From Prevotella melaninogenica (lineage in GTDB: Bacteria; Bacteroidota; Bacteroidia; Bacteroidales; Bacteroidaceae), in the NCBI RefSeq assembly GCF_018127925.1, contig NZ_CP072347.1, positions 870,501-934,500 of the forward strand: a DNA stretch of 64,000 bases, in the 5' to 3' direction. Each line of letters opens with the position of its first letter. Position 1 is the stretch's first letter. The notes below the pieces were generated by a model, which saw only the letters and a program-made list of their open reading frames with translations, had not been told where the DNA came from and searched no databases. Of the stretch, positions 1-64,000 are shown piece after piece. Made by a program: the position numbers and the translations under genes.

Positions 1-1
1 G

Positions 2-280
2 AATGGTAAACCGCAGTATTATCCATTTTCATCTTCTGACTTACAAACTGATGCGGAGAAGTTATCTTGTTTACTACAGACGCCTATTTATGGTGGTGAT
101 GCGATAGTACGGGAAGACGGCAGTTATGTTATCATTGACTTTAATGACTTCCCCAGTTTCTCAAAATGCAGGAAAGAAGCTGCTAAGGCAATCTTTGAAC
201 GAGTAAAACTGGCGGTTGAGTGTTCTCCCAAAGCTTCCTTTAATGAGAAGTGTAAGAATGATGTGAGTAGTTGTAGTTAG
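2..280 (+). CDS. C-terminal end of an ATP-grasp-type protein (5' end outside window)
   Basis: An open frame enters from the left edge and stops with TAG. The roughly 92 visible residues hold YGGDAIVREDGSYVIIDFND followed by FPSFSKCRKEAAKAIFERVK. An acidic residue just before Asn in IDFND-x-PSF is the usual C-terminal metal/ATP-binding segment of ATP-grasp enzymes, such as inositol-phosphate kinases and RimK-like ligases. The gene lies 52 bp before a CDP-alcohol phosphatidyltransferase and in the same direction as an inositol-phosphate synthase, so a sugar- or inositol-phosphate kinase role is an attractive inference. The catalytic N-terminal part is not visible and the substrate cannot be read from this tail. 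Confidence 0.6.
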   Translation, partial: NGKPQYYPFSSSDLQTDAEKLSCLLQTPIYGGDAIVREDGSYVIIDFNDFPSFSKCRKEAAKAIFERVKLAVECSPKASFNEKCKNDVSSCS

Positions 281-332
281 TTGATAATCAATTGTTATTC
301 AACTTAAATCACCTGTAAATAATCAGAAAATA

Positions 333-1376
333 ATGATGAAAGAACAACAAAATAACAGAGTATCTGCTCAGCAAAAAGGAGACAATTCTCATTTAACCAT
401 ACAGAGTTCTTCTCCCTATTTGGGCGAAGGACAAGAAAGTAAGATGGGATTTTTCAGTCTCCTTCGCGCCTCTTTCAAGTCTATGGACACGGAAGAATGG
501 CTTGATATTTATTTTACTCGTCCCATAGGTTTGGCATTTGCCCTGTTCTGGCATCGCTTGGGTGTTACACCTAATACTATTACCATTCTTTCTATCTTCC
601 TTGGAATTGGTGCGGGTGTAATGTTTTACTTTACAGATACCTTGCATAATATCATTGGAATTATTCTCTTGATGTTAGCAAACTTTTGTGATTCAACAGA
701 CGGACAGTTGGCACGGCTTACTCGTCAACAATCTATGAAAGGTCGCTGTTTAGATGGTTTTGCAGGCGATGTGTGGTTCTTCTCAATCTATCTTGCTATT
801 GTCTTACGACTGTGGTATCAGCCAATGCCTGGCACATCAGAGGTGTGGGGCTTTTGGGGATTAGCCTTGGCAGCCATTGCAAGTTTGTTATGTCACTCTC
901 CACAAAGTTCATTGAGCGACTATTATCGACAGATTCATCTTTATTTCTTGAAGGGTAAAGAAGGTTCAGAACTTGACTCATACGAACGCGAACACGCTAT
1001 TGTCGAAAGCTTGAAAGGAAAGAAGGGAGTCTTTTGGGACCGTGCTTTTCATAGTAATTATCAACGTTATTGTAGGAGTCAGGAGCGTAGAACCCCTGCT
1101 TTTCAGAAGTTTCATGCAGTATTGATAGAGAAGTACGGAGGAATAGATAAGGTGCCACAGGAACTCAGAGATCGTTTCTTGGCAGGTAGCAGACCGTTGA
1201 TGCCTTTTACAAACTTTCTTTCGTTCAACAGTCGTGCTATTCTTATCTACGTCACTTGCTTATTGAATTGTCCGTGGATATACTTTGTGTTTGAGGTTAG
1301 TTTATATAATCTTCTGTACATCTATATGCACAAACGGCACGAAGATTTGTGTAAAAGTCTTACGCCAAAAGTGTAA
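333..1376 (+). CDS. CDP-alcohol phosphatidyltransferase family protein (probable inositol-phospholipid synthase)
   Basis: An integral-membrane enzyme of 347 residues. The family transfers a phosphoalcohol onto CDP-diacylglycerol. The signature starts at D120 with D-x2-D-G-x2-A-R (D120, D123, G124, A127, R128), then G137 and D141. The last Asp expected at 145 is G145, with an Asp at 146, so the spacing D141-x4-D146 is one residue longer than the canonical x3. Hydrophobic segments lie at about 85-118, 146-190 and 300-330. The 50 residues before the first membrane part are polar and look cytoplasmic. Two adjacent ATGs (333 and 336) could start it. The inositol-3-phosphate synthase two genes downstream makes phosphatidylinositol phosphate the likeliest product. 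That is an inference from context and from the known inositol-lipid clusters of Bacteroides. Confidence 0.88.
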   Translation: MMKEQQNNRVSAQQKGDNSHLTIQSSSPYLGEGQESKMGFFSLLRASFKSMDTEEWLDIYFTRPIGLAFALFWHRLGVTPNTITILSIFLGIGAGVMFYFTDTLHNIIGIILLMLANFCDSTDGQLARLTRQQSMKGRCLDGFAGDVWFFSIYLAIVLRLWYQPMPGTSEVWGFWGLALAAIASLLCHSPQSSLSDYYRQIHLYFLKGKEGSELDSYEREHAIVESLKGKKGVFWDRAFHSNYQRYCRSQERRTPAFQKFHAVLIEKYGGIDKVPQELRDRFLAGSRPLMPFTNFLSFNSRAILIYVTCLLNCPWIYFVFEVSLYNLLYIYMHKRHEDLCKSLTPKV

Positions 1377-1496
1377 ATTATATGTTTCTTTGACTGTAAT
1401 TAAAATTGAAAATAGGTTGAAGATTTACTTTTCCTGTTCATCATTTAATGTTGAATGACAGTCTATTACAATCTAATATTGCTTAAACCATTTAGA

Positions 1497-2291
1497 ATGA
1501 ACAAAGAGTTAAACGATATATCATTAAGAACAAAGAGAACACACGCTACTCAATGTGATGAGGAGGGAGGGTTAACTCTCCTCTTTGACTTTGGTGGTAC
1601 GCTTGATACAGCAGGTTGTCACTGGGGAAAGTTCCTTTGGTATGCATACAAAAGAAACGGAATTCCTGTGACAGAAGAGCAGTTTCGTGAAGCCTATGTA
1701 CATGCAGAACGTACCTTAGGAGAGCAGCCTATTATACGGTCACACGACACATTTCTTTCGATGTTAACGTCTAAATTGAAATTAGAGTTTGAATACTTGG
1801 TTGACTGTGGCTGGTTGCCAGAGGATAAGGTTGAGGCTGAACGAATGCAAAAGGTTGTGGTACATGACGTCTATGAGAGGGTAAAAGCCAACATAGCAGA
1901 GAGTAGAGACGTGCTGTCGGAGTTAAAGAAGCATTATAGAATAGGCTTGGTAACAAACTTCTATGGCAACATGTCAGTTGTACTTGAGGAGTTTGGCTTA
2001 TCTTCTTATTTTGAAACCGTGACGGAAAGTGCTGTTGTTGGTGTTCGAAAACCTGATTCACAGATATTTAATATAGCTGTAAAATCTATGGATGTGAAGC
2101 CTGAAAACGTTATTGTGATAGGTGATAGCTACACAAAAGACATACTTCCTGCACATGAACTTGGTTGTCATACCATATGGTTAAAAGGCGAAGGGTGGAC
2201 GTCTGAAGAGCCAACAATGTGTGTAGCAGATTATATTATTAAGAATTTAGTTGAACTACAACCTATATTAAGACAATATACGCCACTTTAA
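1497..2291 (+). CDS. HAD-superfamily hydrolase in the inositol-lipid locus
   Basis: 264 residues counting from ATG 1497. An in-frame ATG at 1455 would add MTVYYNLILLKPFR, which matches nothing expected. HAD motif I is LLFDFGGTLDT (D31-F-G33-G-T), motif II is LVTNFYGN, motif III is the Lys in VGVRKPDSQIF and motif IV is VIGDSYTKDI. The second Asp of the usual DxDxT is Gly (G33). Some HAD subfamilies carry this change, but it removes the general acid of typical phosphatases, so the reaction is uncertain. The gene sits between the phosphatidyltransferase and inositol-3-phosphate synthase, 29 bp upstream of the latter. Removal of phosphate from an inositol phosphate or phosphatidylinositol phosphate would fit and is an inference. 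Confidence 0.83.
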   Translation: MNKELNDISLRTKRTHATQCDEEGGLTLLFDFGGTLDTAGCHWGKFLWYAYKRNGIPVTEEQFREAYVHAERTLGEQPIIRSHDTFLSMLTSKLKLEFEYLVDCGWLPEDKVEAERMQKVVVHDVYERVKANIAESRDVLSELKKHYRIGLVTNFYGNMSVVLEEFGLSSYFETVTESAVVGVRKPDSQIFNIAVKSMDVKPENVIVIGDSYTKDILPAHELGCHTIWLKGEGWTSEEPTMCVADYIIKNLVELQPILRQYTPL

Positions 2292-2320
2292 TGCGTTAAT
2301 AAAATATTGCAGTAATAATC

Positions 2321-3628
2321 ATGAAGCAAACAAATGTAAAGCCTGCAGAGGGCAGATTAGGAATAATGGTCGTTGGTTGCGGCGCTGTTGCTACGACCTT
2401 CATGACTGGAGTGTTAATGACACGCAAGGGTCTTACGAAGCCTATTGGCTCTATGACTCAATATGATAAAATCCGTGTTGGGCGCGGAGCTGATAAAAAA
2501 TATCTTCATTACAAAGATATTGTTCCATTGGCAAACTTAGATGATATCGTCTTTGGTACATGGGATGTGTACCCTCAGAATGCTTATCAAGCAGCAGTAT
2601 ATGCTGAAGTGTTGAAGGCAAAGGATATCGAACCAGTACGTGAGGAACTGATGGCTATCAAGCCTCTGAAGGCAGCTTTCGACCGAAACTATGCTAAGCG
2701 ACTTGATGGTGACAATGTTAAAGACTGCAAGACACGCTGGGATATGGTGCTGGAATTGCAGAAAGACATTCAGAACTTTAAGAAAGAGCATGGCTGCGAA
2801 CGTGTTGTTGTCATCTGGGCAGCTTCTACCGAGATTTATGTACCATACGATGAGGCATACCACAAAACGCTTGAGCAATTGGAATCGGCTATGAAGTCAG
2901 ATGATAGAGAGCATGTTGCGCCATCTATGTGTTATGCTTATGCGGCATTGACAGAGGATTGTCCGTTTATCATGGGTGCTCCTAATACAACGGTTGACAT
3001 ACCTGCTATGTGGGAATTGGCTGAGAAGACTCGTATGCCTATTGCTGGTAAGGACTTTAAGACAGGGCAGACATTGGTTAAGTCGGGCTTTGCTCCTATC
3101 ATTAAGACACGTAACCTTGGACTTGCTGGTTGGTTCTCAACGAACATCTTGGGTAATCGTGATGGCTTAGTTCTTGATGAACCAGCTAACTTCCATACAA
3201 AGGAAGTAAGTAAGTTGTCGACACTTGAGACCATTTGTAGAGCTGATGAGCAGCCCGATCTTTATGGTAATATCTATCATAAAGTGCGTATCAACTATTA
3301 TCCTCCTCGTAATGATGACAAGGAAGGATGGGATAATATAGACATCTTTGGCTGGATGGGTTACCCGATGCAGATAAAGATTAATTTCCTTTGTCGTGAT
3401 TCCATCCTTGCTGCACCATTGCTTCTTGACCTTACGTTGCTCTCTGATCTTGCTGCAAGGGCAGGTCGTTATGGTATTCAGCGTTTCTTGAGTATCTTCC
3501 TCAAGAGTCCAATGCACGATTTTACTCGTGGTGAGGAAGCTGTCAATAATCTTTTTGAACAGTATACAATGCTGAAAAATGCCATTCGAGAAATGGGTGG
3601 ATATGAAGCTGATGAGGAGATTGATTAG
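2321..3628 (+). CDS. ino1: Inositol-3-phosphate synthase (MIPS)
   Basis: 435 residues, the normal size for bacterial and archaeal-type MIPS. The enzyme converts glucose-6-phosphate to 1L-myo-inositol 3-phosphate with NAD. The N-terminus has the Rossmann loop VVGCGAVATTFMTGV. TQYDKIRVG, a middle VVIWAASTEIY strand and MGAPNTTVDIPAMWELAE follow. The conserved lysine-rich active-site segment IAGKDFKTGQTLVKSGFAP and the oligomerisation strands near RINYYPPRNDDKEGWDNIDI are clear. It is the last gene of the inositol locus and, with the phosphatidyltransferase upstream, gives a two-step route from glucose-6-phosphate to an inositol phospholipid. Gene order resembles the inositol-lipid cluster described for Bacteroides thetaiotaomicron. 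Confidence 0.94.
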   Translation: MKQTNVKPAEGRLGIMVVGCGAVATTFMTGVLMTRKGLTKPIGSMTQYDKIRVGRGADKKYLHYKDIVPLANLDDIVFGTWDVYPQNAYQAAVYAEVLKAKDIEPVREELMAIKPLKAAFDRNYAKRLDGDNVKDCKTRWDMVLELQKDIQNFKKEHGCERVVVIWAASTEIYVPYDEAYHKTLEQLESAMKSDDREHVAPSMCYAYAALTEDCPFIMGAPNTTVDIPAMWELAEKTRMPIAGKDFKTGQTLVKSGFAPIIKTRNLGLAGWFSTNILGNRDGLVLDEPANFHTKEVSKLSTLETICRADEQPDLYGNIYHKVRINYYPPRNDDKEGWDNIDIFGWMGYPMQIKINFLCRDSILAAPLLLDLTLLSDLAARAGRYGIQRFLSIFLKSPMHDFTRGEEAVNNLFEQYTMLKNAIREMGGYEADEEID

Positions 3629-3818
3629 TCATTTCCTCAATTAACAGAGAAGTCCTCCAAGTTCTTTTATGGGATAGGAGGACGCTTGAATGCAAAATGA
3701 CGATAGTAAGTTGTCTTGCATGATTCTAAAACTAAAGTAATATATGAATAGATTAATGAGTCTAAACATGCGTAATCATACATCTTCTGTCTTTGATAAG
3801 ACAAGAGGAGGACGGCGA

Positions 3819-6566
3819 ATGATAAGGTTGAGAGTGATAGTTGCTCTCCTCTTTGTATTCGTATCATTTTCAGCACATGCATATACATTTAAGTCTTTGT
3901 ACTTTAATTCAAAGCCTTATGTTATGCACATAGATTCGTTGTTGGTGGGTAAAGATTCTTCGTTTGTAGGTAAAGATTCCTTGTTGACAGCAGCTGACTC
4001 GATGGGAATTGCAACTGATTCGTTGCTGCAACTGATGGATTCATTAGCTAAGATAGCCGCTAAGCCTGCTGTGATAGATAGTACGCTACTTCAATGTTAT
4101 GTGGTTGATTGGCAAACGGGAGATAGTATTCCTTATGCGAATGCAGTCTATCGGAATTTAAAGTTAGGTGCTTCGAGTGATGCGAATGGTCATTTCTCTA
4201 TTGCAAGAAAAGTAGGAGAACAACTTACAATCACTGCTGTTGGCTATAAATCACGTAATATTAAGATTACTGCACATACTTCAAGAGAATTGAAAGTGAC
4301 GCTTATCGCAGACTCTAAGCAGTTGCAGGGTATTGTGGTGAAGGCTAAACGTCGTCATAAATATTCGCGTAAGGATAACCCAGCAGTAGAGTTGATGAGG
4401 CGAGTTATTGCTGCGAAGAAGCAAACTCACTTGGAAAACCATGATTACTATCAGTATGATAAGTATCAGAAGGTGACTATGGCTATTAATAACCTTACAC
4501 CTGATGAACTTGAAGGCTCTATGTTTAAGAAAGCTTCTTGGCTTCTTGAGCAAGTAGAAACTTGTCCTTATAATAACAAACTCATTCTTCCAATCTCTGT
4601 AGATGAGACGCTTACCCAGCATCTTTATCGTAAGAATCCACGTGATGAAAAGGATATCGTGTTAGGACAGTCTACTAAGGGTATTTCAAAACTTATACAA
4701 ACAGGTGAAGCTTTGAATACGATTGTGAAGGATCTTTTTAAGGATATCAATCTTTATGACGACCAAATTGATCTTCTTCAGAAGCGTTTCCCTTCTCCAA
4801 TAGGCTCTACAGCGATTTCGTTCTATCATTTTTATATCGACGATACGGTTTATGTCAATCAGGATCAGTGTATTCGTTTGCAGTTTATGCCAGCCAACCA
4901 GCAGGACTTTGGGTTCCGTGGAGAGTTGTATGTGTTGAATGATAGTTCACTTCATGTGAAGAAGTGTGATATGCAGTTGCCTGCTAATACGGGTGTTAAC
5001 TTTGTTGATGCAATGAAGTTTCAGCAGGAATTCACGAAGTTAAGTAATGGAGAGTGGGCTTTGACAACAGACAATATGATTGCTGAGTTGAAGCTGACAG
5101 ACCTCTTGCAACGTGCTATTGTCATTCGCACGACCGGTATAACAAACTATTCTTTTGCCCCTATTGATGACAAACAATTTAAGGGTAAGGCAAAGACTAT
5201 ATACGATACCAATGCTAAGATGCGTGATAATGAGTTTTGGGCAGCACACAGAACAACGCAACTGACGAAGAGTGAGGCTGGAATGGACTCATTTATCAAG
5301 CGTATGGCAAGCACAAAGCATTTCAAATGGGTGATGTTTGCGTCCAAGGCTTTGATAGAGAACTTCATTGAAACAGGTTCAGAAGACAAGCCAAGTAAGT
5401 TTGATATTGGTCCTGTCAATACTTTTATCTCAAAGAACTTTGTTGATGGCATTCGTTTACGTGCCTCTGCCCGTACTACAGCTAAGTTTAATCCTCATTG
5501 GTTCTTTGAAGGTTATTATGCTTATGGTACAAAGTCACATCGCAATTATTACGATGCAAAGGTTACCTACTCGTTTAATAAGCCCGAGTATCAACCTATT
5601 GAGTTCCCTATCCGTACCATATCTTTCGAATCAACAAGTGATGTTGAGTCTCCATCAGACAAATATCTGAAACACAATAAGGATAATATCTTCATGACTT
5701 TCCGCCCTGTAAAGGTTGAACAGATGTATTTTGTTAATCGTCAGAAGATTAACTTCATGTGGGAGACTGACTATGGTTTGGCTACAAGCTTTGAGATTCG
5801 TACAGAGAGTAACAGACCTACAGGTAAGCTTGTCTATGAGAAAATGGATGGTACGTTGGTTGACAAACTGCGTGTGAGTGAGATTAGTCTTGGATTCAAT
5901 TATCGTCCTGGACAATCTTATGTGAACTCAAAGCAAAAGCGTATGACTGTAAATCTCGATGCGCCAGAGTTCAATGTTACGCATACAATGGGCATTAAGC
6001 ATTTCTTAGGTAGTGACTTTAATACTAATCTTACGGAGGTTTCTATCTATAAACGTTTCTGGTTAGGAAGTTGGGGACATGTTGATACACGTGTACAAGG
6101 TGGTGCACAATGGAATAAGGTACCATTCCAATTCCTTATTACTCCTCCTGTGAACACGTCTTATTTCGAGCATCAAGGAACATTCAACCTCATGAAAGGA
6201 CTTGAATTCCTTAATGACCGATATGCACAGTTTAATCTTGCATGGGACTTAGAGGGTAAGATTTTCAATCGTATTCCACTCATTAAGAAGTTGAAGTGGC
6301 GTGAGTATGTTGCCTTTAAAGGTATGTGGGGACATTTGACAGATAAGAACAACCCATATTTACCACAGAATTCTAATGATACAGAATTGTATAAGTTCCC
6401 TGTCGATACACGTGTTATGACACGCGATCCTTACATGGAGTTTGTTGTCGGAGTACATAATATCTTCAAGTTTTTGGAGGTAGATTACGTTCGTCGACTA
6501 ACTTATACACATGCTCCGGGTATCTCAAAGAATGGTATTCGATTTGGTTTTAATCTGGTTTTCTAA
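3819..6566 (+). CDS. DUF5686 / carboxypeptidase-regulatory-like outer-membrane protein
   Basis: An ATG at 3744 is in frame, but I prefer 3819. It is preceded by AGGAGG at 8 bases and begins a clean signal peptide, MIRLRVIVALLFVFVSFSAHA. The protein is then 915 residues. A Ser/Asp-rich stretch with repeats of the type GKDSSF/GKDSLL and DSLLQLMDSL follows. After it comes a CarboxypepD_reg-like beta-sandwich (VVDWQTGDSIPYANAVY to LKVTLIADSKQL) and the long DUF5686 body. The C-terminal third alternates aromatic and polar residues and ends in GFNLVF with a terminal Phe, typical of an outer-membrane beta-barrel. Family members sit in the outer membrane of Bacteroidota, and their substrate is unknown. 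A strong Shine-Dalgarno is unusual in this window. Confidence 0.85.
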   Translation: MIRLRVIVALLFVFVSFSAHAYTFKSLYFNSKPYVMHIDSLLVGKDSSFVGKDSLLTAADSMGIATDSLLQLMDSLAKIAAKPAVIDSTLLQCYVVDWQTGDSIPYANAVYRNLKLGASSDANGHFSIARKVGEQLTITAVGYKSRNIKITAHTSRELKVTLIADSKQLQGIVVKAKRRHKYSRKDNPAVELMRRVIAAKKQTHLENHDYYQYDKYQKVTMAINNLTPDELEGSMFKKASWLLEQVETCPYNNKLILPISVDETLTQHLYRKNPRDEKDIVLGQSTKGISKLIQTGEALNTIVKDLFKDINLYDDQIDLLQKRFPSPIGSTAISFYHFYIDDTVYVNQDQCIRLQFMPANQQDFGFRGELYVLNDSSLHVKKCDMQLPANTGVNFVDAMKFQQEFTKLSNGEWALTTDNMIAELKLTDLLQRAIVIRTTGITNYSFAPIDDKQFKGKAKTIYDTNAKMRDNEFWAAHRTTQLTKSEAGMDSFIKRMASTKHFKWVMFASKALIENFIETGSEDKPSKFDIGPVNTFISKNFVDGIRLRASARTTAKFNPHWFFEGYYAYGTKSHRNYYDAKVTYSFNKPEYQPIEFPIRTISFESTSDVESPSDKYLKHNKDNIFMTFRPVKVEQMYFVNRQKINFMWETDYGLATSFEIRTESNRPTGKLVYEKMDGTLVDKLRVSEISLGFNYRPGQSYVNSKQKRMTVNLDAPEFNVTHTMGIKHFLGSDFNTNLTEVSIYKRFWLGSWGHVDTRVQGGAQWNKVPFQFLITPPVNTSYFEHQGTFNLMKGLEFLNDRYAQFNLAWDLEGKIFNRIPLIKKLKWREYVAFKGMWGHLTDKNNPYLPQNSNDTELYKFPVDTRVMTRDPYMEFVVGVHNIFKFLEVDYVRRLTYTHAPGISKNGIRFGFNLVF

Positions 6567-6598
6567 GCCTTAAAGACAAAAATAATTGTTCGTTCAGT

Positions 6599-6982
6599 AT
6601 GATAAAGGATGTTCTTTTAGTAGGTATTGGAAGTTTTGTTGGCGGCAGTCTTCGAATGGTTATCTCGAAGTATTTACAACTTGCTGTAGTAGGTTCATTC
6701 CCTTTGGGAACAATGGTCGTCAACGTGCTTGGCTGTTTCCTTATAGGTATCTTCTCTTCATTAACTAATGATCATGGCGGAGTCAGTCCTGCTGTTCGCC
6801 TTATGCTCACTACTGGTTTCTGTGGAGGTTTCACAACCTTTTCAACTTTTATGAATGAGCATGCAACGTTATTAAAGGGAGGGGATGGTTTTATGATTTC
6901 TTCCCTTTATATCATTACCTCGCTTGCATTAGGCTTTATCGCTTTATTAGCAGGTCGCCACCTTGTTATGTCTTTTCAATGA
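6599..6982 (+). CDS. crcB: Fluoride channel/exporter CrcB (FluC)
   Basis: 127 residues with four hydrophobic helices, the normal size of a dual-topology Fluc subunit. The N-terminus has VGIGSFVGGSLRMVIS (the GxxGGxxR motif) and FPLGTMVVNVLGCFLIG, with the pore Asn in VN. The signature GFCGGFTTFSTFMNE carries the conserved Phe box and the TTFST segment that lines the fluoride pore. It starts 32 bp after the DUF5686 gene, so the two may be co-transcribed. I see no room for a fluoride riboswitch between them. A single crcB gene is present, consistent with a homodimer. Confidence 0.93.
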   Translation: MIKDVLLVGIGSFVGGSLRMVISKYLQLAVVGSFPLGTMVVNVLGCFLIGIFSSLTNDHGGVSPAVRLMLTTGFCGGFTTFSTFMNEHATLLKGGDGFMISSLYIITSLALGFIALLAGRHLVMSFQ

Positions 6983-7117
6983 TGTAACTATATCGTTCGT
7001 TTAGCGTGTTTAGATGTAAAGGTAATGATTACTTAGATGAATGAAGTAGGTGTTATATCCTTTCGATAGTACAACTCTTTTCTTTCGTTTTGGTTATGTA
7101 TGGTAAGCTATCTACCA

Positions 7118-7184
7118 ACAACACGAATGGTGTTTGACGTTCGCACCACACGTGCTAAGCCTTCGCACGGATGGTGCGGATGAC
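7118..7184 (+). repeat. Palindromic CACC/GGTG intergenic element, copy 1
   Basis: A cluster of short inverted arms: ACACGAATGGTGT, then GCACCACACGTGC, then GCACGGATGGTGC, with the linker TAAGCCTT between the last two. The same linker and arms recur at about 18276-18353 and 39199-39248. It lies in a non-coding gap. The most diverged of the three copies. Confidence 0.55.
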
Positions 7185-7478
7185 TTTCTGAACTCGTTAC
7201 ATCCCTTATAAGAACAGGTAAAGACAAGACTTATATGGTTTTAAAGGGGTAAGTAATGTTTGTCTTAGGGGATGTCGATGGCATTGGAAATGCTGACAAA
7301 GTGAATGTTCTTTGGCAATTTATAACCCCAAAGTATTCTTATACAAACCTAATGTATACAATCTTATTGATGCAAAATACATAGTGGAAATAACAAGAAA
7401 TTATTTCTACAAGGTTAGAGTGATGCAAAGCACATCGTGTTTTTTACTTAGTTTCTTTTCTATCTCCTTTCTTTTCTG

Positions 7479-7486
7479 TATCTTTG
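7479..7486 (+). promoter_or_regulatory. Bacteroidota-type promoter (-7 box) for fabD
   Basis: TATCTTTG matches the TAnnTTTG box, about 40 bp before the fabD ATG and followed by GCACT. A clear -33 TTG is not obvious. Confidence 0.55.
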
Positions 7487-7526
7487 CACTCTGTAGAATA
7501 TTAATAATTAAACAATTCAATAGTAT

Positions 7527-8411
7527 ATGAAAGCATTTGTATTCCCTGGACAGGGATCTCAGTTTGTTGGTATGGGTAAGGACCTCTATGACAATAACCC
7601 ATTAGCAAAGGAACTTTTCGATAAGGCTGACGAGATTCTTGGCTTCAAGATAACCGAGATTATGTTTGCTGGTACTGACGAGCAGCTGAAAGAAACTAAG
7701 GTAACTCAGCCTGCCGTATTCCTTCATAGCGTTATTTCTGCTCTTTGCTTAGGCGATGAGTTCAAGCCAGATATGGTAGCAGGTCACTCTTTGGGTGAGT
7801 TCTCAGCACTCGTTGCTGCTGGTGCATTGAGCTTCGAAGATGGTTTGAAGCTTGTTGCTGCACGTGCTAATGCTATGCAGAAGGCTTGTGAACTGAATCC
7901 TGGTACTATGGCAGCTATCATCGGCTTGGCTGATGAGAAGGTTGAGGAAATCTGTGCATCTGTATCTAAAGAGGGTAAGGTTTGTGTTGCAGCTAACTTC
8001 AACTGCCCTGGTCAGTTGGTTATCTCTGGTTCAACAGAGGGTATCAATGAGGCTTGCGAGTTGATGAAGGCGGCTGGTGCTAAGCGTGCATTGCCATTGA
8101 AGGTAGGTGGTGCTTTCCACTCTCCATTGATGCAGCCAGCTAAGGACGAGTTGCAGGCAGCTATTGAGGCAACTATATTCAATGCACCAAAGTGTCCAGT
8201 TTATCAGAACGTAGATGCATTGCCACATACAGATCCAGCTGAGATTCAGAAGAACCTTATCGCTCAGCTTACATCAAGCGTACGTTGGACAAAGAGCGCA
8301 CAGAACATGATTGCCGATGGTGCTAACGAGTTCGTAGAGTGTGGGCCGGGTGCTGCTTTGCAGGGTATGCTTGCTCGTATTGATAAGACCGTTAATGCAC
8401 ACGGTGTGTAG
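7527..8411 (+). CDS. fabD: Malonyl-CoA:ACP transacylase FabD
   Basis: 294 residues. It moves malonyl groups from CoA to acyl carrier protein for fatty-acid synthesis in the cytosol. FPGQGSQFVGMG is at the N-terminus, the nucleophile Ser88 is in GHSLGEFSALV, and GGAFHSPLM carries the catalytic His. ANFNCPGQLVISG and the QLTSSVRWTKS segment are also typical. Unlike many bacteria, it is not next to other fab genes here. It has its own promoter box at 7479 and a strong hairpin terminator behind it. Confidence 0.96.
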   Translation: MKAFVFPGQGSQFVGMGKDLYDNNPLAKELFDKADEILGFKITEIMFAGTDEQLKETKVTQPAVFLHSVISALCLGDEFKPDMVAGHSLGEFSALVAAGALSFEDGLKLVAARANAMQKACELNPGTMAAIIGLADEKVEEICASVSKEGKVCVAANFNCPGQLVISGSTEGINEACELMKAAGAKRALPLKVGGAFHSPLMQPAKDELQAAIEATIFNAPKCPVYQNVDALPHTDPAEIQKNLIAQLTSSVRWTKSAQNMIADGANEFVECGPGAALQGMLARIDKTVNAHGV

Positions 8412-8436
8412 TTCTAACTTTATTATTAAGCGACAG

Positions 8437-8488
8437 CCCCCTCCTCCGTCCCCTTCCTTTTGAGGGAGGGAACGAAGGAGGGGTTTTC
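8437..8488 (+). terminator. Hairpin terminator after fabD
   Basis: A GC-rich imperfect inverted repeat, CCCCTCCTCCGTCCC pairing with GGGAACGAAGGAGGGG, ends in TTTTCTTTC. It sits in the 90-bp gap between the fabD stop and the amylase ATG at 8502. Confidence 0.7.
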
Positions 8489-8501
8489 TTTCTATTTGTT
8501 T

Positions 8502-10667
8502 ATGAAAACTAAATTAGTTATCTACCAAGTTTTCACTCGTACTTTCGGTAATAAGAACCTTACAAAGAAGGAGAATGGTACATTAGCTGAGAACGGGGTA
8601 GGGAAGATGAATGACTTTGATGAGGATATGTTGCGACGCATCCATGACTTCGGTGTTACTCATCTTTGGTATACAGGCGTAATCCGCCATGCAACGTGTA
8701 CAGATTATTCTGCTTTTGGTATACCTACACAGAACCCTCGTGTTGTAAAGGGACGTGCTGGCTCGCCTTACGCCATCACGGATTATTATGATATTGACCC
8801 TGACATAGCAGTAGATGTAGATGCTCGTATGGCAGAGTTTGAGGCACTTGTAGCCCGTACACATGCTGAAGGTATGAAGATGATTATAGACTTTGTGCCT
8901 AATCATGTAGCTCGCCAGTATAAGAGTATAGCTAAGCCTGAGGGTGTTGAAGACCTTGGAGAAGGTGATGATACGAGCAAGCACTTTGATACTCAAAACA
9001 ATTTCTATTACTGTCCAGGCGAAGAACTTGACCTTTCAGGAGTTGTTGAGAATACTTATGCTCATGGTGCTGAGGCTTATCATGAGTTCCCTGCAAAGTG
9101 TACTGGTAACGATCGTTTCGATTCTCACCCTCAGCAGAATGACTGGTATGAGACCATTAAGCTAAACTATGGTGTTGACTATTGTGATGCTGGTGGAAGA
9201 AGTTATCACTATAATCCTGTCCCTTCTACATGGAAGAAGATGACTGATATCCTTCTTTTCTGGGCAGCAAAGGGTGTTGATGGCTTTCGTTGTGACATGG
9301 TAGAGATGGTTCCGCACGAGTTTTGGGCTTACGCAACACTGCAGGTGAAGGAGCGTTATCCTGAGATGATATTCATTGGTGAGGTTTACGATCCTAACCA
9401 ATATCGTATGTATGTAGAGTCAGGTTTCGACTATCTCTACGATAAGGTGGGTATGTATGACTGTATCCGTGGTGTGATGTGTGACGAGCGTCCTGCTTCT
9501 TCTATCACCCATGAGTGGCAGCAGGTTGACGATATTCGTGACCACATGCTATATTTTCTTGAAAATCATGATGAGCAACGTATAGCTTCTGATTTCTTTG
9601 CGGGTAATCCTTGGAAGGGAGTTCCCGGTATGATTGTGTCTGCTCTTCTTCAGCAGAACCCTGTTATGGTATATGCAGGACAGGAGTTTGGCGAAAGAGG
9701 TATGGATAAGGAAGGCTTTTCGGGGCAGGATGGTCGTTCAACCATCTTTGACTACTGGACGAGCGATGCTATCTATAAAGGCTTTTTTAATCGTAAAGCC
9801 TTGACAATAGACGAAAAGAAACTCTCTCTTGTATATCAAGGACTTCTCCGTTTTTGCAATCGTGAAAAAGCTGTCAGGGAAGGACAGACTTTTGATCTTA
9901 TGTATGTGAATAATCAGAGTTATCAGTTTAATCCTCGCAAGCAGTTTGCTTTCTTGCGTAAGGCGGATGATGAAGTGTTATTGGTTGTTGCCAACTTCGA
10001 CCAAAAGCGAGTGTATATCAATGTAGTCATTCCTTCTCATGCGTATGATTTCCTCGCTCTGCCCGAACAGGAGGTAGAAATGACCGACTTGCTTTCTGGT
10101 TTTACAAAGGTAGTAGACTTGAAGCGTGATGGTCAGGTTGCATTGGATGTAGAGGCGAACTATGGTAGGATTTATAAGTTTAATATAAAGAAGAAGACAG
10201 TGGACTATGTATTAAATTCACACAATAAAGATGAGTTTCCTCCTGCCCATACAGCAGAGCATCTGCTGAATCAGGTGATGATTCGTATGTTTGGGGCAGA
10301 GCGTAGTAATAATGCTCACATCGAACGGAAGAAGAGTAAGATGACTTTTATACTTGATCATAAACCAAACCGTAAGGAAGAAAAGGCGATAGAGGAGGAG
10401 ATGAATCGTCTTATTGCTGAAGACTTGCCTGTAACTTTTGAAATGGTCGACCGCAATCATATCCCCGAAGGTGTTACTGTTGATAGACTTCCAGAAGATG
10501 CTTCAGAGATGTTGCGATTGGTTCGTATTGGTGATTTTGATGCTTGCCTTTGCATAGGTAAGCACGTTCGTTCAACCGCTCAGATTGGTCGCTTTGAGAT
10601 GTTGGGTACAAACTGGGATGAGCAGAAACGCGCATTCAGAGTACGCTTTAAAGTCATTCCGGCTTAA
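8502..10667 (+). CDS. GH13 alpha-amylase-family protein fused to an alanyl-tRNA-editing-like (SAD) domain
   Basis: 721 residues from ATG 8502. An upstream in-frame TTG at 8460 falls inside the fabD terminator. Residues 5 to about 470 are a GH13 barrel with all four conserved regions: D130-FVPNH, GFRCD265 (nucleophile), FIGE294 (acid/base) and ENHD357. A beta-sandwich domain follows to about 565. Residues 580-721 do not belong to a glycosidase. They match the second additional domain of alanyl- and threonyl-tRNA synthetases and AlaX editing proteins, with metal ligands H583-TAE-H587 and C684-IGK-H688 followed by VRSTAQIG. No frameshift separates the parts. The amylase part presumably acts on intracellular alpha-glucans, since no signal peptide is seen. 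The purpose of the fusion is unknown. Confidence 0.88.
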   Translation: MKTKLVIYQVFTRTFGNKNLTKKENGTLAENGVGKMNDFDEDMLRRIHDFGVTHLWYTGVIRHATCTDYSAFGIPTQNPRVVKGRAGSPYAITDYYDIDPDIAVDVDARMAEFEALVARTHAEGMKMIIDFVPNHVARQYKSIAKPEGVEDLGEGDDTSKHFDTQNNFYYCPGEELDLSGVVENTYAHGAEAYHEFPAKCTGNDRFDSHPQQNDWYETIKLNYGVDYCDAGGRSYHYNPVPSTWKKMTDILLFWAAKGVDGFRCDMVEMVPHEFWAYATLQVKERYPEMIFIGEVYDPNQYRMYVESGFDYLYDKVGMYDCIRGVMCDERPASSITHEWQQVDDIRDHMLYFLENHDEQRIASDFFAGNPWKGVPGMIVSALLQQNPVMVYAGQEFGERGMDKEGFSGQDGRSTIFDYWTSDAIYKGFFNRKALTIDEKKLSLVYQGLLRFCNREKAVREGQTFDLMYVNNQSYQFNPRKQFAFLRKADDEVLLVVANFDQKRVYINVVIPSHAYDFLALPEQEVEMTDLLSGFTKVVDLKRDGQVALDVEANYGRIYKFNIKKKTVDYVLNSHNKDEFPPAHTAEHLLNQVMIRMFGAERSNNAHIERKKSKMTFILDHKPNRKEEKAIEEEMNRLIAEDLPVTFEMVDRNHIPEGVTVDRLPEDASEMLRLVRIGDFDACLCIGKHVRSTAQIGRFEMLGTNWDEQKRAFRVRFKVIPA

Positions 10668-10690
10668 AACGTTTATTAAACCATATAGCA

Positions 10691-10733
10691 AACGCCCTCA
10701 TTTGTCTTCTTTTAGACAGGTGAGGGCGTTTTT
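10691..10733 (+). terminator. Rho-independent terminator after the GH13 fusion gene
   Basis: AACGCCCTCA pairs exactly with TGAGGGCGTT. An inner TGTCT/AGACA stem supports it and a T-run follows. It lies 24 bp after the stop codon. Confidence 0.85.
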
Positions 10734-10804
10734 GTTGATGCGAATTTATTTTACATTGTTACTAATGTTTCCACTTAAACTAAGCATAAAACCACTCTTT
10801 GCTA

Positions 10805-10812
10805 TACCTTTG
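10805..10812 (+). promoter_or_regulatory. Orphan promoter-like box ahead of a 22-bp repeat array
   Basis: TACCTTTG fits the -7 consensus but has no plus-strand gene downstream. It lies about 40 bp before the repeat array at 10854. Possibly fortuitous. Confidence 0.3.
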
Positions 10813-10853
10813 TAACTGTCTTGTAGTTAATAAGTTACAAAAATGGTTTGCAA

Positions 10854-10963
10854 GAGGTGCTGAATTGGACTTCAAAAGGGCGTTAGTAAGACCTTAAAAG
10901 GGCATCTTTTAGAAGTCAATTGAGCGTTAATTCGAGTGTAATTAAGCCTTAATAAAAATCGAA
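10854..10963 (+). repeat. 22-bp phased repeat array, copy 1
   Basis: Five consecutive units start at 10854, 10876, 10898, 10920 and 10942, each 22 bp and each ending in AA. The unit reads roughly WWRRGC-N-TTAATT-N-GA and then closes in AA. Unit 1 begins GAGGTGCTGAATTGGACTT and unit 2 AAGGGCGTTAGTAAGACC. The array lies between two terminators, away from coding sequence. Five other arrays of the same kind exist in the window. Confidence 0.8.
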
Positions 10964-11037
10964 GAGAGGAAAATTGTTGACAAAATTGACTTTCTGTTAG
11001 ATTTGAAGTCTAAGTTTTTATGAAATATGAAAAGTAG

Positions 11038-11086
11038 ATGAAAAAAAGAAATCCGCCACCTTATATATTATAGGTTGCGGATTTCT
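11038..11086 (-). terminator. Terminator of the RNase G gene
   Basis: AGAAATCCGC (11047-11056) pairs with GCGGATTTCT (11077-11086), with an inner ACCT/AGGT pair. On the minus strand it is followed by a T-run. Confidence 0.75.
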
Positions 11087-11130
11087 AATGTTGTAAACCT
11101 TTCGTTTTATCTAACGACTTAGTTGTTAGT

Positions 11131-12702
11131 TTAGGATTTATCGTTCTGTTCCTTCATATCAATGAACTGCTGATTCGCATCATAAAACTCATACTGCAAA
11201 TAGGCGAGTTTCTGTGAAGGAATGATATTTACACCTAAACCATACTTCATTTGCCACTTACGTTTCAAGGAAATAAGACCCTTGTTAATGTAAGCTGCAA
11301 CGTAAGGATGAACGTGCAAATAGAATTTCTTTACTCCAACCTTATTAACCAATCGGTCTATCTTACGCTCCAATTGATCGGTAAAGAGAATGCTTGAACG
11401 AATCTTACCACTACCGAAACAAGTAGGGCAGTTCTCATCTACATCTACATCCATTACTGGGCGTACACGCTGACGAGTAATCTGCATCAGTCCGAACTTG
11501 CTCAAAGGAAGGATATTGTGACGTGCACGGTCCTTCTGCATGTTCTTACACATACGCTCGTACAGCATCTGGCGGTCCTCAGCAAGATTCATGTCGATAA
11601 AGTCAACGACAATGATTCCACCCATGTCACGCAGTCGAAGCTGTCGGGCTAACTCGTCGGCAGCACCAAGGTTGGTGTCAAGAGCATTCTGTTCCTGTGC
11701 TTTTTCCTTTGTTCTGTTACCACTATTCACATCTACAACGTGCATTGCCTCAGTGTGTTCAATGATGAGGTAGCATCCATGACCATAATTGATAGTCTTG
11801 CCGAAGCTTGATTTAATTTGCTTCGTAACGTCAAAGTTGTCAAAGATTGGCACCTTACCAGTGTACTTCTTCACTATGCCCGCCTTTTCAGGGGCTATTA
11901 GAGAGACGTAGTGTTGAACGGCAGTGCAAATCTCGTCATCGTTGACGTAGATGTTTTCGTAGGTTGGATTGAAGAGGTCACGCAGCATCGCAACAGCACG
12001 TCCAGTCTCCTCAAAAACAAGTTGAGGGCGTTCCTGCGTTTTCTGCAGTCTTGTGATTGCTTCATTCCAGCGGCTCAGTAGGACTTTCATCTCAGCGTCA
12101 AGCTCGGCTACGCGCTTTCCTTCAGCTACTGTACGGACAATTACACCGAAGTTCTTTGGTGTAATACTCTGTATGAGCTGCTTGAGGCGTGCACGTTCTT
12201 CGCCGCTTTTGATTTTAGAAGATACGCTAACTTTATGCCCGAATGGTATAAGCACCAGGAATCTGCCAGCGAATGATATTTCGCCTGTAAGGCGAGGTCC
12301 TTTGGTGGAAATGGGTTCTTTAACAATCTGCACCATCACCTCTTGTCCTACCTGCAGTGTGTTTTGAACTGTTCCGTCCTTTTGCAAGTCGGGTAGGCGA
12401 GTGGCTTTCTGAATGGGATAAAGTTTCTTGCGGTCGCTCTGAACCTGTTTCAGATACTTTGCATAGGAGTTGAATTGGCTCCCTAAGTCAAGATAATGAA
12501 GAAAGGCGTCACGCTCATAACCTACATCTACAAAGCAGGCATTCAGCCCTGGCATCAGTTTCTTTACCTTTGCCACGTAGATGTTTCCAACCGAGAAGCT
12601 CGCCTCTCTTGGCTCACGCTGGTATTCAACCAGACGCTTGTCTTCGAGTAGAGCTATCGAAATCTCTTTCGGTTGGGCATCAATAATTACTTCGCTTGTC
12701 AT
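11131..12702 (-). CDS. rng: Ribonuclease G (Rne/Rng family)
   Basis: 523 residues, the length of RNase G without the long C-terminal scaffold of RNase E. This endonuclease cuts single-stranded RNA and matures rRNA ends. An S1-type domain lies near residues 35-110 (VGNIYVAKVKKLMPGLNACFVDVG). The catalytic core holds the Mg-binding aspartates in MHVVDVNSGN and GIIVVDFIDM. ENCPTCFGSGKI is the Zn-link that joins subunits. It lies downstream of HU and the 29-residue gene, but a hairpin at 12781-12846 separates it, so it may have separate or read-through transcription. Confidence 0.95.
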   Translation of the reverse strand: MTSEVIIDAQPKEISIALLEDKRLVEYQREPREASFSVGNIYVAKVKKLMPGLNACFVDVGYERDAFLHYLDLGSQFNSYAKYLKQVQSDRKKLYPIQKATRLPDLQKDGTVQNTLQVGQEVMVQIVKEPISTKGPRLTGEISFAGRFLVLIPFGHKVSVSSKIKSGEERARLKQLIQSITPKNFGVIVRTVAEGKRVAELDAEMKVLLSRWNEAITRLQKTQERPQLVFEETGRAVAMLRDLFNPTYENIYVNDDEICTAVQHYVSLIAPEKAGIVKKYTGKVPIFDNFDVTKQIKSSFGKTINYGHGCYLIIEHTEAMHVVDVNSGNRTKEKAQEQNALDTNLGAADELARQLRLRDMGGIIVVDFIDMNLAEDRQMLYERMCKNMQKDRARHNILPLSKFGLMQITRQRVRPVMDVDVDENCPTCFGSGKIRSSILFTDQLERKIDRLVNKVGVKKFYLHVHPYVAAYINKGLISLKRKWQMKYGLGVNIIPSQKLAYLQYEFYDANQQFIDMKEQNDKS

Positions 12703-12780
12703 CTTCTTCGTTTGTTATAAGCTATCATTTAGCGTCTTTTATAGTCTCTACAATGATGCTAAAGGATACTTATAGATAAA

Positions 12781-12846
12781 ATAAAAACGCGGAACCTGTC
12801 GTCGCACTTCCAGGGAAGAGAAGTATATTGCGATGACACGCCCCGC
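12781..12846 (-). terminator. Terminator between the 29-residue gene and RNase G
   Basis: On the minus strand GCGGGGCGTGTCATCGCA (12829-12846) pairs imperfectly with TGCGACGACAGGTTCCGC (12789-12806). It is followed by GTTTTTATTTT. Confidence 0.75.
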
Positions 12847-12889
12847 CATATTATTGAAAGTCAGTTATAAAGCCTTTCAGCCTTGGGGC

Positions 12890-12979
12890 TTACTTGCTCT
12901 TATGTCTGTTCTTTCTTAATCTCTTTTTACGCTTGTGCGTAGCCATCTTGTGTCCCTTTTTCTTCTTTCCGTTTGGCAT
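12890..12979 (-). CDS. Very small, strongly basic conserved protein (29 aa), probably ribosome-associated
   Basis: ATG at 12977-12979 (minus strand) to TAA at 12890. The product begins MPNGKKKKGHKMATHKRKKR, continues LRKNRHKSK, and is more than half Lys, Arg and His. I recognise near-identical tiny proteins beside HU and rng in other Bacteroidota. Extreme basicity and size recall small ribosomal proteins of the THX/bL38 kind, but I cannot say which, if any. It is 42 bp downstream of HU on the same strand and is followed by its own terminator, so HU and this peptide probably form one transcript. An internal ATG could give an 18-residue form. Confidence 0.75.
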   Translation of the reverse strand: MPNGKKKKGHKMATHKRKKRLRKNRHKSK

Positions 12980-13021
12980 AGCTTTAAATTGTTTTAAATT
13001 GTTATTGTATTTATGTTTAAT

Positions 13022-13300
13022 TTATTTCTTCATATCCTCGATGAAGGTCTTTGCTGGCTTGAAACTTGGGAAATCGTGTGCTGGGATAGTGATAGTCGTG
13101 TTCTTTGAGATGTTACGAGCTGTCTTTTCCGCGCGGTGCTTAACGATGAAGCTACCGAAACCACGAAGGTATACATTTTCTTTCTTCTCCAACAAACTGT
13201 CTTTGATGGTTTCCATAAAAGACTCAACCACAGCTGAAACGTCCTTCTTGGCGATGCCAGTAGACGTTGCAATCTCATTGATGATATCTGCTTTCGTCAT
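13022..13300 (-). CDS. hup: HU/IHF family DNA-binding protein
   Basis: 92 residues, the normal size of a single HU subunit. It is a dimeric nucleoid protein that bends DNA. It has MTKADIINEIATSTGIAKKDVSAVVESF at the start, broken by a turn into two helices, then VYLRGFGSFIVKHRAEKTARNI. ARNISKNTTITIPAHDFPSFKP is the beta-arm that grips the minor groove. In place of the common arm Arg-Asn-Pro it has ARNISKN, a frequent Bacteroidota variant. Promoter box CAAAGATA (minus) lies about 55 bp upstream. Confidence 0.94.
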   Translation of the reverse strand: MTKADIINEIATSTGIAKKDVSAVVESFMETIKDSLLEKKENVYLRGFGSFIVKHRAEKTARNISKNTTITIPAHDFPSFKPAKTFIEDMKK

Positions 13301-13354
13301 TTTGTTTTTGTTCTTTATTGATGTTTATTTCTAATCTCTCATTATAACGGAATG

Positions 13355-13362
13355 CAAAGATA
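13355..13362 (-). promoter_or_regulatory. Promoter box for HU
   Basis: The minus strand reads TATCTTTG, a perfect TAnnTTTG, about 55 bp before the HU ATG. Confidence 0.6.
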
Positions 13363-13446
13363 CTCATTTTCAGCTTAATAGAGAAATATTTTTGTGTCTT
13401 TTTTGTAAAATATCTCGGTAAATGCTCTAAACTTTAAGGTTTTTCG

Positions 13447-13454
13447 TACCTTTG
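13447..13454 (+). promoter_or_regulatory. Promoter box for the pantothenate kinase gene
   Basis: TACCTTTG followed by CGACATT. It implies an untranslated leader of nearly 200 bases before coaW at 13654. I recognise no riboswitch in the leader. Confidence 0.5.
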
Positions 13455-13653
13455 CGACATTATAAGTTGTATTTCATGCTTATGTGGAGTATTGGATTTA
13501 ATGATGTTATAAGGATTTGAACCGTTACCAACACTTGCGTAGAGATGATTCTTTATGAGTGGTTACTTGGTGTAAATTCTTATATATTTTGGTTTATTCA
13601 TTATCTCTCAGAAAGCAGTTTTTGCAAGACTTCTGTATAATTATATAAGGTGT

Positions 13654-14484
13654 ATGAAGATTTCCATCGGTATAGATGTGGGTATTTCAACAACCAAGAT
13701 TGTTGGAATCAGAGAGGGAAAGGTTATTAAACCTTTGCGTATCAAGGCTACTGATCCAGTAACGTCCTTGTATGGAGCTTTTGGAAAATATCTATATGAC
13801 AATAGGATAGACCTGTCTGAGGTTGAGCGTGTTATGCTTACGGGTGTAGGTGCTCACTATATTGATAAGCCTGTTTATGGACTTCCAACGGCTAAGGCTG
13901 ATGAGTTTTTGGCTGATGGCTTAGGTGCTCAGTTTGAGTCGAAGTTGCAACGTATGATTGTTGTTTCTATGGGTACGGGTACCTCACTTGTACTTTGTGA
14001 TGGCAATGAGATACGTCATATTGGTGGTATCGGTATTGGTGGCGGTACGTTGAGTGGTCTTTCACGTTTGTTGTTACAGACTGATAACATTAACGAAATC
14101 ATTGCTTTGGCTAATAAGGGAGATATTTCTCGTATCAATCTTCAGATTAAAGACATCTCAACCAGTCCACTTCCAGGCTTGCCAATGGATGCTACTGCAT
14201 CTCTCTTTGCCAATGCGCAGGCTAATGCAAGTCGTGAAGATATTGCCTTAGGCTTGATAGGTCTGGTGTTACAGTCTATCGGTTCAGCAACAATCTTGAG
14301 CTCTTTGAATAGCGATATCCGTGACTTTGTACTCATAGGTAATCTTAGTTTGTTGCCACAATGCGAACTCCTTTTCCCTGTTATGGAGAAGATATACGAT
14401 GTTCGCTTTATTATTCCGAAGAATTCTGAGTATTGTACGGCAATCGGTGCAGCTTTGCAAGCAGATAACATTGAGACAGTTTAA
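13654..14484 (+). CDS. coaW: Type II pantothenate kinase
   Basis: 276 residues. It phosphorylates pantothenate, the first committed step from vitamin B5 to coenzyme A. The N-terminus GIDVGISTTKIVGI is the phosphate-binding loop of the ASKHA fold. VSMGTGTSLVL and GIGGGTLSGLSRLLL are the second and third nucleotide-binding loops. SNYILIGNLS-like FVLIGNLSLLPQCELL and YCTAIGAALQA close the fold. The type II enzyme, usual in Staphylococcus and eukaryotes, is typically resistant to CoA feedback. The panC and panD genes at 48-49 kb supply its substrate. A perfect hairpin terminator follows. Confidence 0.92.
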   Translation: MKISIGIDVGISTTKIVGIREGKVIKPLRIKATDPVTSLYGAFGKYLYDNRIDLSEVERVMLTGVGAHYIDKPVYGLPTAKADEFLADGLGAQFESKLQRMIVVSMGTGTSLVLCDGNEIRHIGGIGIGGGTLSGLSRLLLQTDNINEIIALANKGDISRINLQIKDISTSPLPGLPMDATASLFANAQANASREDIALGLIGLVLQSIGSATILSSLNSDIRDFVLIGNLSLLPQCELLFPVMEKIYDVRFIIPKNSEYCTAIGAALQADNIETV

Positions 14485-14500
14485 TCATTGTTTATAAAGG

Positions 14501-14546
14501 ATTACAGGCACTTTGTAGCGCTGTCTACAAAGTGCCTGTAATTTTA
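14501..14546 (+). terminator. Strong terminator after coaW
   Basis: ATTACAGGCACTTTGTAG pairs perfectly over 18 bp with its complement at 14525-14542 across the 6-base loop CGCTGT. ATTTTAT follows. Confidence 0.9.
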
Positions 14547-14640
14547 TAGTAACCTATCTGCTGTATAGACAGTTAAAGATAAATACCTTTATCCTTTCTT
14601 TAAGATGATATTTTACTTAAAGAGAGGAATTCTCCTAACT

Positions 14641-15204
14641 TGGCTAAGACTGTCAACTATCTATCCTATTGTTATCCTCTGACATTGAAAATCATTTCTT
14701 TTTAGACCTCTATAATCACAGATAAGGTACTGAAAAATCATTACAAAACCTCAAGCAAAACAACTATAAATAACGATAAAAACATGAATAAAAGGCAAGC
14801 TTGTAACCAACAGGAAAACAATTGGTTATAAAACAGCAAAGTAAAAGGTGCTTAATTGGACTTCAAAAGGGCGTTAGTAAGGGTCTTAAAGGGCACCTTT
14901 TGCAAGCCAATTAGGCATCTTTAATAAGCCAAAAGAGCATGTGTTAGTTTTGAACCGTACGAAAATAGTTTACAAGATTCAACTAATGAGGGAATAAGTT
15001 GTTTATATAAGACGGATAGAGATCGCACCTAATTACATCTATCGTGAAGTTTATCCCCCTTTATGAAACCATTTTATTGGAGGAAATCATACTGGTGTTG
15101 GGTGATGGTTGTTGGGTGTTGAGCTTTTATAAAACCATCTTATTTGAAGTAATCATACCATATATGTAGATGAATCTCATACTATTAACAATCTACGCAT
15201 TTAA
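14641..15204 (+). repeat. Arm A of a 565-bp inverted repeat pair
   Basis: This non-coding block recurs in reverse complement at 20320-20884. Matching landmarks in order are AGTCAACTATCTATCCTA, CATTGAAAATCATTTCTTTT, the 22-bp array, GGGATAAGTTGTTTATA versus its counterpart, TTGGGTGTTGAGC, and AACAATCTACGCATTTAA. The arms are diverged but collinear over their full length and nearly equal in size (564 and 565 bp). They enclose about 5.1 kb holding trpB, the symporter, gpx and a lipoprotein gene. Confidence 0.8.
14845..14954 (+). repeat. 22-bp phased repeat array, copy 2 (inside inverted-repeat arm A)
   Basis: Units begin at 14845, 14867, 14889, 14911 and 14933. The first starts AAGGTGCTTAATTGGACTT, the second AAGGGCGTTAGTAAGGGT and the fifth AAGAGCATGTGTTAG. 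CCGTACGAAAATAG follows the last unit. Closest relative is copy 3, in the other arm. Confidence 0.8.
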
Positions 15205-15218
15205 AAGAAGAACCTTAA

Positions 15219-16592
15219 CTATACCTTTGGAACAGTCCCAAGGTTCTTCTCTATCTCGTTATCAGAGAGTGTATAGTTTCTTAAATCACCATTGAAATAG
15301 GTGTCATAAGCCGTCATATCAATGAGTCCATGACCAGACAGACAGAAGAGGATAACATCTTCTTTTCCTGTTTCCTTTGCCTTCTTTGCTTCTCGAATAG
15401 CAGCTGCAATGGCATGACAACTCTCTGGTGCGGGGATAATTCCTTCTGTGCGGGAGAAGAGAATACCTGCCTCAAAGCTTTCTAACTGTGGTATATCCAT
15501 TCCACACATGTATCCGTCTTTAAGCAATTGACTGACGATGACACCAGCACCATGATAGCGTAAGCCACCTGCATGGATATTGGCTGGTTTGAAATCATGG
15601 CCAAGCGTGAACATAGGTAACAAAGGAGTGTAACCCGCTTCATCACCGAAGTCGTATTCAAACTTGCCACGTGTCAGTTTTGGACAGCTGTTTGGCTCTG
15701 CTGCAATAAACTCTGTTTTTTTTCCTTCAAGGATATTGTGGCGCATAAATGGGAATGCAATACCACCAAAATTGCTACCACCACCAAAGCAAGCAATGAC
15801 CTTATCAGGATATTCTCCAGCCATTTCCATTTGCTTCTCAGCCTCTAAGCCGATAATTGTTTGGTGCAATGCAACGTGATTGAGTACTGAACCTAAAGTG
15901 TACTTACAGTTAGGTGTAGTTCTTGCCAGTTCGATAGCCTCTGAGATAGCTGTTCCCAACGAACCCGGATGTGTTGGGTCGCGTGTAACAATGTCCTTTC
16001 CTGCACGTGTAGACATTGAAGGTGAACCTTCAACCATAGCCCCGAAAGTCCTCATAATCAGCGAACGATAAGGTTTCTGTTGCATGGAAATCTTTACCTG
16101 ATAAACCGCTGCTTCAAGTCCGTATACCTTTGCTGCGTAGGATAGTGCTGCGCCCCATTGACCCGCACCAGTCTCTGTTGTGACATTCGTTACACCTTCC
16201 TGCTTGCAATAGTAACACTGAGGGATAGCAGAATTAACCTTATGTGAGCCAAGTGGATTTACACTTTCATTCTTGAAATAGATATGTGCTGGTGTGCCTA
16301 ATGCTTTCTCCAAAGCATACGCACGGACAAGAGGTGTGGAGCGATAATACTTATACATCTCCAACACTTCTTTAGGAATATCAATCCAATCATGCTCACA
16401 ATCAAGTTCTTGTTTTGCACATTCCTTACTGAAAATTTCAGAAAGATCCTCTGCTGTCATTGGCTTACGTGTAGCCGGATGAAGTGGGGGAAGGGGCTTA
16501 GTGGGCATGTCTGCCTGAATATTATACCACTGTGTAGGGATATCTTTCTCGTCAAGTATAAATCTTTTCTGTTGTGCCATACTCTTACTCAA
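15219..16592 (-). CDS. trpB: TrpB2-type tryptophan synthase beta subunit (PLP enzyme)
   Basis: 457 residues, about 60 longer than classical TrpB and typical of the TrpB2 group. The group condenses indole with serine and is often found without trpA next to it. The PLP lysine is K118 in NPLGSHKVNSA. VTTETGAGQWGAALSYAAKV is the carboxylate-binding loop and CFGGGSNFGGIAFPFM binds the cofactor phosphate. GLRYHGAGVIVSQLLKDG and the insert around residues 55-75 fit TrpB2. No other trp genes adjoin it, so it may salvage indole rather than complete a local operon. A second Met four codons in (MAQQKRF) is an alternative start. Promoter TAACTTTG lies about 40 bp upstream on the minus strand. Confidence 0.92.
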   Translation of the reverse strand: MSKSMAQQKRFILDEKDIPTQWYNIQADMPTKPLPPLHPATRKPMTAEDLSEIFSKECAKQELDCEHDWIDIPKEVLEMYKYYRSTPLVRAYALEKALGTPAHIYFKNESVNPLGSHKVNSAIPQCYYCKQEGVTNVTTETGAGQWGAALSYAAKVYGLEAAVYQVKISMQQKPYRSLIMRTFGAMVEGSPSMSTRAGKDIVTRDPTHPGSLGTAISEAIELARTTPNCKYTLGSVLNHVALHQTIIGLEAEKQMEMAGEYPDKVIACFGGGSNFGGIAFPFMRHNILEGKKTEFIAAEPNSCPKLTRGKFEYDFGDEAGYTPLLPMFTLGHDFKPANIHAGGLRYHGAGVIVSQLLKDGYMCGMDIPQLESFEAGILFSRTEGIIPAPESCHAIAAAIREAKKAKETGKEDVILFCLSGHGLIDMTAYDTYFNGDLRNYTLSDNEIEKNLGTVPKV

Positions 16593-16632
16593 TTATACAA
16601 TGGATGAATGTTTATTGAAAGATGATGTACCA

Positions 16633-16640
16633 CAAAGTTA
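16633..16640 (-). promoter_or_regulatory. Promoter box for trpB
   Basis: The minus strand reads TAACTTTG. It diverges from the symporter promoter about 45 bp away. Confidence 0.6.
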
Positions 16641-16683
16641 CAAAATAAGATTTCTTAATTGCATGAAATGATAATATTTTTAG

Positions 16684-16691
16684 TAATTTTG
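16684..16691 (+). promoter_or_regulatory. Promoter box for the sodium:solute symporter, giving a near-leaderless mRNA
   Basis: TAATTTTG lies only 8 bp before the ATG at 16700. If transcription starts the usual few bases after the box, the 5' leader is five bases or fewer. Confidence 0.5.
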
Positions 16692-16699
16692 CTGCCATT

Positions 16700-18118
16700 A
16701 TGATAATAATCGCTACTATTCTTGCATATTTTTGCATCTTATTGTTAATAAGTAGAATAACGGGACATAAAGCAGACAACGATGCTTTCTTTCGTGCAAA
16801 CCGTCAGTCACCTTGGTATCTTGTTGCCTTCGGGATGATTGGTGCCAGTATTTCTGGCGTCACCTTTGTTAGCGTTCCGGGAATGGTACTGTTGAGCGAT
16901 ATGACCTATATGCAGACATGTTTAGGTTTTGTGCTGGGCTATTTTGCTGTTGCATATCTATTACTTCCTGTTTATTATCGCCTAAAGTTGACAACTATCT
17001 ACTCTTATCTACAAACACGTTTAGGCAATTATAGCTATAAGACTGGTGCTTCATTTTTCCTATTGTCTAAGATGACAGGTGCGGCAGTGCGCTTCTATGT
17101 TGTTTGTATGATACTTCAACGTTTCGTCTTAGATGCCTACGGCATACCTTTCCCCATTACCGTTGTGGCTCTTGTGGCACTTATTTGGCTCTATACGCGT
17201 AGGGGAGGAATTCGTACACTGGTCTTGACAGACACCTTTCAGACCCTTTGTATGCTGCTTGCCCTCATTCTTATTATATATAAGGTGGTCGAAACATTGG
17301 GCATGTCGCTTCCAGAAGCAGCTCAAGCAATAGCCAATGACAGTCATTCTCGTATTTTTGTATTCGATGACTGGGTATCAAAACAGAACTTTTGGAAACA
17401 GTTTCTTAGCGGTATCTTTATTGTTATTGTTATGACAGGACTGGACCAAGACATGATGCAAAAGAATCTTACTTGTAAGACTTTGCGTGAAGCACAGAAG
17501 GATATGTGTACCTATGGTTTTGCCTTTGTACCTGCCAATTTACTCTTTTTGTCCTTGGGTGTACTGTTAATGATGTATTTCAATAGTATCGGGCAAGCCT
17601 TGCCTGATATGCCAGATAATCTAATGTTGCAGGCTGTTGCAGGTGGACAATTAGGTACATTGGTTGTCATTCTCTTTACAATCGGTATCGTAGCGGCGTG
17701 CTTCTCCAGTGCAGACTCTGCCTTAACAGCCTTAACAACAACTTATTGTGTAGACATTTGTAATCGTCCAAAGGATGAAAAGTTACGCAAACAGGCACAT
17801 ATAGGTGTGTCCATTGTGTTTATTTTGTTTATCCTTATCTTCCGTTATGTCAACTCAACGAGTCTGATAGATGCTATTTACACCATAGCTTCTTATACAT
17901 ACGGTCCACTCTTGGGTCTTTTTGCATTTGGCTTATGTACTAAACGTGCAGTAAATGATCGGTTGACTCCATATATAGCAGTAGCCAGTCCACTTCTTTG
18001 TTTTGCTTTAGACACAATTGTTTCGAGAACTACTGGTTACAAGTTTGGCTATGAATTATTGATGTTGAATGGGTTAATTACCTTTGTTGCATGCTACTTT
18101 CTTCCAGCAAGAAAGTAA
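16700..18118 (+). CDS. Sodium:solute symporter (SSS family)
   Basis: 472 residues with about 13 hydrophobic helices, starting inside the first helix (MIIIATILAYFCILLLISRITG). Family signs are the early ADNDAFFRANRQSPWYLVAFGMIGASISGVTFVSVPG region, where ASISGVTF forms part of the sodium site. Also typical are YSYLQTRLGNYSYKTGASFFLLSK and the late GIVAACFSSADSALTALTTTY, whose SSADSALTALTT motif is the Na2 site. The substrate cannot be read: sugars, sialic acid and amino acids are all moved by relatives. It diverges from trpB. No adjacent catabolic genes suggest a substrate. Confidence 0.88.
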   Translation: MIIIATILAYFCILLLISRITGHKADNDAFFRANRQSPWYLVAFGMIGASISGVTFVSVPGMVLLSDMTYMQTCLGFVLGYFAVAYLLLPVYYRLKLTTIYSYLQTRLGNYSYKTGASFFLLSKMTGAAVRFYVVCMILQRFVLDAYGIPFPITVVALVALIWLYTRRGGIRTLVLTDTFQTLCMLLALILIIYKVVETLGMSLPEAAQAIANDSHSRIFVFDDWVSKQNFWKQFLSGIFIVIVMTGLDQDMMQKNLTCKTLREAQKDMCTYGFAFVPANLLFLSLGVLLMMYFNSIGQALPDMPDNLMLQAVAGGQLGTLVVILFTIGIVAACFSSADSALTALTTTYCVDICNRPKDEKLRKQAHIGVSIVFILFILIFRYVNSTSLIDAIYTIASYTYGPLLGLFAFGLCTKRAVNDRLTPYIAVASPLLCFALDTIVSRTTGYKFGYELLMLNGLITFVACYFLPARK

Positions 18119-18275
18119 ACTTATAAACAGGAAAAGAGGTTAAATTCTTTATAAAGTGTGCTGAAAGGCAAACAAACCCCATATAAGTTTACCAATAAGC
18201 ATCCTGCAATAAAGTTTATAAACATAATGATGATGCCGCTTTCTTATCATTATTATCTCATGTGTTAAGGCTCAT

Positions 18276-18353
18276 CACCATTGGTGTTAAGCCTTAGCAC
18301 GAGTGGTGTTGATGGTTAGCACCACTCGTGCGGATTAGTAGGCACCAATGGTG
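18276..18353 (+). repeat. Nested palindromic element, copy 2 (best formed)
   Basis: CACCATTGGTG (18276-18286) is complementary to CACCAATGGTG (18343-18353). Inside, GCACGAGTGGTG (18297-18308) pairs perfectly with CACCACTCGTGC (18320-18331). The loop is TTGATGGTTAG. Each outer arm is also nearly self-palindromic. The linker TTAAGCCTTAGCAC recurs in the other copies. Confidence 0.75.
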
Positions 18354-18469
18354 TTGAGGGCAAAATGTGGTGTATTATATTGTTAATATGGGGGTAATTT
18401 ATAAAGAGAAGAAAGCGTATGAAGCGATTTTTTAATAAGATTTATAGGTGATAATGACTTTAATAAAAA

Positions 18470-18514
18470 GATAAAAGGCAAAGAGTATAAGTCTCTCTGC
18501 CTTTTATTTTTTGT
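18470..18514. terminator. Bidirectional terminator between symporter and gpx
   Basis: AAAAGGCA-AAGAG pairs with CTCTC-TGCCTTTT around a short loop, followed by ATTTTTT on the plus strand. It mainly serves gpx on the minus strand, whose stop is at 18579. Confidence 0.7.
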
Positions 18515-18578
18515 TTGTATGTTATCTTGCCAATAGCTTTTATCTCCTTAAGAGAGAGTTATTTGCAAGTTATTTTTC

Positions 18579-19127
18579 CTACAGTAATTCTTCAATCTGC
18601 TTTGCGATATTCTCAATGCTCTCTGTTGGTTCAAAGCGAGCAACGACCTGTCCCTTCTTATTAATAAGGAACTTGGTGAAGTTCCACTTAATATCTGGAT
18701 TCTCCTTATAGTTTGGATCAGCCTCAGAAAGCATCTTGTCGAGGATAGGGTAGAGCTTATGTGACTCATCCCAACCAGCAAAGCCCTTCTGCTCCTTGAG
18801 GAACTTGAAGAGTGGGTCAGCGTCTTCACCATTCACCTTTACCTTCTTGAAGCGTGGGAATTTTGTGCCGTATGTAAGTTTGCAGAACTCATGGATACTT
18901 TCGTCTGTACCTGGTGCCTGCTGTCCAAACTGGTTGCAAGGGAAATCAAGTACTTCAAATCCTTGTGCATGGTACTTCTCATAGAGTGCCTCCAACTCCT
19001 CATAAGTTGGTGTGAAGCCACATTTTGTAGCTGTGTTTACAATCAGTAGCACCTCATTAGAAAACTCTTTCAGTGAAAAAGCCTTACCTTTTCTGTCTTT
19101 GACAGAGAATTCATAAACTGTTCTCAT
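18579..19127 (-). CDS. Glutathione peroxidase family protein (thioredoxin-dependent type likely)
   Basis: 182 residues, the size of bacterial GPx. The peroxidatic cysteine is C36 in NTATKCGFTPTYEELEALY, in the position held by selenocysteine in animal enzymes. FPCNQFGQQAPG brings the second conserved Cys and the catalytic Gln, and KWNFTKFLI the catalytic Trp. Bacterial enzymes of this type reduce peroxides with thioredoxin rather than glutathione. That is known of the family and is not visible here. No signal peptide, so cytosolic. Promoter TACATTTG (minus) lies about 50 bp upstream. Confidence 0.93.
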   Translation of the reverse strand: MRTVYEFSVKDRKGKAFSLKEFSNEVLLIVNTATKCGFTPTYEELEALYEKYHAQGFEVLDFPCNQFGQQAPGTDESIHEFCKLTYGTKFPRFKKVKVNGEDADPLFKFLKEQKGFAGWDESHKLYPILDKMLSEADPNYKENPDIKWNFTKFLINKKGQVVARFEPTESIENIAKQIEELL

Positions 19128-19174
19128 TTCTGTTTCTTATCTTCTCTTTATATAGTTTACTTATTTGTGTGTTG

Positions 19175-19182
19175 CAAATGTA
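19175..19182 (-). promoter_or_regulatory. Promoter box for gpx
   Basis: The minus strand reads TACATTTG, about 48 bp before the gpx ATG. Confidence 0.55.
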
Positions 19183-19359
19183 CGAATTTTATTTGTTTCC
19201 TCCTTCATTGTTTAGGAGTTTTTTAGTAATCGATTTAATTCGTAATAGATTATTGGAGATTCTTTATTCGGGTTGATGATATGGAGTGAAATCTTCTTCA
19301 ATAGGGATTTCCCTATCTTCAAATAGTGTATTTACTCGATAAACATCTTATAATTTCAC

Positions 19360-19367
19360 TATTTTTG
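19360..19367 (+). promoter_or_regulatory. Promoter box for the lipoprotein gene at 19406
   Basis: TATTTTTG followed by CATCAG, about 38 bp before the start codon. Confidence 0.55.
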
Positions 19368-19405
19368 CATCAGTAAATAAACAAAGAATAAGAATTAAAT
19401 AGGAT

Positions 19406-20233
19406 ATGAGTATGAGACGGATTTCAAAATTTTTCTTGGCACTTGCAATAGTTGTGAGTCCATTGGCATTGACAAGCTGTGACGATGATTACTATGATGA
19501 TTTGGTAACATCTGCGGTACGAAACTATCTGGGTGAATATCCAAGTGGCTCAAGTTATTATACAGCTTACAATTGGTTCTATTATTATTACCCAGAAGCA
19601 ACAACCTCAGAGTTCTATAAGTTTATGGATGCTGTAGGTAATAACAGTAGTTATAATTGGAATAATAACTATCGTCAGGAGGAGAACGGACAAGTAAATA
19701 AACTGGTTGAAGAAGCACAGACACTTACCGGTGAGTGGGATGGTAATATGACTGTTGAGTACACGGATGATGCAACACATCAGCGTAAGAGCAATAGTTT
19801 TAGAGCTAACATGAAGTTCTTCCAGTATAATTCTTCAGCTAATTCGCTCCAAGGTAATGGAGTTGAGGTAGATACTGATGCACAAGGTAACACACAGACA
19901 TTGGCATTCTCTTGGAAAGTTTTGGATAATGGAAATATCGAAATAAAGTATTCTAAGACTGGAACTATCTTCAATCTTGACATCAATACTACTAATGATG
20001 GTTTCCATTTAGGATATGATAAGACAAAGGGTTATGACACCTTCTATGGTGTAGCACGCAGTACAAACACAACAGACGTTATGCGTTTCGACCTTGCTCG
20101 TCAGAGACCAGCAAGTGCAAAGGCTCAAAATGCGTTGACAAGAGCTTCAAGCAAGGCTTCCTTTGGTTCTGCTAAGACGAACGACTATGCAAAGAATAGC
20201 GCTGGAGCAGTAAATGGTCTGCACGAAAGATAA
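19406..20233 (+). CDS. Exported lipoprotein of unknown function
   Basis: 275 residues. A lipoprotein signal MSMRRISKFFLALAIVVSPL leads to the lipobox ALTSC with Cys25. The residues after Cys are DDDYYDD, an acidic stretch like the export signals that take Bacteroidota lipoproteins to the cell surface. A Tyr/Ser/Asn-rich region follows (YTAYNWFYYYYPEATT). A beta-rich part then begins LVEEAQTLTGEWDGNMTVEY. The last 60 residues are rich in Ala, Ser and Lys. The part from LTGEWDGNM resembles lipocalin-like or copper-resistance folds only vaguely, and I do not assign a function. It stands alone between its own promoter and terminator, inside the 565-bp inverted repeats. Met3 is an alternative start. 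Confidence 0.75.
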   Translation: MSMRRISKFFLALAIVVSPLALTSCDDDYYDDLVTSAVRNYLGEYPSGSSYYTAYNWFYYYYPEATTSEFYKFMDAVGNNSSYNWNNNYRQEENGQVNKLVEEAQTLTGEWDGNMTVEYTDDATHQRKSNSFRANMKFFQYNSSANSLQGNGVEVDTDAQGNTQTLAFSWKVLDNGNIEIKYSKTGTIFNLDINTTNDGFHLGYDKTKGYDTFYGVARSTNTTDVMRFDLARQRPASAKAQNALTRASSKASFGSAKTNDYAKNSAGAVNGLHER

Positions 20234-20277
20234 CGAAAGCTAATCGCTTTTCTATAGCTTCATATATACTTGAATGG

Positions 20278-20309
20278 ATCCCACCAACTGCGAAGTTGGT
20301 GGGATTTTT
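20278..20309 (+). terminator. Terminator after the lipoprotein gene
   Basis: ATCCCACCAACT pairs perfectly with AGTTGGTGGGAT across GCGA, followed by TTTTT. Confidence 0.93.
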
Positions 20310-20319
20310 GGTTCCTCCG

Positions 20320-20884
20320 TTAAATGTGTAGATTGTTAATAGAATGAGATAAGTCCACATACATGGTATGATTTCCTCTAATAAGATAGTTTTATAAAGG
20401 CTCAACACCCAACACCCATTACCCAACACCAGTATGCTTATCCCCAATTAGAGGGTTTTAGAATGGGGGATAAACTACTCGATAAACGTAATTAGGTGAG
20501 ATGTCTATCTGTCCTCTACAAACAACTTATTCCCTTATTAATCAAAGTTTGTAAATTATTTTCGTATGGTTCAAAGCCAATACATGCTCTTTTGGCTTCT
20601 AAAAGTTGCCCAATTGACTTGCAAAAGGTGCCCTTTAAGACCCTTACTAACGCCCTTTTGAAGTCCAATTAAGCACCTTTTACTTTACTACTTTATAACT
20701 AATTGATTTCCTGTTGATTACAGACCTGTTTTTTGTATATTGTTTTGCCGTCCTTTATAGATGTTTTATTCGAAATTATGTAATTATTTTTCAAACCATT
20801 GTCTGCATATTTTCGAAGTCTAAAAAGAAATGATTTTCAATGTCAGAGGATGAAAATAGGATAGATAGTTGACTGTCTCAGCCA
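20320..20884 (-). repeat. Arm B of the 565-bp inverted repeat pair
   Basis: Reverse-complement partner of 14641-15204, collinear from TTAAATGTGTAGATTGTT at its left end to GATAGTTGACTGTCTCAGCC at its right end. No gene is present. The IS66 element begins 155 bp to its right. Confidence 0.8.
20570..20679 (-). repeat. 22-bp phased repeat array, copy 3 (inside inverted-repeat arm B)
   Basis: Read on the minus strand the five units start at 20679, 20657, 20635, 20613 and 20591. The first is identical to unit 1 of copy 2, and the second matches it as well. Confidence 0.8.
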
Positions 20885-21039
20885 TATTTTTGTTTAATGG
20901 GTTGCTTCGTTTCTTACATTAAAGCAATACGAAAAGCGTCCACACATTTAACGGAAGAACCGGATTTTTTTCTTTATTCTTTGTCGTTTAATTAATGTAT
21001 TCTATAATTGTAAACTCTGAATTTGTCTTAATCATATTT

Positions 21040-22621
21040 GTAACTATTCAGCGATAATTGATATATATTATCAAACCTTAAATAAGGCTTGAATCGCATT
21101 ATATGGCGTTTTGTCGTGCTTCTTAGCTGTTTCTACAATCGAATGAAGTTCAAGGAAAGCGTCTGCTCCGAAGTCTGAACGAAAAGCACAGGAGTTCTTC
21201 AGTTTGATTTTTAGCTTGCGTATTCCACGTTCACTTCCATTATTGTCAAATGGTATCATCGGATTTTCGAGGAAATTGAAAATGTAATCTCTGCATTTGA
21301 CCAAGCCTTTTCTGAACGTAATAAACTTTTTACCAAGCTCCTCTATATTCTGTTTGAGTAGATTGTCTAAACGTCGGGTCCATGACACCTTGTCTATAAC
21401 GTTGTTCGGATTGGTATTCCGCTCGTGAATGGCTTCACGGAACAGATTGGTTACTTTCCCAGACCACTCTTGCTTAGTGTTCAACTCTGAGAGATATTGC
21501 AGTTCGCGCAGTAAGTGAGCAAGGCATACCTGATGATTGAGGAAATGGAGTGCAAAGTATGCGCTATGGCGGTCGGTAACGGCAGTCATTCGTTCCAGGC
21601 TATCGCCAAATTTGTCTGCTAATACCTTCGACCCTCTTCCATTAGCACGGAAAAGCAGTGTGTAATAAACGGTTTGTGCAATCCATGCCCAGTCGAGTCT
21701 TTTCTTACAGTACAAGCCGCTCTCATCGAAACCAACAACTGCTGATGACTTAATATATCCTTTAATTTTATCAATCACAGGTTGCGCATTTCTCTTTGCC
21801 TCATTTACCCAGTTCACCAGTGAGCCTTCGCTTGGAGTGAGTCCAAATACCTCACGCAAAAAACTTGCTATGCGACCGTAAGGAAGAAATTGTACGACAC
21901 TCAGATAAACCACTAAGGACTTTATGCTTGAATCATATACCACGTTGTTTGACCGCCGTCTCGGTACTGTCCGAATACGTTCACCACAGTTCTTGCATAC
22001 CATCACATAGTGTCGGATTTCCTTGATTACGGGCTTCAACTCTGGAATGGAAATAACCTGCGTCACATAATCAAGCACACGTTCTGCATCTGATAAAGAT
22101 TCTCCGCAACGAGTGCAATAGTTGGGTATCTCATCAATTATCTCGTCAGGTATGGAAGAGTAAGACAACTTATGCCCATCATGCCCCTTTTGTCCTCCCG
22201 GCTTCTTACCACTTGGCTTACGGAGGCTTCTTGTTCTTCTGATAACCTCATCCTTTATACGCTCCTTGCTTGGAGGAGTGCTGCTGTTATTAGAGTTTTT
22301 GTCAGGTTTTTCATACTTAGCTAAGCGTTCCCGTAAGTTTATAAGTTCCGTATCTTTCTTGCGAATTTGGAGGTTCAAAGCATTTATGTTACGGTTCAAT
22401 TTGATAATCTCGGCATACTGCTGATTAACAGTTGCACGTAATAATCGCATCTCTTCCGTCATGCCTTGTAATACTTTTGATATGTCCGTAACCTGCTCTT
22501 TCATAGGTATAAAGGTACAAAGAAAATCTGAAATACGCAAGAAAAACAAGCATATTTATAGCCTTTATACTAAGATTTTAGAGGAGAAAATACAGACTGA
22601 TCAATACCGCTGAATAGTTAC
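21040..22621 (-). mobile_element. Complete IS66-family insertion sequence with target duplication
   Basis: The element is 1,582 bp. Terminal inverted repeats start GTAACTATTCAGCG on both ends, with GTAA typical of IS66. After that the arms diverge, the left continuing ATAATTGAT and the right GTATTGAT. It is bounded by the 8-bp direct repeat TCATATTT at 21032-21039 and 22622-22629, the size IS66 elements generate. It carries a single transposase and no tnpA/tnpB accessory genes, as in the ISBst12-like subgroup. Confidence 0.92.
21071..22504 (-). CDS. IS66-family transposase (TnpC type)
   Basis: 477 residues from the ATG at 22504. An upstream in-frame start at 22549 would add a hydrophobic stretch that overlaps the promoter region. 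Residues 15-65 form a leucine-zipper coiled coil, followed by a Lys/Ser-rich linker typical of IS66. Zinc-binding pairs are C130-x2-C133 and C170-x2-C173. The DDE triad is D260 (VGFDESGLY), D311 (VTDRHSAYF) and E425 (NNGSERGIRKLK). The reading frame is intact and the ends are present, so the element could still move. Confidence 0.93.
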   Translation of the reverse strand: MKEQVTDISKVLQGMTEEMRLLRATVNQQYAEIIKLNRNINALNLQIRKKDTELINLRERLAKYEKPDKNSNNSSTPPSKERIKDEVIRRTRSLRKPSGKKPGGQKGHDGHKLSYSSIPDEIIDEIPNYCTRCGESLSDAERVLDYVTQVISIPELKPVIKEIRHYVMVCKNCGERIRTVPRRRSNNVVYDSSIKSLVVYLSVVQFLPYGRIASFLREVFGLTPSEGSLVNWVNEAKRNAQPVIDKIKGYIKSSAVVGFDESGLYCKKRLDWAWIAQTVYYTLLFRANGRGSKVLADKFGDSLERMTAVTDRHSAYFALHFLNHQVCLAHLLRELQYLSELNTKQEWSGKVTNLFREAIHERNTNPNNVIDKVSWTRRLDNLLKQNIEELGKKFITFRKGLVKCRDYIFNFLENPMIPFDNNGSERGIRKLKIKLKNSCAFRSDFGADAFLELHSIVETAKKHDKTPYNAIQALFKV

Positions 22622-22670
22622 TCATATTTACGATTTTTGAATTATATTGCTGATTTTCAGTCTTTTTTCG

Positions 22671-22678
22671 TAACTTTG
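22671..22678 (+). promoter_or_regulatory. Promoter box for the BASS permease operon
   Basis: TAACTTTG followed by CAGCCC, 55 bp before the ATG at 22733. The IS66 element ends 49 bp upstream, so it has displaced whatever lay upstream without touching the box. Confidence 0.6.
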
Positions 22679-22732
22679 CAGCCCATTCTCTTTCTGAAAA
22701 GGGGGAGAAACTGCATGATTTGATGATAAAAG

Positions 22733-23707
22733 ATGAGGAGAATCATACAATTTATAAAGGAGTGGACACTGCCAGTGTCAATAGCTACAGGTAGCTTATT
22801 ATACCTTATTTTTGTCTTTATACCAGCCTTGGATGGCGCAGCAAACTTTTTTGCTCCTATCCTTGACGCAGCTCTTCCATTGTTTATGTTCCTCGTCTTA
22901 TACGTTACCTTCTGCAAGGTAGACTTCCGTAAGCTAATTCCAGTAGGTTGGCATCTTTGGATAGCAGTCTCTCAAGTGCTGATGGTTGCGGTTGTTATTG
23001 GGGCAATCTTGTTTTTCCATGTCACAGGTAAGTCGCTCATATTACTTGAAGCTCTACTCACTTGTATCATTTGTCCTTGTGCTTCAGCAGCCGCAGTGGT
23101 TACACAGAAGTTAGGTGGAAACCTTGAGGAAATGACAACTTATACCTTCCTCTCCAACTTTCTCTGTGCCTTGTTGATACCAGTTTGCTTTCCTTTGCTT
23201 GATGCTGAAGCAGATATAACTTTCTGGAGTGCCTTTGTGGCAATTCTATATAAGGTGTGTTTAGTATTGGTTGTACCGATGATTTTAGCCTATATAACGA
23301 AACATTGGCACACTTTATGTAGGTTCTATCAGTGGGTAATCAGTATGAATAACCTCAGTTATTATCTATGGGGATGTTCATTACTCATCGTTTCAGGCAC
23401 AACAGTAAAGAATATTGTTCATGCTGAGGTAGCTGTTAGCTTCCTTTTGTTGATAGCAGTGTTGGCATTAGTGCTTTGCTTGATACAATTTGCCATAGGC
23501 AGATATATTGGTCATTTCTTCCGCAGTACGATTAATGCGGGACAGGCTTTAGGGCAGAAGAACACTGCTTTTGCTATCTGGATAGCCTACACTTATCTGA
23601 ATCCATTGTCAACTGTGGGTCCAGGCTGCTACATCTTGTGGCAGAATATTATTAACAGCGTAGAGATATGGCGGTATGACCACGCCATTAAACGCAAAAA
23701 TAAATAA
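22733..23707 (+). CDS. Bile acid:sodium symporter-like (BASS) permease
   Basis: 324 residues with eight to ten hydrophobic helices and a short basic tail (HAIKRKNK). LLTCIICPCASAAAVVTQKLGGN and YTFLSNFLCALLIPVCFPLL resemble the crossover helices of BASS and related arsenite/auxin-carrier folds. NAGQALGQKNTAFAIWIAYTYLNP near the end fits the second crossover. The substrate is unknown: relatives move bile acids, pyruvate, pantothenate or other organic anions. The SGNH hydrolase gene follows after 2 bp, so the two are almost certainly one operon. Confidence 0.75.
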   Translation: MRRIIQFIKEWTLPVSIATGSLLYLIFVFIPALDGAANFFAPILDAALPLFMFLVLYVTFCKVDFRKLIPVGWHLWIAVSQVLMVAVVIGAILFFHVTGKSLILLEALLTCIICPCASAAAVVTQKLGGNLEEMTTYTFLSNFLCALLIPVCFPLLDAEADITFWSAFVAILYKVCLVLVVPMILAYITKHWHTLCRFYQWVISMNNLSYYLWGCSLLIVSGTTVKNIVHAEVAVSFLLLIAVLALVLCLIQFAIGRYIGHFFRSTINAGQALGQKNTAFAIWIAYTYLNPLSTVGPGCYILWQNIINSVEIWRYDHAIKRKNK

Positions 23708-23709
23708 TT

Positions 23710-24519
23710 GTGAGAACAATAAAGTGTTTTATAGTATTACTATTTCTTTTCCTCTTGCCACCTGCTGTTTCAGCACAGGATGCTAATGGAATAAACGAAC
23801 ATGATGTCGAACCAGCTAAGTCTGTAGAGCCAGATGTAATGCCTGTAGCTGCTAAATCTCAAACAGCTTCAGCCTTGGTAGAAGAGATGGCAATGGAACC
23901 ACTGCCCACATCGACAACCCGAGTGTCACAGGTGGCAGAAAGTCGTGACCAAGTAGTACTTCTCATTGGTGACTCTATGGCTGATGGTCTTGGCTCTCGA
24001 TTTAATGATTATGCCGTAAAGAACGGTTTTAAGTTTCATTCAATCGTATGGTATGGAAGCACAACACGTGACTGGGCGATTGCTGCCGACCTTCAATATC
24101 AGATTGAAAGAGTGCGTCCTACTTATATAATTATTAGCTTAGGTACCAATGACTTAGGTTATAAGGATTATAGTAGACGTGAAACAGCAATTCAAACGAT
24201 TCTGAGTCGTGTTGGTAATATTCCATATGTATGGGTTGGTCCTCTCCCTTGGAAGAAGATAAAAGATAGAACAATTGTTGATGTGATACGTGAATGTACG
24301 GGTGAAGGTCGATTCTTTGACAGTAGTTCTGTCATTGCTTCTCGAGCAGATGGTATTCATCCAACACGTCAGGGTGCTGCCCTATGGGTGGATAAGATTG
24401 TAGAGTGGATGGGCGAACCAGAGCTAAATGCAAATCCAATAGAGATGGAAAAGCCCGATTTTACTACTCGTTTCAAACATGACGAGAAGCATGGTATGGG
24501 TTATCACGGTCGTCGATAG
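23710..24519 (+). CDS. Exported SGNH/GDSL-family hydrolase
   Basis: 269 residues from a GTG start at 23710, 2 bp after the permease stop. The GTG begins a good signal peptide, MRTIKCFIVLLFLFLLPPAV, ending in SAQ. A linker of about 60 residues rich in Ala, Val and Glu precedes the catalytic fold. Motifs are VVLLIGDSMADGLG (block I Ser), IISLGTNDLG (Gly and Asn of blocks II-III) and ADGIHPTRQGAALW (Asp and His of block V). The enzyme should cleave an ester in the periplasm, for example an acyl or acetyl group on a polysaccharide or lipid. Coupling to a permease suggests uptake of the released acid, which is an inference. Confidence 0.85.
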   Translation: MRTIKCFIVLLFLFLLPPAVSAQDANGINEHDVEPAKSVEPDVMPVAAKSQTASALVEEMAMEPLPTSTTRVSQVAESRDQVVLLIGDSMADGLGSRFNDYAVKNGFKFHSIVWYGSTTRDWAIAADLQYQIERVRPTYIIISLGTNDLGYKDYSRRETAIQTILSRVGNIPYVWVGPLPWKKIKDRTIVDVIRECTGEGRFFDSSSVIASRADGIHPTRQGAALWVDKIVEWMGEPELNANPIEMEKPDFTTRFKHDEKHGMGYHGRR

Positions 24520-24875
24520 ATTTGAAATATTATTACAATCTTAATGGCTTTTATACCATGTTTCTCATCAAAACACTACTGTTTTGAATGCGTTTGTAAG
24601 TTTCAGATAAACAGGTATTTATAAAACTATAAGGTAATAGGTGCTTAATAGCATTGCAAAAGGGCGTTAGTTAGGATGTAACTAACGCCCTTTTACACGT
24701 CAATTAAGCCTTAATTCGAATGCAATTAAGCCTTAGTTGTTTTCTGATACTATGATTTTATTTTACAATCTGATGGATGTTAAGATGCTATTATGTGACA
24801 ATGGTACCATAGAACTTGTCTTTTGGGGACATTCTATAGCTATGGTTTCTTTGCACAAAGTAGCTGTTTAGGTGT
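24520..24875. other. Gene-free stretch between the convergent SGNH hydrolase and DMT exporter
   Basis: 356 bp. It contains the 22-bp array copy 4 (24638-24747) and nothing else I can name. Within the array, GGGCGTTAGTTAG and CTAACTAACGCCC form a perfect inverted repeat that could act as a terminator stem. Confidence 0.6.
24638..24747 (+). repeat. 22-bp phased repeat array, copy 4
   Basis: Units begin at 24638, 24660, 24682, 24704 and 24726. Unit 1 starts TAGGTGCTTAATAGC, unit 2 AAGGGCGTTAGTTAGG, and units 4 and 5 both start TTAAGCCTTA. Unit 3 (CTAACGCCCTTTTAC) is the complement of unit 2, which makes a hairpin of AAAAGGGCGTTAG with CTAACGCCCTTTT. Confidence 0.8.
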
Positions 24876-25787
24876 CTAACTCTTATTAATAATGTATATA
24901 CCCCCTGCAGCTAATGCACCAGCTATCATATATTTGATATAGAATGTTTCGTCAAGGCATAGGCATGAGGTAACTGCACCGACAACTGGAATCAATGAGT
25001 TATAGATAGCTACCTTACCAACAGGATTGCAAGTGAGCAGTTTGTTATAGAGCGTGAAACCTAATGTACTGATAGCGATGAGCAAGAGTAGGTAAGTAAT
25101 ACCTAAAAGGGTAATCTGTGGAAGTTCACCACCCATCATTAGTCCAGGGATAATCAATAATGTACCACCTATTGCTAAGCTGTAGCCTGTACCAACAAAT
25201 ACATCTACACGTTTGCCCAATCCACGTGTAAGCAGTGATGCTGATGCACCACAAAGGGCATTGAGGATAATCATTCCGTCACCTAACCAAGTGAACTTTC
25301 CACTCTCAGCTCCACCCAAGTTGAGTGATAGAATACCAGCAAAACCAACAATACATCCTATAATCTTCTTGACTGTCATACGGTCGCTCTTGAAGAAGAT
25401 ACAAGCGAAGATAACGACAGAAAAGACGCTAAGCGAGTTGAGTATGGCGGCTCGTGAACCTTCACTATGTGATAATCCAAAGTAGAAGAAGGCATAATGT
25501 AAGGTGGTATTCATCATACAGAATAGAAGGATATACCACCAATCTATAGGTTTTTTCACTTTGAAGTTACGCTTTTTGCTACCTGCAATCGCCAATACTA
25601 TTAGTCCCGAAAGACAGAAACGAATACCTGCGAAAAGCATTTTAGAGCCTGTCATATCTGCTGAGATGGCAAATTCTGAGAAACCTAATTTAATCAAGGG
25701 ATATGCCCAGCCCCATGCAATTGCAGCTGTTAGGGCAAAGATAGTCACCCATAATGGTCGTTGAAATATACTTTTTGTTTGTGTCAT
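24876..25787 (-). CDS. DMT-superfamily (EamA) transporter
   Basis: 303 residues with ten hydrophobic helices in two five-helix EamA halves (about 10-145 and 155-300). The first half has GWAYPLIKLGFSEF and FAGIRFCLSGLIVLAI, the second ALCGASASLLTRGLGKR and CNPVGKVAIYNSLIPVVGAVTSCLCLDE. The last contains the PVxA-type motif near the C-terminus that marks RhaT/YdcZ-like EamA exporters. The likely role is export or import of small metabolites such as amino acids, with substrate unknown. A promoter box (minus TACCTTTG) lies about 230 bp upstream, across an AT-rich palindromic element. Confidence 0.87.
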   Translation of the reverse strand: MTQTKSIFQRPLWVTIFALTAAIAWGWAYPLIKLGFSEFAISADMTGSKMLFAGIRFCLSGLIVLAIAGSKKRNFKVKKPIDWWYILLFCMMNTTLHYAFFYFGLSHSEGSRAAILNSLSVFSVVIFACIFFKSDRMTVKKIIGCIVGFAGILSLNLGGAESGKFTWLGDGMIILNALCGASASLLTRGLGKRVDVFVGTGYSLAIGGTLLIIPGLMMGGELPQITLLGITYLLLLIAISTLGFTLYNKLLTCNPVGKVAIYNSLIPVVGAVTSCLCLDETFYIKYMIAGALAAGGIYIINKS

Positions 25788-25891
25788 TAGTTGTTTGTTA
25801 TAATTTAAATTAATATTAAATCATTGAAATTCAGTCGTTATTATGAATACTCTCTTTCCTTACTTTAATATGTATAGACTTGCTTTCACAA

Positions 25892-25984
25892 ATTATTCTC
25901 ATGGAAATAAATTTTTATTTACGTGATAAAATACATTTATTTCCATGAAAATAAACTCCTCTTTTCACGTAAATAATTCACGAG
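25892..25984. repeat. AT-rich CATG/CACG palindromic element, copy 1
   Basis: Successive short arms TTCTCATGGAAATAA, TTTATTTACGTGATAAAA, TTTATTTCCATGAAAATAAA and TTTTCACGTAAATAATTCACG. It is in the leader between the DMT exporter gene and its promoter. The arms TTTCATGAAAATAA and TTTTCACGTAAATAA recur at 60571-60658. Confidence 0.55.
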
Positions 25985-26015
25985 AAGATATTACCAACGA
26001 CCTGCATTCATTGTG

Positions 26016-26023
26016 CAAAGGTA
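26016..26023 (-). promoter_or_regulatory. Promoter box for the DMT exporter
   Basis: The minus strand reads TACCTTTG. A long leader of more than 200 bases with the AT-rich palindromes would precede the gene. Confidence 0.5.
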
Positions 26024-26100
26024 CGTTCTTTCCTCGACATATGTCGTCTTTTAGTCGCTTTTTTATTCCCGCTTAATTAGGTTATTTGTTCTTAATTGTT

Positions 26101-26108
26101 TATCTTTG
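26101..26108 (+). promoter_or_regulatory. Promoter box for the cyclophilin gene
   Basis: TATCTTTG followed by CGAATAAAT, about 28 bp before the ATG at 26137. Confidence 0.55.
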
Positions 26109-26136
26109 CGAATAAATTTATGCTTTATTAAAACAG

Positions 26137-26826
26137 ATGAAGAAGTTAATATATTCCTTTTTATTGGCTTTGTTCGTAGCTAATGTTCATGCACAGTCTT
26201 TAACTGACACATTACGCCATGAAGTATTATTAGAAACAGATAGTGGAAACATTCGTATTCAACTTTACAATGAGACACCACGTCATCGTGATAACTTCTT
26301 AAAGTTGGTGCGAAGTGGTGCCTATAATGGGGTGTTGTTCCACCGTGTTGTTAAAGATTTTATGATTCAAACAGGTGATATGGGCTCAAAGACAGCAAAG
26401 CCAGGACAGGCTTTAGGCGATACGCCAGAGACTTACTCGCTCCCTGCAGAGATAGATTATCCGAAGCTGTTACACCGTCGTGGAGCTGTTGCTGCAGCTC
26501 GTGAGGGCGATGATGTCAATCCAAAACGAGAGTCATCAGCCTCACAATTCTATATTGTATGGGGTATAAAGTTCTCTGATGGTCAGCTGGACTGGGCACA
26601 GAAGCGCCTTAACGAACATACAGACAGTACAGTGCAGATGACACCAGAGGTACGTCAAATGTACAAAGAAGTGGGTGGCTCGCCTCATTTGGACGGACAG
26701 TATACTGTCTTTGGACAGGTGTTAGATGGATTGGATGTTGTTGAACGCATACAACGCCAGCCTGTTGATGCCAACGATCGTCCATTAGTTGATGTCCGTA
26801 TTCGTAAAGCAACCGTATTGAAATAA
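26137..26826 (+). CDS. Exported cyclophilin-type peptidyl-prolyl isomerase
   Basis: 229 residues. The signal peptide is MKKLIYSFLLALFVANVHA followed by Q. The cyclophilin fold runs from about residue 28 to the end. RHRDNFLKLVRSGAYNGVLFHRVVKDFMIQTGD holds the catalytic Arg and Phe and the QTGD motif. SSASQFYIVWG is the SxxSQFxI segment, and YTVFGQVLDGLDVVERI the last conserved block. A 50-residue insertion after WG (KFSDGQLDWAQKRLNEHTDS and on) is typical of Bacteroidota members. It should assist folding of exported proteins in the periplasm. The metalloprotease gene follows 53 bp later, so the pair may share a transcript. Confidence 0.92.
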   Translation: MKKLIYSFLLALFVANVHAQSLTDTLRHEVLLETDSGNIRIQLYNETPRHRDNFLKLVRSGAYNGVLFHRVVKDFMIQTGDMGSKTAKPGQALGDTPETYSLPAEIDYPKLLHRRGAVAAAREGDDVNPKRESSASQFYIVWGIKFSDGQLDWAQKRLNEHTDSTVQMTPEVRQMYKEVGGSPHLDGQYTVFGQVLDGLDVVERIQRQPVDANDRPLVDVRIRKATVLK

Positions 26827-26879
26827 GGTTGTCTTCATTCTCTCAAACAGTAAATACAAAGTAAAGTTACTATAAATTT

Positions 26880-29378
26880 ATGTCAATCAACAGAAAAGCA
26901 ACAGCCTGTCTGTTTGCGCTTATGCTCGGAAGTGGAGTAGGTGTAGCAGGTAACAGGTTTGTCTATCGTGCCGTAAAAGATACGATTACACAGCACAAGG
27001 ACACCACAAAACAGAATGTTCAGAAAGGGAAAGCACCTGAGAAAGAGAAAGAAAAGCCTTCTGCTTATGATCAACTCGTGAAGAAAAAAGGAAGTGTTCA
27101 GAATGGACTCTTTACCGTAAGACATATTGACGACCAATGGTACTTTGAGGTACCAGACTCAGTTATAGGTCGATACTTGCTCGCTGTGACTCGTTTTACA
27201 GCCGTTCCACAGAACTTTGGTAAGTTTGCTGGAGAGGCAGTAAACCAACAAACTGTTTATTTTGAGCAACGTGATGATAAGACAATGTTGCTTCGTGCCT
27301 ACGTTCTTTCACAAGAGGCTGACCCTAAGAGCAGTATTTCTCGTACGTTGAAAGCTTCTACGGCTGACCCTATTGTCGCTTCATTTAAGGTGATTGGACG
27401 TAACAAGGATACTAAGGCACAGCTGATTGATGTCACACCATTGTTTGTTAAAGACAATGCTGTGCTGAGTGTGTCGTCAGATAACTCAAAGCAATTGAAG
27501 TTAGGTGGACTCATGTCTGACCGTACTTTCATTGATACGATGAAGGTTTACCCAATTAATGTGGAGATTGCTACGACACGTACTTATTCAAGTGCACCTT
27601 CTACGGTACCTGCTTCTTATACAGGTGCGATGACAATCGGACTGAATACCAGTGTTGTTCTTCTTCCAAAGATACCTATGCGCAAGCGAGTATGGGACAA
27701 TCGTGTGGGTTATTTTACGAATAGATATACTATCTTCAGCGACAATCAGACTAAGACAGACCGTGAGCAGTTTATCTCTCGATTTCGTTTAGAGCCTAAA
27801 GATAAGAAGGCATATGCAAAGGGTAAACTCTCAGAGCCTATCAAACCTATCGTATTCTATATTGATCCAGCTACACCAAAGAAGTGGGTTCCTTATTTGA
27901 TGAAGGGTATCGAGGATTGGAATGTTGCTTTTGAGGCTGCTGGTTTTAAGAATGCTATACAGGCAAAAGAGTGGCCTAATGACCCAACGATGAGTGTTGA
28001 TGATGCTCGTTTCAATGTTCTTCGTTATCTACCAGCTGAGATTGAAAACGCATATGGTCCTCGTATAGTTGATCCACGTAGTGGAGAGATTATCGAAAGT
28101 CATATTTGTTGGTATCATAATGTGATGAACCTCTTGACAAAGTGGTACTTCACACAGTGCGCTCCATTGGACAAGCGTGCGCAAACGGTACACATGGACG
28201 ATAAACTCATGGGTGAGTTGATTCGCTTTGTGTCAAGTCATGAGGTGGGACATGCACTCGGATTGCGTCATAATATGGGTGCAAGCCATGCTACTCCTGT
28301 AGAGAAACTACGTGATAAGAAGTGGGTAGAGGAACATGGTCATACTGCCAGCATTATGGACTACGCTCGTTTCAATTACGTTGCACAGCCAGAAGACAAC
28401 GTTTCAGAGCGTGGACTCTTCCCACGTGTGAACGATTACGACAAGTGGGCAATCCGTTGGGGCTATCAGTATCGTCCAGAGTTCAAAGATGAGATGGACG
28501 AGAAGGAGAAGTTGATGACTGAGACAACAGCCATTCTTGCTAAGAATCCGCGTCTTTGGTTTGGTGGTGAGGGTAAGAATGAAGACCCACGTGCACAGAC
28601 AGAAGACCTTGGAGATGACAATGTGAAGGCGAGTGATTATGGTATTAAGAACTTGAAACGTATCATAGCAAAGCTGCCAGAGTGGACACGTCAGCCTAAC
28701 GACCAGTACGAGGACCGCATGGAAATGTGGCGAAGTGTTGTTGGTCAGTATGGACGTTATACGAATCACGTACTGAAGAACATTGGTGGTCGTTACATTA
28801 ACAATATGCCTGGGCAGAAACCTTATGAGGTTGCACCAGCTAAGAAGGGTAGAGATGCTGTCGACTATATCGGTCGTCAGGTGTTTGAAGCACCACTTTG
28901 GCTTTATCCTTCATCTATGACTGATATTGCAGGTACCGACCTTGTCGACGAAATCAGTACTTATCAGGATCGTATTCTGAAGGTGATGATGAACGGAACC
29001 ATTATGGATAAGATTTATAAGGACCAGCGTGAGGCAGGTGCTTATCAGTTCAAAGACTATCTTAATGATTTGTTCCACAGTGTTTGGAAGCCACTCGCTG
29101 GTCTTAATGATATGCAGGTACGTACACGCCGCTTACTCGAGCGTAACTATGTAGACCAACTGAATAGCCTTTTAAATCCTGTTCAGAACGACAAACCAAC
29201 CGTTGCTGACCGTGCAAGTAATTCTGATATTATGCTCTATCTCATGCAGCATTTAGATACTGTTGAGCAGTTCTGTAAGGCACAAGCAGCACAAAGTGAA
29301 GGTATCAATCTCCTTCATTACAACGATTTGTTACGTCAGATTAAGCTGATTCGTGAGCGTCGTGTGACAGTAAAGTAA
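26880..29378 (+). CDS. Exported zinc metalloprotease (DUF5117/DUF5118 metzincin-like)
   Basis: 832 residues with a signal peptide (MSINRKATACLFALMLGSGV, ending GVAG). A Lys/Glu-rich linker (KGKAPEKEKEKPS) follows, then a DUF5118-like start KKGSVQNGLFTVRHIDDQWYF. A large beta domain carries IVFYIDPATPKKWVPYLMKG. The catalytic motif HEVGHALGLRH has zinc ligands H454, H458 and H464 and base E455. A Met-turn SIMDYARFNYVAQPED follows, the metzincin pattern. The C-terminal 250 residues are helical. The family is common in Bacteroidota and is thought to be periplasmic or surface proteases. Substrates are unknown. Confidence 0.9.
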   Translation: MSINRKATACLFALMLGSGVGVAGNRFVYRAVKDTITQHKDTTKQNVQKGKAPEKEKEKPSAYDQLVKKKGSVQNGLFTVRHIDDQWYFEVPDSVIGRYLLAVTRFTAVPQNFGKFAGEAVNQQTVYFEQRDDKTMLLRAYVLSQEADPKSSISRTLKASTADPIVASFKVIGRNKDTKAQLIDVTPLFVKDNAVLSVSSDNSKQLKLGGLMSDRTFIDTMKVYPINVEIATTRTYSSAPSTVPASYTGAMTIGLNTSVVLLPKIPMRKRVWDNRVGYFTNRYTIFSDNQTKTDREQFISRFRLEPKDKKAYAKGKLSEPIKPIVFYIDPATPKKWVPYLMKGIEDWNVAFEAAGFKNAIQAKEWPNDPTMSVDDARFNVLRYLPAEIENAYGPRIVDPRSGEIIESHICWYHNVMNLLTKWYFTQCAPLDKRAQTVHMDDKLMGELIRFVSSHEVGHALGLRHNMGASHATPVEKLRDKKWVEEHGHTASIMDYARFNYVAQPEDNVSERGLFPRVNDYDKWAIRWGYQYRPEFKDEMDEKEKLMTETTAILAKNPRLWFGGEGKNEDPRAQTEDLGDDNVKASDYGIKNLKRIIAKLPEWTRQPNDQYEDRMEMWRSVVGQYGRYTNHVLKNIGGRYINNMPGQKPYEVAPAKKGRDAVDYIGRQVFEAPLWLYPSSMTDIAGTDLVDEISTYQDRILKVMMNGTIMDKIYKDQREAGAYQFKDYLNDLFHSVWKPLAGLNDMQVRTRRLLERNYVDQLNSLLNPVQNDKPTVADRASNSDIMLYLMQHLDTVEQFCKAQAAQSEGINLLHYNDLLRQIKLIRERRVTVK

Positions 29379-29608
29379 TTGTTTAGGTAAACTTCTAACC
29401 ATATACAAGAAGTCTATTCGTCTTTTATGGTTGTGATAATTGTCCGTAGTAGAGTCTAAATCTCTGCCATGGACGATTTCTTTTTACTATAGTTGTACTT
29501 TATTCTAAATTTCTCATAAGACAAGACAATTATCCTGTCTTCTCTCGCTTATTCGGTCTAATTTATATATTTCTTTTAGATTTCCTTGCCCATTCTAAAA
29601 AGATGTCT

Positions 29609-29616
29609 TACCTTTG
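29609..29616 (+). promoter_or_regulatory. Canonical promoter of the surface-protein locus
   Basis: TACCTTTG with TTG at 29586-29588 exactly 20 bp upstream, the best full -33/-7 pair in the window. It points at the CA microsatellite and the small genes leading to the fimbrillin-like lipoprotein. Confidence 0.65.
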
Positions 29617-29636
29617 CGCCCGTGAAACAATTAGCA

Positions 29637-30143
<507 letters not shown>

Positions 30144-30196
30144 AGCCACATAATAGAGAGTAGATAACAACTATTTTTAATCAAATCAAAAAAGCA

Positions 30197-30400
30197 ATGA
30201 GAAAGAAACAAGAAAAGAAGGATTATTCTGCACCACGTTGCATGATAATCCAAGTGAGCGAAACCACTTATTTGATGGACACGTCGTTCCCTAGCCAGCA
30301 CAGGAAGGCAAACAAGGCTACTGGTCCTGCTGCTGCTAAGGCAAGTCAATGGAATGAGAAAGACTTCGAAGACGAAGTCCCTACCTCATGGGAAGACTAA
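30197..30400 (+). CDS. Small protein (67 aa) upstream of the fimbrillin-like lipoprotein
   Basis: Begins MRKKQEKKDYSAPRCMIIQV and ends EKDFEDEVPTSWED, with Lys/Arg-rich ends and an acidic tail. No signal peptide or membrane helix. Small proteins with the pattern Tyr-x-x-Pro-x-(Cys/Met)-x-(I/V)-(I/V) near the start and no known function often precede surface lipoprotein genes in Prevotella and Bacteroides. It ends 42 bp before the fimbrillin-like gene and is surely co-transcribed. Function unknown. It could be a regulator, or a small precursor peptide. Confidence 0.6.
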   Translation: MRKKQEKKDYSAPRCMIIQVSETTYLMDTSFPSQHRKANKATGPAAAKASQWNEKDFEDEVPTSWED

Positions 30401-30442
30401 GAGAGAGTTATTAACAAAAGGAACAAATTAAAAAGAATAAAG

Positions 30443-32026
30443 ATGAAGAAAACAATAAAACAATATTCATTTGCATCGCAACTAAAGTCTTTGGCTGTCG
30501 TGTTCGGAATCGCCTTGACTTTCGCATCTTGTGCTAAGGAAGATGTGGCGCAAAACCCAACCATCAAAGAGGGTGATAACGACAAGAACCTAACAACCTT
30601 CGTAGCAGGCGACGAGGCAAAAACCCGTACGTCACTGAATTATAATAGCGGTGACTTCTATTGGGAAGCAGGCGACTATATCTACGTAAAGGACGACGAC
30701 GGCGTATTGCAGAAGAGTTCGAACGCTCCAGACCAAAAGGTGGCTTCTTTCCGTTATAGAGTACCTGGCAAGTTTGGCGCAAGTGCAAGTTATAAAGTTT
30801 ATTACTTGGGTAAGAACAGTAACGGCAGCCAAGTAACTATTTCTGCTAACCAAACGCAGATCGCCCCTAACAATACCGAGCATTTCGGCACCGCAGGCGA
30901 CTATGGTACAGCTACGGCAACAGGAGCAGTAGGCGGTAGCATCTTTAGTTTCCAGTTAGAGCATCAGCCAGCTTACCTTGTCTTCCAGCCTTACATAAGC
31001 AACACTGTCCTACATGACTGTTACTTAACAAAGGTGGAGGTAAGCTCTGATAATGATATTGCAGAGACTTATACAATCAACACAAGCACGGGTGCCCTTA
31101 CAGGCTCAGCAGGCAGCAAACAAATCATCTTGACTACAAGCGGCAGTAGTACTAATCCAAATGGCTTCCCACTAAGCAACAGTTCAGCCAGCGTAACAAC
31201 TAACGGAGCTTACATGGTGATTAAGCCAGGCACTCATACCTTAAAAGTACGTTATTGGATAAAAGACATAGCAACCAACGTAGAGGGTATTATTACGAAG
31301 ACTCTTCCTGCTACTGCTTATGCTTCAAACACTTACTACGATATGACAGCTAACCTTAACGTACGTAATTATGACGGCGACCATTATTACATGTGGGATG
31401 CAGAGAAACAATATTGGTATGGTTACGAATGGACAAAGCACTTGTCAGGAAACACAGGTCAGCCAACACTAATCGGTAGCAGTTCATCAAATTACGCGCA
31501 GAGTAACAGTGATGTGTCTCGTTGGTACAACGAGAGTTACCCAGGTTATGGCGTAAGTAATCCAGCAACCCACACATCATGTAAAGACCTTCCCAATATT
31601 AACGAGATGACCTGGTACGCTGCAAAGGGCGATCCTCGTTGGGACGCAGACCAATTATGGACAACCATGGGTCACTTATATAAAGGTGGCATGTGGTTTA
31701 AGAAGAAAGCGAATATAAGCGGATTTAACCCTAACACCGCAGTAGACGGTAATGATTGGCGAACAAATAGCAACGGAAATAGCTGGTCTGTAGTATCTCA
31801 TACTCTCCCCGATGCGGCTGATGCAGGTAATTACTTCTACCTGCCCGCCTTGGGTTTCTACTACTCTGGTCAGCTGTACGACGTTGGCGGCAGCGGCTTC
31901 TATTGGTCGTCAAGTGCTAACCCATGGAGCCATGACGGCGCGTACGTCCTGTACTTCTACAGTGGTAGCGTCGGCGTGAACAACACCAACCGCCGCGGCG
32001 GGTATAGGGTCGTCGGGTTCGAGTAG
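30443..32026 (+). CDS. Fimbrillin-like surface lipoprotein with a C-type-lectin-fold C-terminus (candidate DGR target)
   Basis: 527 residues. The lipoprotein signal ends LTFASC with Cys30, followed by AKED. Residues about 50-300 resemble the fimbrillin/Mfa-type domain of Bacteroidales (AKTRTSLNYNSGDFYWEAGD, IYVKDDDGVLQKS, YMVIKPGTHTLKVRYWI). Residues about 370-527 are a FISUMP/C-type-lectin-like domain: ARWDADQLW-type Trp motifs, FYLPALGFYYSGQLYDVGGS, FYWSSSANPWSHDGAYVLYF and SGSVGVNNTNRRGGYRV. The last 40 codons are GC-rich and dominated by NNC codons, unlike the rest of the gene, which is what adenine-directed mutagenesis of AAC-rich template DNA leaves. No reverse transcriptase is in the window. 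Probably a surface-exposed binding protein, phase-variable through the upstream microsatellite. Confidence 0.8.
   Translation: MKKTIKQYSFASQLKSLAVVFGIALTFASCAKEDVAQNPTIKEGDNDKNLTTFVAGDEAKTRTSLNYNSGDFYWEAGDYIYVKDDDGVLQKSSNAPDQKVASFRYRVPGKFGASASYKVYYLGKNSNGSQVTISANQTQIAPNNTEHFGTAGDYGTATATGAVGGSIFSFQLEHQPAYLVFQPYISNTVLHDCYLTKVEVSSDNDIAETYTINTSTGALTGSAGSKQIILTTSGSSTNPNGFPLSNSSASVTTNGAYMVIKPGTHTLKVRYWIKDIATNVEGIITKTLPATAYASNTYYDMTANLNVRNYDGDHYYMWDAEKQYWYGYEWTKHLSGNTGQPTLIGSSSSNYAQSNSDVSRWYNESYPGYGVSNPATHTSCKDLPNINEMTWYAAKGDPRWDADQLWTTMGHLYKGGMWFKKKANISGFNPNTAVDGNDWRTNSNGNSWSVVSHTLPDAADAGNYFYLPALGFYYSGQLYDVGGSGFYWSSSANPWSHDGAYVLYFYSGSVGVNNTNRRGGYRVVGFE
31890..32026 (+). other. Candidate DGR variable region at the 3' end of the lipoprotein gene
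   Basis: My count gives 66 G+C in the 106 bases 31921-32026, far above the surrounding genome. Codons at positions where DGR templates usually carry AAC are GTC, TAC, TAC, AGC, GGC, ACC, CGC and GGC, all NNC. They are separated by invariant-looking codons (GCG TAC, CTG, TTC, AGT GGT, GTG AAC AAC). The last 26 bases before the stop, GGGTATAGGGTCGTCGGG and on, are A-poor, like an initiation-of-mutagenic-homology site. A stem-loop follows at 32046. Confidence 0.55.
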
Positions 32027-32045
32027 TCCTAAAACCCCACCCCAA

Positions 32046-32064
32046 CCCTCCCCAAAGGGGAGGG
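32046..32064 (+). terminator. Short GC-rich hairpin after the candidate variable region
   Basis: CCCTCCCC pairs with GGGGAGGG across AAA, 19 bp after the stop codon. There is no T-run, so it is a weak terminator. It resembles the stem-loop found just downstream of the homology site in DGR target genes. Confidence 0.5.
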
Positions 32065-32105
32065 AGTGCCTAACGGGGTAAAAGAAGTAAATAAGCAAAC
32101 CGTTT

Positions 32106-32214
32106 GAAGAAAATTTCTAACGGGTCGGAAGAAAATTTCTCTACGGTGAGAAATTTATGTGCCTACGGTTGGAAAGAAATTTTTCACAAAGGAAAATTTT
32201 CTTCCGACCGTAGG
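32106..32214. repeat. Clustered GGAAGAAAATTTC direct and inverted repeats
   Basis: GAAGAAAATTTCT occurs at 32106 and 32129, a variant GAGAAATTT at 32148, and GGAAAGAAATTTTTC at 32171. The inverted form GAAAATTTTCTTCCGACCG (32192-32210) is complementary to CGGGTCGGAAGAAAATTTC with one bulge. The region is non-coding in my reading: an in-frame stretch from a TTG at 32104 only reflects the repeats. Confidence 0.6.
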
Positions 32215-32466
32215 AAAATTAAAAGCCCTCCTTTAGCTCTGAAAAAAGATGGCTGGAAGTTACAATTTTCTATAAACGGAAATGCTATTATCTTGAAGAC
32301 AAAGAAGGTTTCTAACTGGAAAAACAAAAAGAAAACCATTGACACTACAAACTGAATAAAAGCCTTATTCAGAAGAGAATATGAAAAACGGAGAATAAAC
32401 CATGGAACAAACCAAGGTGTAAATGCCGTAAAAACTTAAATATTTACTTTTAAAAACAAAACAATT

Positions 32467-32913
32467 ATGAAGATTAAACTTCAAAAGAAAAAGAATCCGC
32501 AGAAGCGGACAGAGGAAAAGTACTATGCTAATCCTGTAAATCTTGGTAAGAATACCTTGCGGGATATTGCACGCGACATTGCGGGGCGTTCTTCGCTGAC
32601 ACGTGGTGACATCGAAAACGTGTTGTCAAACTTTATGGACAGTCTGCCTCATTATCTCCGCGATGGCTTTAGCGTGCAGTTGGGGGAGTTTGGCACGATG
32701 CGCCTGACTCTTTCAAGCGAGGGGGCTGCAACGGAAAAGGCTTTTAAGACAGAAACCATCAAGCCGCGCGTAACGTTTACGCCGGGTGTAGAGCTGAAAG
32801 CTGCGCTGCGCGAGAACTCGTATGAAACGGTGAAGGAGGAAAACTCTAGTTCAAAACCTTCTCATAAAGACGAGGGAAATGGAAAGAATCCTGGACCTGT
32901 GCCAGAGGACTAA
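32467..32913 (+). CDS. HU-like DNA-binding protein of the HU-HIG type
   Basis: 148 residues. The Bacteroidota HU-like family has an N-terminal strand rich in Lys, here MKIKLQKKKNPQKRTEEKYY, followed by a wHTH/HU helical pair, LRDIARDIAGRSSLTRGDIENVLSNFMDSLP. SVQLGEFGTMRLTLSSEG leads into the beta-arm, and IKPRVTFTPGVELKAALREN closes the fold. The last 30 residues are a disordered Glu/Ser/Lys tail ending GKNPGPVPED. Such proteins are numerous in Bacteroidales surface-polysaccharide and surface-protein loci. A DNA-architectural or regulatory role in switching is plausible and unproven. A palindrome-rich hairpin follows it. Confidence 0.85.
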   Translation: MKIKLQKKKNPQKRTEEKYYANPVNLGKNTLRDIARDIAGRSSLTRGDIENVLSNFMDSLPHYLRDGFSVQLGEFGTMRLTLSSEGAATEKAFKTETIKPRVTFTPGVELKAALRENSYETVKEENSSSKPSHKDEGNGKNPGPVPED

Positions 32914-32952
32914 AAGGAACGTTGACTGTTGGTCAAGGATAAACGAAAAAGA

Positions 32953-33006
32953 GTTCGCGAACAAATCGGAAATTGTTCGCGAACTTTTTTAAGATTGTTC
33001 GCGAAC
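32953..33006. terminator. Terminator and triplicated GTTCGCGAAC palindrome
   Basis: The perfect 10-bp palindrome GTTCGCGAAC occurs at 32953, 32975 and 32997, exactly 22 bp apart. The first two lie within AGTTCGCGAACAA and TTGTTCGCGAACT, which pair over 13 bp and are followed by TTTTT, a good terminator for the HU-like gene. The third copy again ends in TTTTT. Confidence 0.75.
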
Positions 33007-33052
33007 TTTTTAATTTACAAACTATATTTATCAACTTTAGAGTATTAATATT

Positions 33053-33254
33053 ATGGCATTTTCAAAAAGTAAAGAAGAAGATTACAGGTCTGTGGTATCT
33101 GCAGGTAGTGACGGTTGGAAAACCAGTAACAACAGACTCGGTGGCGGACCGATTGGCATTGATTTCGACGGTGAGCCGTGGTGACATGTTTGCAGTGCTG
33201 AGGGTATCGGTATCTGGATTTATCTTGTTCCTATCGGTAAAAAAGATGTGTTAA
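33053..33254 (+). pseudogene. Decayed second HU-HIG-type gene
   Basis: The frame containing positions 33054-33254 reads FQKVKKKITGLWYLQVVTVG, KPVTTDSVADRLALISTVSR and GDMFAVL. This is the N-terminal half of an HU-like domain (strand, GKPVTTxxVA helix, STVSRGDxxAVL helix). The only plausible start, ATG 33053, is in a different frame, so a frameshift lies in the A/T run near 33060. After AVL the expected second helix and beta-arm are missing and the frame ends in LSVKKMC. Length is under half the family norm. I therefore read it as a pseudogene, next to an intact paralogue. Confidence 0.6.
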
Positions 33255-33304
33255 TATCTAAAGAATACCTAACTTAGAGTATTGTTAAACTGTTATTTTT
33301 GCTT

Positions 33305-33312
33305 TACCTTTG
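33305..33312 (+). promoter_or_regulatory. Promoter of the TonB receptor locus
   Basis: TACCTTTG with TTG at 33282-33284 about 20 bp upstream. The ATG at 33355 follows after roughly 35 bases of leader. Confidence 0.6.
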
Positions 33313-33354
33313 CAACGGTATTTAGTTTTCGAATATAAATTTCAGGATTTTTAA

Positions 33355-36132
33355 ATGAAAGTAATAAAGCTCATAGCTCTATTGTTATTGTTGTCGATAG
33401 GGCAAATTTTAAGAGCTCAAGGAACATCAAAAGCAGCAGAAAGTCATATTGTTAACATTGTTGTTACCGATAAGAATACGAAAGAAAGTGTGATTATGGC
33501 TAACTGTTCGCTTGATCCATTAGGTTCTTTTAATGTAACGGATATAGACGGAAAAGCAGTATTCCAAAAGGTTCCAGCAGGCACGTTTACGCTGAAAGTT
33601 AGTTATGTGGGTTATGAAACCTATACGACTATACTCAAAGTAGAGAAAGATTTAACAGTTAATGTTCAGCTTGTTCCAACCTCTTTGGCATTAAAGGAGG
33701 TTGTTGTGACGGCAAAGCAGAATGCATCGGATGCTTCCACGTCTTCTATTATTGGGCGTCAGGCAATCGATCACTTACAGGCTTCGTCATTAGCTGATAT
33801 CATGCAGCTCATTCCAGGTAAAGAGATGGGCAATGTAGACATGACTCAGAAGTCTAATCTACAGCTCCGTACGCTCCGTAATAATAATACAAGTGCTTTT
33901 GGTTCAAGTATTGTTGTTGATGGTGTTCCTATCTCTAATAATGGATTGTTGACACAAGGACAATTCTCATCTACGACTTTTACAGGTACAGATTTACGTC
34001 AGATAGCTGCCGATAACATTGATAATGTAGAGGTAATACGTGGTATTCCTTCTGCTGAGTATGGTGATTTGACAAGTGGTCTTGTGGTTGTTCACTCTAA
34101 AGTGGGTGTAACTCCATGGCAGATTAAGGCGAAAGTAAACCCTGCTATGACAAATGCTTCGCTGACAAAGGGTTTCTCTTTGAACAAGGCAGGTATAATG
34201 AATGTAAACTTAGACTATGCTAAGGCTTGGGGCGACCCACGTCAAAAGACACGCAGTTATGACCGTTATACTTTCAATTTGGGGTATAGTTATGATCTTA
34301 GTAAGCGTTGGCACACAGAGACAAAACTCCGTATGTTGTCTTCACAAGACTGGTCTGGTAAAGATCCTGATGCTATTCAAGATGGTACGGAAACCAAGAA
34401 TAAGACCGTAACGGTTGGTCTGACGCATAATGGTCGTATCTCTCTGGATAAGCTTTTTATGCGTTCGCTCAATTATACATTAGGTCTTAGCTATGGAGAG
34501 ACAGACAATGTACAAACAGCATTTGTACCTGTTAGCACAGGTCTACTTCCTATCTTGACATCTAAAGAAACCGGTTATTTCAACGTACCTTGGAAGACAC
34601 AGTCTTATAAGGCTACTGGAAGAACAGAGAGCAGACCTGGTAATCTGTTTGCAAAGATTAATGATACCTTCTATTTCAAAGCCGGTAAGACGCGCCAGAA
34701 CTTTAAAGTTGGTGTGGAATACCGCTATGATTGGAATAGTGGAAAGGGCTATTATAACGACAATGATTTGTTACCACTACAACCCAATAGCAATGGTCGT
34801 CCACGTGCTTTCAATGATGTGCCAGGCTTACATCAGATAGCTGCATACGCAGAGGATAATTTCTTGTGGAGTATTAATAAGATTAACAGATTGCGTGCGA
34901 ACCTTGGACTTCGCCTTACAGCCATGCAACCGTTTAGTGATGTAGCTACAACAGCACTCTCCCCACGTCTAAATCTTTCATTTAGCGTTACTCCTTGGCT
35001 TGATATTCGTGGTGGTATTGGTCTTAACTCTAAGACTCCAGGATTGGCTTATCTCTATCCTGATACCAAATATGATGACCGTGTGGCTGCTAACTATTTC
35101 CCACAGACTGATCCTACAGCACAGTTGCTGGTCTATCATACGCAGGCTTATAAGGTAGATTACTCTAAGAACTTGAAGAATGCAACAACTACTAAAGTTG
35201 AGTTGGGCGTAGACTTTAAACTGAAAGGTGGTCGTCGTCTGAGTATTCTTGCTTATCGTGACCGTACACCGAATGGTTTTGAATCCTTAGGTGAGTTCTT
35301 TGTCTATCCTTATAGTATCTTTACGCAGGCACAGGGACTGAATATAACAGCGGGACAGGCTACAACAATTGATTATACAAACCCTTATCGTACCTTTAAT
35401 GGCTATATGACAACGGGTGCAGTTGGTAATACAAACACCTCTATTAATAAAGGTTTAGAGTTTGATTTTGAACTTGGAGAGATTCGTCCTTTGCACACAT
35501 CTTTCTTCTTTAGTGGTGCTTATTCTGAGACAAAGACCTATTCAACAGGTCGCAATACAGAAGCTGTAAGGGCAGCATTATTGCCAACGTCTTATTCAAG
35601 TTATAGTGTTACACCATTTAGAGTAGTCTATCCTTCAGGACAAGATTACGAAAAGTATCGTCGTTTCCTCAATACATTGCGTGTCGTAACGAATATTCCA
35701 GCACTCAAGATGGTGGCTTCGTTCACAGCTCAGGCAATTTGGTATGACTGGCATACATCCTTTAAAGCAAGTAAGAATCCTATAGGTTACTTTGGTGCAG
35801 ACCTTATTGAGCATCCTATAACAGCGGACATGATGTCAGGTTTCTTGGGTATGGATGGCCAGTATTATGCGTCACGTCCAACAGGAGTTGATGTAGCTGC
35901 TATTAATGACCTTACTCTTCGTGTTAGCGATAATAAGCCTTCAAAATCGCCAGTAGAATGGAATTTGCAAGGAAGACTTACTAAACAGCTTAGTAACTTT
36001 GGTGGTCTTTCCCTTTATGTAAACAATATGATTTATTATGAGCCATACCTAACAGGCAACAACTCACTAACGTTAAGCCAGCGCAACACGGGTAAGTTTA
36101 GCTTTGGTGTAGAGCTTTATGTTAATTTGTAA
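33355..36132 (+). CDS. TonB-dependent outer-membrane receptor with carboxypeptidase-like N-domain
   Basis: 925 residues. Signal peptide MKVIKLIALLLLLSIGQILR, cut before AQG. Residues about 33-110 are a CarboxypepD_reg-like domain (VVTDKNTKESVIMANC to LKVEKDLTVNVQLVPT). VVVTAKQN marks the TonB-box region near 116. The plug follows (SSLADIMQLIPGKEM to IDNVEVIRGIPSAEYGDLTSGLVVV), and a 22-strand-type barrel fills the rest, ending in FSFGVELYVNL. It energises import of a bulky ligand across the outer membrane. The two downstream genes, DUF4876 and DUF6850, occur with it in other Bacteroidota. The ligand is not readable. It is not a SusC, as no SusD partner is present. Confidence 0.9.
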   Translation: MKVIKLIALLLLLSIGQILRAQGTSKAAESHIVNIVVTDKNTKESVIMANCSLDPLGSFNVTDIDGKAVFQKVPAGTFTLKVSYVGYETYTTILKVEKDLTVNVQLVPTSLALKEVVVTAKQNASDASTSSIIGRQAIDHLQASSLADIMQLIPGKEMGNVDMTQKSNLQLRTLRNNNTSAFGSSIVVDGVPISNNGLLTQGQFSSTTFTGTDLRQIAADNIDNVEVIRGIPSAEYGDLTSGLVVVHSKVGVTPWQIKAKVNPAMTNASLTKGFSLNKAGIMNVNLDYAKAWGDPRQKTRSYDRYTFNLGYSYDLSKRWHTETKLRMLSSQDWSGKDPDAIQDGTETKNKTVTVGLTHNGRISLDKLFMRSLNYTLGLSYGETDNVQTAFVPVSTGLLPILTSKETGYFNVPWKTQSYKATGRTESRPGNLFAKINDTFYFKAGKTRQNFKVGVEYRYDWNSGKGYYNDNDLLPLQPNSNGRPRAFNDVPGLHQIAAYAEDNFLWSINKINRLRANLGLRLTAMQPFSDVATTALSPRLNLSFSVTPWLDIRGGIGLNSKTPGLAYLYPDTKYDDRVAANYFPQTDPTAQLLVYHTQAYKVDYSKNLKNATTTKVELGVDFKLKGGRRLSILAYRDRTPNGFESLGEFFVYPYSIFTQAQGLNITAGQATTIDYTNPYRTFNGYMTTGAVGNTNTSINKGLEFDFELGEIRPLHTSFFFSGAYSETKTYSTGRNTEAVRAALLPTSYSSYSVTPFRVVYPSGQDYEKYRRFLNTLRVVTNIPALKMVASFTAQAIWYDWHTSFKASKNPIGYFGADLIEHPITADMMSGFLGMDGQYYASRPTGVDVAAINDLTLRVSDNKPSKSPVEWNLQGRLTKQLSNFGGLSLYVNNMIYYEPYLTGNNSLTLSQRNTGKFSFGVELYVNL

Positions 36133-36136
36133 CGAT

Positions 36137-37336
36137 ATGAAAGCAATAAAGTATTTATTTTCGATCCTCACAGTAGCACTTGTTTTTAGTTCTTGTGTAG
36201 ATTATTCAGATGCCTCAGAGGCTGTAACAGCTAAGGTACAACTCCAACTTCCCGATGAGTTGAATGGTCACATGACATTAGAAGGGCATACTGTTTCCCT
36301 CCAATTGAATGGTGTTACCTATTCTGCACAGACTGATGCTGCGGGCGTAGCAACCTTCTCTAATATTATTCCTGATGTCTACAATATCTCTGCTTCATGG
36401 GATATAACGTCGTCAGAGTATAATAGGATTACAGGAAGTAGTCAGGTAATTAATGGCGCAACAGTATCAGGTAGTTTGAATTCACAACTTATCAATGGTT
36501 CAGAACCTTTGCTCCTCACGACCACTCTCTCTGTAAAACGAGATATAGTCATCAGTAAGATATATGCTGCAGGCTCTAAAGACAATAATAATAAGCGATA
36601 TGTAGCAGGTCAGTATATTGAACTTTACAATCAATCTAACGACTCTGTAGATGTTGCTGGACTTTATATTGGTTTGCTTGAGACGGATGTCCCACAGGCT
36701 TATACCCTCGAAAACCTCAAGACAAACTATGCTGATTCAGTCGTATTGGTTAAGCAAGTATTCCGTATACCAACTGATAAGAGTTATAAGGTAGCTCCAG
36801 GTGGAACAGTTCTCTTGGTGAATAGTGCTATTGATCATAGTCTTAACAGTCCGTTAGAGCATAGCCTCTTGAACGCAAACTTTGAAGCAAAGGATGTGAA
36901 AGGTAAGGTGTTAAACAATCCAGAGGTATCAGCTTTGCAGAATGTCTTTAATATCTATTCGGGTATTTCATACATGAATATCCTCACAACAGGGCAAGGT
37001 GTGGTGATATTCCGTTCTTCTGCAGACATCAGTCAACTGAAACTTACTTATAAGTTTGGCAAGACAAGCGGTACACAGTATGGACTTCTACCAAAGCGTT
37101 ATATCATTGATGGTGTTGATTTCCTTCGTCATAAGGCAACAGGAACGGACGTTGGTGAGAAGCGTCTTTACAATGACATTGATGCTGGTTATATAAGTAT
37201 TAATGCAACAGCAGGTCTGTCGGGTGAGGTTATCTATCGTAAGACAGCTTCTACAGCAGCAGGCGGACATAACATTCTCATGGATACAAACAATAGTACT
37301 AATGATTTTCAGGTGTCAACATCGGTAACTCCATAA
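36137..37336 (+). CDS. DUF4876 lipoprotein of the TonB-receptor locus
   Basis: 399 residues from ATG 36137. An earlier in-frame ATG at 36119 overlaps the receptor gene and would spoil the signal. The lipobox is VFSSC with Cys20, followed by VDYSDAS. Residues 20-130 look like a carboxypeptidase-regulatory or Ig-like domain (LEGHTVSLQLNGVTYSAQTD to VYNISASWDI). The DUF4876 core begins RDIVISKIYAAGSKDNNNKRY, continues YIELYNQSNDSVDVAGLYIG, and resembles a lamin-tail-like beta domain. It lies 4 bp after the receptor stop, so translation is probably coupled. As a surface lipoprotein it is a candidate ligand-binding partner of the receptor. Confidence 0.87.
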   Translation: MKAIKYLFSILTVALVFSSCVDYSDASEAVTAKVQLQLPDELNGHMTLEGHTVSLQLNGVTYSAQTDAAGVATFSNIIPDVYNISASWDITSSEYNRITGSSQVINGATVSGSLNSQLINGSEPLLLTTTLSVKRDIVISKIYAAGSKDNNNKRYVAGQYIELYNQSNDSVDVAGLYIGLLETDVPQAYTLENLKTNYADSVVLVKQVFRIPTDKSYKVAPGGTVLLVNSAIDHSLNSPLEHSLLNANFEAKDVKGKVLNNPEVSALQNVFNIYSGISYMNILTTGQGVVIFRSSADISQLKLTYKFGKTSGTQYGLLPKRYIIDGVDFLRHKATGTDVGEKRLYNDIDAGYISINATAGLSGEVIYRKTASTAAGGHNILMDTNNSTNDFQVSTSVTP

Positions 37337-37387
37337 TATAAATTCCGTATGTCATCGTCAATCATTACTTATATTAACGATTAGTTT

Positions 37388-39022
37388 ATGAATACTTCAC
37401 ATATAGTTTTAGGCTTATCCAAGTTTGCACAATCCTCACTGCAAAGAGGCTGGGGAAGGCTTTTCTTATTGCTATTCACGCTCCCTACAATGGCACAGAC
37501 GCCTTCTGACTCTCTTATGAATGAGGCTGAATATCGCTTTGCAAGTCTTACACAACTCTGGCATAACACAAACAACGCTTCAGGACTATCTCTTGATGAT
37601 TCCTCAAACAGAGGATTTGCATCCGTAGGATTCAGTCATCGTGGTGGTGACTATCATCGTGTGCAGGAAGGGGGAGCAATGAATAATATGCAGTTCTTCA
37701 CTGAGCGTTATCAGAAAATAGGTAAATATCTATACAGCTATGGTAAGGTAGACTTTAATCTTGGGCGTACAAAAGATCGTGCCTTTGCTGACCAATATCG
37801 CCCTTACAACTCTAATCCTTACCAGTCGGGCAGTGCTATTGCTGGAAGTTATGATCATCAGAACTTCGATATGATGGCTGCAGTGGGTACGGTAGGCTTC
37901 TCAGGCTGGCGTTTTGGTCTACAACTAAACTATCAGTTAGGTGACCTTTCTCGTCTTCGTGACCCTCGTTCTCGTTCGCAACTGCTTGATTATCGACTGA
38001 CACCAGCTGTTTCTTATACGATGGGAAACCATACACTCGGCTTGTTGGGTTACTATGATCGTCGTAAGGAGAAGATGGGTCCGTTGGTAACAGTGCAGAG
38101 TGATGCTACGTTGACCTATTACCTTCTCTCTGGTATGGAGAATGCAACGGGTACAATTGGTGGATATTCAAGTTTCAATCGTGAATGGGTGAACCACCAA
38201 TTAGGGACAGAATTTGATTATGGATACCGTTCAGCACGCTTTCAGACATTGAATAGTTTTGGTATAAGTCGTGGTGAAGAGTATGCTTATGGTACTTATA
38301 AATATGAGCCGGGCAGATACTTTACTTATCGATACAACGCTCAATCACAAAATCGTTTGTACACGAGTACAATCTTACATCAAGCCGATTTCCGTCTGGA
38401 TTGGCAGCAAAGCTATGCAGATGAGTATCGCCAGCAGTTGATTATCAAGAATGATCCACAAATAGGAACGACCTCTTACACCTACGAAAAGCAGTTAGAG
38501 TTCCGCAAACGTTATCAAGTTCGCACCTTTGATTTTTCCTTCCGTTACCGTGCTAACTTCATTAATACGTCTTTAATAGCAGGTAGTCGATACTTAACAT
38601 CTTCTACCAGAGGCTATGTGGGCTTTTCAGTTGATACACATAAGGCAAGCAACCGCCATCTTCTGCCATCATCTTCATCAGATTACAGCCGTGTGAACCT
38701 TCAGTTAGAGAATGGTATCTCGTTGTTCAAGCAACGTTTGACGGCTGATGTAACGCTTGGATATAGTCTCTCAACACGTGCTGACCTTCAGCTGGCAGAT
38801 AATACTTCCATCCTTGCAGAGCGTGTCTTACTGAAAGACTTACCTTATTACGATGCCAATCTCCTTCATGGAAGTCTACAGGTGATGTATCAGTTCCCAC
38901 TGACTATAAAGAAATCGCGTGCTATGTGGTTTGTGAAAGCCTTTGGAGACTTTACTTCTGCCAATACTGCAGGGCATCCAAACCTGTATAAGATTGGTTT
39001 TAGTGTAGGTTTGTTTAACTGA
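37388..39022 (+). CDS. DUF6850-type outer-membrane beta-barrel protein
   Basis: 544 residues. The signal peptide lies within the first 37 residues (about residues 22-37, ending TMAQ, preceded by a longer n-region). An N-terminal part, DSLMNEAEYRFASLTQLWHN, is followed by alternating aromatic/polar strands throughout, many Tyr-x-Tyr and Phe-x-Tyr pairs, and a C-terminal strand LYKIGFSVGLFN. It is about 50 bp after DUF4876 and shares its direction, and a perfect terminator follows at 39070. A second barrel in the same operon as a TonB receptor is unusual; it may act as an outlet, or as a partner pore. Confidence 0.8.
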   Translation: MNTSHIVLGLSKFAQSSLQRGWGRLFLLLFTLPTMAQTPSDSLMNEAEYRFASLTQLWHNTNNASGLSLDDSSNRGFASVGFSHRGGDYHRVQEGGAMNNMQFFTERYQKIGKYLYSYGKVDFNLGRTKDRAFADQYRPYNSNPYQSGSAIAGSYDHQNFDMMAAVGTVGFSGWRFGLQLNYQLGDLSRLRDPRSRSQLLDYRLTPAVSYTMGNHTLGLLGYYDRRKEKMGPLVTVQSDATLTYYLLSGMENATGTIGGYSSFNREWVNHQLGTEFDYGYRSARFQTLNSFGISRGEEYAYGTYKYEPGRYFTYRYNAQSQNRLYTSTILHQADFRLDWQQSYADEYRQQLIIKNDPQIGTTSYTYEKQLEFRKRYQVRTFDFSFRYRANFINTSLIAGSRYLTSSTRGYVGFSVDTHKASNRHLLPSSSSDYSRVNLQLENGISLFKQRLTADVTLGYSLSTRADLQLADNTSILAERVLLKDLPYYDANLLHGSLQVMYQFPLTIKKSRAMWFVKAFGDFTSANTAGHPNLYKIGFSVGLFN

Positions 39023-39069
39023 TATTGTAATCTGAGGAAGCATACTTCCTGATTCAAATGATATATTAT

Positions 39070-39115
39070 AACAATCCCGTGATTTCTTTTTTGGAAATCA
39101 CGGGATTGTTATTTG
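39070..39115 (+). terminator. Terminator of the TonB/DUF4876/DUF6850 operon
   Basis: AACAATCCCGTGATTTC pairs perfectly over 17 bp with its complement at 39094-39110, followed by ATTT. Confidence 0.93.
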
Positions 39116-39198
39116 AGACTGACTTATAATGCTTAAACAATATTTGAGTCATAAGATGCTATCATCTTGACAAGCTATTGTAAGGTAATAAGCCGTTA

Positions 39199-39248
39199 GC
39201 ACCATTGGTGTTAAGCCTCCGCACCACATGTGCGGGGTGTTAGCACGA
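39199..39248 (+). repeat. Palindromic CACC/GGTG intergenic element, copy 3
   Basis: GCACCATTGGTGTTAAGCCT is shared with copy 2 apart from its first base. It is followed by CCGCAC-CACAT-GTGCGG, a 6-bp hairpin, then GGTGTTAGCACGATG. It lies between the operon terminator and the DUF4491 gene. Confidence 0.7.
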
Positions 39249-39273
39249 TGATAAAAGAAGAAGTTGATAGTCT

Positions 39274-39621
39274 TTATTTCTTATGCTTACAAGGGCATAT
39301 AGACTCGTCTTTGCTAAGTTTTTCGTAGTGTTCCTTACGTTTAGGATTCATAGGGAACCATCCTTTTAAGACACGCTTCTCCTGCGAGATGAGCTCACCA
39401 ATTCCCCAAAGGCATGAAGCTCCAAGGACACCGAGTAGAGCAGACCAGAAGATACTTTGTACAAACAAGGCTGCTACACAGCAAGCAATGCCCGCTATGA
39501 GCCATAGCCACCAAGGTTTTATACCAAAATAATACTCTGTTTTTATAACGAGTGGATGACAAAGTCCAATGATTAAAAACGTACATACAGCAAGGAGAAT
39601 ACCTTCAAAATTTAAATTCAT
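39274..39621 (-). CDS. DUF4491 membrane protein
   Basis: 115 residues with three hydrophobic helices (about 8-25, 37-53 and 55-75). FEGILLAVCTFLIIGLCHPL, FGIKPWWLWLIAGIACCVAA and LGASCLWGIGELISQEKRV are the hallmarks of DUF4491. The C-terminus is cytoplasmic, basic and carries WFPMNPKRKEHY with CxCKHKK-type residues at the end. Function is unknown. It is encoded alone, with promoter box TATTTTTG (minus) about 95 bp upstream. Confidence 0.85.
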   Translation of the reverse strand: MNLNFEGILLAVCTFLIIGLCHPLVIKTEYYFGIKPWWLWLIAGIACCVAALFVQSIFWSALLGVLGASCLWGIGELISQEKRVLKGWFPMNPKRKEHYEKLSKDESICPCKHKK

Positions 39622-39714
39622 TTATGTAAAATTTCAAGATTAAATATAATTCTTACATTGAGAAATATGCTATCGAACGTATTATTCTTAGCAAAACCTC
39701 GGTTTATATAGCTG

Positions 39715-39722
39715 CAAAAATA
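39715..39722 (-). promoter_or_regulatory. Promoter box for the DUF4491 gene
   Basis: The minus strand reads TATTTTTG. It diverges from the mutase promoter about 45 bp away. Confidence 0.45.
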
Positions 39723-39766
39723 CAAAAAAAAATCTATTTGCAAGTGTCTTTCTCAGAATTATTGAT

Positions 39767-39774
39767 TACATTTG
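39767..39774 (+). promoter_or_regulatory. Promoter box for the phosphosugar mutase
   Basis: TACATTTG followed by CAAATACAAG, about 36 bp before the ATG. Confidence 0.55.
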
Positions 39775-39809
39775 CAAATACAAGTTGTAAATAAGAAAAT
39801 ACTTAAATT

Positions 39810-41555
39810 ATGAACAATAACCAAACACTCATCGCACAATGCGAAGAGAAAGCAAGACAGTGGCTGTCTCCTGCTTTTGATGAAGAAACTCGTTCTGCCG
39901 TTGAGGCTATGATTAACAATGACGATAAGGCAGACCTTATAGAGTCTTTTTATAAGGATTTAGAGTTCGGTACAGGTGGACTTCGTGGTATTATGGGCGC
40001 AGGCTCTAATCGTATGAATATCTATACCGTCGGTATGGCAACTCAAGGCTTTGCTAATTATCTGAAGATTAACTTCAAGGATAAGGAGCAGATTAGTGTA
40101 GTTGTTTGCCACGACTGCCGTAACAATTCTCGTCTCTTTGCTGAGACCGTTGCTAATATCTTCTCAGCTAATGGCATAAAGGTTTATCTTTTTGATGATC
40201 TTCGTCCTACTCCAGAGTGTTCTTTTGCTATTCGTCATTTGAAGGCACAGGCAGGTGTGAATATTACCGCAAGTCATAACCCACGTGAGTACAATGGTTA
40301 CAAGGCTTATTGGGATGATGGTGCACAGGTACTTGCGCCACATGACAAGGGTATTATCGACGAAGTAAACAAGGTTAAGGTTGAGGATGTTAAGTTCGAA
40401 GGCAATAAGGCGTTGATTCAGATTATTGGTGAGGATGTTGATAAGGTTTATCTGGAGCAGGTAAAGACTATCAGCATTGACCCACAGGTAATCAAGAATC
40501 AGCATGATCTTAAGATTGTCTATACTCCTCTGCATGGTGCTGGTCGCGTAATGATTCCACGTGCATTGGCTTCTTGGGGCTTTGACAATGTTCATTGTGT
40601 GAAGGAGCAGATGGTTAAAGATGGTAACTTCCCAACTGTTGACCGTCCAAACCCAGAGATTGCAGAGGCTTTGACACTTGGTTTGCGTGATGCAAAGGCT
40701 CTCGATGCCGATATCTTGATGGCTTCTGACCCAGATGCTGACCGTGTAGGTATGGCTTGTAAGAATAGTGATGGCGAGTGGGTACTGATTAATGGTAACC
40801 AAACCTGTCTTATTTTCTTGTGGTATATCATTACAAATCGTCAGGCTGTAGGCAAGATGAAGCCAACAGACTTTATCGTAAAGACTATTGTTACAACAGA
40901 GGTTATCTGCAAGATTGCAGAGAAACAGCACGTTGAGATGCGTGATTGCTACACTGGTTTCAAGTGGATTGCACGTGAGATTGCCCTCTCTGAGGGTAAG
41001 CAGCAGTATATCGGTGGTGGTGAGGAAAGCTACGGTTTCCTTGCAGAAGACTTTGTACGCGATAAGGATGCTGTAAGTGCTTGTGCTTTGTTGGCTGAGA
41101 TTTGTGCATATGCAAAGGATCATGGTAAGACTTTGTATGACATTCTTATGGATATCTATATGGAGTATGGTTACAGCCATGAATTCACAATCAATGTTGA
41201 GCGTCCTGGTAAGAGCGGTGCTGACGAGATTCAGCAGATGATGAAGAACTTCCGTTCTAATCCTCCTAAGGAACTTGGCGGTAGTGTAATCGATGTTTAT
41301 AAGGACTTCCAGAGTCTTGAGATTACAAAGGCTGACGGTTCTAAGGAGAAGATGGATATGCCTGATACAAGCAATGTTCTCCAGTGGTTCTGCACAGATG
41401 GTACTAAGGTTAGTGTTCGTCCATCAGGTACTGAGCCAAAGATTAAGTTCTATCTTGAGATAAAGGATACAATGAATTCTGCTTCTGACTTCCCTGCTTG
41501 TGAGCAACGTGCAGCTGTAAAGATTGAAGCTATCAAGAAGAGCTTGGGTTTGTAA
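39810..41555 (+). CDS. Phosphoglucomutase/phosphomannomutase family enzyme
   Basis: 581 residues, the size of the long PgcA-type alpha-phosphoglucomutases. It interconverts glucose-1- and glucose-6-phosphate (or mannose phosphates). Phosphoserine S155 is in GVNITASHNPREYNGYK. The metal loop DPDADRVG is in LMASDPDADRVGMAC. GGGEESYGFL is the sugar-binding loop and SVRPSGTEPKIKFY the phosphate-binding loop. FGTGGLRGIMGAG is the N-terminal Arg/Gly motif. No glycogen genes adjoin it, and it should supply sugar phosphates for glycogen and capsule synthesis. A hairpin terminator follows. Confidence 0.95.
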   Translation: MNNNQTLIAQCEEKARQWLSPAFDEETRSAVEAMINNDDKADLIESFYKDLEFGTGGLRGIMGAGSNRMNIYTVGMATQGFANYLKINFKDKEQISVVVCHDCRNNSRLFAETVANIFSANGIKVYLFDDLRPTPECSFAIRHLKAQAGVNITASHNPREYNGYKAYWDDGAQVLAPHDKGIIDEVNKVKVEDVKFEGNKALIQIIGEDVDKVYLEQVKTISIDPQVIKNQHDLKIVYTPLHGAGRVMIPRALASWGFDNVHCVKEQMVKDGNFPTVDRPNPEIAEALTLGLRDAKALDADILMASDPDADRVGMACKNSDGEWVLINGNQTCLIFLWYIITNRQAVGKMKPTDFIVKTIVTTEVICKIAEKQHVEMRDCYTGFKWIAREIALSEGKQQYIGGGEESYGFLAEDFVRDKDAVSACALLAEICAYAKDHGKTLYDILMDIYMEYGYSHEFTINVERPGKSGADEIQQMMKNFRSNPPKELGGSVIDVYKDFQSLEITKADGSKEKMDMPDTSNVLQWFCTDGTKVSVRPSGTEPKIKFYLEIKDTMNSASDFPACEQRAAVKIEAIKKSLGL

Positions 41556-41610
41556 TGGTCTATTTTTAGTCTCTGATAATATTTGCGAGGGCTTGATATT
41601 ATAATTAAAG

Positions 41611-41654
41611 CAGGAGTCTCTATAAAGTTTTATTTGTGGAAACTCCTGTTTTTT
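41611..41654 (+). terminator. Terminator after the mutase gene
   Basis: CAGGAGT pairs with ACTCCTG across a long loop, followed by TTTTTTATT. Confidence 0.7.
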
Positions 41655-41835
41655 ATTGTTCTATGCCTTCTTATATATAAATCTTTGGATAGCTTTCTGT
41701 CTCTTTTAGTGGGCAACGCTATATGATATTTTAGTCTTTCAAGTATCCTTTTTAAGGCGAATAAGGTTTTATGTTAGTATTAGTAAGAATAAAAGCAAGT
41801 ATTAAATAATATCTATAAAGCTGCGTTTGTTAGGT

Positions 41836-42375
41836 ATGAAATATTTTGTAATAAGACTATTATATTCTCTATATTGTGCAGAAAGATGGAGTTATCGTAT
41901 TCCGATACGAATACTTGGACCTTTTATCAATCGTGTATGCAAACGGTTATATTTTTGGAATCCGTTTGGCTTTATTCAGAAAAATAATCCAACATTGGAG
42001 CACTATATAAGAAATGTTTATAAAACGATGGAAGTCGTTTTTTATGATATAAATATAGGAGTATCTATTGCGCGTGCAGAAGGAACATTAGCTTTTATGT
42101 TTGTTCCTTATGAAATGCTTATTCTATCAGTTTTCAAGAAATTTAGAATACTTCCAATTCAGAATTCCCATTTCCATATATCTCTTATAATCACTTGTGT
42201 TCTCTCCTTACTGTTTACCTACTTCTTTAGTCAAAAAAATGATGAATATATAGGCTATTTCCATAAATTTGAAAGTCATAAGAATAATGCCGTTTGGCAT
42301 GTCATTTCTTCTATATTTTTCATTGGCGCAGTTTGTGCAGGTATAATCTTCATTATGTGGTGGAATGAAAGCTAA
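41836..42375 (+). CDS. Hypothetical membrane protein
   Basis: 179 residues from ATG 41836. A TTG nine bases earlier is the only other choice. Two hydrophobic helices lie near residues 115-135 (HISLIITCVLSLLFTYFF) and 155-175 (AVWHVISSIFFIGAVCAGII). The N-terminal half has Arg/Tyr-rich amphipathic stretches (RLLYSLYCAERWSYRIPIRI, EHYIRNVYKTMEVVFYD). I recognise no family. It is more AT-rich than its neighbours, codes with many ATA and TTA codons, and has no clear promoter, so recent acquisition is possible. It stands alone between the mutase terminator and a 22-bp array. Confidence 0.6.
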   Translation: MKYFVIRLLYSLYCAERWSYRIPIRILGPFINRVCKRLYFWNPFGFIQKNNPTLEHYIRNVYKTMEVVFYDINIGVSIARAEGTLAFMFVPYEMLILSVFKKFRILPIQNSHFHISLIITCVLSLLFTYFFSQKNDEYIGYFHKFESHKNNAVWHVISSIFFIGAVCAGIIFIMWWNES

Positions 42376-42684
42376 AGTAGAATCTGAACGCAGGGTTAAG
42401 AAATATCATTACAAAATAGCTGAGTATTCTACATGTTTTTTCTTAAAAAAGAGCCTTTTTTACCGTGTCTGTAACTTTCAGTTAATCAATGTGTTGTAAA
42501 ATAGCATAAGAAAAGGTGCTTAGTTAGCGTCTAACTAAGCACCTTTAAGGCCTCAATTAAGCATCTTTTGAATGTCAATTAAGGCTTAATTGGAATGCAA
42601 CTAAGCATCAAATCATTCTTTAAAGATGACTTTTATATTACAAATTTGGTAAGGGTAGGAGGTGATAATTCCTTCCCTTGGATT
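42376..42684. other. Gene-free stretch holding a 22-bp array
   Basis: 309 bp between convergent genes. Apart from array copy 5 (42513-42622) I see only an imperfect -7 box, TAACTTTC, at about 42471. Confidence 0.6.
42513..42622 (+). repeat. 22-bp phased repeat array, copy 5
   Basis: Units begin at 42513, 42535, 42557, 42579 and 42601. Unit 1 starts AAGGTGCTTAGTTAGCG, unit 2 CTAAGCACCTTTAAGG, unit 3 TTAAGCATCTTTTG and unit 4 TTAAGGCTTAATTGG. Units 1 and 2 together form the inverted repeat AAAGGTGCTTAGTTAG / CTAACTAAGCACCTTT. Confidence 0.8.
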
Positions 42685-45228
42685 TTATTCAGCCGACACA
42701 ATATCAAACTTTAGCTTCTCGCTATCTTTCTCTTTTGACACCTTAATGGTATCGCCAGTCTTGATATCGCCAGATAGAATCAATTCGCTCAGTCCGTCCT
42801 CGATATGGTTTTGGATAGCACGCTTCAATGGACGCGCACCAAATTGTACGTCATATCCCTTGCTTGCAACAAACTCCTTGGCTTCATCTGTTATCTCCAT
42901 CTCGTAGCCTAATTCATGCACACGCTTGAATAAGCCCTTGAGTTCAATGTTGATAATCTTCTTGATAGCTTCGAGGTCGAGTTGGTCGAAAGTGATAATC
43001 TCGTCCAAACGGTTGAGAAACTCTGGTGCGAACTGCTTGCTAAGACTTTTCTGAATGATAGCACGAGCACGCTCCTTGTCTCCCTCACTCTGTGAAAGAC
43101 CATTCAAGTTAGCAGCCTTAAAGCCGACACCTTGCCCGAATTCCTTCAGCTGACGTGTACCCGCATTTGATGTCATAATAATCACCGTATTGCGGAAGTC
43201 TATCAATCGGCCGTTACCATCTGTCAATCGACCTTCATCGAGTACCTGCAAAAGCATATTGAATACGTTGCCATGTGCCTTCTCTATCTCATCAAGTAAG
43301 ACAATAGAGTAGGGATGGCGGCGCACTTTCTCTGTCAGCTGTCCGCCTTCATCATAGCCAACGTATCCTGGAGGCGCACCAACAAGGCGTGAAGTGTTGA
43401 AGCTTTCTGTATATTCGCTCATATCAATGCGTATCAAAGCATTGGCAGAACCAAACATCATCTCAGCAAGTCGCTTGGCAAGATAAGTCTTACCTACACC
43501 TGTAGGACCTAAGAACATAAACGCACCGATAGGGTGGTTAGGGTCTTTCAAACCAACGCGGTTACGCTGAATAGCCTTTACCATCTTGTCGATGGCTGCA
43601 TCTTGTGCGATAACAACCTGCTTAAGTTCAGCATCCATGTTCTTTAGTCTAACGCCTTCTGCCTCCTGCATGCGCTGTACCGGTACGCCTGTCATCATAG
43701 AGACAACATCAGCAATGGCTTCTTCATTGATTTCAACCTTATCTTCGGTATCACCTTTCTGCCATTTCTCCTGCTCCTCTTTGAGTGTCTTTTCTAATTC
43801 AGTCTGCTTATCACGGAAACTTGCAGCCAACTCAAAGTTCTGATTCTTTACAGCAGCTTGCTTCTTCTCTTGCGCTATTTCAATGTCTTTTTGAATGTCA
43901 AGAATAGCCTGTGGTACCTTTACATGTTGCAGATGGATACGTGAACCTGCTTCGTCGATGATGTCTATTGCCTTATCAGGAAAGAATCTATCAGTGATAT
44001 ATCTGTCTGCATACTTCACACAAGCCTTCAGCGCGTCCTCTGTATAACTTACATGATGATGTGCTTCGTAGCGATCTTTGATATTCTCAAGAATCTGTAA
44101 TGTCTCTTCAACTGTTGTTGGCTCAACCTGTACCTTTTGGAAACGACGCTCTAAGGCACCATCTTTCTCGATAGACTTGCGATACTCGTCAAGTGTTGTT
44201 GCACCGATACACTGTATAGTACCTCTTGCCAAGGCTGGTTTGAGGATATTAGCAGCATCCATTGAACCTGGTGAAGAACCTGCTCCGATGAGAGTGTGAA
44301 TCTCGTCAATAAAGACGATAATGTCTGGATTCTGTTCGATTTCCTTAATCAATGCACGGATACGCTCCTCAAATTGACCACGATACTTTGTCCCAGCCAC
44401 AACAGCTGTCAAGTCAAGCGTGATGACGCGTTTGTTAAAGAGAATTGGAGAGGTGAGATGCTTCACAATAAGTTGTGCCAAACCCTCAACAATAGCACTC
44501 TTACCAACACCTGGTTCACCAATGAGAATAGGATTATTCTTCTTTCTTCTGCCAAGAATCTCACTGACACGCATAATCTCTTTCTCTCTACCTACAACAG
44601 GGTCGAGTTTTCCCTCGGCAGCTGCTTGAGTAAGATCGGTACCGAAACTATCGAGTACTGGTGTCTTTGATTTTGTACGTGGAGCCTGTGTTGTCTTGGC
44701 ATTATTGCTGCCTTCAGACGATGAAGATGACATCATATCATCATCCATTTCTTCCTCGTCAGCCATTCCTATACCATTCTTTGGTTGGTTTGCGCGTTGT
44801 TGTAACATCGATATTGCGTTGTTATAATTAAACCCATTTTCTTCCATTACCTTCTTTGCACCATTGTTAGAAGAATCATGCAATATTGCAAGGAAGAGAT
44901 GAAGGATATCTACTGTCTGGGCATGTTGTATACGTGCCTCAAGTACAGCTAATTTCAATATGTTATTTGCCTGCTCGTTCAAAAGCATATCAGGCACATA
45001 AGAAGTTGGGTCAATTGTTTCCTCCTGAAGTCTTCTTTCTATTTCTTTCTTTATATTGTCTATATCAACCTTCCATTGGTTGAATAGTTCCCATACTGGT
45101 CCTGACTTCTCTCTCAGAATGGCGAGCATGATATGCTCAGGAGCAACCGACGCACTTGTCAGTCGTTCTGCTTCCTCTCTGCTGAATGAAAGTATTTCAG
45201 AGACCTTTGGGGAGAATTGATTCATCAT
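42685..45228 (-). CDS. clpC: ATP-dependent Clp protease ATP-binding subunit (ClpC type)
   Basis: 847 residues. AAA+ unfoldase that feeds proteins to ClpP. The N-terminal double Clp repeat spans about residues 4-145 ([23 protein letters not shown]). A Ser/Asp/Glu-rich linker follows near 155-190. AAA1 has Walker [10 protein letters not shown] and Walker [11 protein letters not shown]; a UVR-type coiled segment lies in the middle domain ([20 protein letters not shown]). AAA2 has [14 protein letters not shown] and [10 protein letters not shown], followed by the sensor/IGF-like region. The linker is longer than in Gram-positive ClpC. Transcribed alone, convergent with the hypothetical gene at 41836. 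Confidence 0.95.
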
Positions 45229-45308
45229 ATCCTAACCTTTCTTTTCTTTACTTGTATCTGTGGACAATATGTCCTGTATTAGTAGGGTTTTATAAACAAA
45301 AGGTGTGC

Positions 45309-45354
45309 CAAAAACAAAGAATCGGACATACATGGGTGTTGTAAGTCCGATTCT
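45309..45354 (-). terminator. Terminator after the 43-residue gene
   Basis: AGAATCGGAC (45318-45327) pairs perfectly with GTCCGATTCT (45345-45354). On the minus strand TTTGTTTTTGG follows. Confidence 0.85.
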
Positions 45355-45369
45355 ACATTTTATATTCTA

Positions 45370-45501
45370 TTACAGTGCTTCGTCGTCAGGCTTCTGAAGT
45401 TTCACTTTGGGCTGTCGTCCCAAGTGCTTTTTCTTACGAAGCCAAGCCGCCTTGCGCTGCTCATATTCCTCACGATGACGTTCCAAGAAGTTATCTGCCA
45501 T
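45370..45501 (-). CDS. Small conserved protein (43 aa) at the end of the DUF4270 operon
   Basis: ATG at 45499-45501 to TAA at 45370. The product begins MADNFLERHREEYEQRKAAW and ends LQKPDDEAL; a Lys/Arg-rich centre (LRKKKHLGRQPKVK) makes it basic and mostly helical. Its start overlaps the last 11 bases of the DUF4270 gene, implying coupled translation. Similar tiny proteins occur in the same place in other Bacteroidales. Function unknown, and a terminator follows directly. Confidence 0.7.
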   Translation of the reverse strand: MADNFLERHREEYEQRKAAWLRKKKHLGRQPKVKLQKPDDEAL

Positions 45502-46936
45502 TGAACTTACCGTATATTATCGAAATCTGAATATTCTTTCCAGTCGATGTGTTTCCCAATAACTTTGTGCTTGAGAGACCCATATCGTGGGAAACCTTAG
45601 TAATAATTGTTTTCTGAGTACTACCAGAACCTTGTGTTACAGTCTGCAATTCAACTGGTACAATTACAACTTTACCCCATGCAGGCATTGATGTGTTGCG
45701 TGAGAAGAGGTTGATAATTCCCGAGATATTGTTGAACACATAGCTATTCGTTGTCTTGTTGTAACTTGCCAAGAACGAAGTCTTGTTATCAGGTAGACGG
45801 TTGTTCGCAAAGAACGACTGTAGACTATCGGCAGCTACCATAACGACATTCTGTGGTATTCCAAACTGATAATCGGATGTTGTACTATTGTTTTCTCGGT
45901 AGAGTATAACCTTAGCCGAGTTGATAGAATCGTTTGTATGTCCTGCCATAATGTCAGATACAGGGAGCGTCAACTTTGTAAACAAGCCTGCTGGAGTCTT
46001 AAGATAAGTATGACCAGACTCACTTGCTAACTGCCGTAACTTTGTGTTGTCGTTAGAGAAGTTTGTCAACTGAAGGACCTCTTCAGTACTTACAAAGTTG
46101 GTTGATATCTCTGATACTTTACCCTTTTGTTTATTCTTGAAGTAAATATTCAGCTGTGCAACCTGTATATGTGCCATTGAGCCTGAACCACCATCTATCT
46201 TGAAATAGAAACCTGGGCAGATTTCATGCAAGAAGCGATAAGGATTACGGAATGCAGTTGGATTCTGCTGATACTTGCGGAGTAGGTAAGTTCCGTAGTT
46301 GTTATATGTAACACCGCTCTTGTCCTTGTACTGTTTGTTTAGGCGAACAATGATGTTACGCCTATAGTTTTTCTTATTTCTGATACTGTCAGCTTCTGTG
46401 TAGTCTGTCAATGTGAATGAACGTTTCTCTGCAATACCACCTTGTGCAGCTGGACGAATATAGCCTTGTGCTTCTGGATCGAAGTTAGAGTAGTAGATTA
46501 CTCCTTCCTCAACAGGCTTTGAAAGTTCGTATGCTGTCAGCTTCATCTGGCTCAGAGAATCACCGTAGTAGCTGCTGTAATACAGTCTTATATCGCATGA
46601 ATCAGCAATAATCTCATTGTTTGCATCACGACTCATGATAGAGTCCTTTGCTGGCAACTCATAACTACTAAGCACATGGAACTGTGACATAAGATTACCC
46701 GTAACAGTTGTATTTGTTTCAGGGTCAACCATTCTGCCCAAATATCCAGTTGATGAACGTGCTATAACACTGTCAGCAACCATTGTTTCAGAAGCTACGC
46801 TGAAGGTGTCTGCCTTTATAGAAAGTTTGTCGCCATTGTCGATAAGTGAGCCTCCAAGGGTATCTGTAGTATCATCACATGATACCATTCCGATACAAGC
46901 TGCAAGCATACAGGCTGCAATGAATTTCTTTCTCAT
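45491..46936 (-). CDS. DUF4270 lipoprotein
   Basis: 481 residues. Lipoprotein signal ending GMVSC with Cys20 and an acidic start (DDTTD) suggesting surface location. The DUF4270 domain begins DTLGGSLIDNGDKLSIKADTF and runs to the end as beta strands (SSTGYLGRMVDPETNTTVTG, YLRKYQQNPTAFRNPYRFLH, IQVAQLNIYFKNKQKGKV). The family is restricted to Bacteroidota and has no known activity. It lies 33 bp after the GT5 gene and overlaps the next small gene. Confidence 0.88.
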   Translation of the reverse strand: MRKKFIAACMLAACIGMVSCDDTTDTLGGSLIDNGDKLSIKADTFSVASETMVADSVIARSSTGYLGRMVDPETNTTVTGNLMSQFHVLSSYELPAKDSIMSRDANNEIIADSCDIRLYYSSYYGDSLSQMKLTAYELSKPVEEGVIYYSNFDPEAQGYIRPAAQGGIAEKRSFTLTDYTEADSIRNKKNYRRNIIVRLNKQYKDKSGVTYNNYGTYLLRKYQQNPTAFRNPYRFLHEICPGFYFKIDGGSGSMAHIQVAQLNIYFKNKQKGKVSEISTNFVSTEEVLQLTNFSNDNTKLRQLASESGHTYLKTPAGLFTKLTLPVSDIMAGHTNDSINSAKVILYRENNSTTSDYQFGIPQNVVMVAADSLQSFFANNRLPDNKTSFLASYNKTTNSYVFNNISGIINLFSRNTSMPAWGKVVIVPVELQTVTQGSGSTQKTIITKVSHDMGLSSTKLLGNTSTGKNIQISIIYGKFNGR

Positions 46937-46969
46937 TTAGAATATCTTAATTGTATGAATCTAAGTGTA

Positions 46970-47779
46970 TCAGAACAATTTATTATAAAATTCTGAATAC
47001 TTCTCCTTTAGTTCAGCATCATCGATAGCATGTTCCAAAAGCTGCTTATCGTGAGTCTTAGCATAGTTGATAAGATCGGCGTGAGCTTTGTCGCTGGTAC
47101 CAATGACACCGTCCGAATAGTCGATAGCCAGTTTACCTAACTCCATGAAATCGAAGTCGTCACCATAGTTCTTCAAGTACTTAGCCTTCGCCTCACGGAA
47201 CTCAAGACAATGCTTAAAGTTCGTTCCCAAGCTGTCTTGTGGCTGTTCTGCAAAGAGTGAAGTCACAACCTTTGAATTGGCAAACTGTGGCTCATCTTTG
47301 TAGGCAGTCTTTACATAGAATGGGATAACAGAAGACATCCAACCCTGGCAATGGATCACATCAGGAGCCCATCTTAGCTTCTTTACTGTCTCTAATACGC
47401 CTCTTGCAAAGAAGATAGCACGCTCGCCGTTGTCAGGATAGTCGTTGCCCAATTCGTCCTTTGTCATTGCAGGACGCTTTTGGAAATAATCTTCATTATC
47501 AATGAAATAAACCTGTATACGTGTCTGCGGAATACTTGCCACCTTGATAATCAATGGATGGTCGGTATCGTCTATAATCAAGTTCATACCTGAAAGGCGA
47601 ATAACCTCGTGCAACTGCCCTCTACGTTCGTTTATATTTCCCCATCTTGGCATGAATGTACGGATCTCAAATCCAGCTTCTTGCATGACGTGTGGCATTT
47701 CTGAGCCATAGAAAGACATCTCTGTCTCAGGCACATATGGCATGATTTCTTGATTAACAAATAATACTTTTTTTCCCAT
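46970..47779 (-). CDS. One-domain glycogen/starch synthase (GT5 N-terminal domain only)
   Basis: 269 residues, about half of a bacterial GT5 glycogen synthase. The first GT-B Rossmann domain is present: KKVLFVNQEIMPYVPETEMS (ADP-glucose entry), MPHVMQEAGFEIRTFMPRWG, DDTDHPLIIKV and APDVIHCQGWMSSVIPFYVK. The C-terminal domain that closes over the nucleotide, with its E-x7-E motif, is absent and no remnant follows. The Lys of the N-terminal KxGG motif is not seen, as the loop reads ETEMSFYGSEMPH. Short proteins of this type are conserved beside panC in Bacteroidota, so the form is not a local truncation. The true activity is unknown. Divergent from panC. Confidence 0.85.
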   Translation of the reverse strand: MGKKVLFVNQEIMPYVPETEMSFYGSEMPHVMQEAGFEIRTFMPRWGNINERRGQLHEVIRLSGMNLIIDDTDHPLIIKVASIPQTRIQVYFIDNEDYFQKRPAMTKDELGNDYPDNGERAIFFARGVLETVKKLRWAPDVIHCQGWMSSVIPFYVKTAYKDEPQFANSKVVTSLFAEQPQDSLGTNFKHCLEFREAKAKYLKNYGDDFDFMELGKLAIDYSDGVIGTSDKAHADLINYAKTHDKQLLEHAIDDAELKEKYSEFYNKLF

Positions 47780-47864
47780 TCTTTATATTAGAATTTTTGT
47801 TTCTGCAACTATTGCAAGCAAACGCATAGAATGTTAGTCTTTTCTGGGCGCAGCTTATTTTCTG

Positions 47865-47872
47865 CAAAGGTA
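47865..47872 (-). promoter_or_regulatory. Promoter box for the GT5/DUF4270 operon
   Basis: The minus strand reads TACCTTTG, about 86 bp before the GT5 ATG, in the divergent gap with panC. Confidence 0.55.
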
Positions 47873-48008
47873 CGAAAAAAAAATGAGACAACTCCTGCTT
47901 TCGCCTGAAAACAAATAAAAAGTAGGGCATGTTGAGATTATTTAATTAAAATCTCGTCTATTTAATTATTTTGTTGTTACTTTGCATCGATTTTAATTTT
48001 AGAGACTG

Positions 48009-48860
48009 ATGAAAGTTATCCAAAAGATTGTTGAACTTCAGAACGAACTTTTCTCTTGTCGCAAGGAAAACAAAACTATTGGATTAGTTCCTACGATGGG
48101 TGCGTTGCATGATGGTCATGCGTCACTTGTGAAACAAAGCGTCAAGGAGAATGATATAACAGTTGTTTCTGTTTTTCTTAATCCTACCCAGTTTAATGAT
48201 AAGGGAGATTTAGAACGTTATCCTCGTACATTAGAGGCTGATTGTAAGCTTATTGAAGCTTGTGGAGCAGACTATGTTTTTGCCCCATCTGTTGAAGAAG
48301 TCTACCCTAAACCAGATAATCGTCAATACGAGTTTTCACCACAATCTACAGTGATGGAGGGTGCAAAACGTCCTGGTCATTTCAATGGTGTTTGCCAAGT
48401 TGTCAGCAGATTATTCTATATTGTTCATCCAGACAGAGCCTATTTCGGTGAGAAAGATTGGCAGCAGATAGCTGTTATCAAACGTCTTGTTGACTTCATT
48501 GGCATGAAGGATGAAATAACGATAGTAGAGTGTCCAATTATACGTGATGCAGACGGTCTGGCTATGAGTTCACGCAATATGCTATTGACAGCCGATGAGC
48601 GTGCTGTAGCACCGAAAATATATGAGGCGTTAAGTCAAAGTGTAGCGTTCTCTAAGACCCATACTGTTGCAGAAACACGTGAGAAAGTTATTGCCGATAT
48701 CAATGCAGTAGACGGACTTGAGGTAGAATATTTTGAGATTGTAGATGGCAACACGCTTCTTGAAGTAAATACATGGGAAGCGTATGTCGTAGGTTGTATT
48801 ACTGTTTATTGTGGCCATACGCCTATCCGACTTATTGACCACATAAAATACAGAGGATAA
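48009..48860 (+). CDS. panC: Pantothenate synthetase (pantoate-beta-alanine ligase)
   Basis: 283 residues, normal length. It joins pantoate and beta-alanine with [18 protein letters not shown] holds the HIGH-like HDGH motif (H34, H37). [11 protein letters not shown] and [19 protein letters not shown] bind pantoate, and [15 protein letters not shown] with [15 protein letters not shown] bind ATP. panD follows 9 bp later, and its product makes the beta-alanine. A weak box TTACTTTG lies 25 bp before the ATG. Confidence 0.96.
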
Positions 48861-48869
48861 TAAGAAAAG

Positions 48870-49214
48870 ATGCAGATAGAAGTATTAAAAAGTAAGTTGC
48901 ACTGTGCTACTGTCACAGAGGCAAATCTTCATTATATGGGTAGTATTACCATTGATGAAGACTTGTTGGATGCTGCTAATATGATAGCAGGTGAAAAGGT
49001 TCAAATTGTGAATAACAACAATGGTGAACGCTTTGAAACTTATATTATTAAGGGAGAAAGAGGCTCTGGCTGTATTTGCCTTAATGGTGCAGCAGCTCGC
49101 AAGGTTGTAGTAGGGGATGAGGTAATAATTATCTCTTATGCATTGATGGATTTTGAAGAAGCAAAAACCTTCAAGCCTTCAATTGTATTTCCTAAGGAAG
49201 GCAATCGACTATAA
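48870..49214 (+). CDS. panD: Aspartate 1-decarboxylase
   Basis: 114 residues, normal length. It makes beta-alanine from aspartate with a pyruvoyl group formed by self-cleavage. The cleavage site is G24-S25 in [30 protein letters not shown] is the conserved substrate loop. [14 protein letters not shown] and [12 protein letters not shown] are typical of the family. Co-transcribed with panC. With the coaW product at 13.7 kb it provides the beta-alanine arm of coenzyme A synthesis. panB and panE are not in this window. Confidence 0.95.
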
Positions 49215-49297
49215 ACAGATAGAAAATAGTATTAGCCAAAGGATTAATCCTTTGAGTGTGTAAGTGTAGGGCGTAGTGTCCTTACTGTTATAAGCAT

Positions 49298-49415
49298 ACA
49301 ATCACATTTCTTCTTTCAATGTAAGGTAAGGAAGTTATTTATTAATAAGGTGTAACTTAATAATAGATATTCCTCTTTCCTGCTTGGAGAAAGAAATGTG
49401 ATTGTGTGTTTTTTA
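49298..49415 (+). terminator. Long-loop hairpin after panCD
   Basis: ACAATCACATTTCTT (49298-49312) pairs perfectly with AAGAAATGTGATTGT (49391-49405), and TTTTTT follows soon after. The 78-base loop contains smaller arms. It fills most of the 311-bp gap, in which I see no gene. Confidence 0.7.
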
Positions 49416-49444
49416 TGTTCTATATTTTGATGTACTATTATCAA

Positions 49445-49478
49445 AAAGCGAGGGTATGTCGTAATGACACACCCTCTT
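49445..49478 (-). terminator. Terminator of the carboxylase operon
   Basis: GAGGGT with TGTC pairs with GACA and ACCCTC across GTAAT and a one-base bulge. On the minus strand CGCTTTTTGAT follows. Confidence 0.75.
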
Positions 49479-49525
49479 GAGAAAATGATAATAGCATCAG
49501 TGACGAATGTCAACTGATAGCAGAA

Positions 49526-49954
49526 TTATTCAATAACAACCAATGGGTCGTCCTCAAGCACAGCCTGACCGACCTTTACAGCAATAGCAGTTACCTTGCC
49601 ATCCTTCTCAGCTTCGATGTTGTTCTGCATCTTCATTGCCTCGAGGACAACAACAGTATCGCCAGCCTTTACCTCCTGACCAACAGTCACCTCAACAGAT
49701 GTGATGGTTCCAGGAAGTGGAGCCTTAACAGCTGCAGAACTGTTGATAGCAACAGCAGGAGTAGCCTCCTCACTTGCCTCAGCAGCAGCTGGCTTACCAA
49801 GCTCAACCTTCTTCTTCTCTGGCTCAGCAGGCTGTTCCATCTGTACTGCATACTGCTCTCCGTTGACAGATACTTCTGCAACATTCTCGGCATTAATCTC
49901 ACCAATCTCGACTTTATATTCCTTGCCGTCGATAGTATATTTGAATTCTTTCAT
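49526..49954 (-). CDS. Biotin carboxyl-carrier protein of a decarboxylase/carboxylase
   Basis: 142 residues. Residues 1-40 form a small N-terminal beta domain (MKEFKYTIDGKEYKVEIGEI). An Ala/Glu/Pro linker covers about 41-72. The biotinyl domain covers 73-142, with the acceptor K108 in VLEAMKMQNN and matching strands VKAPLPGTITSVEV and LEDDPLVVIE. It carries CO2 between enzyme sites. Last gene of the operon after the carboxyltransferase and the 49-residue OadG-like gene. It probably belongs to methylmalonyl- or propionyl-CoA metabolism, part of the succinate/propionate pathway. Confidence 0.92.
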   Translation of the reverse strand: MKEFKYTIDGKEYKVEIGEINAENVAEVSVNGEQYAVQMEQPAEPEKKKVELGKPAAAEASEEATPAVAINSSAAVKAPLPGTITSVEVTVGQEVKAGDTVVVLEAMKMQNNIEAEKDGKVTAIAVKVGQAVLEDDPLVVIE

Positions 49955-49963
49955 TGTTGTCTA

Positions 49964-50113
49964 TTATGGTTTCTTTGTCATTATCTCGAACTTAGCATCC
50001 CACATTGTCTGCTTTGGCAGAATAGTGATAATACCTGATTCGTTATCGTGAACATTGTTTCCGGCAAACTCATAGAGTGCCATTGCAATAGCTGCATATA
50101 CGTTCTTATCCAT
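49964..50113 (-). CDS. Small OadG-tail-like protein (49 aa) of the carboxylase operon
   Basis: ATG at 50111-50113 to TAA at 49964. The product begins MDKNVYAAIAMALYEFAGNN and continues VHDNESGIITILPKQTMWD. AAIAMALY...VHDxES...TI resembles the cytoplasmic tail of OadG-type subunits of sodium-pumping decarboxylases. The N-terminal membrane helix of OadG (normally about 80 residues in total) is missing, so it could not anchor a complex. It is 17 bp after the carboxyltransferase gene and 9 bp before the biotin-carrier gene. This position is where oadG usually sits in Bacteroidota. Confidence 0.72.
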   Translation of the reverse strand: MDKNVYAAIAMALYEFAGNNVHDNESGIITILPKQTMWDAKFEIMTKKP

Positions 50114-50130
50114 AGTCGCGTGCCTCCTTA

Positions 50131-51696
50131 TTACATTGGCATACAGCCATGCTTCTTAGCTGGTAAGTCTTGCTTCTTATGAGCCAACTGAGCTAAGCCG
50201 CGGCAGATGCGGAAACGAGTGTTGCGTGGTTCGATAACATCGTCGATATAGCCGAACTGAGCTGCCTGATATGGATTAGCAAACTTCTCAGAGTACTCCT
50301 CTTCCTTTTCAGCGAGGAACTGCTTAACGTCGCCACCCTGCTCTTTAACTTCTTTAGCTTCTCTACCACAGAGAACGGCAACAGCACCAGATGCACCCAT
50401 AACGGCAATCTCTGCGCTTGGCCATGCAAAGTTGAGGTCAGAACGGAGCTGCTTGCAACCCATAACGATGTGTGAACCACCATAGCTCTTACGCAATGTG
50501 ATAGTAATCTTTGGAACTGTAGCCTCACCGTAAGCATAGAGCAACTGTGCACCGTGAAGGATTACAGCGTTATACTCCTGACCAGTACCTGGGAGGAAAC
50601 CTGGTACGTCAACAAGTGAAACGATTGGAATATTGAAAGCATCGCAGAAACGAACGAAGCGCGCACCCTTACGGCTTGCGTTAGTATCTAATACTCCTGC
50701 GTAGGCTGATGGCTGGTTAGCTACGATACCAACACTTTGACCATTGAAACGAGCGAAACCAGTGATGATGTTCTTAGCAAACTTTGGCTGAACCTCAAAG
50801 AACTCTCCGTTGTCAGTTACAGCCTGAATTACCTTGTACATATCGTATGCCTGGTTTGGATCGTCTGGGATAATCTCGTTCAAGAGGTCTTCCTTACGGT
50901 CGATAGGGTCAGTACACTCTACACGTGGTGCTTCCTCGCGGTTGTTTGAAGGAATGTAAGAAAGGAGCTTCTTGATAAGGTCCATTGCCTCTTCCTCAGT
51001 CTTAGCTGTGAAGCTTGTTACACCGCTCTTTGAAGCGTGAACGCTTGCACCACCAAGGTGCTCTGCGTCGATATCTTCACCAGTTACGGTCTTTACAACC
51101 TTAGGACCAGTCAGAAACATGTAACTTGTCTGCTCCTTCATGATGATGAAGTCTGTCAATGCTGGAGAGTAAACTGCACCACCGGCACATGGACCAAGGA
51201 TGCTTGAGATCTGTGGGATAACACCAGAAGCGAGGATATTACGCTCGAAGATTTCGCCGTAACCTGCCAAAGCAGAGATACCCTCCTGGATACGTGCGCC
51301 ACCAGAGTCGTTCATACAGATGACTGGTGCACCGTTAGTCATAGCCATATCCATTACCTTGCAGATCTTCTGAGCCATTGTTTCAGAAAGCGAGCCACCA
51401 TTTACGGTGAAGTCCTGTGCATAGAGGTAGACGAGACGACCGTCGATAGTTGCTGAACCAGCAACAACACCATCACCGAGGTACTGCTTCTTCTCCATAC
51501 CGAAGTTATGACAACGATGGAGTTTGAACATATCGTATTCCTCGAAGCTGCCTTTGTCAACCAGCATTTCAATACGCTCACGTGCAGTATACTTTCCGCG
51601 CTCATGCTGCTTGTCGATAGCCTTCTGGCCACCACCTAAGCGTGCTAACTCGCGCTTCTCCACGAGTGCCTTGATCTTTTCTGTTTGCTTACTCAT
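50131..51696 (-). CDS. Acyl-CoA carboxyltransferase beta subunit (PccB/MmdA type)
   Basis: 521 residues, normal for the family. It transfers CO2 between biotin and an acyl-CoA, probably methylmalonyl/propionyl-CoA. N-terminal crotonase half: ARERIEMLVDKGSFEEYDMF, GSLSETMAQKICKVMD and MNDSGGARIQEGI (oxyanion loop). C-terminal half: GFLPGTGQEYNAVILHGAQL, ITLRKSYGGSHIVMGCKQL and GASGAVAVLCGREAKE. It ends in PAKKHGCMPM, as in many Bacteroidota members. With the OadG-like and biotin genes it forms a compact operon. A biotin carboxylase and oadB are not here, so the complex may be completed elsewhere. Promoter TAATTTTG (minus) lies about 115 bp upstream. Confidence 0.95.
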   Translation of the reverse strand: MSKQTEKIKALVEKRELARLGGGQKAIDKQHERGKYTARERIEMLVDKGSFEEYDMFKLHRCHNFGMEKKQYLGDGVVAGSATIDGRLVYLYAQDFTVNGGSLSETMAQKICKVMDMAMTNGAPVICMNDSGGARIQEGISALAGYGEIFERNILASGVIPQISSILGPCAGGAVYSPALTDFIIMKEQTSYMFLTGPKVVKTVTGEDIDAEHLGGASVHASKSGVTSFTAKTEEEAMDLIKKLLSYIPSNNREEAPRVECTDPIDRKEDLLNEIIPDDPNQAYDMYKVIQAVTDNGEFFEVQPKFAKNIITGFARFNGQSVGIVANQPSAYAGVLDTNASRKGARFVRFCDAFNIPIVSLVDVPGFLPGTGQEYNAVILHGAQLLYAYGEATVPKITITLRKSYGGSHIVMGCKQLRSDLNFAWPSAEIAVMGASGAVAVLCGREAKEVKEQGGDVKQFLAEKEEEYSEKFANPYQAAQFGYIDDVIEPRNTRFRICRGLAQLAHKKQDLPAKKHGCMPM

Positions 51697-51811
51697 AATT
51701 TGAATTTATTTTCTTATTTATAGCTTCTTAATAAATTATCTTTTAATCATCTGTTTCTTCCTGCCAATTTATTTTGTAGGAGCAAAAAGGCTCTTATTAC
51801 AGAATCAAATG

Positions 51812-51819
51812 CAAAATTA
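51812..51819 (-). promoter_or_regulatory. Promoter box for the carboxylase operon
   Basis: The minus strand reads TAATTTTG followed by CATTTGATTC. Confidence 0.5.
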
Positions 51820-52065
51820 CTAAAAAAGGTGGAGATAGTTATCTTCACCTCTTTAAATATTGTTAAGGTTTTAGGTTTAATGGCTTCTATCTGTATCTAA
51901 TTATATAGCTCCGTGGGAAAAAGATGGTGTTTAATAGGCAAGATGTATCTGTTACATGCTATTCTGACGATGATAAGTGTTTTTTGAGTTATTGATAAAG
52001 CGATAGGTTGCTAATCGCTCTGTGTTTATCATTCACACTTCTATTTTGTAATGAAAATTCAAATC

Positions 52066-52175
52066 CTGAAAAGTAAAATATGCTCTTTGGGCTTCTAATT
52101 AAGGCTTAATTGACTTGTAAAAGATGCCTTTTTGAGGTCTTACTAACGCCCTTTTGAAGTCTAATTAAGCACCTT
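52066..52175 (-). repeat. 22-bp phased repeat array, copy 6
   Basis: On the minus strand units start at 52175, 52153, 52131, 52109 and 52087. Unit 1 is AAGGTGCTTAATTAGAC, unit 2 AAGGGCGTTAGTAAGACC (one change from copy 1) and unit 4 TTAAGCCTTAATTAG. The fifth unit is the least conserved. Confidence 0.78.
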
Positions 52176-52402
52176 TTATTACTTGGTTATGTAACTGTTT
52201 GAAAACTAATTGGTTGTAGTTGTGATGAAAAAACTTCTATTTCGATAAATTACTGTGCTTTCTCATCTTCTTTTTGTCGTAATATTTTACCAGTGTATTC
52301 TTGTTTTTAGTAGTCCTTTTCTTAGTTGTGTTTAGATTATTGGATGTGCTAAATAATAGAGTAGAAAGCTCTTTTTAATTTCACCTTATCGTTATAAGTT
52401 AA

Positions 52403-52442
52403 AAAAAAGGAGCCATGCCTTTTGGGTCATAACTCCTTTTTT
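52403..52442. terminator. Bidirectional hairpin downstream of ygiQ
   Basis: AAAAAAGGAG pairs perfectly with CTCCTTTTTT. Terminates the minus-strand ygiQ operon. Confidence 0.8.
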
Positions 52443-52448
52443 ATAACT

Positions 52449-54578
52449 TTATTTTTGTCTGCGACGATGGTTACCAGAAAAGTTTGGATTGAAACTCTTT
52501 GGCTGTTTCCCATTTTGCTTAGCAGATTTCCTACGATTCTCTGTTGGTTTTTCCTCTCTTCCCTTCCGTTTTTTGTTTGGAATGTCGGGAGTACTTCCGA
52601 TTGCCTTAGGATCATAAACCGCACGAGGGTGTCGCTTCGGAACATTGTCATAGAGCTTAGCAATCAAGTCACTACGTCCAATGCGGTGAAGTTCTCGCTC
52701 AATATCTCGTCGTGTTTCAGGCTTATACCAGAAGAAGAATTGACGCTGTGCAAGTTTCTCCTTTGGTGTCTTTGCTGAGAAGATTGGCTCGAGTGTGTAA
52801 GGATCATACCCCGTGTACCATGCCTCTGTAGAAACAGTCATTGGGGTAGGGGTGAAGTCCTGCACTTGTTCCAAGTGGAAGTCAAGGTCTTTCGTTAGTA
52901 CTGCCAACTCTGCCATATCCTCTTCCTGGCAGCCAGGATGAGAAGATATGAAGTAAGGAATAATCTGCTGTCGCATATTCTCCTCACGGTTGATGCGGTC
53001 AAAAATCTTCTTGAATGCATAGAATTGTTGGAACGAAGGTTTACGCATCAGATTTAGAACGCGGTCTGAAGTATGCTCTGGTGCAACCTTCAATCGTCCA
53101 CTCACATGTCGTGTTATCAACTCACGAGTATATTGTCTGGCAGCCTCATTACTCTTCTCGTCCTTACTCTTGTGCAGAAGTAGGTCATAACGTACACCAG
53201 AACCGATAAAACTCTTCTTGATTCCTGGTAGTTCATCAACTGCATGATAGATTTCAAGCAGTTTAGTGTGGTCGGTTTCAAGGTTAGGACATATCTCTGG
53301 ATTCACGCAGCTTGGACGTTTACAATGCTCGCAAGCCTTCTGATTTTTACCAGCCATACCATACATGTTGGCTGACGGACCACCAAGGTCGGAGAGATAA
53401 CCTTTGAAGTCGGGCATCTGTATAACCTGCTTTACTTCCTTTAAGATACTCTCTTTCGAGCGACAGCTAATAAACTTACCCTGATGTGCAGAAATAGTAC
53501 AGAACGAACAACCACCAAAACATCCGCGATGGATGTTCACACTGTGTTTAATCATCTCATAGGCTGGGATAGTCTTACCACGATATTTCGGATGTGGTTC
53601 GCGTGTATATGGTAGGTCGTAGGCTGCATCTACCTCCTCTGTTGTCATGGTAGGATAGGGTGGGTTAACAACGGCATAAACGTTGTCAACAGCCTGTAGG
53701 ATACGCTGTGCGTGTTTTTTGTTAGACTCTTCTTCTATATGTTTGAAGTTCTCAGCCTGATATTTCTTGTTGTGTAAGCAAGATTCGTGGGAATGAAGTA
53801 CGATGTCATTCTCTCTTATTCCGCCTGGAATCTCTGACTCTTTACAAAGATATACGGTTTGTGGAATATGCTTTAAATCCTTGATATTAGCACCGTTTTC
53901 CAACTCTTGTGCTATGCTTACCACCTGTTTCTCGCCCATACCATAGATGATCATGTCGGCACGTGCATCACAGAGAATACACTTACGAACACAATCTTTC
54001 CAATAGTCGTAATGAGTAAGACGGCGCAATGAAGCCTCGATGCCGCCTAAGACAATAGGAACATCGGGATAGAGCTGTCTGAGAATATTAGAGTAAACAA
54101 TGCTTGGATACTCTGGGCGCAGGTTGGGTCTGCCATCAGGTGAATAGGCATCGTCTGAGCGTAGACGACGATTGGCGGTGTATTTGTTCACCATCGAGTC
54201 CATTGCACCTGGCGATATACCAAAGTAGAGACGTGGACGGCCTAACTTTTTAAAGTCTCGGAAGTCGCCATGCCAGTCGGGTTGTGGAACGATAGCTACC
54301 TTATAACCAGCTGCTTCAAGTGTTCTACCAATGACTGCAGCACCAAAGGCAGGATGGTCAATATAGGCGTCACCCGAAAAGAGAATAATGTCTAACTGAT
54401 CCCAACCACGGAGTTCAACCTCCTTCTTTGTAGTAGGGAGGAAGTCTGTTAGCTGAAATCTTGAAGGTCTTGTGATTTTAGCTTCATTCTTAACAGCAGC
54501 CTCTCTATCTTGTCGCTGTGTAGGTGTTGTCTTTTTATGCTGCTTTGCAGGTCTTCTATTTTCTTTTTGTGAACTCAA
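52449..54578 (-). CDS. ygiQ: YgiQ family radical SAM protein
   Basis: 709 residues, normal for the long YgiQ group. A basic N-terminus (KENRRPAKQHKK) precedes a cobalamin-domain-like part (LFSGDAYIDHPAFGAAVIGRTLEAAGY). The 4Fe-4S cluster is held by C353-x3-C357-x2-C360 in RGCFGGCSFCTISAHQG. A second Cys cluster, CEHCKRPSCVNPEICPN, lies near residue 415. VAPEHTSDRVLNLMRKPS and PYFISSHPGCQEEDM are typical. The C-terminal 80 residues are Lys/Asn-rich and disordered. The reaction catalysed is not known. It is the last gene of an operon that begins near 58.45 kb. Confidence 0.93.
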   Translation of the reverse strand: MSSQKENRRPAKQHKKTTPTQRQDREAAVKNEAKITRPSRFQLTDFLPTTKKEVELRGWDQLDIILFSGDAYIDHPAFGAAVIGRTLEAAGYKVAIVPQPDWHGDFRDFKKLGRPRLYFGISPGAMDSMVNKYTANRRLRSDDAYSPDGRPNLRPEYPSIVYSNILRQLYPDVPIVLGGIEASLRRLTHYDYWKDCVRKCILCDARADMIIYGMGEKQVVSIAQELENGANIKDLKHIPQTVYLCKESEIPGGIRENDIVLHSHESCLHNKKYQAENFKHIEEESNKKHAQRILQAVDNVYAVVNPPYPTMTTEEVDAAYDLPYTREPHPKYRGKTIPAYEMIKHSVNIHRGCFGGCSFCTISAHQGKFISCRSKESILKEVKQVIQMPDFKGYLSDLGGPSANMYGMAGKNQKACEHCKRPSCVNPEICPNLETDHTKLLEIYHAVDELPGIKKSFIGSGVRYDLLLHKSKDEKSNEAARQYTRELITRHVSGRLKVAPEHTSDRVLNLMRKPSFQQFYAFKKIFDRINREENMRQQIIPYFISSHPGCQEEDMAELAVLTKDLDFHLEQVQDFTPTPMTVSTEAWYTGYDPYTLEPIFSAKTPKEKLAQRQFFFWYKPETRRDIERELHRIGRSDLIAKLYDNVPKRHPRAVYDPKAIGSTPDIPNKKRKGREEKPTENRRKSAKQNGKQPKSFNPNFSGNHRRRQK

Positions 54579-54663
54579 ATGTTTTTGTTTTTAAATGAAT
54601 TTCTTTTTAAGTATGTTACTTGTTTTCAAGAAATTGAACTTTACTATTATTCCTTCTTTATGA

Positions 54664-54993
54664 TTAAAGGACTTCACTGTTCTCTTCTTCAGCGTCTTGG
54701 TGTGTTAAGACCCACTCCTTGAAGAGTGTAACAAGATTTTTAAGTCCGATAGCTTTCATGTTTTGATTATAAATAACATCAAGACATAAGTCTAACAAGT
54801 CTTTATCTTTACCAGGTTCTGACTCGAGAAGTCCACGAACATTGAATTTCAGTTTGTCGAGGATATCCTCGTCAATAATACCATTGGAATCAACCAATCC
54901 AGAGAGAAGTGAATACTTCTGAATTGTCTCAAGATGGCTGTCTGTAATCTCAATGCTTCGTGTTCCCGAAGCGTTTGCTTGAATTTTATACAT
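54664..54993 (-). CDS. Conserved hypothetical protein (109 aa)
   Basis: Begins MYKIQANASGTRSIEITDSH and is mostly helical after residue 20, with an acidic tail (DAEEENSEVL). No signal peptide or membrane helix. LDKLKFNVRGLLESEPGKDK and IGLKNLVTLFKEWVLTHQD look like a small helical bundle. I do not recognise a named family. It lies 38 bp after the amidase gene and 85 bp before ygiQ in the same operon. The same neighbourhood occurs in related genera from memory, which I cannot verify here. Confidence 0.7.
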   Translation of the reverse strand: MYKIQANASGTRSIEITDSHLETIQKYSLLSGLVDSNGIIDEDILDKLKFNVRGLLESEPGKDKDLLDLCLDVIYNQNMKAIGLKNLVTLFKEWVLTHQDAEEENSEVL

Positions 54994-55031
54994 AGTCTTT
55001 ACACTTTTAGATTATTCCAATTTCTTTGTTG

Positions 55032-57620
55032 CTATTTCTTCATTAAGAAGTTGACAATACCCTTCATGATACTATTGCGCGTAGGAGCATCCTTGATGCA
55101 CTCGAATGGGAAGGATAGTGAGAAAACACTGTTGTCAGTTCCTTTATATGCCACAGCTGCTGTTTTGCCATCTGCATAAGTTAAGGTGCTGAAAGCATTG
55201 TCAACAGGAAGAATATAGTCTGGTGTATAAGCACCGTAATGTTGCTCGTTTATAGTTCGATAAACATCGAATGACATTCCCATACCATTTACTACAGAGT
55301 TATAATTGTCATAGTTTGCCCCATCAAATGTAATCTTGAGGTTGTTTTTCAACCAATCTTGCTCATCAACACCCTGCATATCGGATGCAAGATAAGAACC
55401 ACTGACAAAGAGTTTGCCACGATTATTCAGATACTTAGTCAACTGTTGACGGAGTGCTGGCTTGAAGGTCTTATAATAATACAAGCTATGTCCATCATCT
55501 TTCTCATTACCAAAGAGCAGGTCTACCATTGCATATTTAGAAAGATTGACTTCGCCATACTCAACAGCCTTACTGTTACAGCTGACGATATTGTATTTAC
55601 CAGCATGGCGTAATGCCTCTGCATGGTCTTTGACATAGTTGAAATCATTTCCTGCAATAACCTTACCTACGAGTTCTTCGCCACCATAACCTAAAGCACT
55701 CGGACCTTCTTTGCCTATCATTGCCTTGTTGAAGTTGGCTTGTCTTCCTACCCAACCTGCCACAGGACCATAGCTAAGACCTGGGTCTGCTTCAAGGTCG
55801 AAACCCTGTTCTGTGCTTGTATTAACAACAGCAGGAGAAGAAAGACGACTGAAAGCATTGACAATGAGAATAGTCTGAGTTGCACCTTCATTGCGTAAAG
55901 CTGAAAGAACTTCTGTTGGGAAACTCTCACCACCACGGTTACAAGCCGTTACTTTAAAGTTGTAGATGACACCTGGTAGTAATTCTATGTCAAAATAAGG
56001 ATTGCGAACGTTCATACCATTGTCAAAACCTCTTGTTCCCATCGCAACATACACGTTATAGGAAGTAGGGGTTGCGGTAGGTTCACTGGCATCCGTAGTT
56101 GGTCTCCATTGCAATCTCACCTTGTTTGCTGATACATATTCTATCTTGAAGTTATTTGGTGCAAGTGGTTGAACAGTATAAGTCTTACCGTGCATGTTAG
56201 CTTCATATTTCAAGACAGTCTTATATATAGAACGTGCAAAGGTGAATTTGAAGTTAGGATCTTGGCCTAATTTAATGTCGGGGAAGTTTTGATGAGAGAG
56301 CGTCTCAAGGATAGCAGAGGGAACTTCAGGTAATCGCGTTTCGCTATAGTTGCGATCCCACACTGAACGAGTTGTCCAATTGATGTGGAAAGCATTGTCC
56401 AAATCCTTCTTTACGTTGGCTACCAACTGTTCTGCAAAGGTCTTTGAAACCTTACGTGAAAGTCCATCTCCTAATGTTTTATTGCCGTCTTGCGTAGTAC
56501 AGATACCCAAGGTTCCTACGTAACTATCATCAGTTTTCACTCCAGCATCACTGTGTATTGCCAAAGTAAGGTCGATAGGTACTTTCTTACCATCTTTCTT
56601 TTCAGGCAGATAACAAGAACCTCCAGCGAGCCAGTTCGTCATCAAGGAACGGCAGTTGATGTCATCGTTATAGTCGTTAGAGCCATTACTCTTGCTAACT
56701 ACACTCCAAGGTGCACCAGCCCATTGTGCTGAGTATCTTGCACCTTCAAGGAAACGAGGTAAACCACTCACTGTTCCGCCACGGACAATGTTACCCATAC
56801 CTCCGCCAAAGCGAACTGCATCAGTAGTAACAATACCTCTATGAGAACTATGATTGGTCAACACAACAGAGTTGTTGATGCTGTTTCCCTTGTCAAACTC
56901 AAAAGTGCCAAGATAAACCCAAGTGCCACCACCCATACGTTGGTTTACTCGGAAATGTGTTTCTTGTCCTTTATGAAAAACAATATACTCTGCCGCTTCT
57001 ACACTCTTCTTCTGTGTCTGATAGCTTACATATACGACATAGCGTCCTGTTTCAGGGAAAGTAGGTTGGTAGACAACAGAGCTAATCTTACTGTTGCGCT
57101 TTCTTGCTTTTACTTGTCGAGCCGTACCAGCTGTAAATGGATTCTCACCATCATTATAACTTCCATAATGTTGTGCGAAGCCTTTATCCGAAGTGGTCGC
57201 CCACTTCTTCTTCATACTCTCTTCCTTGTAGCTGGTGCGACTATCGTTATCTACTATAATTTCATTCTTCTGCCAGTCTCTTTCACGAGGTGTAAAGACA
57301 ATTGCTCCTGAGTTCTCAAGCATAGGAATAAGATAAGGAAGAACTATTGTTTGTGTGTATAGGTCCTCAGTAGTACCGAATAGTATTGGTCTTTGCCATC
57401 TCCATCCACCCTTCTTCGCATCGTAATATCTTCCATGCGATGACCATACAGAAAGATGTCTATTCTGTAATCCCTCTGTGATTTCATTAGGGCGAGAAAC
57501 ATTCTTTACCCATGGTGCATCTTCATAATCTGTTTTCCCCCATGTTGACTTACCTGCTTGTGCAAAAGTGTTTGCAAACGACATTGCAAGAAGGGCTGTA
57601 CACAGCAATTTTATCTTCAT
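55032..57620 (-). CDS. Exported N-acetylmuramoyl-L-alanine amidase with inserted golvesin domain and fibronectin-like C-terminus
   Basis: 862 residues. Signal peptide MKIKLLCTALLAMSFANTFA then QAG. Zinc ligands of an Amidase_3-type hydrolase are split in two: H62 (VWSSHGRYYD) and E85 (TTEDLYTQTIVLPY) come first, then H356 (LAIHSDAG) and catalytic E439 (AILETLSHQN). Between them, residues about 170-275, lies a golvesin-type beta-sandwich (VYQPTFPETGRYVVYVSY to GIVTTDAVRFGGG). After 470 come a fibronectin III domain (FKIEYVSANKVRLQWRPTTD) and a Rossmann-like end domain. Proteins of this kind are often labelled xanthan lyase, which the zinc motif does not support. It should cleave peptidoglycan stems in the periplasm. 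Its ATG overlaps the acyltransferase stop (TAATG). Confidence 0.85.
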   Translation of the reverse strand: MKIKLLCTALLAMSFANTFAQAGKSTWGKTDYEDAPWVKNVSRPNEITEGLQNRHLSVWSSHGRYYDAKKGGWRWQRPILFGTTEDLYTQTIVLPYLIPMLENSGAIVFTPRERDWQKNEIIVDNDSRTSYKEESMKKKWATTSDKGFAQHYGSYNDGENPFTAGTARQVKARKRNSKISSVVYQPTFPETGRYVVYVSYQTQKKSVEAAEYIVFHKGQETHFRVNQRMGGGTWVYLGTFEFDKGNSINNSVVLTNHSSHRGIVTTDAVRFGGGMGNIVRGGTVSGLPRFLEGARYSAQWAGAPWSVVSKSNGSNDYNDDINCRSLMTNWLAGGSCYLPEKKDGKKVPIDLTLAIHSDAGVKTDDSYVGTLGICTTQDGNKTLGDGLSRKVSKTFAEQLVANVKKDLDNAFHINWTTRSVWDRNYSETRLPEVPSAILETLSHQNFPDIKLGQDPNFKFTFARSIYKTVLKYEANMHGKTYTVQPLAPNNFKIEYVSANKVRLQWRPTTDASEPTATPTSYNVYVAMGTRGFDNGMNVRNPYFDIELLPGVIYNFKVTACNRGGESFPTEVLSALRNEGATQTILIVNAFSRLSSPAVVNTSTEQGFDLEADPGLSYGPVAGWVGRQANFNKAMIGKEGPSALGYGGEELVGKVIAGNDFNYVKDHAEALRHAGKYNIVSCNSKAVEYGEVNLSKYAMVDLLFGNEKDDGHSLYYYKTFKPALRQQLTKYLNNRGKLFVSGSYLASDMQGVDEQDWLKNNLKITFDGANYDNYNSVVNGMGMSFDVYRTINEQHYGAYTPDYILPVDNAFSTLTYADGKTAAVAYKGTDNSVFSLSFPFECIKDAPTRNSIMKGIVNFLMKK

Positions 57621-58180
57621 TATCCGTTTAATTCTCCTATCGTAAACAATTCAGGATGCTTACCCTTAAAGTCTTTGAAATACAATTTGATTTCCTTCAT
57701 GTCCTGTTCCAAATCGCCCGATGGTGTTATAACCTTTGAACACTCGATTAGCTTCCTTTCATAATCTAATCCGTAGAGGTAGATAGGCAGTTGTGCTTTC
57801 AGTGCAATATAATAAAAGCCCTTCTTCCATTCTGGATTTAAACTTCTGGTTCCTTCTGGAGTAATACAAAGTTGGAACTTGTCAGCCTTTATAGCATAAT
57901 CGGCTAATCGGTCGGTCATACTTGTTTTCTTATCACGCCATACAGGGATTCCTCCGAGTTTGCGAAAGATAGGACCAAGCGGCCAGAAGAACCATTCCTT
58001 CTTCATAAGGAAGTTACTTTTCAGTCGCTCAGCTCTTGCGTAAAGCTGACCAATTAGGAAATCATAATTACTTGTGTGAGGTGCAAGACAAATAATAGCT
58101 TTGTCAGGTAATGTAAACCTAACATCCTTCTTCCACCCCATAAAACTATAAAGAAGCCACTTTGATATACCCTGTAACAT
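57620..58180 (-). CDS. 1-acyl-glycerol-3-phosphate acyltransferase family protein
   Basis: 186 residues, short for PlsC but typical of the small Bacteroidota group. Motif I is CLAPHTSNYDFLIG (H35, D40) and motif III ITPEGTRSLNPEWKKG. LRKLGGIPVWRDKKTSMTDR is the acceptor-binding block II. It acylates lysophospholipid or a similar acceptor at the inner membrane. Its ATG overlaps the 90-residue gene's stop by one base, and its own stop overlaps the amidase ATG, so all three are translationally coupled. Confidence 0.88.
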   Translation of the reverse strand: MLQGISKWLLYSFMGWKKDVRFTLPDKAIICLAPHTSNYDFLIGQLYARAERLKSNFLMKKEWFFWPLGPIFRKLGGIPVWRDKKTSMTDRLADYAIKADKFQLCITPEGTRSLNPEWKKGFYYIALKAQLPIYLYGLDYERKLIECSKVITPSGDLEQDMKEIKLYFKDFKGKHPELFTIGELNG

Positions 58181-58452
58181 TATGCAAGGTTATTGAGTTG
58201 ATCAACAATCTCATTGACTTCTTTACTAAACTTGTCCTTCAAGTCTTTGAAATATACTTTGGCAGGCATACCTGGCTGAACGTGGGATACGCGTCTGATG
58301 TAATTGCTGTGCATTACTAAAATAGAAGTGAGGATAGCCTCAGTATTGTCATTATCACGATTCTCACCATAGAGAGATGCTGCGATGCCCTCTGTAAACA
58401 AATCACCACAAATGTAATTGATGGTGCGTTTCAAATCTCTTTTGTTGCTCAT
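58180..58452 (-). CDS. Conserved hypothetical protein (90 aa), first gene of the operon
   Basis: Begins MSNKRDLKRTINYICGDLFT and is entirely helical in appearance; EAILTSILVMHSNYIRRVSH and VYFKDLKDKFSKEVNEIVDQ are the clearest helices. No signal or membrane segment. It overlaps the acyltransferase start by one base (TAATG). I recognise it as a small Bacteroidales family with no assigned role. A promoter box lies 35 bp upstream. Confidence 0.75.
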   Translation of the reverse strand: MSNKRDLKRTINYICGDLFTEGIAASLYGENRDNDNTEAILTSILVMHSNYIRRVSHVQPGMPAKVYFKDLKDKFSKEVNEIVDQLNNLA

Positions 58453-58487
58453 ATTAATCCTAAATAGCTATATTTTATATTTTCGTT

Positions 58488-58495
58488 CAAAGATA
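58488..58495 (-). promoter_or_regulatory. Promoter box for the 58452-52449 operon
   Basis: The minus strand reads TATCTTTG followed by AACGAAAAT. Confidence 0.6.
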
Positions 58496-58589
58496 AATAA
58501 AAAAAAAGAAAAGCAAGACTTTCTTACATAAAAATAGAGTTAAAATTTTAATTTAGCGTCTTTTCCTTTCTATTATCGGATAAAAAAGG

Positions 58590-58597
58590 TAAATTTG
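58590..58597 (+). promoter_or_regulatory. Promoter box for PPi-dependent phosphofructokinase
   Basis: TAAATTTG followed by CAGAGTAG, about 57 bp before the ATG. Confidence 0.55.
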
Positions 58598-58653
58598 CAG
58601 AGTAGTAAAGACATTAAATAAATCATTATATTCAAATCATTTAAATTAAACAC

Positions 58654-60297
58654 ATGGAAATTAGCGCATTGCAGAAGGAAAGAGCAGGCTATCAGCCAAA
58701 GTTGCCTAAGGCTCTTCAGGGTGCAGTAAAGGTGCAGGAAGGTGCTCCTACACAGAGTGTTGACAATCAAGAGGATATCAAGAAGTTATTCCCTAACACG
58801 TACGGAATGCCTCTCGTAGAGTTTGTTCCAGCTGATTCGGCTAACAATGCTAAGATTAACGTTGGTATCATCCTTTCAGGTGGTCAGGCTCCTGGTGGTC
58901 ACAACGTTATCTCTGGTCTCTTTGATGAGGTTAAGAAGTTGAACCCAGAGAACCGTCTTTATGGTTTCCTTATGGGTCCTGGTGGTCTTGTTGACCACAA
59001 CTACATTGAGATTACAGCTGAGAATCTTCAGGCTTACCGCAATACTGGTGGCTTCGATATGATTGGTTCAGGTAGAACAAAGCTCGAGAAAGAAGAACAG
59101 TTTGAGAAGGGACTTGAGATTCTTCGTAAGTTGGATATCAAGGCTGTTGTAATCATTGGTGGTGACGACTCTAATACTAATGCTTGTGTATTGGCTGAAT
59201 ACTATGCTGCTAAGCAGTATGGTGTACAGGTTATTGGTTGCCCTAAGACTATCGATGGCGACTTGAAGAACGATCAGATTGAGACTTCTTTCGGTTTCGA
59301 TACAGCAACTAAGACTTATTCAGAGCTTATCGGTAACATTGAGCGTGACTGTAACTCTGCTCGTAAGTACTGGCACTTCATCAAGTTGATGGGTCGTTCT
59401 GCATCTCACATCGCTCTTGAGTGTGCTTTGCAGACTCAGCCAAACATTTGCTTGGTATCTGAGGAAATTGAATCTAAGGATCAGACTTTGAATGATATCG
59501 TTGAGTATATCGCAGGTGTTGTTGCTTACCGTGCAGAGCAGGGTAACAACTTCGGTGTTGTTTTGATTCCAGAAGGTCTTATCGAGTTTATTCCTGCTAT
59601 CGGTCGTTTGATTCAGGAGTTGAATGATTTGCTCGCTGCTCATGGTGCTGATTATTTGAACCTTGACAAGGATGCACAGCGTAAGTATATCCTTGAGCAC
59701 CTCTCTGCAGAGAACAAGGCTACATTTGAGACACTTCCAGAGGGCGTTGCTCGTCAGCTTTCTCTCGACCGTGACCCACACGGAAACGTACAGGTATCTC
59801 TCATCGAGACAGAGAAACTCATCTCTGAGATGGTTGCAGCTAAGCTTGATCAGTGGAAGAAGGAAGGTAAGTATGCTGGTAAGTTCTCTCCTTTGCACCA
59901 CTTCTTTGGTTACGAGGGTCGTTGTGCAGCTCCTTCTAACTTTGATGCAGACTACTGCTATGCACTTGGTTCATCAGCAGCTCAGTTGATAGCTAACGGT
60001 AAGACAGGTTATATGGCTATCGTTAAGAACACTACAGCTCCTGCTGATCAGTGGAAGGCAGGAGGTGTGCCAATCACTATGATGATGAACATGGAGAGAC
60101 GTAATGGTGAGATGAAGCCTGTTATTCGTAAGGCACTCGTTGAACTTGATGGTGCTCCATTCAAGACTTTTGCTGCTCAGCGTGAGAAGTGGGCTAAGGA
60201 AACATGCTATGTTTATCCAGGTCCTATCCAGTACTGGGGTCCTTCTTCAGTATGTGATCAGACTACTAAGACTCTCGGATTAGAGCAGGCTAAGTAA
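58654..60297 (+). CDS. pfp: Pyrophosphate-fructose-6-phosphate 1-phosphotransferase
   Basis: 547 residues, the long PPi-dependent group. It phosphorylates fructose-6-phosphate with pyrophosphate and works in both directions of glycolysis. [19 protein letters not shown] is the first phosphate loop. [18 protein letters not shown] has the GGDD motif, whose second Asp blocks ATP and favours PPi. [20 protein letters not shown] holds the catalytic [25 protein letters not shown] and [19 protein letters not shown] complete the sugar site. Codon use is strongly biased with few rare codons, as expected of an abundant protein. Expected in the PPi-based glycolysis of Prevotella. Confidence 0.96.
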
Positions 60298-60310
60298 TAG
60301 TATATTCATA

Positions 60311-60358
60311 AAGAAGAGATAGGGGATAACTATATCCTCTGTTTCTTCTTTTGTTTTA
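60311..60358 (+). terminator. Terminator after pfp
   Basis: AAGAAGAGATAGGGGAT pairs imperfectly with ATCCTCTGTTTCTTCTT, followed by TTGTTTTAT. The rest of the 420-bp gap to GH25 holds only the AT-rich palindromes below. Confidence 0.7.
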
Positions 60359-60570
60359 TACAATTTCTTATTTTCTTCTGACCTTTATGCTTTGAGTAGT
60401 TGGTAAATATTTTAAATTATCCCTTTGATATTCAATCTATTATTATAGTATTCATACGAGAATAAAAGCACATGAATACAGCTGTAAGTAGTGCTTAATC
60501 GCTTTCATTTTTGTTGTCTATTGATCTAAAGAAACAACATGTTTGAACTCATATTTAAGTTGTGTGCTAA

Positions 60571-60658
60571 TTTATTTTCATGAAAATAATTATTTATTTT
60601 CACGTAAATAAATCTTTTTCTTCATGAAAAGAAATTCTTTTCTTCATGAAAAAAAAAC
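60571..60658. repeat. AT-rich CATG/CACG palindromic element, copy 2
   Basis: TTTATTTTCATGAAAATAAT, TTATTTTCACGTAAATAAA, TTCATGAAAAGAA and TTCTTCATGAAAAAAA follow one another. TTTTCATGAAAATAA and TTTTCACGTAAATAA match arms of the element at 25892-25984. It lies 60 bp before the lysozyme gene. Confidence 0.55.
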
Positions 60659-60717
60659 TTGAAAGTTCAATATATATAGATGTAAAGTAGAATATAAAAT
60701 TATCCAAAAGTAAGAAA

Positions 60718-61596
60718 ATGTTTATCTCTAAAGTGCTTCAATCAATACTAAAGACTTGGATTCAGATGCCAAGTTGGATGCGTTGGGCTGGAGGAATGTG
60801 TCTTGCAGTAGGGTATAGTATTCTGTTTTACTTCTTTTTTGTATCACCTACAGGTTTTAGATGGCGTGCTATTTATGGTGATCCAGATTATCCTGAAGGT
60901 TATACGATTTATGGTATTGATGTAAGTCGTTATCAAGGTACGATTAACTGGAATCGACTTAGAAATGCACTGATAGACCGTTTGCCTATTCGTTTTGTGA
61001 TTATCAAGTCAACGGAGGGCGATAGTCATATTGATACTAAGTTCCGTGATAACTTCTCCAATGCGAAAGAACATGGTTTTATACGTGGTGTTTATCATTT
61101 CTGGAGTAATAAGTCGTCAGCACGTCGGCAGGCTTATTTCTTCCTTGCCATGGTTCATCTGCAGCCGGGAGATTTACCACCTGTGCTTGATGTGGAACAT
61201 AAACCAAAGAATATCAGTACAGAAGAGTTCCAGCAGAATATTCTGACATGGCTACATATAGTAGAAGATAGGTATCATGTTAAACCTATCATCTATACCT
61301 ATTATAAGTTTAAAGACCAATACCTTTCTGATTCTCGCTTTGATGATTATCCTTATTGGATAGCTCACTATTATGTTCATCAGATGGAGTACCAAGGTGC
61401 TTGGAAATTCTGGCAGCATACCGATGCTGGAAGGCTGCCAGGTATTAAGGGATATGTAGACTTAGACATCTACAATGGTAGCTTCTATGACTTACAGCAA
61501 CTACTTATACAAGATGATGTTACTGACGTTCAAGTAGTAGGCAACACCAATCGTGATTCAACAAACGTTGATTCTCTTTCAGACCGAGTTCATTAG
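60718..61596 (+). CDS. GH25 lysozyme-type muramidase with N-terminal membrane anchor
   Basis: 292 residues. One hydrophobic helix at about 24-43 anchors a periplasmic catalytic domain. The GH25 fold begins TIYGIDVSRYQGTINWNRLR, with D68 the family's N-terminal Asp. PPVLDVEHKP carries D158 and the acid E160. YPYWIAHYYVHQMEYQGAWK and YVDLDIYNGS are the last conserved strands. It cuts the beta-1,4 bond between N-acetylmuramic acid and N-acetylglucosamine. The final 26 codons overlap the 3' end of the convergent prmA gene by 77 bp. The tail after DLQQLLIQDD is not needed for the fold. Confidence 0.9.
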   Translation: MFISKVLQSILKTWIQMPSWMRWAGGMCLAVGYSILFYFFFVSPTGFRWRAIYGDPDYPEGYTIYGIDVSRYQGTINWNRLRNALIDRLPIRFVIIKSTEGDSHIDTKFRDNFSNAKEHGFIRGVYHFWSNKSSARRQAYFFLAMVHLQPGDLPPVLDVEHKPKNISTEEFQQNILTWLHIVEDRYHVKPIIYTYYKFKDQYLSDSRFDDYPYWIAHYYVHQMEYQGAWKFWQHTDAGRLPGIKGYVDLDIYNGSFYDLQQLLIQDDVTDVQVVGNTNRDSTNVDSLSDRVH

Positions 61597-62389
61597 CTTT
61601 TTGAAGGATAGCCTCTGCGTCTTGCTCATAAAATCCACTCAGAATAATCTTTGATTCTGTTGTCATAACGCTGACAAACTCGTCTATATCTTCAAGGATA
61701 ATGTTACGGTTGATATTTGCTAAGATAACATCAAAGACACCACTCACATGTGACAAGACTCGTCTGTCGCCTTCAAGCACATCTAATTCTACACCATTTA
61801 GTTCGGCATTATGCTCAGCATTGCGTACACTCCACTCATCAATGTCATAGCTTACAACTTCTTTTGCACCGCACTTTGCAGCAACAATGCCTAAAATACC
61901 TGTTCCACAACCACAATCAAGAACTCTCTTTTCTTTGAGGTCTTGGTTTAGTAGTAATGAAACAATCATCTGTGTTGTCTCATGTGTACCTGTTCCAAAT
62001 GCTTGTTGTGCATCGATAACAATCTTCATTGGGATTGTCTCAAGCTGAGGATAGTTAGCAATAGCCTCCTCCTCCATGTTCTTACAGATGATAGCACAGC
62101 GGTCGTCAATGATGATAGGGTCGAATCCAGCTTTTTCCCATTCCTCATTCCAATTCTTATCCTCAGCTTTAGCAGCTTCGAAAGAAACTTTTACGTCTGG
62201 AATTGGAAGGTTCCGTATGATTTCAGTAAGTGTTTCTTCATTGAAAAGATCTTCTTGGCAGTATCCAACGAGTCCGTCTGGTTCGTCTGTGAATGAATCA
62301 AATCCAACTTCAGCTGCAAGAGCTGCAATGATGTCTCTTACATCCTGAGAATCAGGTTCTGCCGTAAACTTTACTTGTATATATTTCAT
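61520..62389 (-). CDS. prmA: Ribosomal protein L11 methyltransferase
   Basis: 289 residues, normal. It trimethylates ribosomal protein L11. The N-terminal substrate domain covers about 1-100 (FDSFTDEPDGLVGYCQEDLF, NWNEEWEKAGFDPIII). The SAM-binding core has QQAFGTGTHETTQMI, DCGCGTGILGIVAAKCGAKE and VILANINRNIILEDI. The last is the NxxRN-type catalytic motif. Promoter TAATTTTG (minus) is about 22 bp upstream. Its last 25 codons run antisense under the lysozyme gene. Confidence 0.94.
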   Translation of the reverse strand: MKYIQVKFTAEPDSQDVRDIIAALAAEVGFDSFTDEPDGLVGYCQEDLFNEETLTEIIRNLPIPDVKVSFEAAKAEDKNWNEEWEKAGFDPIIIDDRCAIICKNMEEEAIANYPQLETIPMKIVIDAQQAFGTGTHETTQMIVSLLLNQDLKEKRVLDCGCGTGILGIVAAKCGAKEVVSYDIDEWSVRNAEHNAELNGVELDVLEGDRRVLSHVSGVFDVILANINRNIILEDIDEFVSVMTTESKIILSGFYEQDAEAILQKANELGLKENQRLLNHDWCCLLLERQ

Positions 62390-62410
62390 CTTGGTGTTAA
62401 ATTTCTACTG

Positions 62411-62418
62411 CAAAATTA
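62411..62418 (-). promoter_or_regulatory. Promoter box for prmA
   Basis: The minus strand reads TAATTTTG followed by CAGTAG, about 22 bp before the prmA ATG, so the leader is short. Confidence 0.55.
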
Positions 62419-62460
62419 TAAAAAATAGGGAAAAACCTACCATGGATTAGGGAAAATCCG

Positions 62461-62468
62461 TATATTTG
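62461..62468 (+). promoter_or_regulatory. Promoter box for the Tyr/Gly-rich protein gene
   Basis: TATATTTG followed by CAAAGAAAG, about 90 bp before the ATG at 62559. Confidence 0.55.
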
Positions 62469-62558
62469 CAAAGAAAGTTATCTTATTTTTGCACTATAAA
62501 GATTGTGTACAAACATTATCTTGGTGTTAAAAACAAGTGTAAATTAAAAAAAAGGTAT

Positions 62559-63605
62559 ATGAAACGTTCAGTATTACTTTCGGTTTTATTTGGAGCTATG
62601 CCATTGCTATCAATGGCGCAAGATGACCTTTATTTTACCCCGTCAAAGGCGGATCAGTCTGCTTATCAACAGAGTAAAGTGGAGGAGGACCGCCCTGTTT
62701 ATTATAGCGGTATTGGTAAGTCTAATGACGAATACAATCGTCGTGGCAAGTATAATTATAAGAAAATAGGAGTTGACTCTCTTGGAAATGATATCTTTAT
62801 GTCGCGTATCTCTACGTTGCATGGCGACTCTGTAGTGTTAGATACTATCTATGGAGGTTTCACTCGTCAGTACGAAAGCGATAACGATGACTTTGCTTAT
62901 AGCCGAAGAATGAGTCGTTTTGATGGATTTTGGGGTGGCTATTATGACCCATGGTTTGCTGGTCGCTCTTCGTTCTATGTAGGATGGGGATGGCGTTCAC
63001 CTTATTACGGTGGTTGGTATGACAGATGGGATGATCCATGGTCTTATGGTTATTATGGTGGCTATCCTTACTATAGCTATTATGGTGGTTATCCATATTA
63101 TGGCTACTACGGCGGTTATCCATACTATTATGGTTATGCTGACTATGGTTGGTACAACCCATGGAGCAGATATTATGGCTATTATGGTGGCTATCCTTAT
63201 TATGGTTATAGAAGAGGTGACTACTATGTTTACAATGGTCATACAGGTACAGCTAATCACTGGGGTAACTCTCCAAGAGACTTTGGTTCTCAAGCAAGGA
63301 GTGGTTCCTATGACAACGGACGCTCATCTTTCTCAAATCGTCGTGGCAATGTAAACCAGTATGGTAACAATACATCTCAGAGTAATGATATGAGAAGTTA
63401 CTATGACCGCTTCGCTGGCGCACGTCAGAATGGTTTTGAGAATCAGACACGCTCTTATTCTCAGCCAGAGCGCTCTACATTCTCACAGCCTTCACCAAGC
63501 TCATTTGGTGGTGCAAGAGGTGGTGGTAGCTTCGGTGGCTCATATTCAGGCGGTGGAGGCAGCAGCTCTGGTGGCTCACGCAGTGCCTTCGGTAGTCATA
63601 GATAG
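62559..63605 (+). CDS. Exported Tyr/Gly-rich low-complexity protein
   Basis: 348 residues from ATG 62559. Earlier in-frame codons lie in the promoter region. The signal peptide is MKRSVLLSVLFGAMPLLSMA followed by QDD. Residues 25-105 are ordered and acidic (YFTPSKADQSAYQQSKVEED, DSLGNDIFMSRISTLHGDSV). Residues about 125-225 repeat YYGGYPYY-type blocks, for example GGYPYYSYYGGYPYYGYYGG, with Trp and Asp between them. The last 100 are Ser/Gly/Arg/Asn-rich, ending GGGSSSGGSRSAFGSHR. The composition recalls vitellogenin- or silk-like annotations given to such proteins in Bacteroides. That label has no functional meaning. A surface or matrix role is possible. Confidence 0.8.
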   Translation: MKRSVLLSVLFGAMPLLSMAQDDLYFTPSKADQSAYQQSKVEEDRPVYYSGIGKSNDEYNRRGKYNYKKIGVDSLGNDIFMSRISTLHGDSVVLDTIYGGFTRQYESDNDDFAYSRRMSRFDGFWGGYYDPWFAGRSSFYVGWGWRSPYYGGWYDRWDDPWSYGYYGGYPYYSYYGGYPYYGYYGGYPYYYGYADYGWYNPWSRYYGYYGGYPYYGYRRGDYYVYNGHTGTANHWGNSPRDFGSQARSGSYDNGRSSFSNRRGNVNQYGNNTSQSNDMRSYYDRFAGARQNGFENQTRSYSQPERSTFSQPSPSSFGGARGGGSFGGSYSGGGGSSSGGSRSAFGSHR

Positions 63606-63647
63606 TATTTGGGATAATGAATGTTTAATTAATAAAGAATATCAGAA

Positions 63648-64000
63648 ATGAAGAGTAAATATATTTTCTTTGCTGTTTCGTTGTTTGCTGCTTTGTCAGC
63701 AAATGCACAGGAGACATACGAGAATGCTAAGTTAGCAGGAGAGGACTTGAATGGTACTGCACGCTACGTTGGTATGGGCGGAGCCATGGAAGCCTTGGGT
63801 GCTGATATTTCTACTATCGGTTCTAACCCAGCTGGTATCGGTTTGTTCCGTCACAGCAATGTTAGTCTCAGTGCTGGTCTTCTTATGCAATCAGATGGTA
63901 AGGAGTTCTCTAATGGTAAGAAGACTAATTTGAGTTTCGACCAGATTGGTGGTGTCTATACTACTCGTACTGGTCAGAAGTCTTTCCTTAACTTTGGTTT
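63648..64000 (+). CDS. Start of an outer-membrane FadL/TodX-like protein (3' end outside window)
   Basis: ATG 63648 opens a frame to the right edge, 117 codons visible. Signal peptide MKSKYIFFAVSLFAALSANA then QETYENA. ARYVGMGGAMEALGADISTI, GSNPAGIGLFRHSNVSLSAG and SFDQIGGVYTTRT follow. AMGGAxxALGxDxSxxxxNPAGxG is the N-terminal hatch signature of the OMPP1/FadL/TodX family of hydrophobic-compound porins. Bacteroidota members are often annotated hemin receptors without evidence. The barrel is not visible. Confidence 0.82.
   Translation, partial: MKSKYIFFAVSLFAALSANAQETYENAKLAGEDLNGTARYVGMGGAMEALGADISTIGSNPAGIGLFRHSNVSLSAGLLMQSDGKEFSNGKKTNLSFDQIGGVYTTRTGQKSFLNFG

Follow-up and report, generated by a model that had tools for sequence, protein, structure and literature searches.

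A dispersed intergenic repeat of Prevotella melaninogenica with a phased 22-bp array, a probable counterpart of PINSR

Introduction

The 64,000-nucleotide stretch of Prevotella melaninogenica DNA analysed here (the window) contains six intergenic arrays of 22-bp units that follow one another without spacers, the third and sixth inverted, all at the places given by the original prediction. They lack the unique spacers that split the repeats of a CRISPR. The locus raises the question of what kind of element carries such arrays, how it became dispersed, and whether a protein reads them.

Structure of the six elements

The arrays are part of an element of about 250 bp (241-250 bp), and not of about 150 bp as first proposed. 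It is composed of an end motif, a fixed-length spacer, a leader that includes an IHF-type consensus, a run of five units, and a second end motif. A profile, R1, built from five window copies and 21 further ones, recovers six full-length elements from the window and no more, at 134-150.5 bits and E 1.8e-40 to 1.5e-45. Element 1 (10740..10986, forward strand; array 10854-10963) is a free-standing R1 match in the gap where a 735-aa ORF and the RNase G gene converge, with a terminator-like hairpin on either side (the right one judged by eye). Element 2 (14730..14977, forward; array 14845-14954) lies within a decayed ISL3-type MITE and element 3 (20547..20795, reverse; array 20570-20679) within a complete one. 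Free-standing are also element 4 (24521..24769, forward; array 24638-24747), with units 2 and 3 inverse complements of each other, element 5 (42398..42645, forward; array 42513-42622), where this holds for units 1 and 2, and element 6 (52043..52289, reverse; array 52066-52175).

As predicted, all six arrays lie between genes. Five of these gaps are convergent and that of array 6 is codirectional, so the claim that the arrays stand at 3' ends as often as at 5' ends fails in the window. The proposed unit order needs correction at two places: unit 1 of array 1 is GGTGCTGA, and in array 5 the second unit is of the inverse-complement type. The arrays also proved non-coding, in keeping with a 22-bp period that 3 does not divide; the 109 elements listed from the genome are crossed by no ORF longer than 150 aa.

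Units within an array are moderately alike, with an identity of 0.45-0.57 at lag 22 against 0.38-0.45 at the best other lag between 15 and 35, and a plain period scan therefore detects only array 6 of the six. The other five of the six window segments found by that scan are arrays of unrelated families, B to E, and the scan was dropped as proof of the six arrays. What argues against a chance origin is that the complete element, with its parts in the same order, turns up about 150 times across the genome.

Copy number, constraint and gene context

Extrapolation from the window (six in 64 kb, or about 315 copies) was wrong: an evenly spaced 400-kb sample holds 18 elements, giving about 150 genome-wide, and the genome-wide R1 listing contains at least 150 copies. 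Spacers have diverged to saturation, with motifs and spacing kept. Across 65 free-standing copies, low-information columns are 0.308 identical (composition expectation 0.284) and conserved columns 0.767, with 0.3% gaps; 33 P. histicola copies give 0.286 (expected 0.275), 0.752, and 0.5%, respectively. The free-standing P. melaninogenica copies are not fully star-like, having a median nearest-neighbour identity of 0.713 (maximum 0.866) and spacers with an identity somewhat above that of column shuffles (0.571 versus 0.496). Pairwise identities of the copies led us to reject recent segmental duplication as the source of all six, and profile counts in this genome and in other Prevotella support a dispersed family, with 69-150 R1 matches each in P. 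jejuni, P. histicola, P. denticola, and P. multiformis. No phage or plasmid matched the window element at E 1e-5.

The 109 listed copies occupy 38 convergent, 49 codirectional, and 22 divergent gaps, a split that excludes the convergent-only placement suggested by five of the six window copies. Since 11 of the 21 element gaps in the even sample plus the window are convergent (versus 41 of 322 other gaps, p 4e-5), and 38 of 109 in the list, convergent gaps are enriched and not exclusive. Counting only gaps that leave at least 100 bp outside the element, one is present in 10 of 41 convergent gaps and in 10 of 153 others (p 0.002); when free-standing window copies are compared with window gaps of at least 150 bp, their convergent excess falls short of significance (p 0.47).

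Partial spread by an ISL3-type MITE

Of the six elements, 2 and 3 lie in a MITE; the other four are free-standing, with no ISL3-type ends around their arrays when up to two mismatches are allowed. The MITE carrying element 3 is complete (20310..20961, reverse strand, 652 bp) and is flanked by an 8-bp target duplication, aaaaatcc, at 20302-20309 and 20962-20969. At element 2 a decayed right inverted repeat is present (15200..15214, forward) and the left end is not recognisable. These inverted repeats, GGTTCTTCCGTTAAA, found at both ends at element 3 and at the right end only at element 2, are common to the MITE and to its parent, an ISL3-family IS present in six copies. Target duplications of 8 bp also surround several other MITE copies, and 16 copies show a mean of 5.3 of 8 matching positions versus 2.9 when mispaired. 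With two of the six copies in a MITE, one of them with clear ISL3-type ends, ordinary transposition accounts for some of the spread. A tolerant motif test detects ISL3-MITE sequence in 44 of the 109 copies; 7 of the 65 free-standing copies have one ISL3-type end within 350 bp.

These results bear on the first rival to a cellular role, in which the repeat would be a passenger or selfish DNA of old MITE type, comparable to a BrickBuilt-like minisatellite in a transposable element, without cellular function and with conserved motifs that serve a mobilising enzyme. The MITE share, the target duplications, and the six-copy IS with the same ends all favour it, as do own-type copies of 145-149 bits in P. 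corporis, P. denticola, and P. veroralis and the small number of sites common to different species. Set against 109 P. melaninogenica copies, one of 32 P. histicola sites is a clear orthologue, namely that of element 6, where both species have an element of like orientation in the gap separating the carboxyltransferase and radical-SAM genes; one further site lies within a 95%-identical exchanged region. We nonetheless consider this explanation rather unlikely, as the 65 copies without a MITE have no outstanding target duplication around them, no pair of P. histicola copies exceeds 0.754 identity, and the HU-HIG link and family-wide period described below are left unexplained. Mobility through a REP-associated tyrosine transposase (RAYT) was rejected, as PF01797 has no match in the genome.

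Relation to PINSR and other repeats

The statement that no named family resembles this element could not be upheld, as the PINSR repeat of P. intermedia and P. nigrescens probably has the same layout. PINSR is described as an intergenic, non-coding repeat of 188 bp, present in 177-184 copies and without inverted-repeat ends (2015, PMC4755523); section 3.4 of that report, on PINSR, makes no mention of 22-bp phasing. We identified a P. falsenii-type relative with a 187-bp consensus and matches in P. falsenii, P. disiens, and P. nigrescens (including strain F0103), which consists of a leader GTAACTATC..ATCA, 22-bp dyads AAAACCGTAGGTTTT, and a tail GAATTATCTTTACAAA. This element is very probably PINSR, and its falsenii and nigrescens copies served as a stand-in for the published consensus.

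Like PINSR, the window element is intergenic and of high copy number (about 150 versus 177-184), and its free-standing copies lack terminal inverted repeats (the end motifs are direct repeats). It differs in length (241-250 bp, not 188), in its units, and in the orientation of the left end motif. Leader, 22-bp array, and tail agree in order and position with those of the falsenii-type element; compared with it part by part, the P. melaninogenica leader and tail give shuffle p values of 0.17 and 0.26 and the reverse-complemented left end 0.002, while the P. histicola leader and tail give 0.016 and 0.005. R1 had no match in P. falsenii at E 1e-6 among the 150 of 1,827 candidates scored. The window element is probably the P. 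melaninogenica-clade counterpart of PINSR, a known but unexplained repeat.

Other systems are less close. The BrickBuilt MITE of Porphyromonas gingivalis has a 23-nt unit, 19 copies of 1 to 22.8 units, and IS5-like ends, GAGACCTTTGCA (Klein et al. 2015, PMC4596501). It resembles the window element as an intergenic, MITE-borne short tandem repeat without spacers that has a leader and a tail, but the window units are 22 bp, not 23 nt. BrickBuilt ends were absent within 350 bp of all 109 elements.

REP/BIME sequences comprise hundreds of intergenic palindromic units at gene ends, in mosaics with IHF-type and gyrase sites. The window family is similar (intergenic palindromic units in hundreds, an IHF-type site, gene ends); it differs in its fixed 22-bp phase and in a genome without RAYT. 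The iterons of plasmid origins are likewise direct arrays of binding sites of about 22 bp on one helix face, whereas the window family has about 150 chromosomal copies.

Period 22 and HU-HIG genes

Exact 22-bp phasing of unrelated units is a family-wide habit in Prevotellaceae intergenic DNA. Eighty Prevotellaceae loci contain 36 intergenic tandem segments at period 22 and at most 8 at any other period from 15 to 35; in 464 kb of the P. melaninogenica genome the counts are 28 and at most 5. The window itself has a family C array (GCACC..GGTGC dyads) at 18241..18351 between convergent genes and family B arrays (TTTTCATGAAAA dyads) at 25888..25981 and 60546..60678. Family D (AGAAAATTTCTAACGGGT, 32082..32176) and family E (dyad TTGTTCGCGAACAA, 32923..33020) arrays lie upstream and downstream, respectively, of a 148-aa HU-HIG gene (32467..32913, forward strand; PF18291, E 1.7e-25). 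A search of 39 distant Prevotellaceae arrays revealed no shared flank motifs: the left motif exceeded the control 95th percentile in 6, the leader in 1, and the right motif in 5.

In seven other Prevotellaceae genomes, 13 of 21 HU-HIG genes have a 22-bp array in the 600 bp upstream and none has one downstream, against 6 of 95 other genes with one upstream (Fisher 6e-8); with three near-duplicate HU-HIG genes counted once, the figure is 11 of 19 (Fisher 9e-7). The eight HU-HIG genes without an upstream array include all three of P. histicola. None of eight canonical HU genes has one. In P. melaninogenica, arrays precede 12 of 20 HU-HIG genes and 22 of 253 others. This frequent position of 22-bp arrays upstream of genes for HU-like DNA-binding proteins suggests that a protein reads them. 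Among 41 HU-family loci (including 38 places of the P. melaninogenica genome and the P. histicola genes), 3 hold an R1 element, which does not exceed chance density, and no HU-HIG gene emerged with the window element's own units in its promoter. Among the open-licence PMC papers listed, PINSR appears in one, and none of the titles or abstract openings reports 22-bp phasing in Prevotella or arrays at HU-HIG genes.

Possible roles of the element

Our preferred reading, held tentatively, is that the roughly 250-bp repeat is a double-stranded DNA platform for HU/IHF-superfamily proteins, spread in part by a MITE. The IHF-type site of the leader would bend the DNA, and the five units, 22 bp apart on one helix face, would be bound side by side by HU/IHF-superfamily proteins; HU-HIG paralogues are the leading candidate readers of 22-bp arrays in general. 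The bent, wrapped complex would form in gaps between genes, more often at convergent pairs, and could serve as a node of the nucleoid or of supercoiling, the role proposed for BIMEs. An ISL3-type MITE would have captured part of the family, which an ISL3-type transposase would then spread.

The IHF consensus, WATCARNNNNTTR, is present in the leader of 43 of 65 free-standing and 38 of 44 MITE copies in P. melaninogenica, 16 of 20 copies in P. multiformis, and 14 of 33 in P. histicola, against 0-0.6% in shuffles; 8 of 15 usable PINSR-type copies also have it, 14-15 bp ahead of the array. The predicted same-face phasing is supported by a fixed 22-bp step with almost no indels and by A/T steps at an 11-bp phase, which go beyond unit permutation in P. 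melaninogenica, P. histicola, P. multiformis, and falsenii-type arrays. At 10.5 bp per turn, the P. melaninogenica copies fail the A/T phasing test (0.10). Also weighing against the platform reading are the poor conservation of sites between species, the IHF consensus in fewer than half of P. histicola copies, the imperfect star pattern of the free-standing copies, the HU-HIG genes that have no array upstream, and the complementarity and folding results given next.

An RNA-level element, with hairpins formed by the units at transcribed 3' ends that would end transcription or protect mRNA, was retained as a rival, given how well either strand folds: arrays outfold their shuffles on each (z -2.2 to -8.2; P. 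histicola -7.0 and -8.2). Some units are mutual inverse complements, some unit pairs (u4-u5 and others) exceed permutation for complementarity, and the window copies are mostly at gene 3' ends. This explanation is nevertheless quite improbable. A conserved RNA fold was rejected on an RNAalifold energy of only -1.2 kcal/mol and the absence of covariation in the leader arms, both strands behave alike, and the most complementary unit pair, judged from consensus units, varies by lineage. In addition, terminator-like hairpins stand outside array 1 at both of its neighbours, RNA hairpins do not need a 22-nt phase, and Rfam gave no match in the window at gathering scores. Intrinsic curvature alone, from phased A/T tracts that might wrap DNA at, say, a gyrase or nucleoid site with no sequence-specific recognition, would fit the 11-bp phase and a simple wedge model (11 bp per turn; end-to-end/contour 0.68-0.83 versus 0.94-0.95 in shuffles, a control that ignores the harmonic of period 22), but is hardly probable given that units are kept letter by letter within species, far beyond A/T phase, and that only 2 of 39 other Prevotellaceae arrays are phased.

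The protein-platform reading can be placed in a wider and more speculative scheme, which we regard as possible: a Prevotellaceae recognition system in which each of many HU-HIG paralogues would read its own spacerless, two-turn 22-bp dyad array. Promoter arrays would then serve autoregulation, and the dispersed families (the window element, PINSR, B, and C) would be chromosome-wide targets, with units varying by species and the step fixed. PINSR, unexplained since 2015, is now probably linked with the window element through a fixed-length layout and exact two-turn phasing, and the phasing at many HU-HIG promoters provides a concrete candidate reader for PINSR-like repeats. HU clades are reportedly the subject of a 2017 study by Burroughs and co-workers. 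The array link also suggests what the expanded HU-HIG proteins, about 30 of this type in P. melaninogenica, may do.

The 22-bp arrays are the core of a widespread intergenic element

The six arrays of the original prediction were confirmed at the positions claimed, each with five 22-bp units and no spacers, the third and sixth inverted, and all six between genes. Each lies within a repeat of about 250 bp (elements 1 to 6: 10740-10986, 14730-14977, 20547-20795 on the reverse strand, 24521-24769, 42398-42645, and 52043-52289 on the reverse strand). Aligned copies share a left end motif (tGAAA.at..TTACA), approximately 50 bp that are weakly conserved but constant in length, a leader (TTTGTAAC...cag..aaTCA....gTTa.AAA), the five units and, as logos also show, a right end motif (tGAa......TtACAa) oriented like the left one; the core measures 241-250 bp in 109 copies from the source genome. 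Units within one array are 0.45-0.57 identical at lag 22 and at most 0.45 at every other lag, and what chiefly supports the element is that the complete ordered structure recurs, not the likeness between units.

The proposed profile and genome count showed that the element recurs far beyond six copies and in other Prevotella. A sequence-only profile of 251 positions (R1), built from 26 copies of this genome including five from the window, recovered the same six elements and no others at full length in the window (134-150.5 bits) and at least 150 places in the two contigs (3.36 Mb) of the genome, as the best 150 of 2,503 candidates. An even sample of the genome, twenty 20-kb stretches totaling 400 kb, held 18 elements, two of them partial, which scales to about 150 genome-wide; 14 of these 18 occur among the 150 places listed, which would suggest a copy number nearer 190.

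Conservation and gene surroundings

In free-standing copies, those without a surrounding MITE (65 from this genome and 33 from P. histicola), conserved columns are 0.75-0.77 identical and gaps amount to 0.3-0.5%, in a collection by profile that favors full-length copies. Identity in the least conserved columns barely exceeds what base composition predicts (0.308 compared to 0.284 in this genome, and 0.286 compared to 0.275 in P. histicola). The pattern is less clean among the free-standing copies of this genome, where nearest neighbors have a median identity of 0.713 and a maximum of 0.866, with spacers somewhat more similar than column shuffles, and the highest pairwise identity among the P. 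histicola copies is 0.754. This is how mostly old copies would look if selection held the motifs and their spacing.

In 464 kb (the 400-kb sample plus the window, with genes called by length alone), 21 of 24 elements could be assigned to a gap flanked by called genes on both sides. Convergent gaps account for 11 of 21 gaps with an element and 41 of 322 without (p 4e-5). Among gaps that offer 100 bp or more in addition to the element, those carrying one number 10 of 41 for convergent, 7 of 113 for codirectional and 3 of 40 for divergent gaps (convergent versus the rest, p 0.002). In the list of 109 copies, the free-standing ones occupy 27 convergent, 30 codirectional and 8 divergent gaps, and those within MITEs 11, 19 and 14, respectively. 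Terminator-like hairpins of both neighboring genes enclose element 1.

Capture by an ISL3-type MITE

The subfamily containing elements 2 and 3 has similarity extending to inverted repeats (GGTTCTTCCGTTAAA / TTTAACGGAAGAACC) that span 567-652 bp in 11 copies. The MITE around element 3 (20310-20961) is flanked on both sides by the 8-bp duplication aaaaatcc, and that of element 2 retains its right end alone, decayed. Six ISL3 insertion sequences of 1,305-1,306 bp carry the MITE ends with at most two mismatches; five have 8-bp duplications and four an unbroken 406-aa frame. A broken ISL3-family transposase between MITE-type ends, its pieces matching Zn_ribbon_ISL3 and DDE_Tnp_ISL3, is nested inside a MITE copy (locus L022, contig C2, ~514-515 kb). 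A search for ISL3-type ends at elements 1, 4, 5 and 6 found none, and a scan of the 65 free-standing copies for target duplications gave nothing convincing (best 2.55 of 8 compared to 2.07 for mispaired flanks, 625 offset pairs). An IS66-family transposase gene (21071-22549) adjoins element 3.

Distribution and relation to PINSR

Searches with R1 at E 1e-6, scoring the best 150 or fewer candidates per genome and counting overlapping matches on the other strand, gave at least 147 matches in P. jejuni, 69 in P. denticola, 125 in P. multiformis, 150 in P. histicola, 8 in P. veroralis, 5 in P. vespertina, 4 each in P. corporis and P. brunnea, and 2 in P. pallens; P. falsenii had none among the candidates scored. 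Any match at this threshold was found in at least 15 of 60 genomes drawn from the genus (source genome included), with the best 34 candidates scored in each. Among 20 relatives at E 1e-10, four (source genome included) had a match, and none lay outside Prevotella. Array units are species-specific, those of P. histicola being near-perfect dyads (AAAAGGGCRYCTTTT), and 20 P. multiformis copies are MITE-like with slightly different units.

Element sites turn over between species. Compared with the 109 copies, 32 P. histicola sites share both neighbors in four cases and one neighbor in four; one of the former (L257) is a true ortholog of element 6, with units of the source-genome type, and the other three comprise one in a ~95%-identical region and two independent insertions, one in opposite orientation. 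None of five P. jejuni or 20 P. multiformis sites shares both neighbors. At P. histicola locus L326 and G000:C2:1697110 of the source genome, element and flanks are, by eye, ~95% identical while another orthologous spacer is near saturation, which makes recent exchange likely.

In P. falsenii there is an element of 187 bp, GTAAATATTTTTC ... TTTACAAA, with 22-bp dyads (AAAACCGTAGGTTTT), which we take to be PINSR. As described in PMC4755523, PINSR is an intergenic repeat of 188 bp that numbers 177-184 copies in P. intermedia. It is also present in P. nigrescens, P. falsenii and P. disiens, whereas PCR did not detect it in P. aurantiaca or P. pallens. Using blastn with one P. falsenii copy (both strands and short pieces counted, best 40 or fewer candidates scored per genome), we obtained at least 80 matches in P. 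falsenii, 43 in P. aurantiaca, 48 in P. disiens and 5 in P. pallens, and none among the candidates scored in P. corporis; 12 places matched in two P. nigrescens records, of which one is from strain F0103. The falsenii and window elements share the order leader, array, tail. Part-by-part shuffle tests were mixed (p 0.002 to 0.26 for this genome; 0.005 and 0.016 for P. histicola), so a common origin is likely, not proven. The window element is real and under constraint, and is likely a new variant of PINSR.

Leader and unit structure

The leader contains the IHF consensus WATCARNNNNTTR at a nearly constant place in 43 of 65 free-standing and 38 of 44 MITE copies of this genome, 16 of 20 in P. 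multiformis and 14 of 33 in P. histicola (0-0.6% in shuffles). Of 16 PINSR-type copies 15 were usable, and in 8 of these it precedes the array by 14-15 bp. No covariation was found between the leader arms. Complementarity above permutation was seen for units 4 and 5 (z 5.5 in this genome, 3.9 in P. histicola) and units 2 and 3 of MITE copies (5.5), and in P. histicola for units 1 and 5 (2.8), 2 and 4 (2.3) and, marginally, 1 and 2 (1.9); the most complementary pair varies by lineage, and such signals may stem from unit types held in common. On both strands, arrays form more stable folds than dinucleotide shuffles do, with mean z of -3.7/-3.2 in this genome, -4.4/-3.4 in MITE copies, -7.0/-8.2 in P. 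histicola and -3.2/-2.2 in P. multiformis (20 copies each), and -6.3/-5.8 in 14 falsenii-type arrays. We read the units as probable near-palindromic sites in double-stranded DNA that can serve in both orientations. A/T steps at 11-bp phase exceed unit permutation (2.50 versus 1.47 in this genome, 2.74 versus 1.66 in P. histicola, 2.90 versus 1.54 in falsenii-type arrays), but do so in only 2 of 39 other Prevotellaceae arrays.

A family-wide 22-bp period and its link to HU-HIG genes

Most surprising is that a 22-bp rule holds across the family and is linked to the promoters of HU-HIG genes, which encode HU-like DNA-binding proteins. Around RNase G in 80 named Prevotellaceae loci (214 kb intergenic, periods 15-35), 36 segments had period 22, compared to at most eight at any other period and none in shuffles; four other Bacteroidales genomes (36 kb intergenic, too small for comparison) gave one segment each at 22, 23 and 32. 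Units look unrelated from genome to genome, and dyads with at least seven arm matches occur in 12 of 39 consensus units versus 3% of shuffled ones. Arrays of one unit family (TTACA..TGTAA dyads) lie just downstream of a 1,082-aa frame at L183:13722 and L184:11606, which looks like one site in two species. Beyond the element, the 464 kb of this genome hold 22 other 22-bp segments, one an AC run; among them are families B (TTTTCATGAAAA, seven loci), C (GCACC/GGTGC, seven), D (two) and E (two). About 38 uninterrupted AC dinucleotides at 29730-29806, within a called 185-aa frame, are possibly a phase-variation tract.

Families D and E flank an expanded HU-HIG gene family (39 places; 20 aligned paralogs 62-99% identical), whose window member (32467-32913) matches PF18291; upstream sequence is alike in the three copies compared. 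Among 23 of these genes, 18 have the D motif upstream and nine at least two E motifs downstream. A 22-bp array lies within 600 bp of six of seven HU-HIG-like frames in the 400-kb sample (8% of random placements) and near two of three at the RNase G loci (3.5%). Seven other Prevotellaceae genomes gave 61 PF18291 matches, canonical HU included, and 21 of 22 HU-HIG loci examined were resolved. An array lies within 600 bp upstream of 13 of 21 HU-HIG genes, 6 of 95 other genes and none of eight canonical HU genes, and downstream of 0 of 21 and 13 of 95. Three of the 13 are Hoylesella oralis near-duplicates, identical in score and array position; counted once, they leave 11 of 19 versus 6 of 95 (p 9e-7). 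None of three P. histicola HU-HIG genes had an upstream array. Period 22 appears in 12 of 19 HU-HIG neighborhoods and any other in at most five, in a scan with some gene strands misassigned.

R1 elements are not enriched near HU-family genes (3 of 41 loci), and we therefore assign no protein as reader of the window element. The element, we infer, most likely works as a phased double-strand platform to which HU/IHF-superfamily proteins would bind. The array unit type seems to follow the HU-like protein subfamily: AGTATATTTCGTGGGGCACAAA is common to paralogs L394 and L431, and other paralogs have other types.
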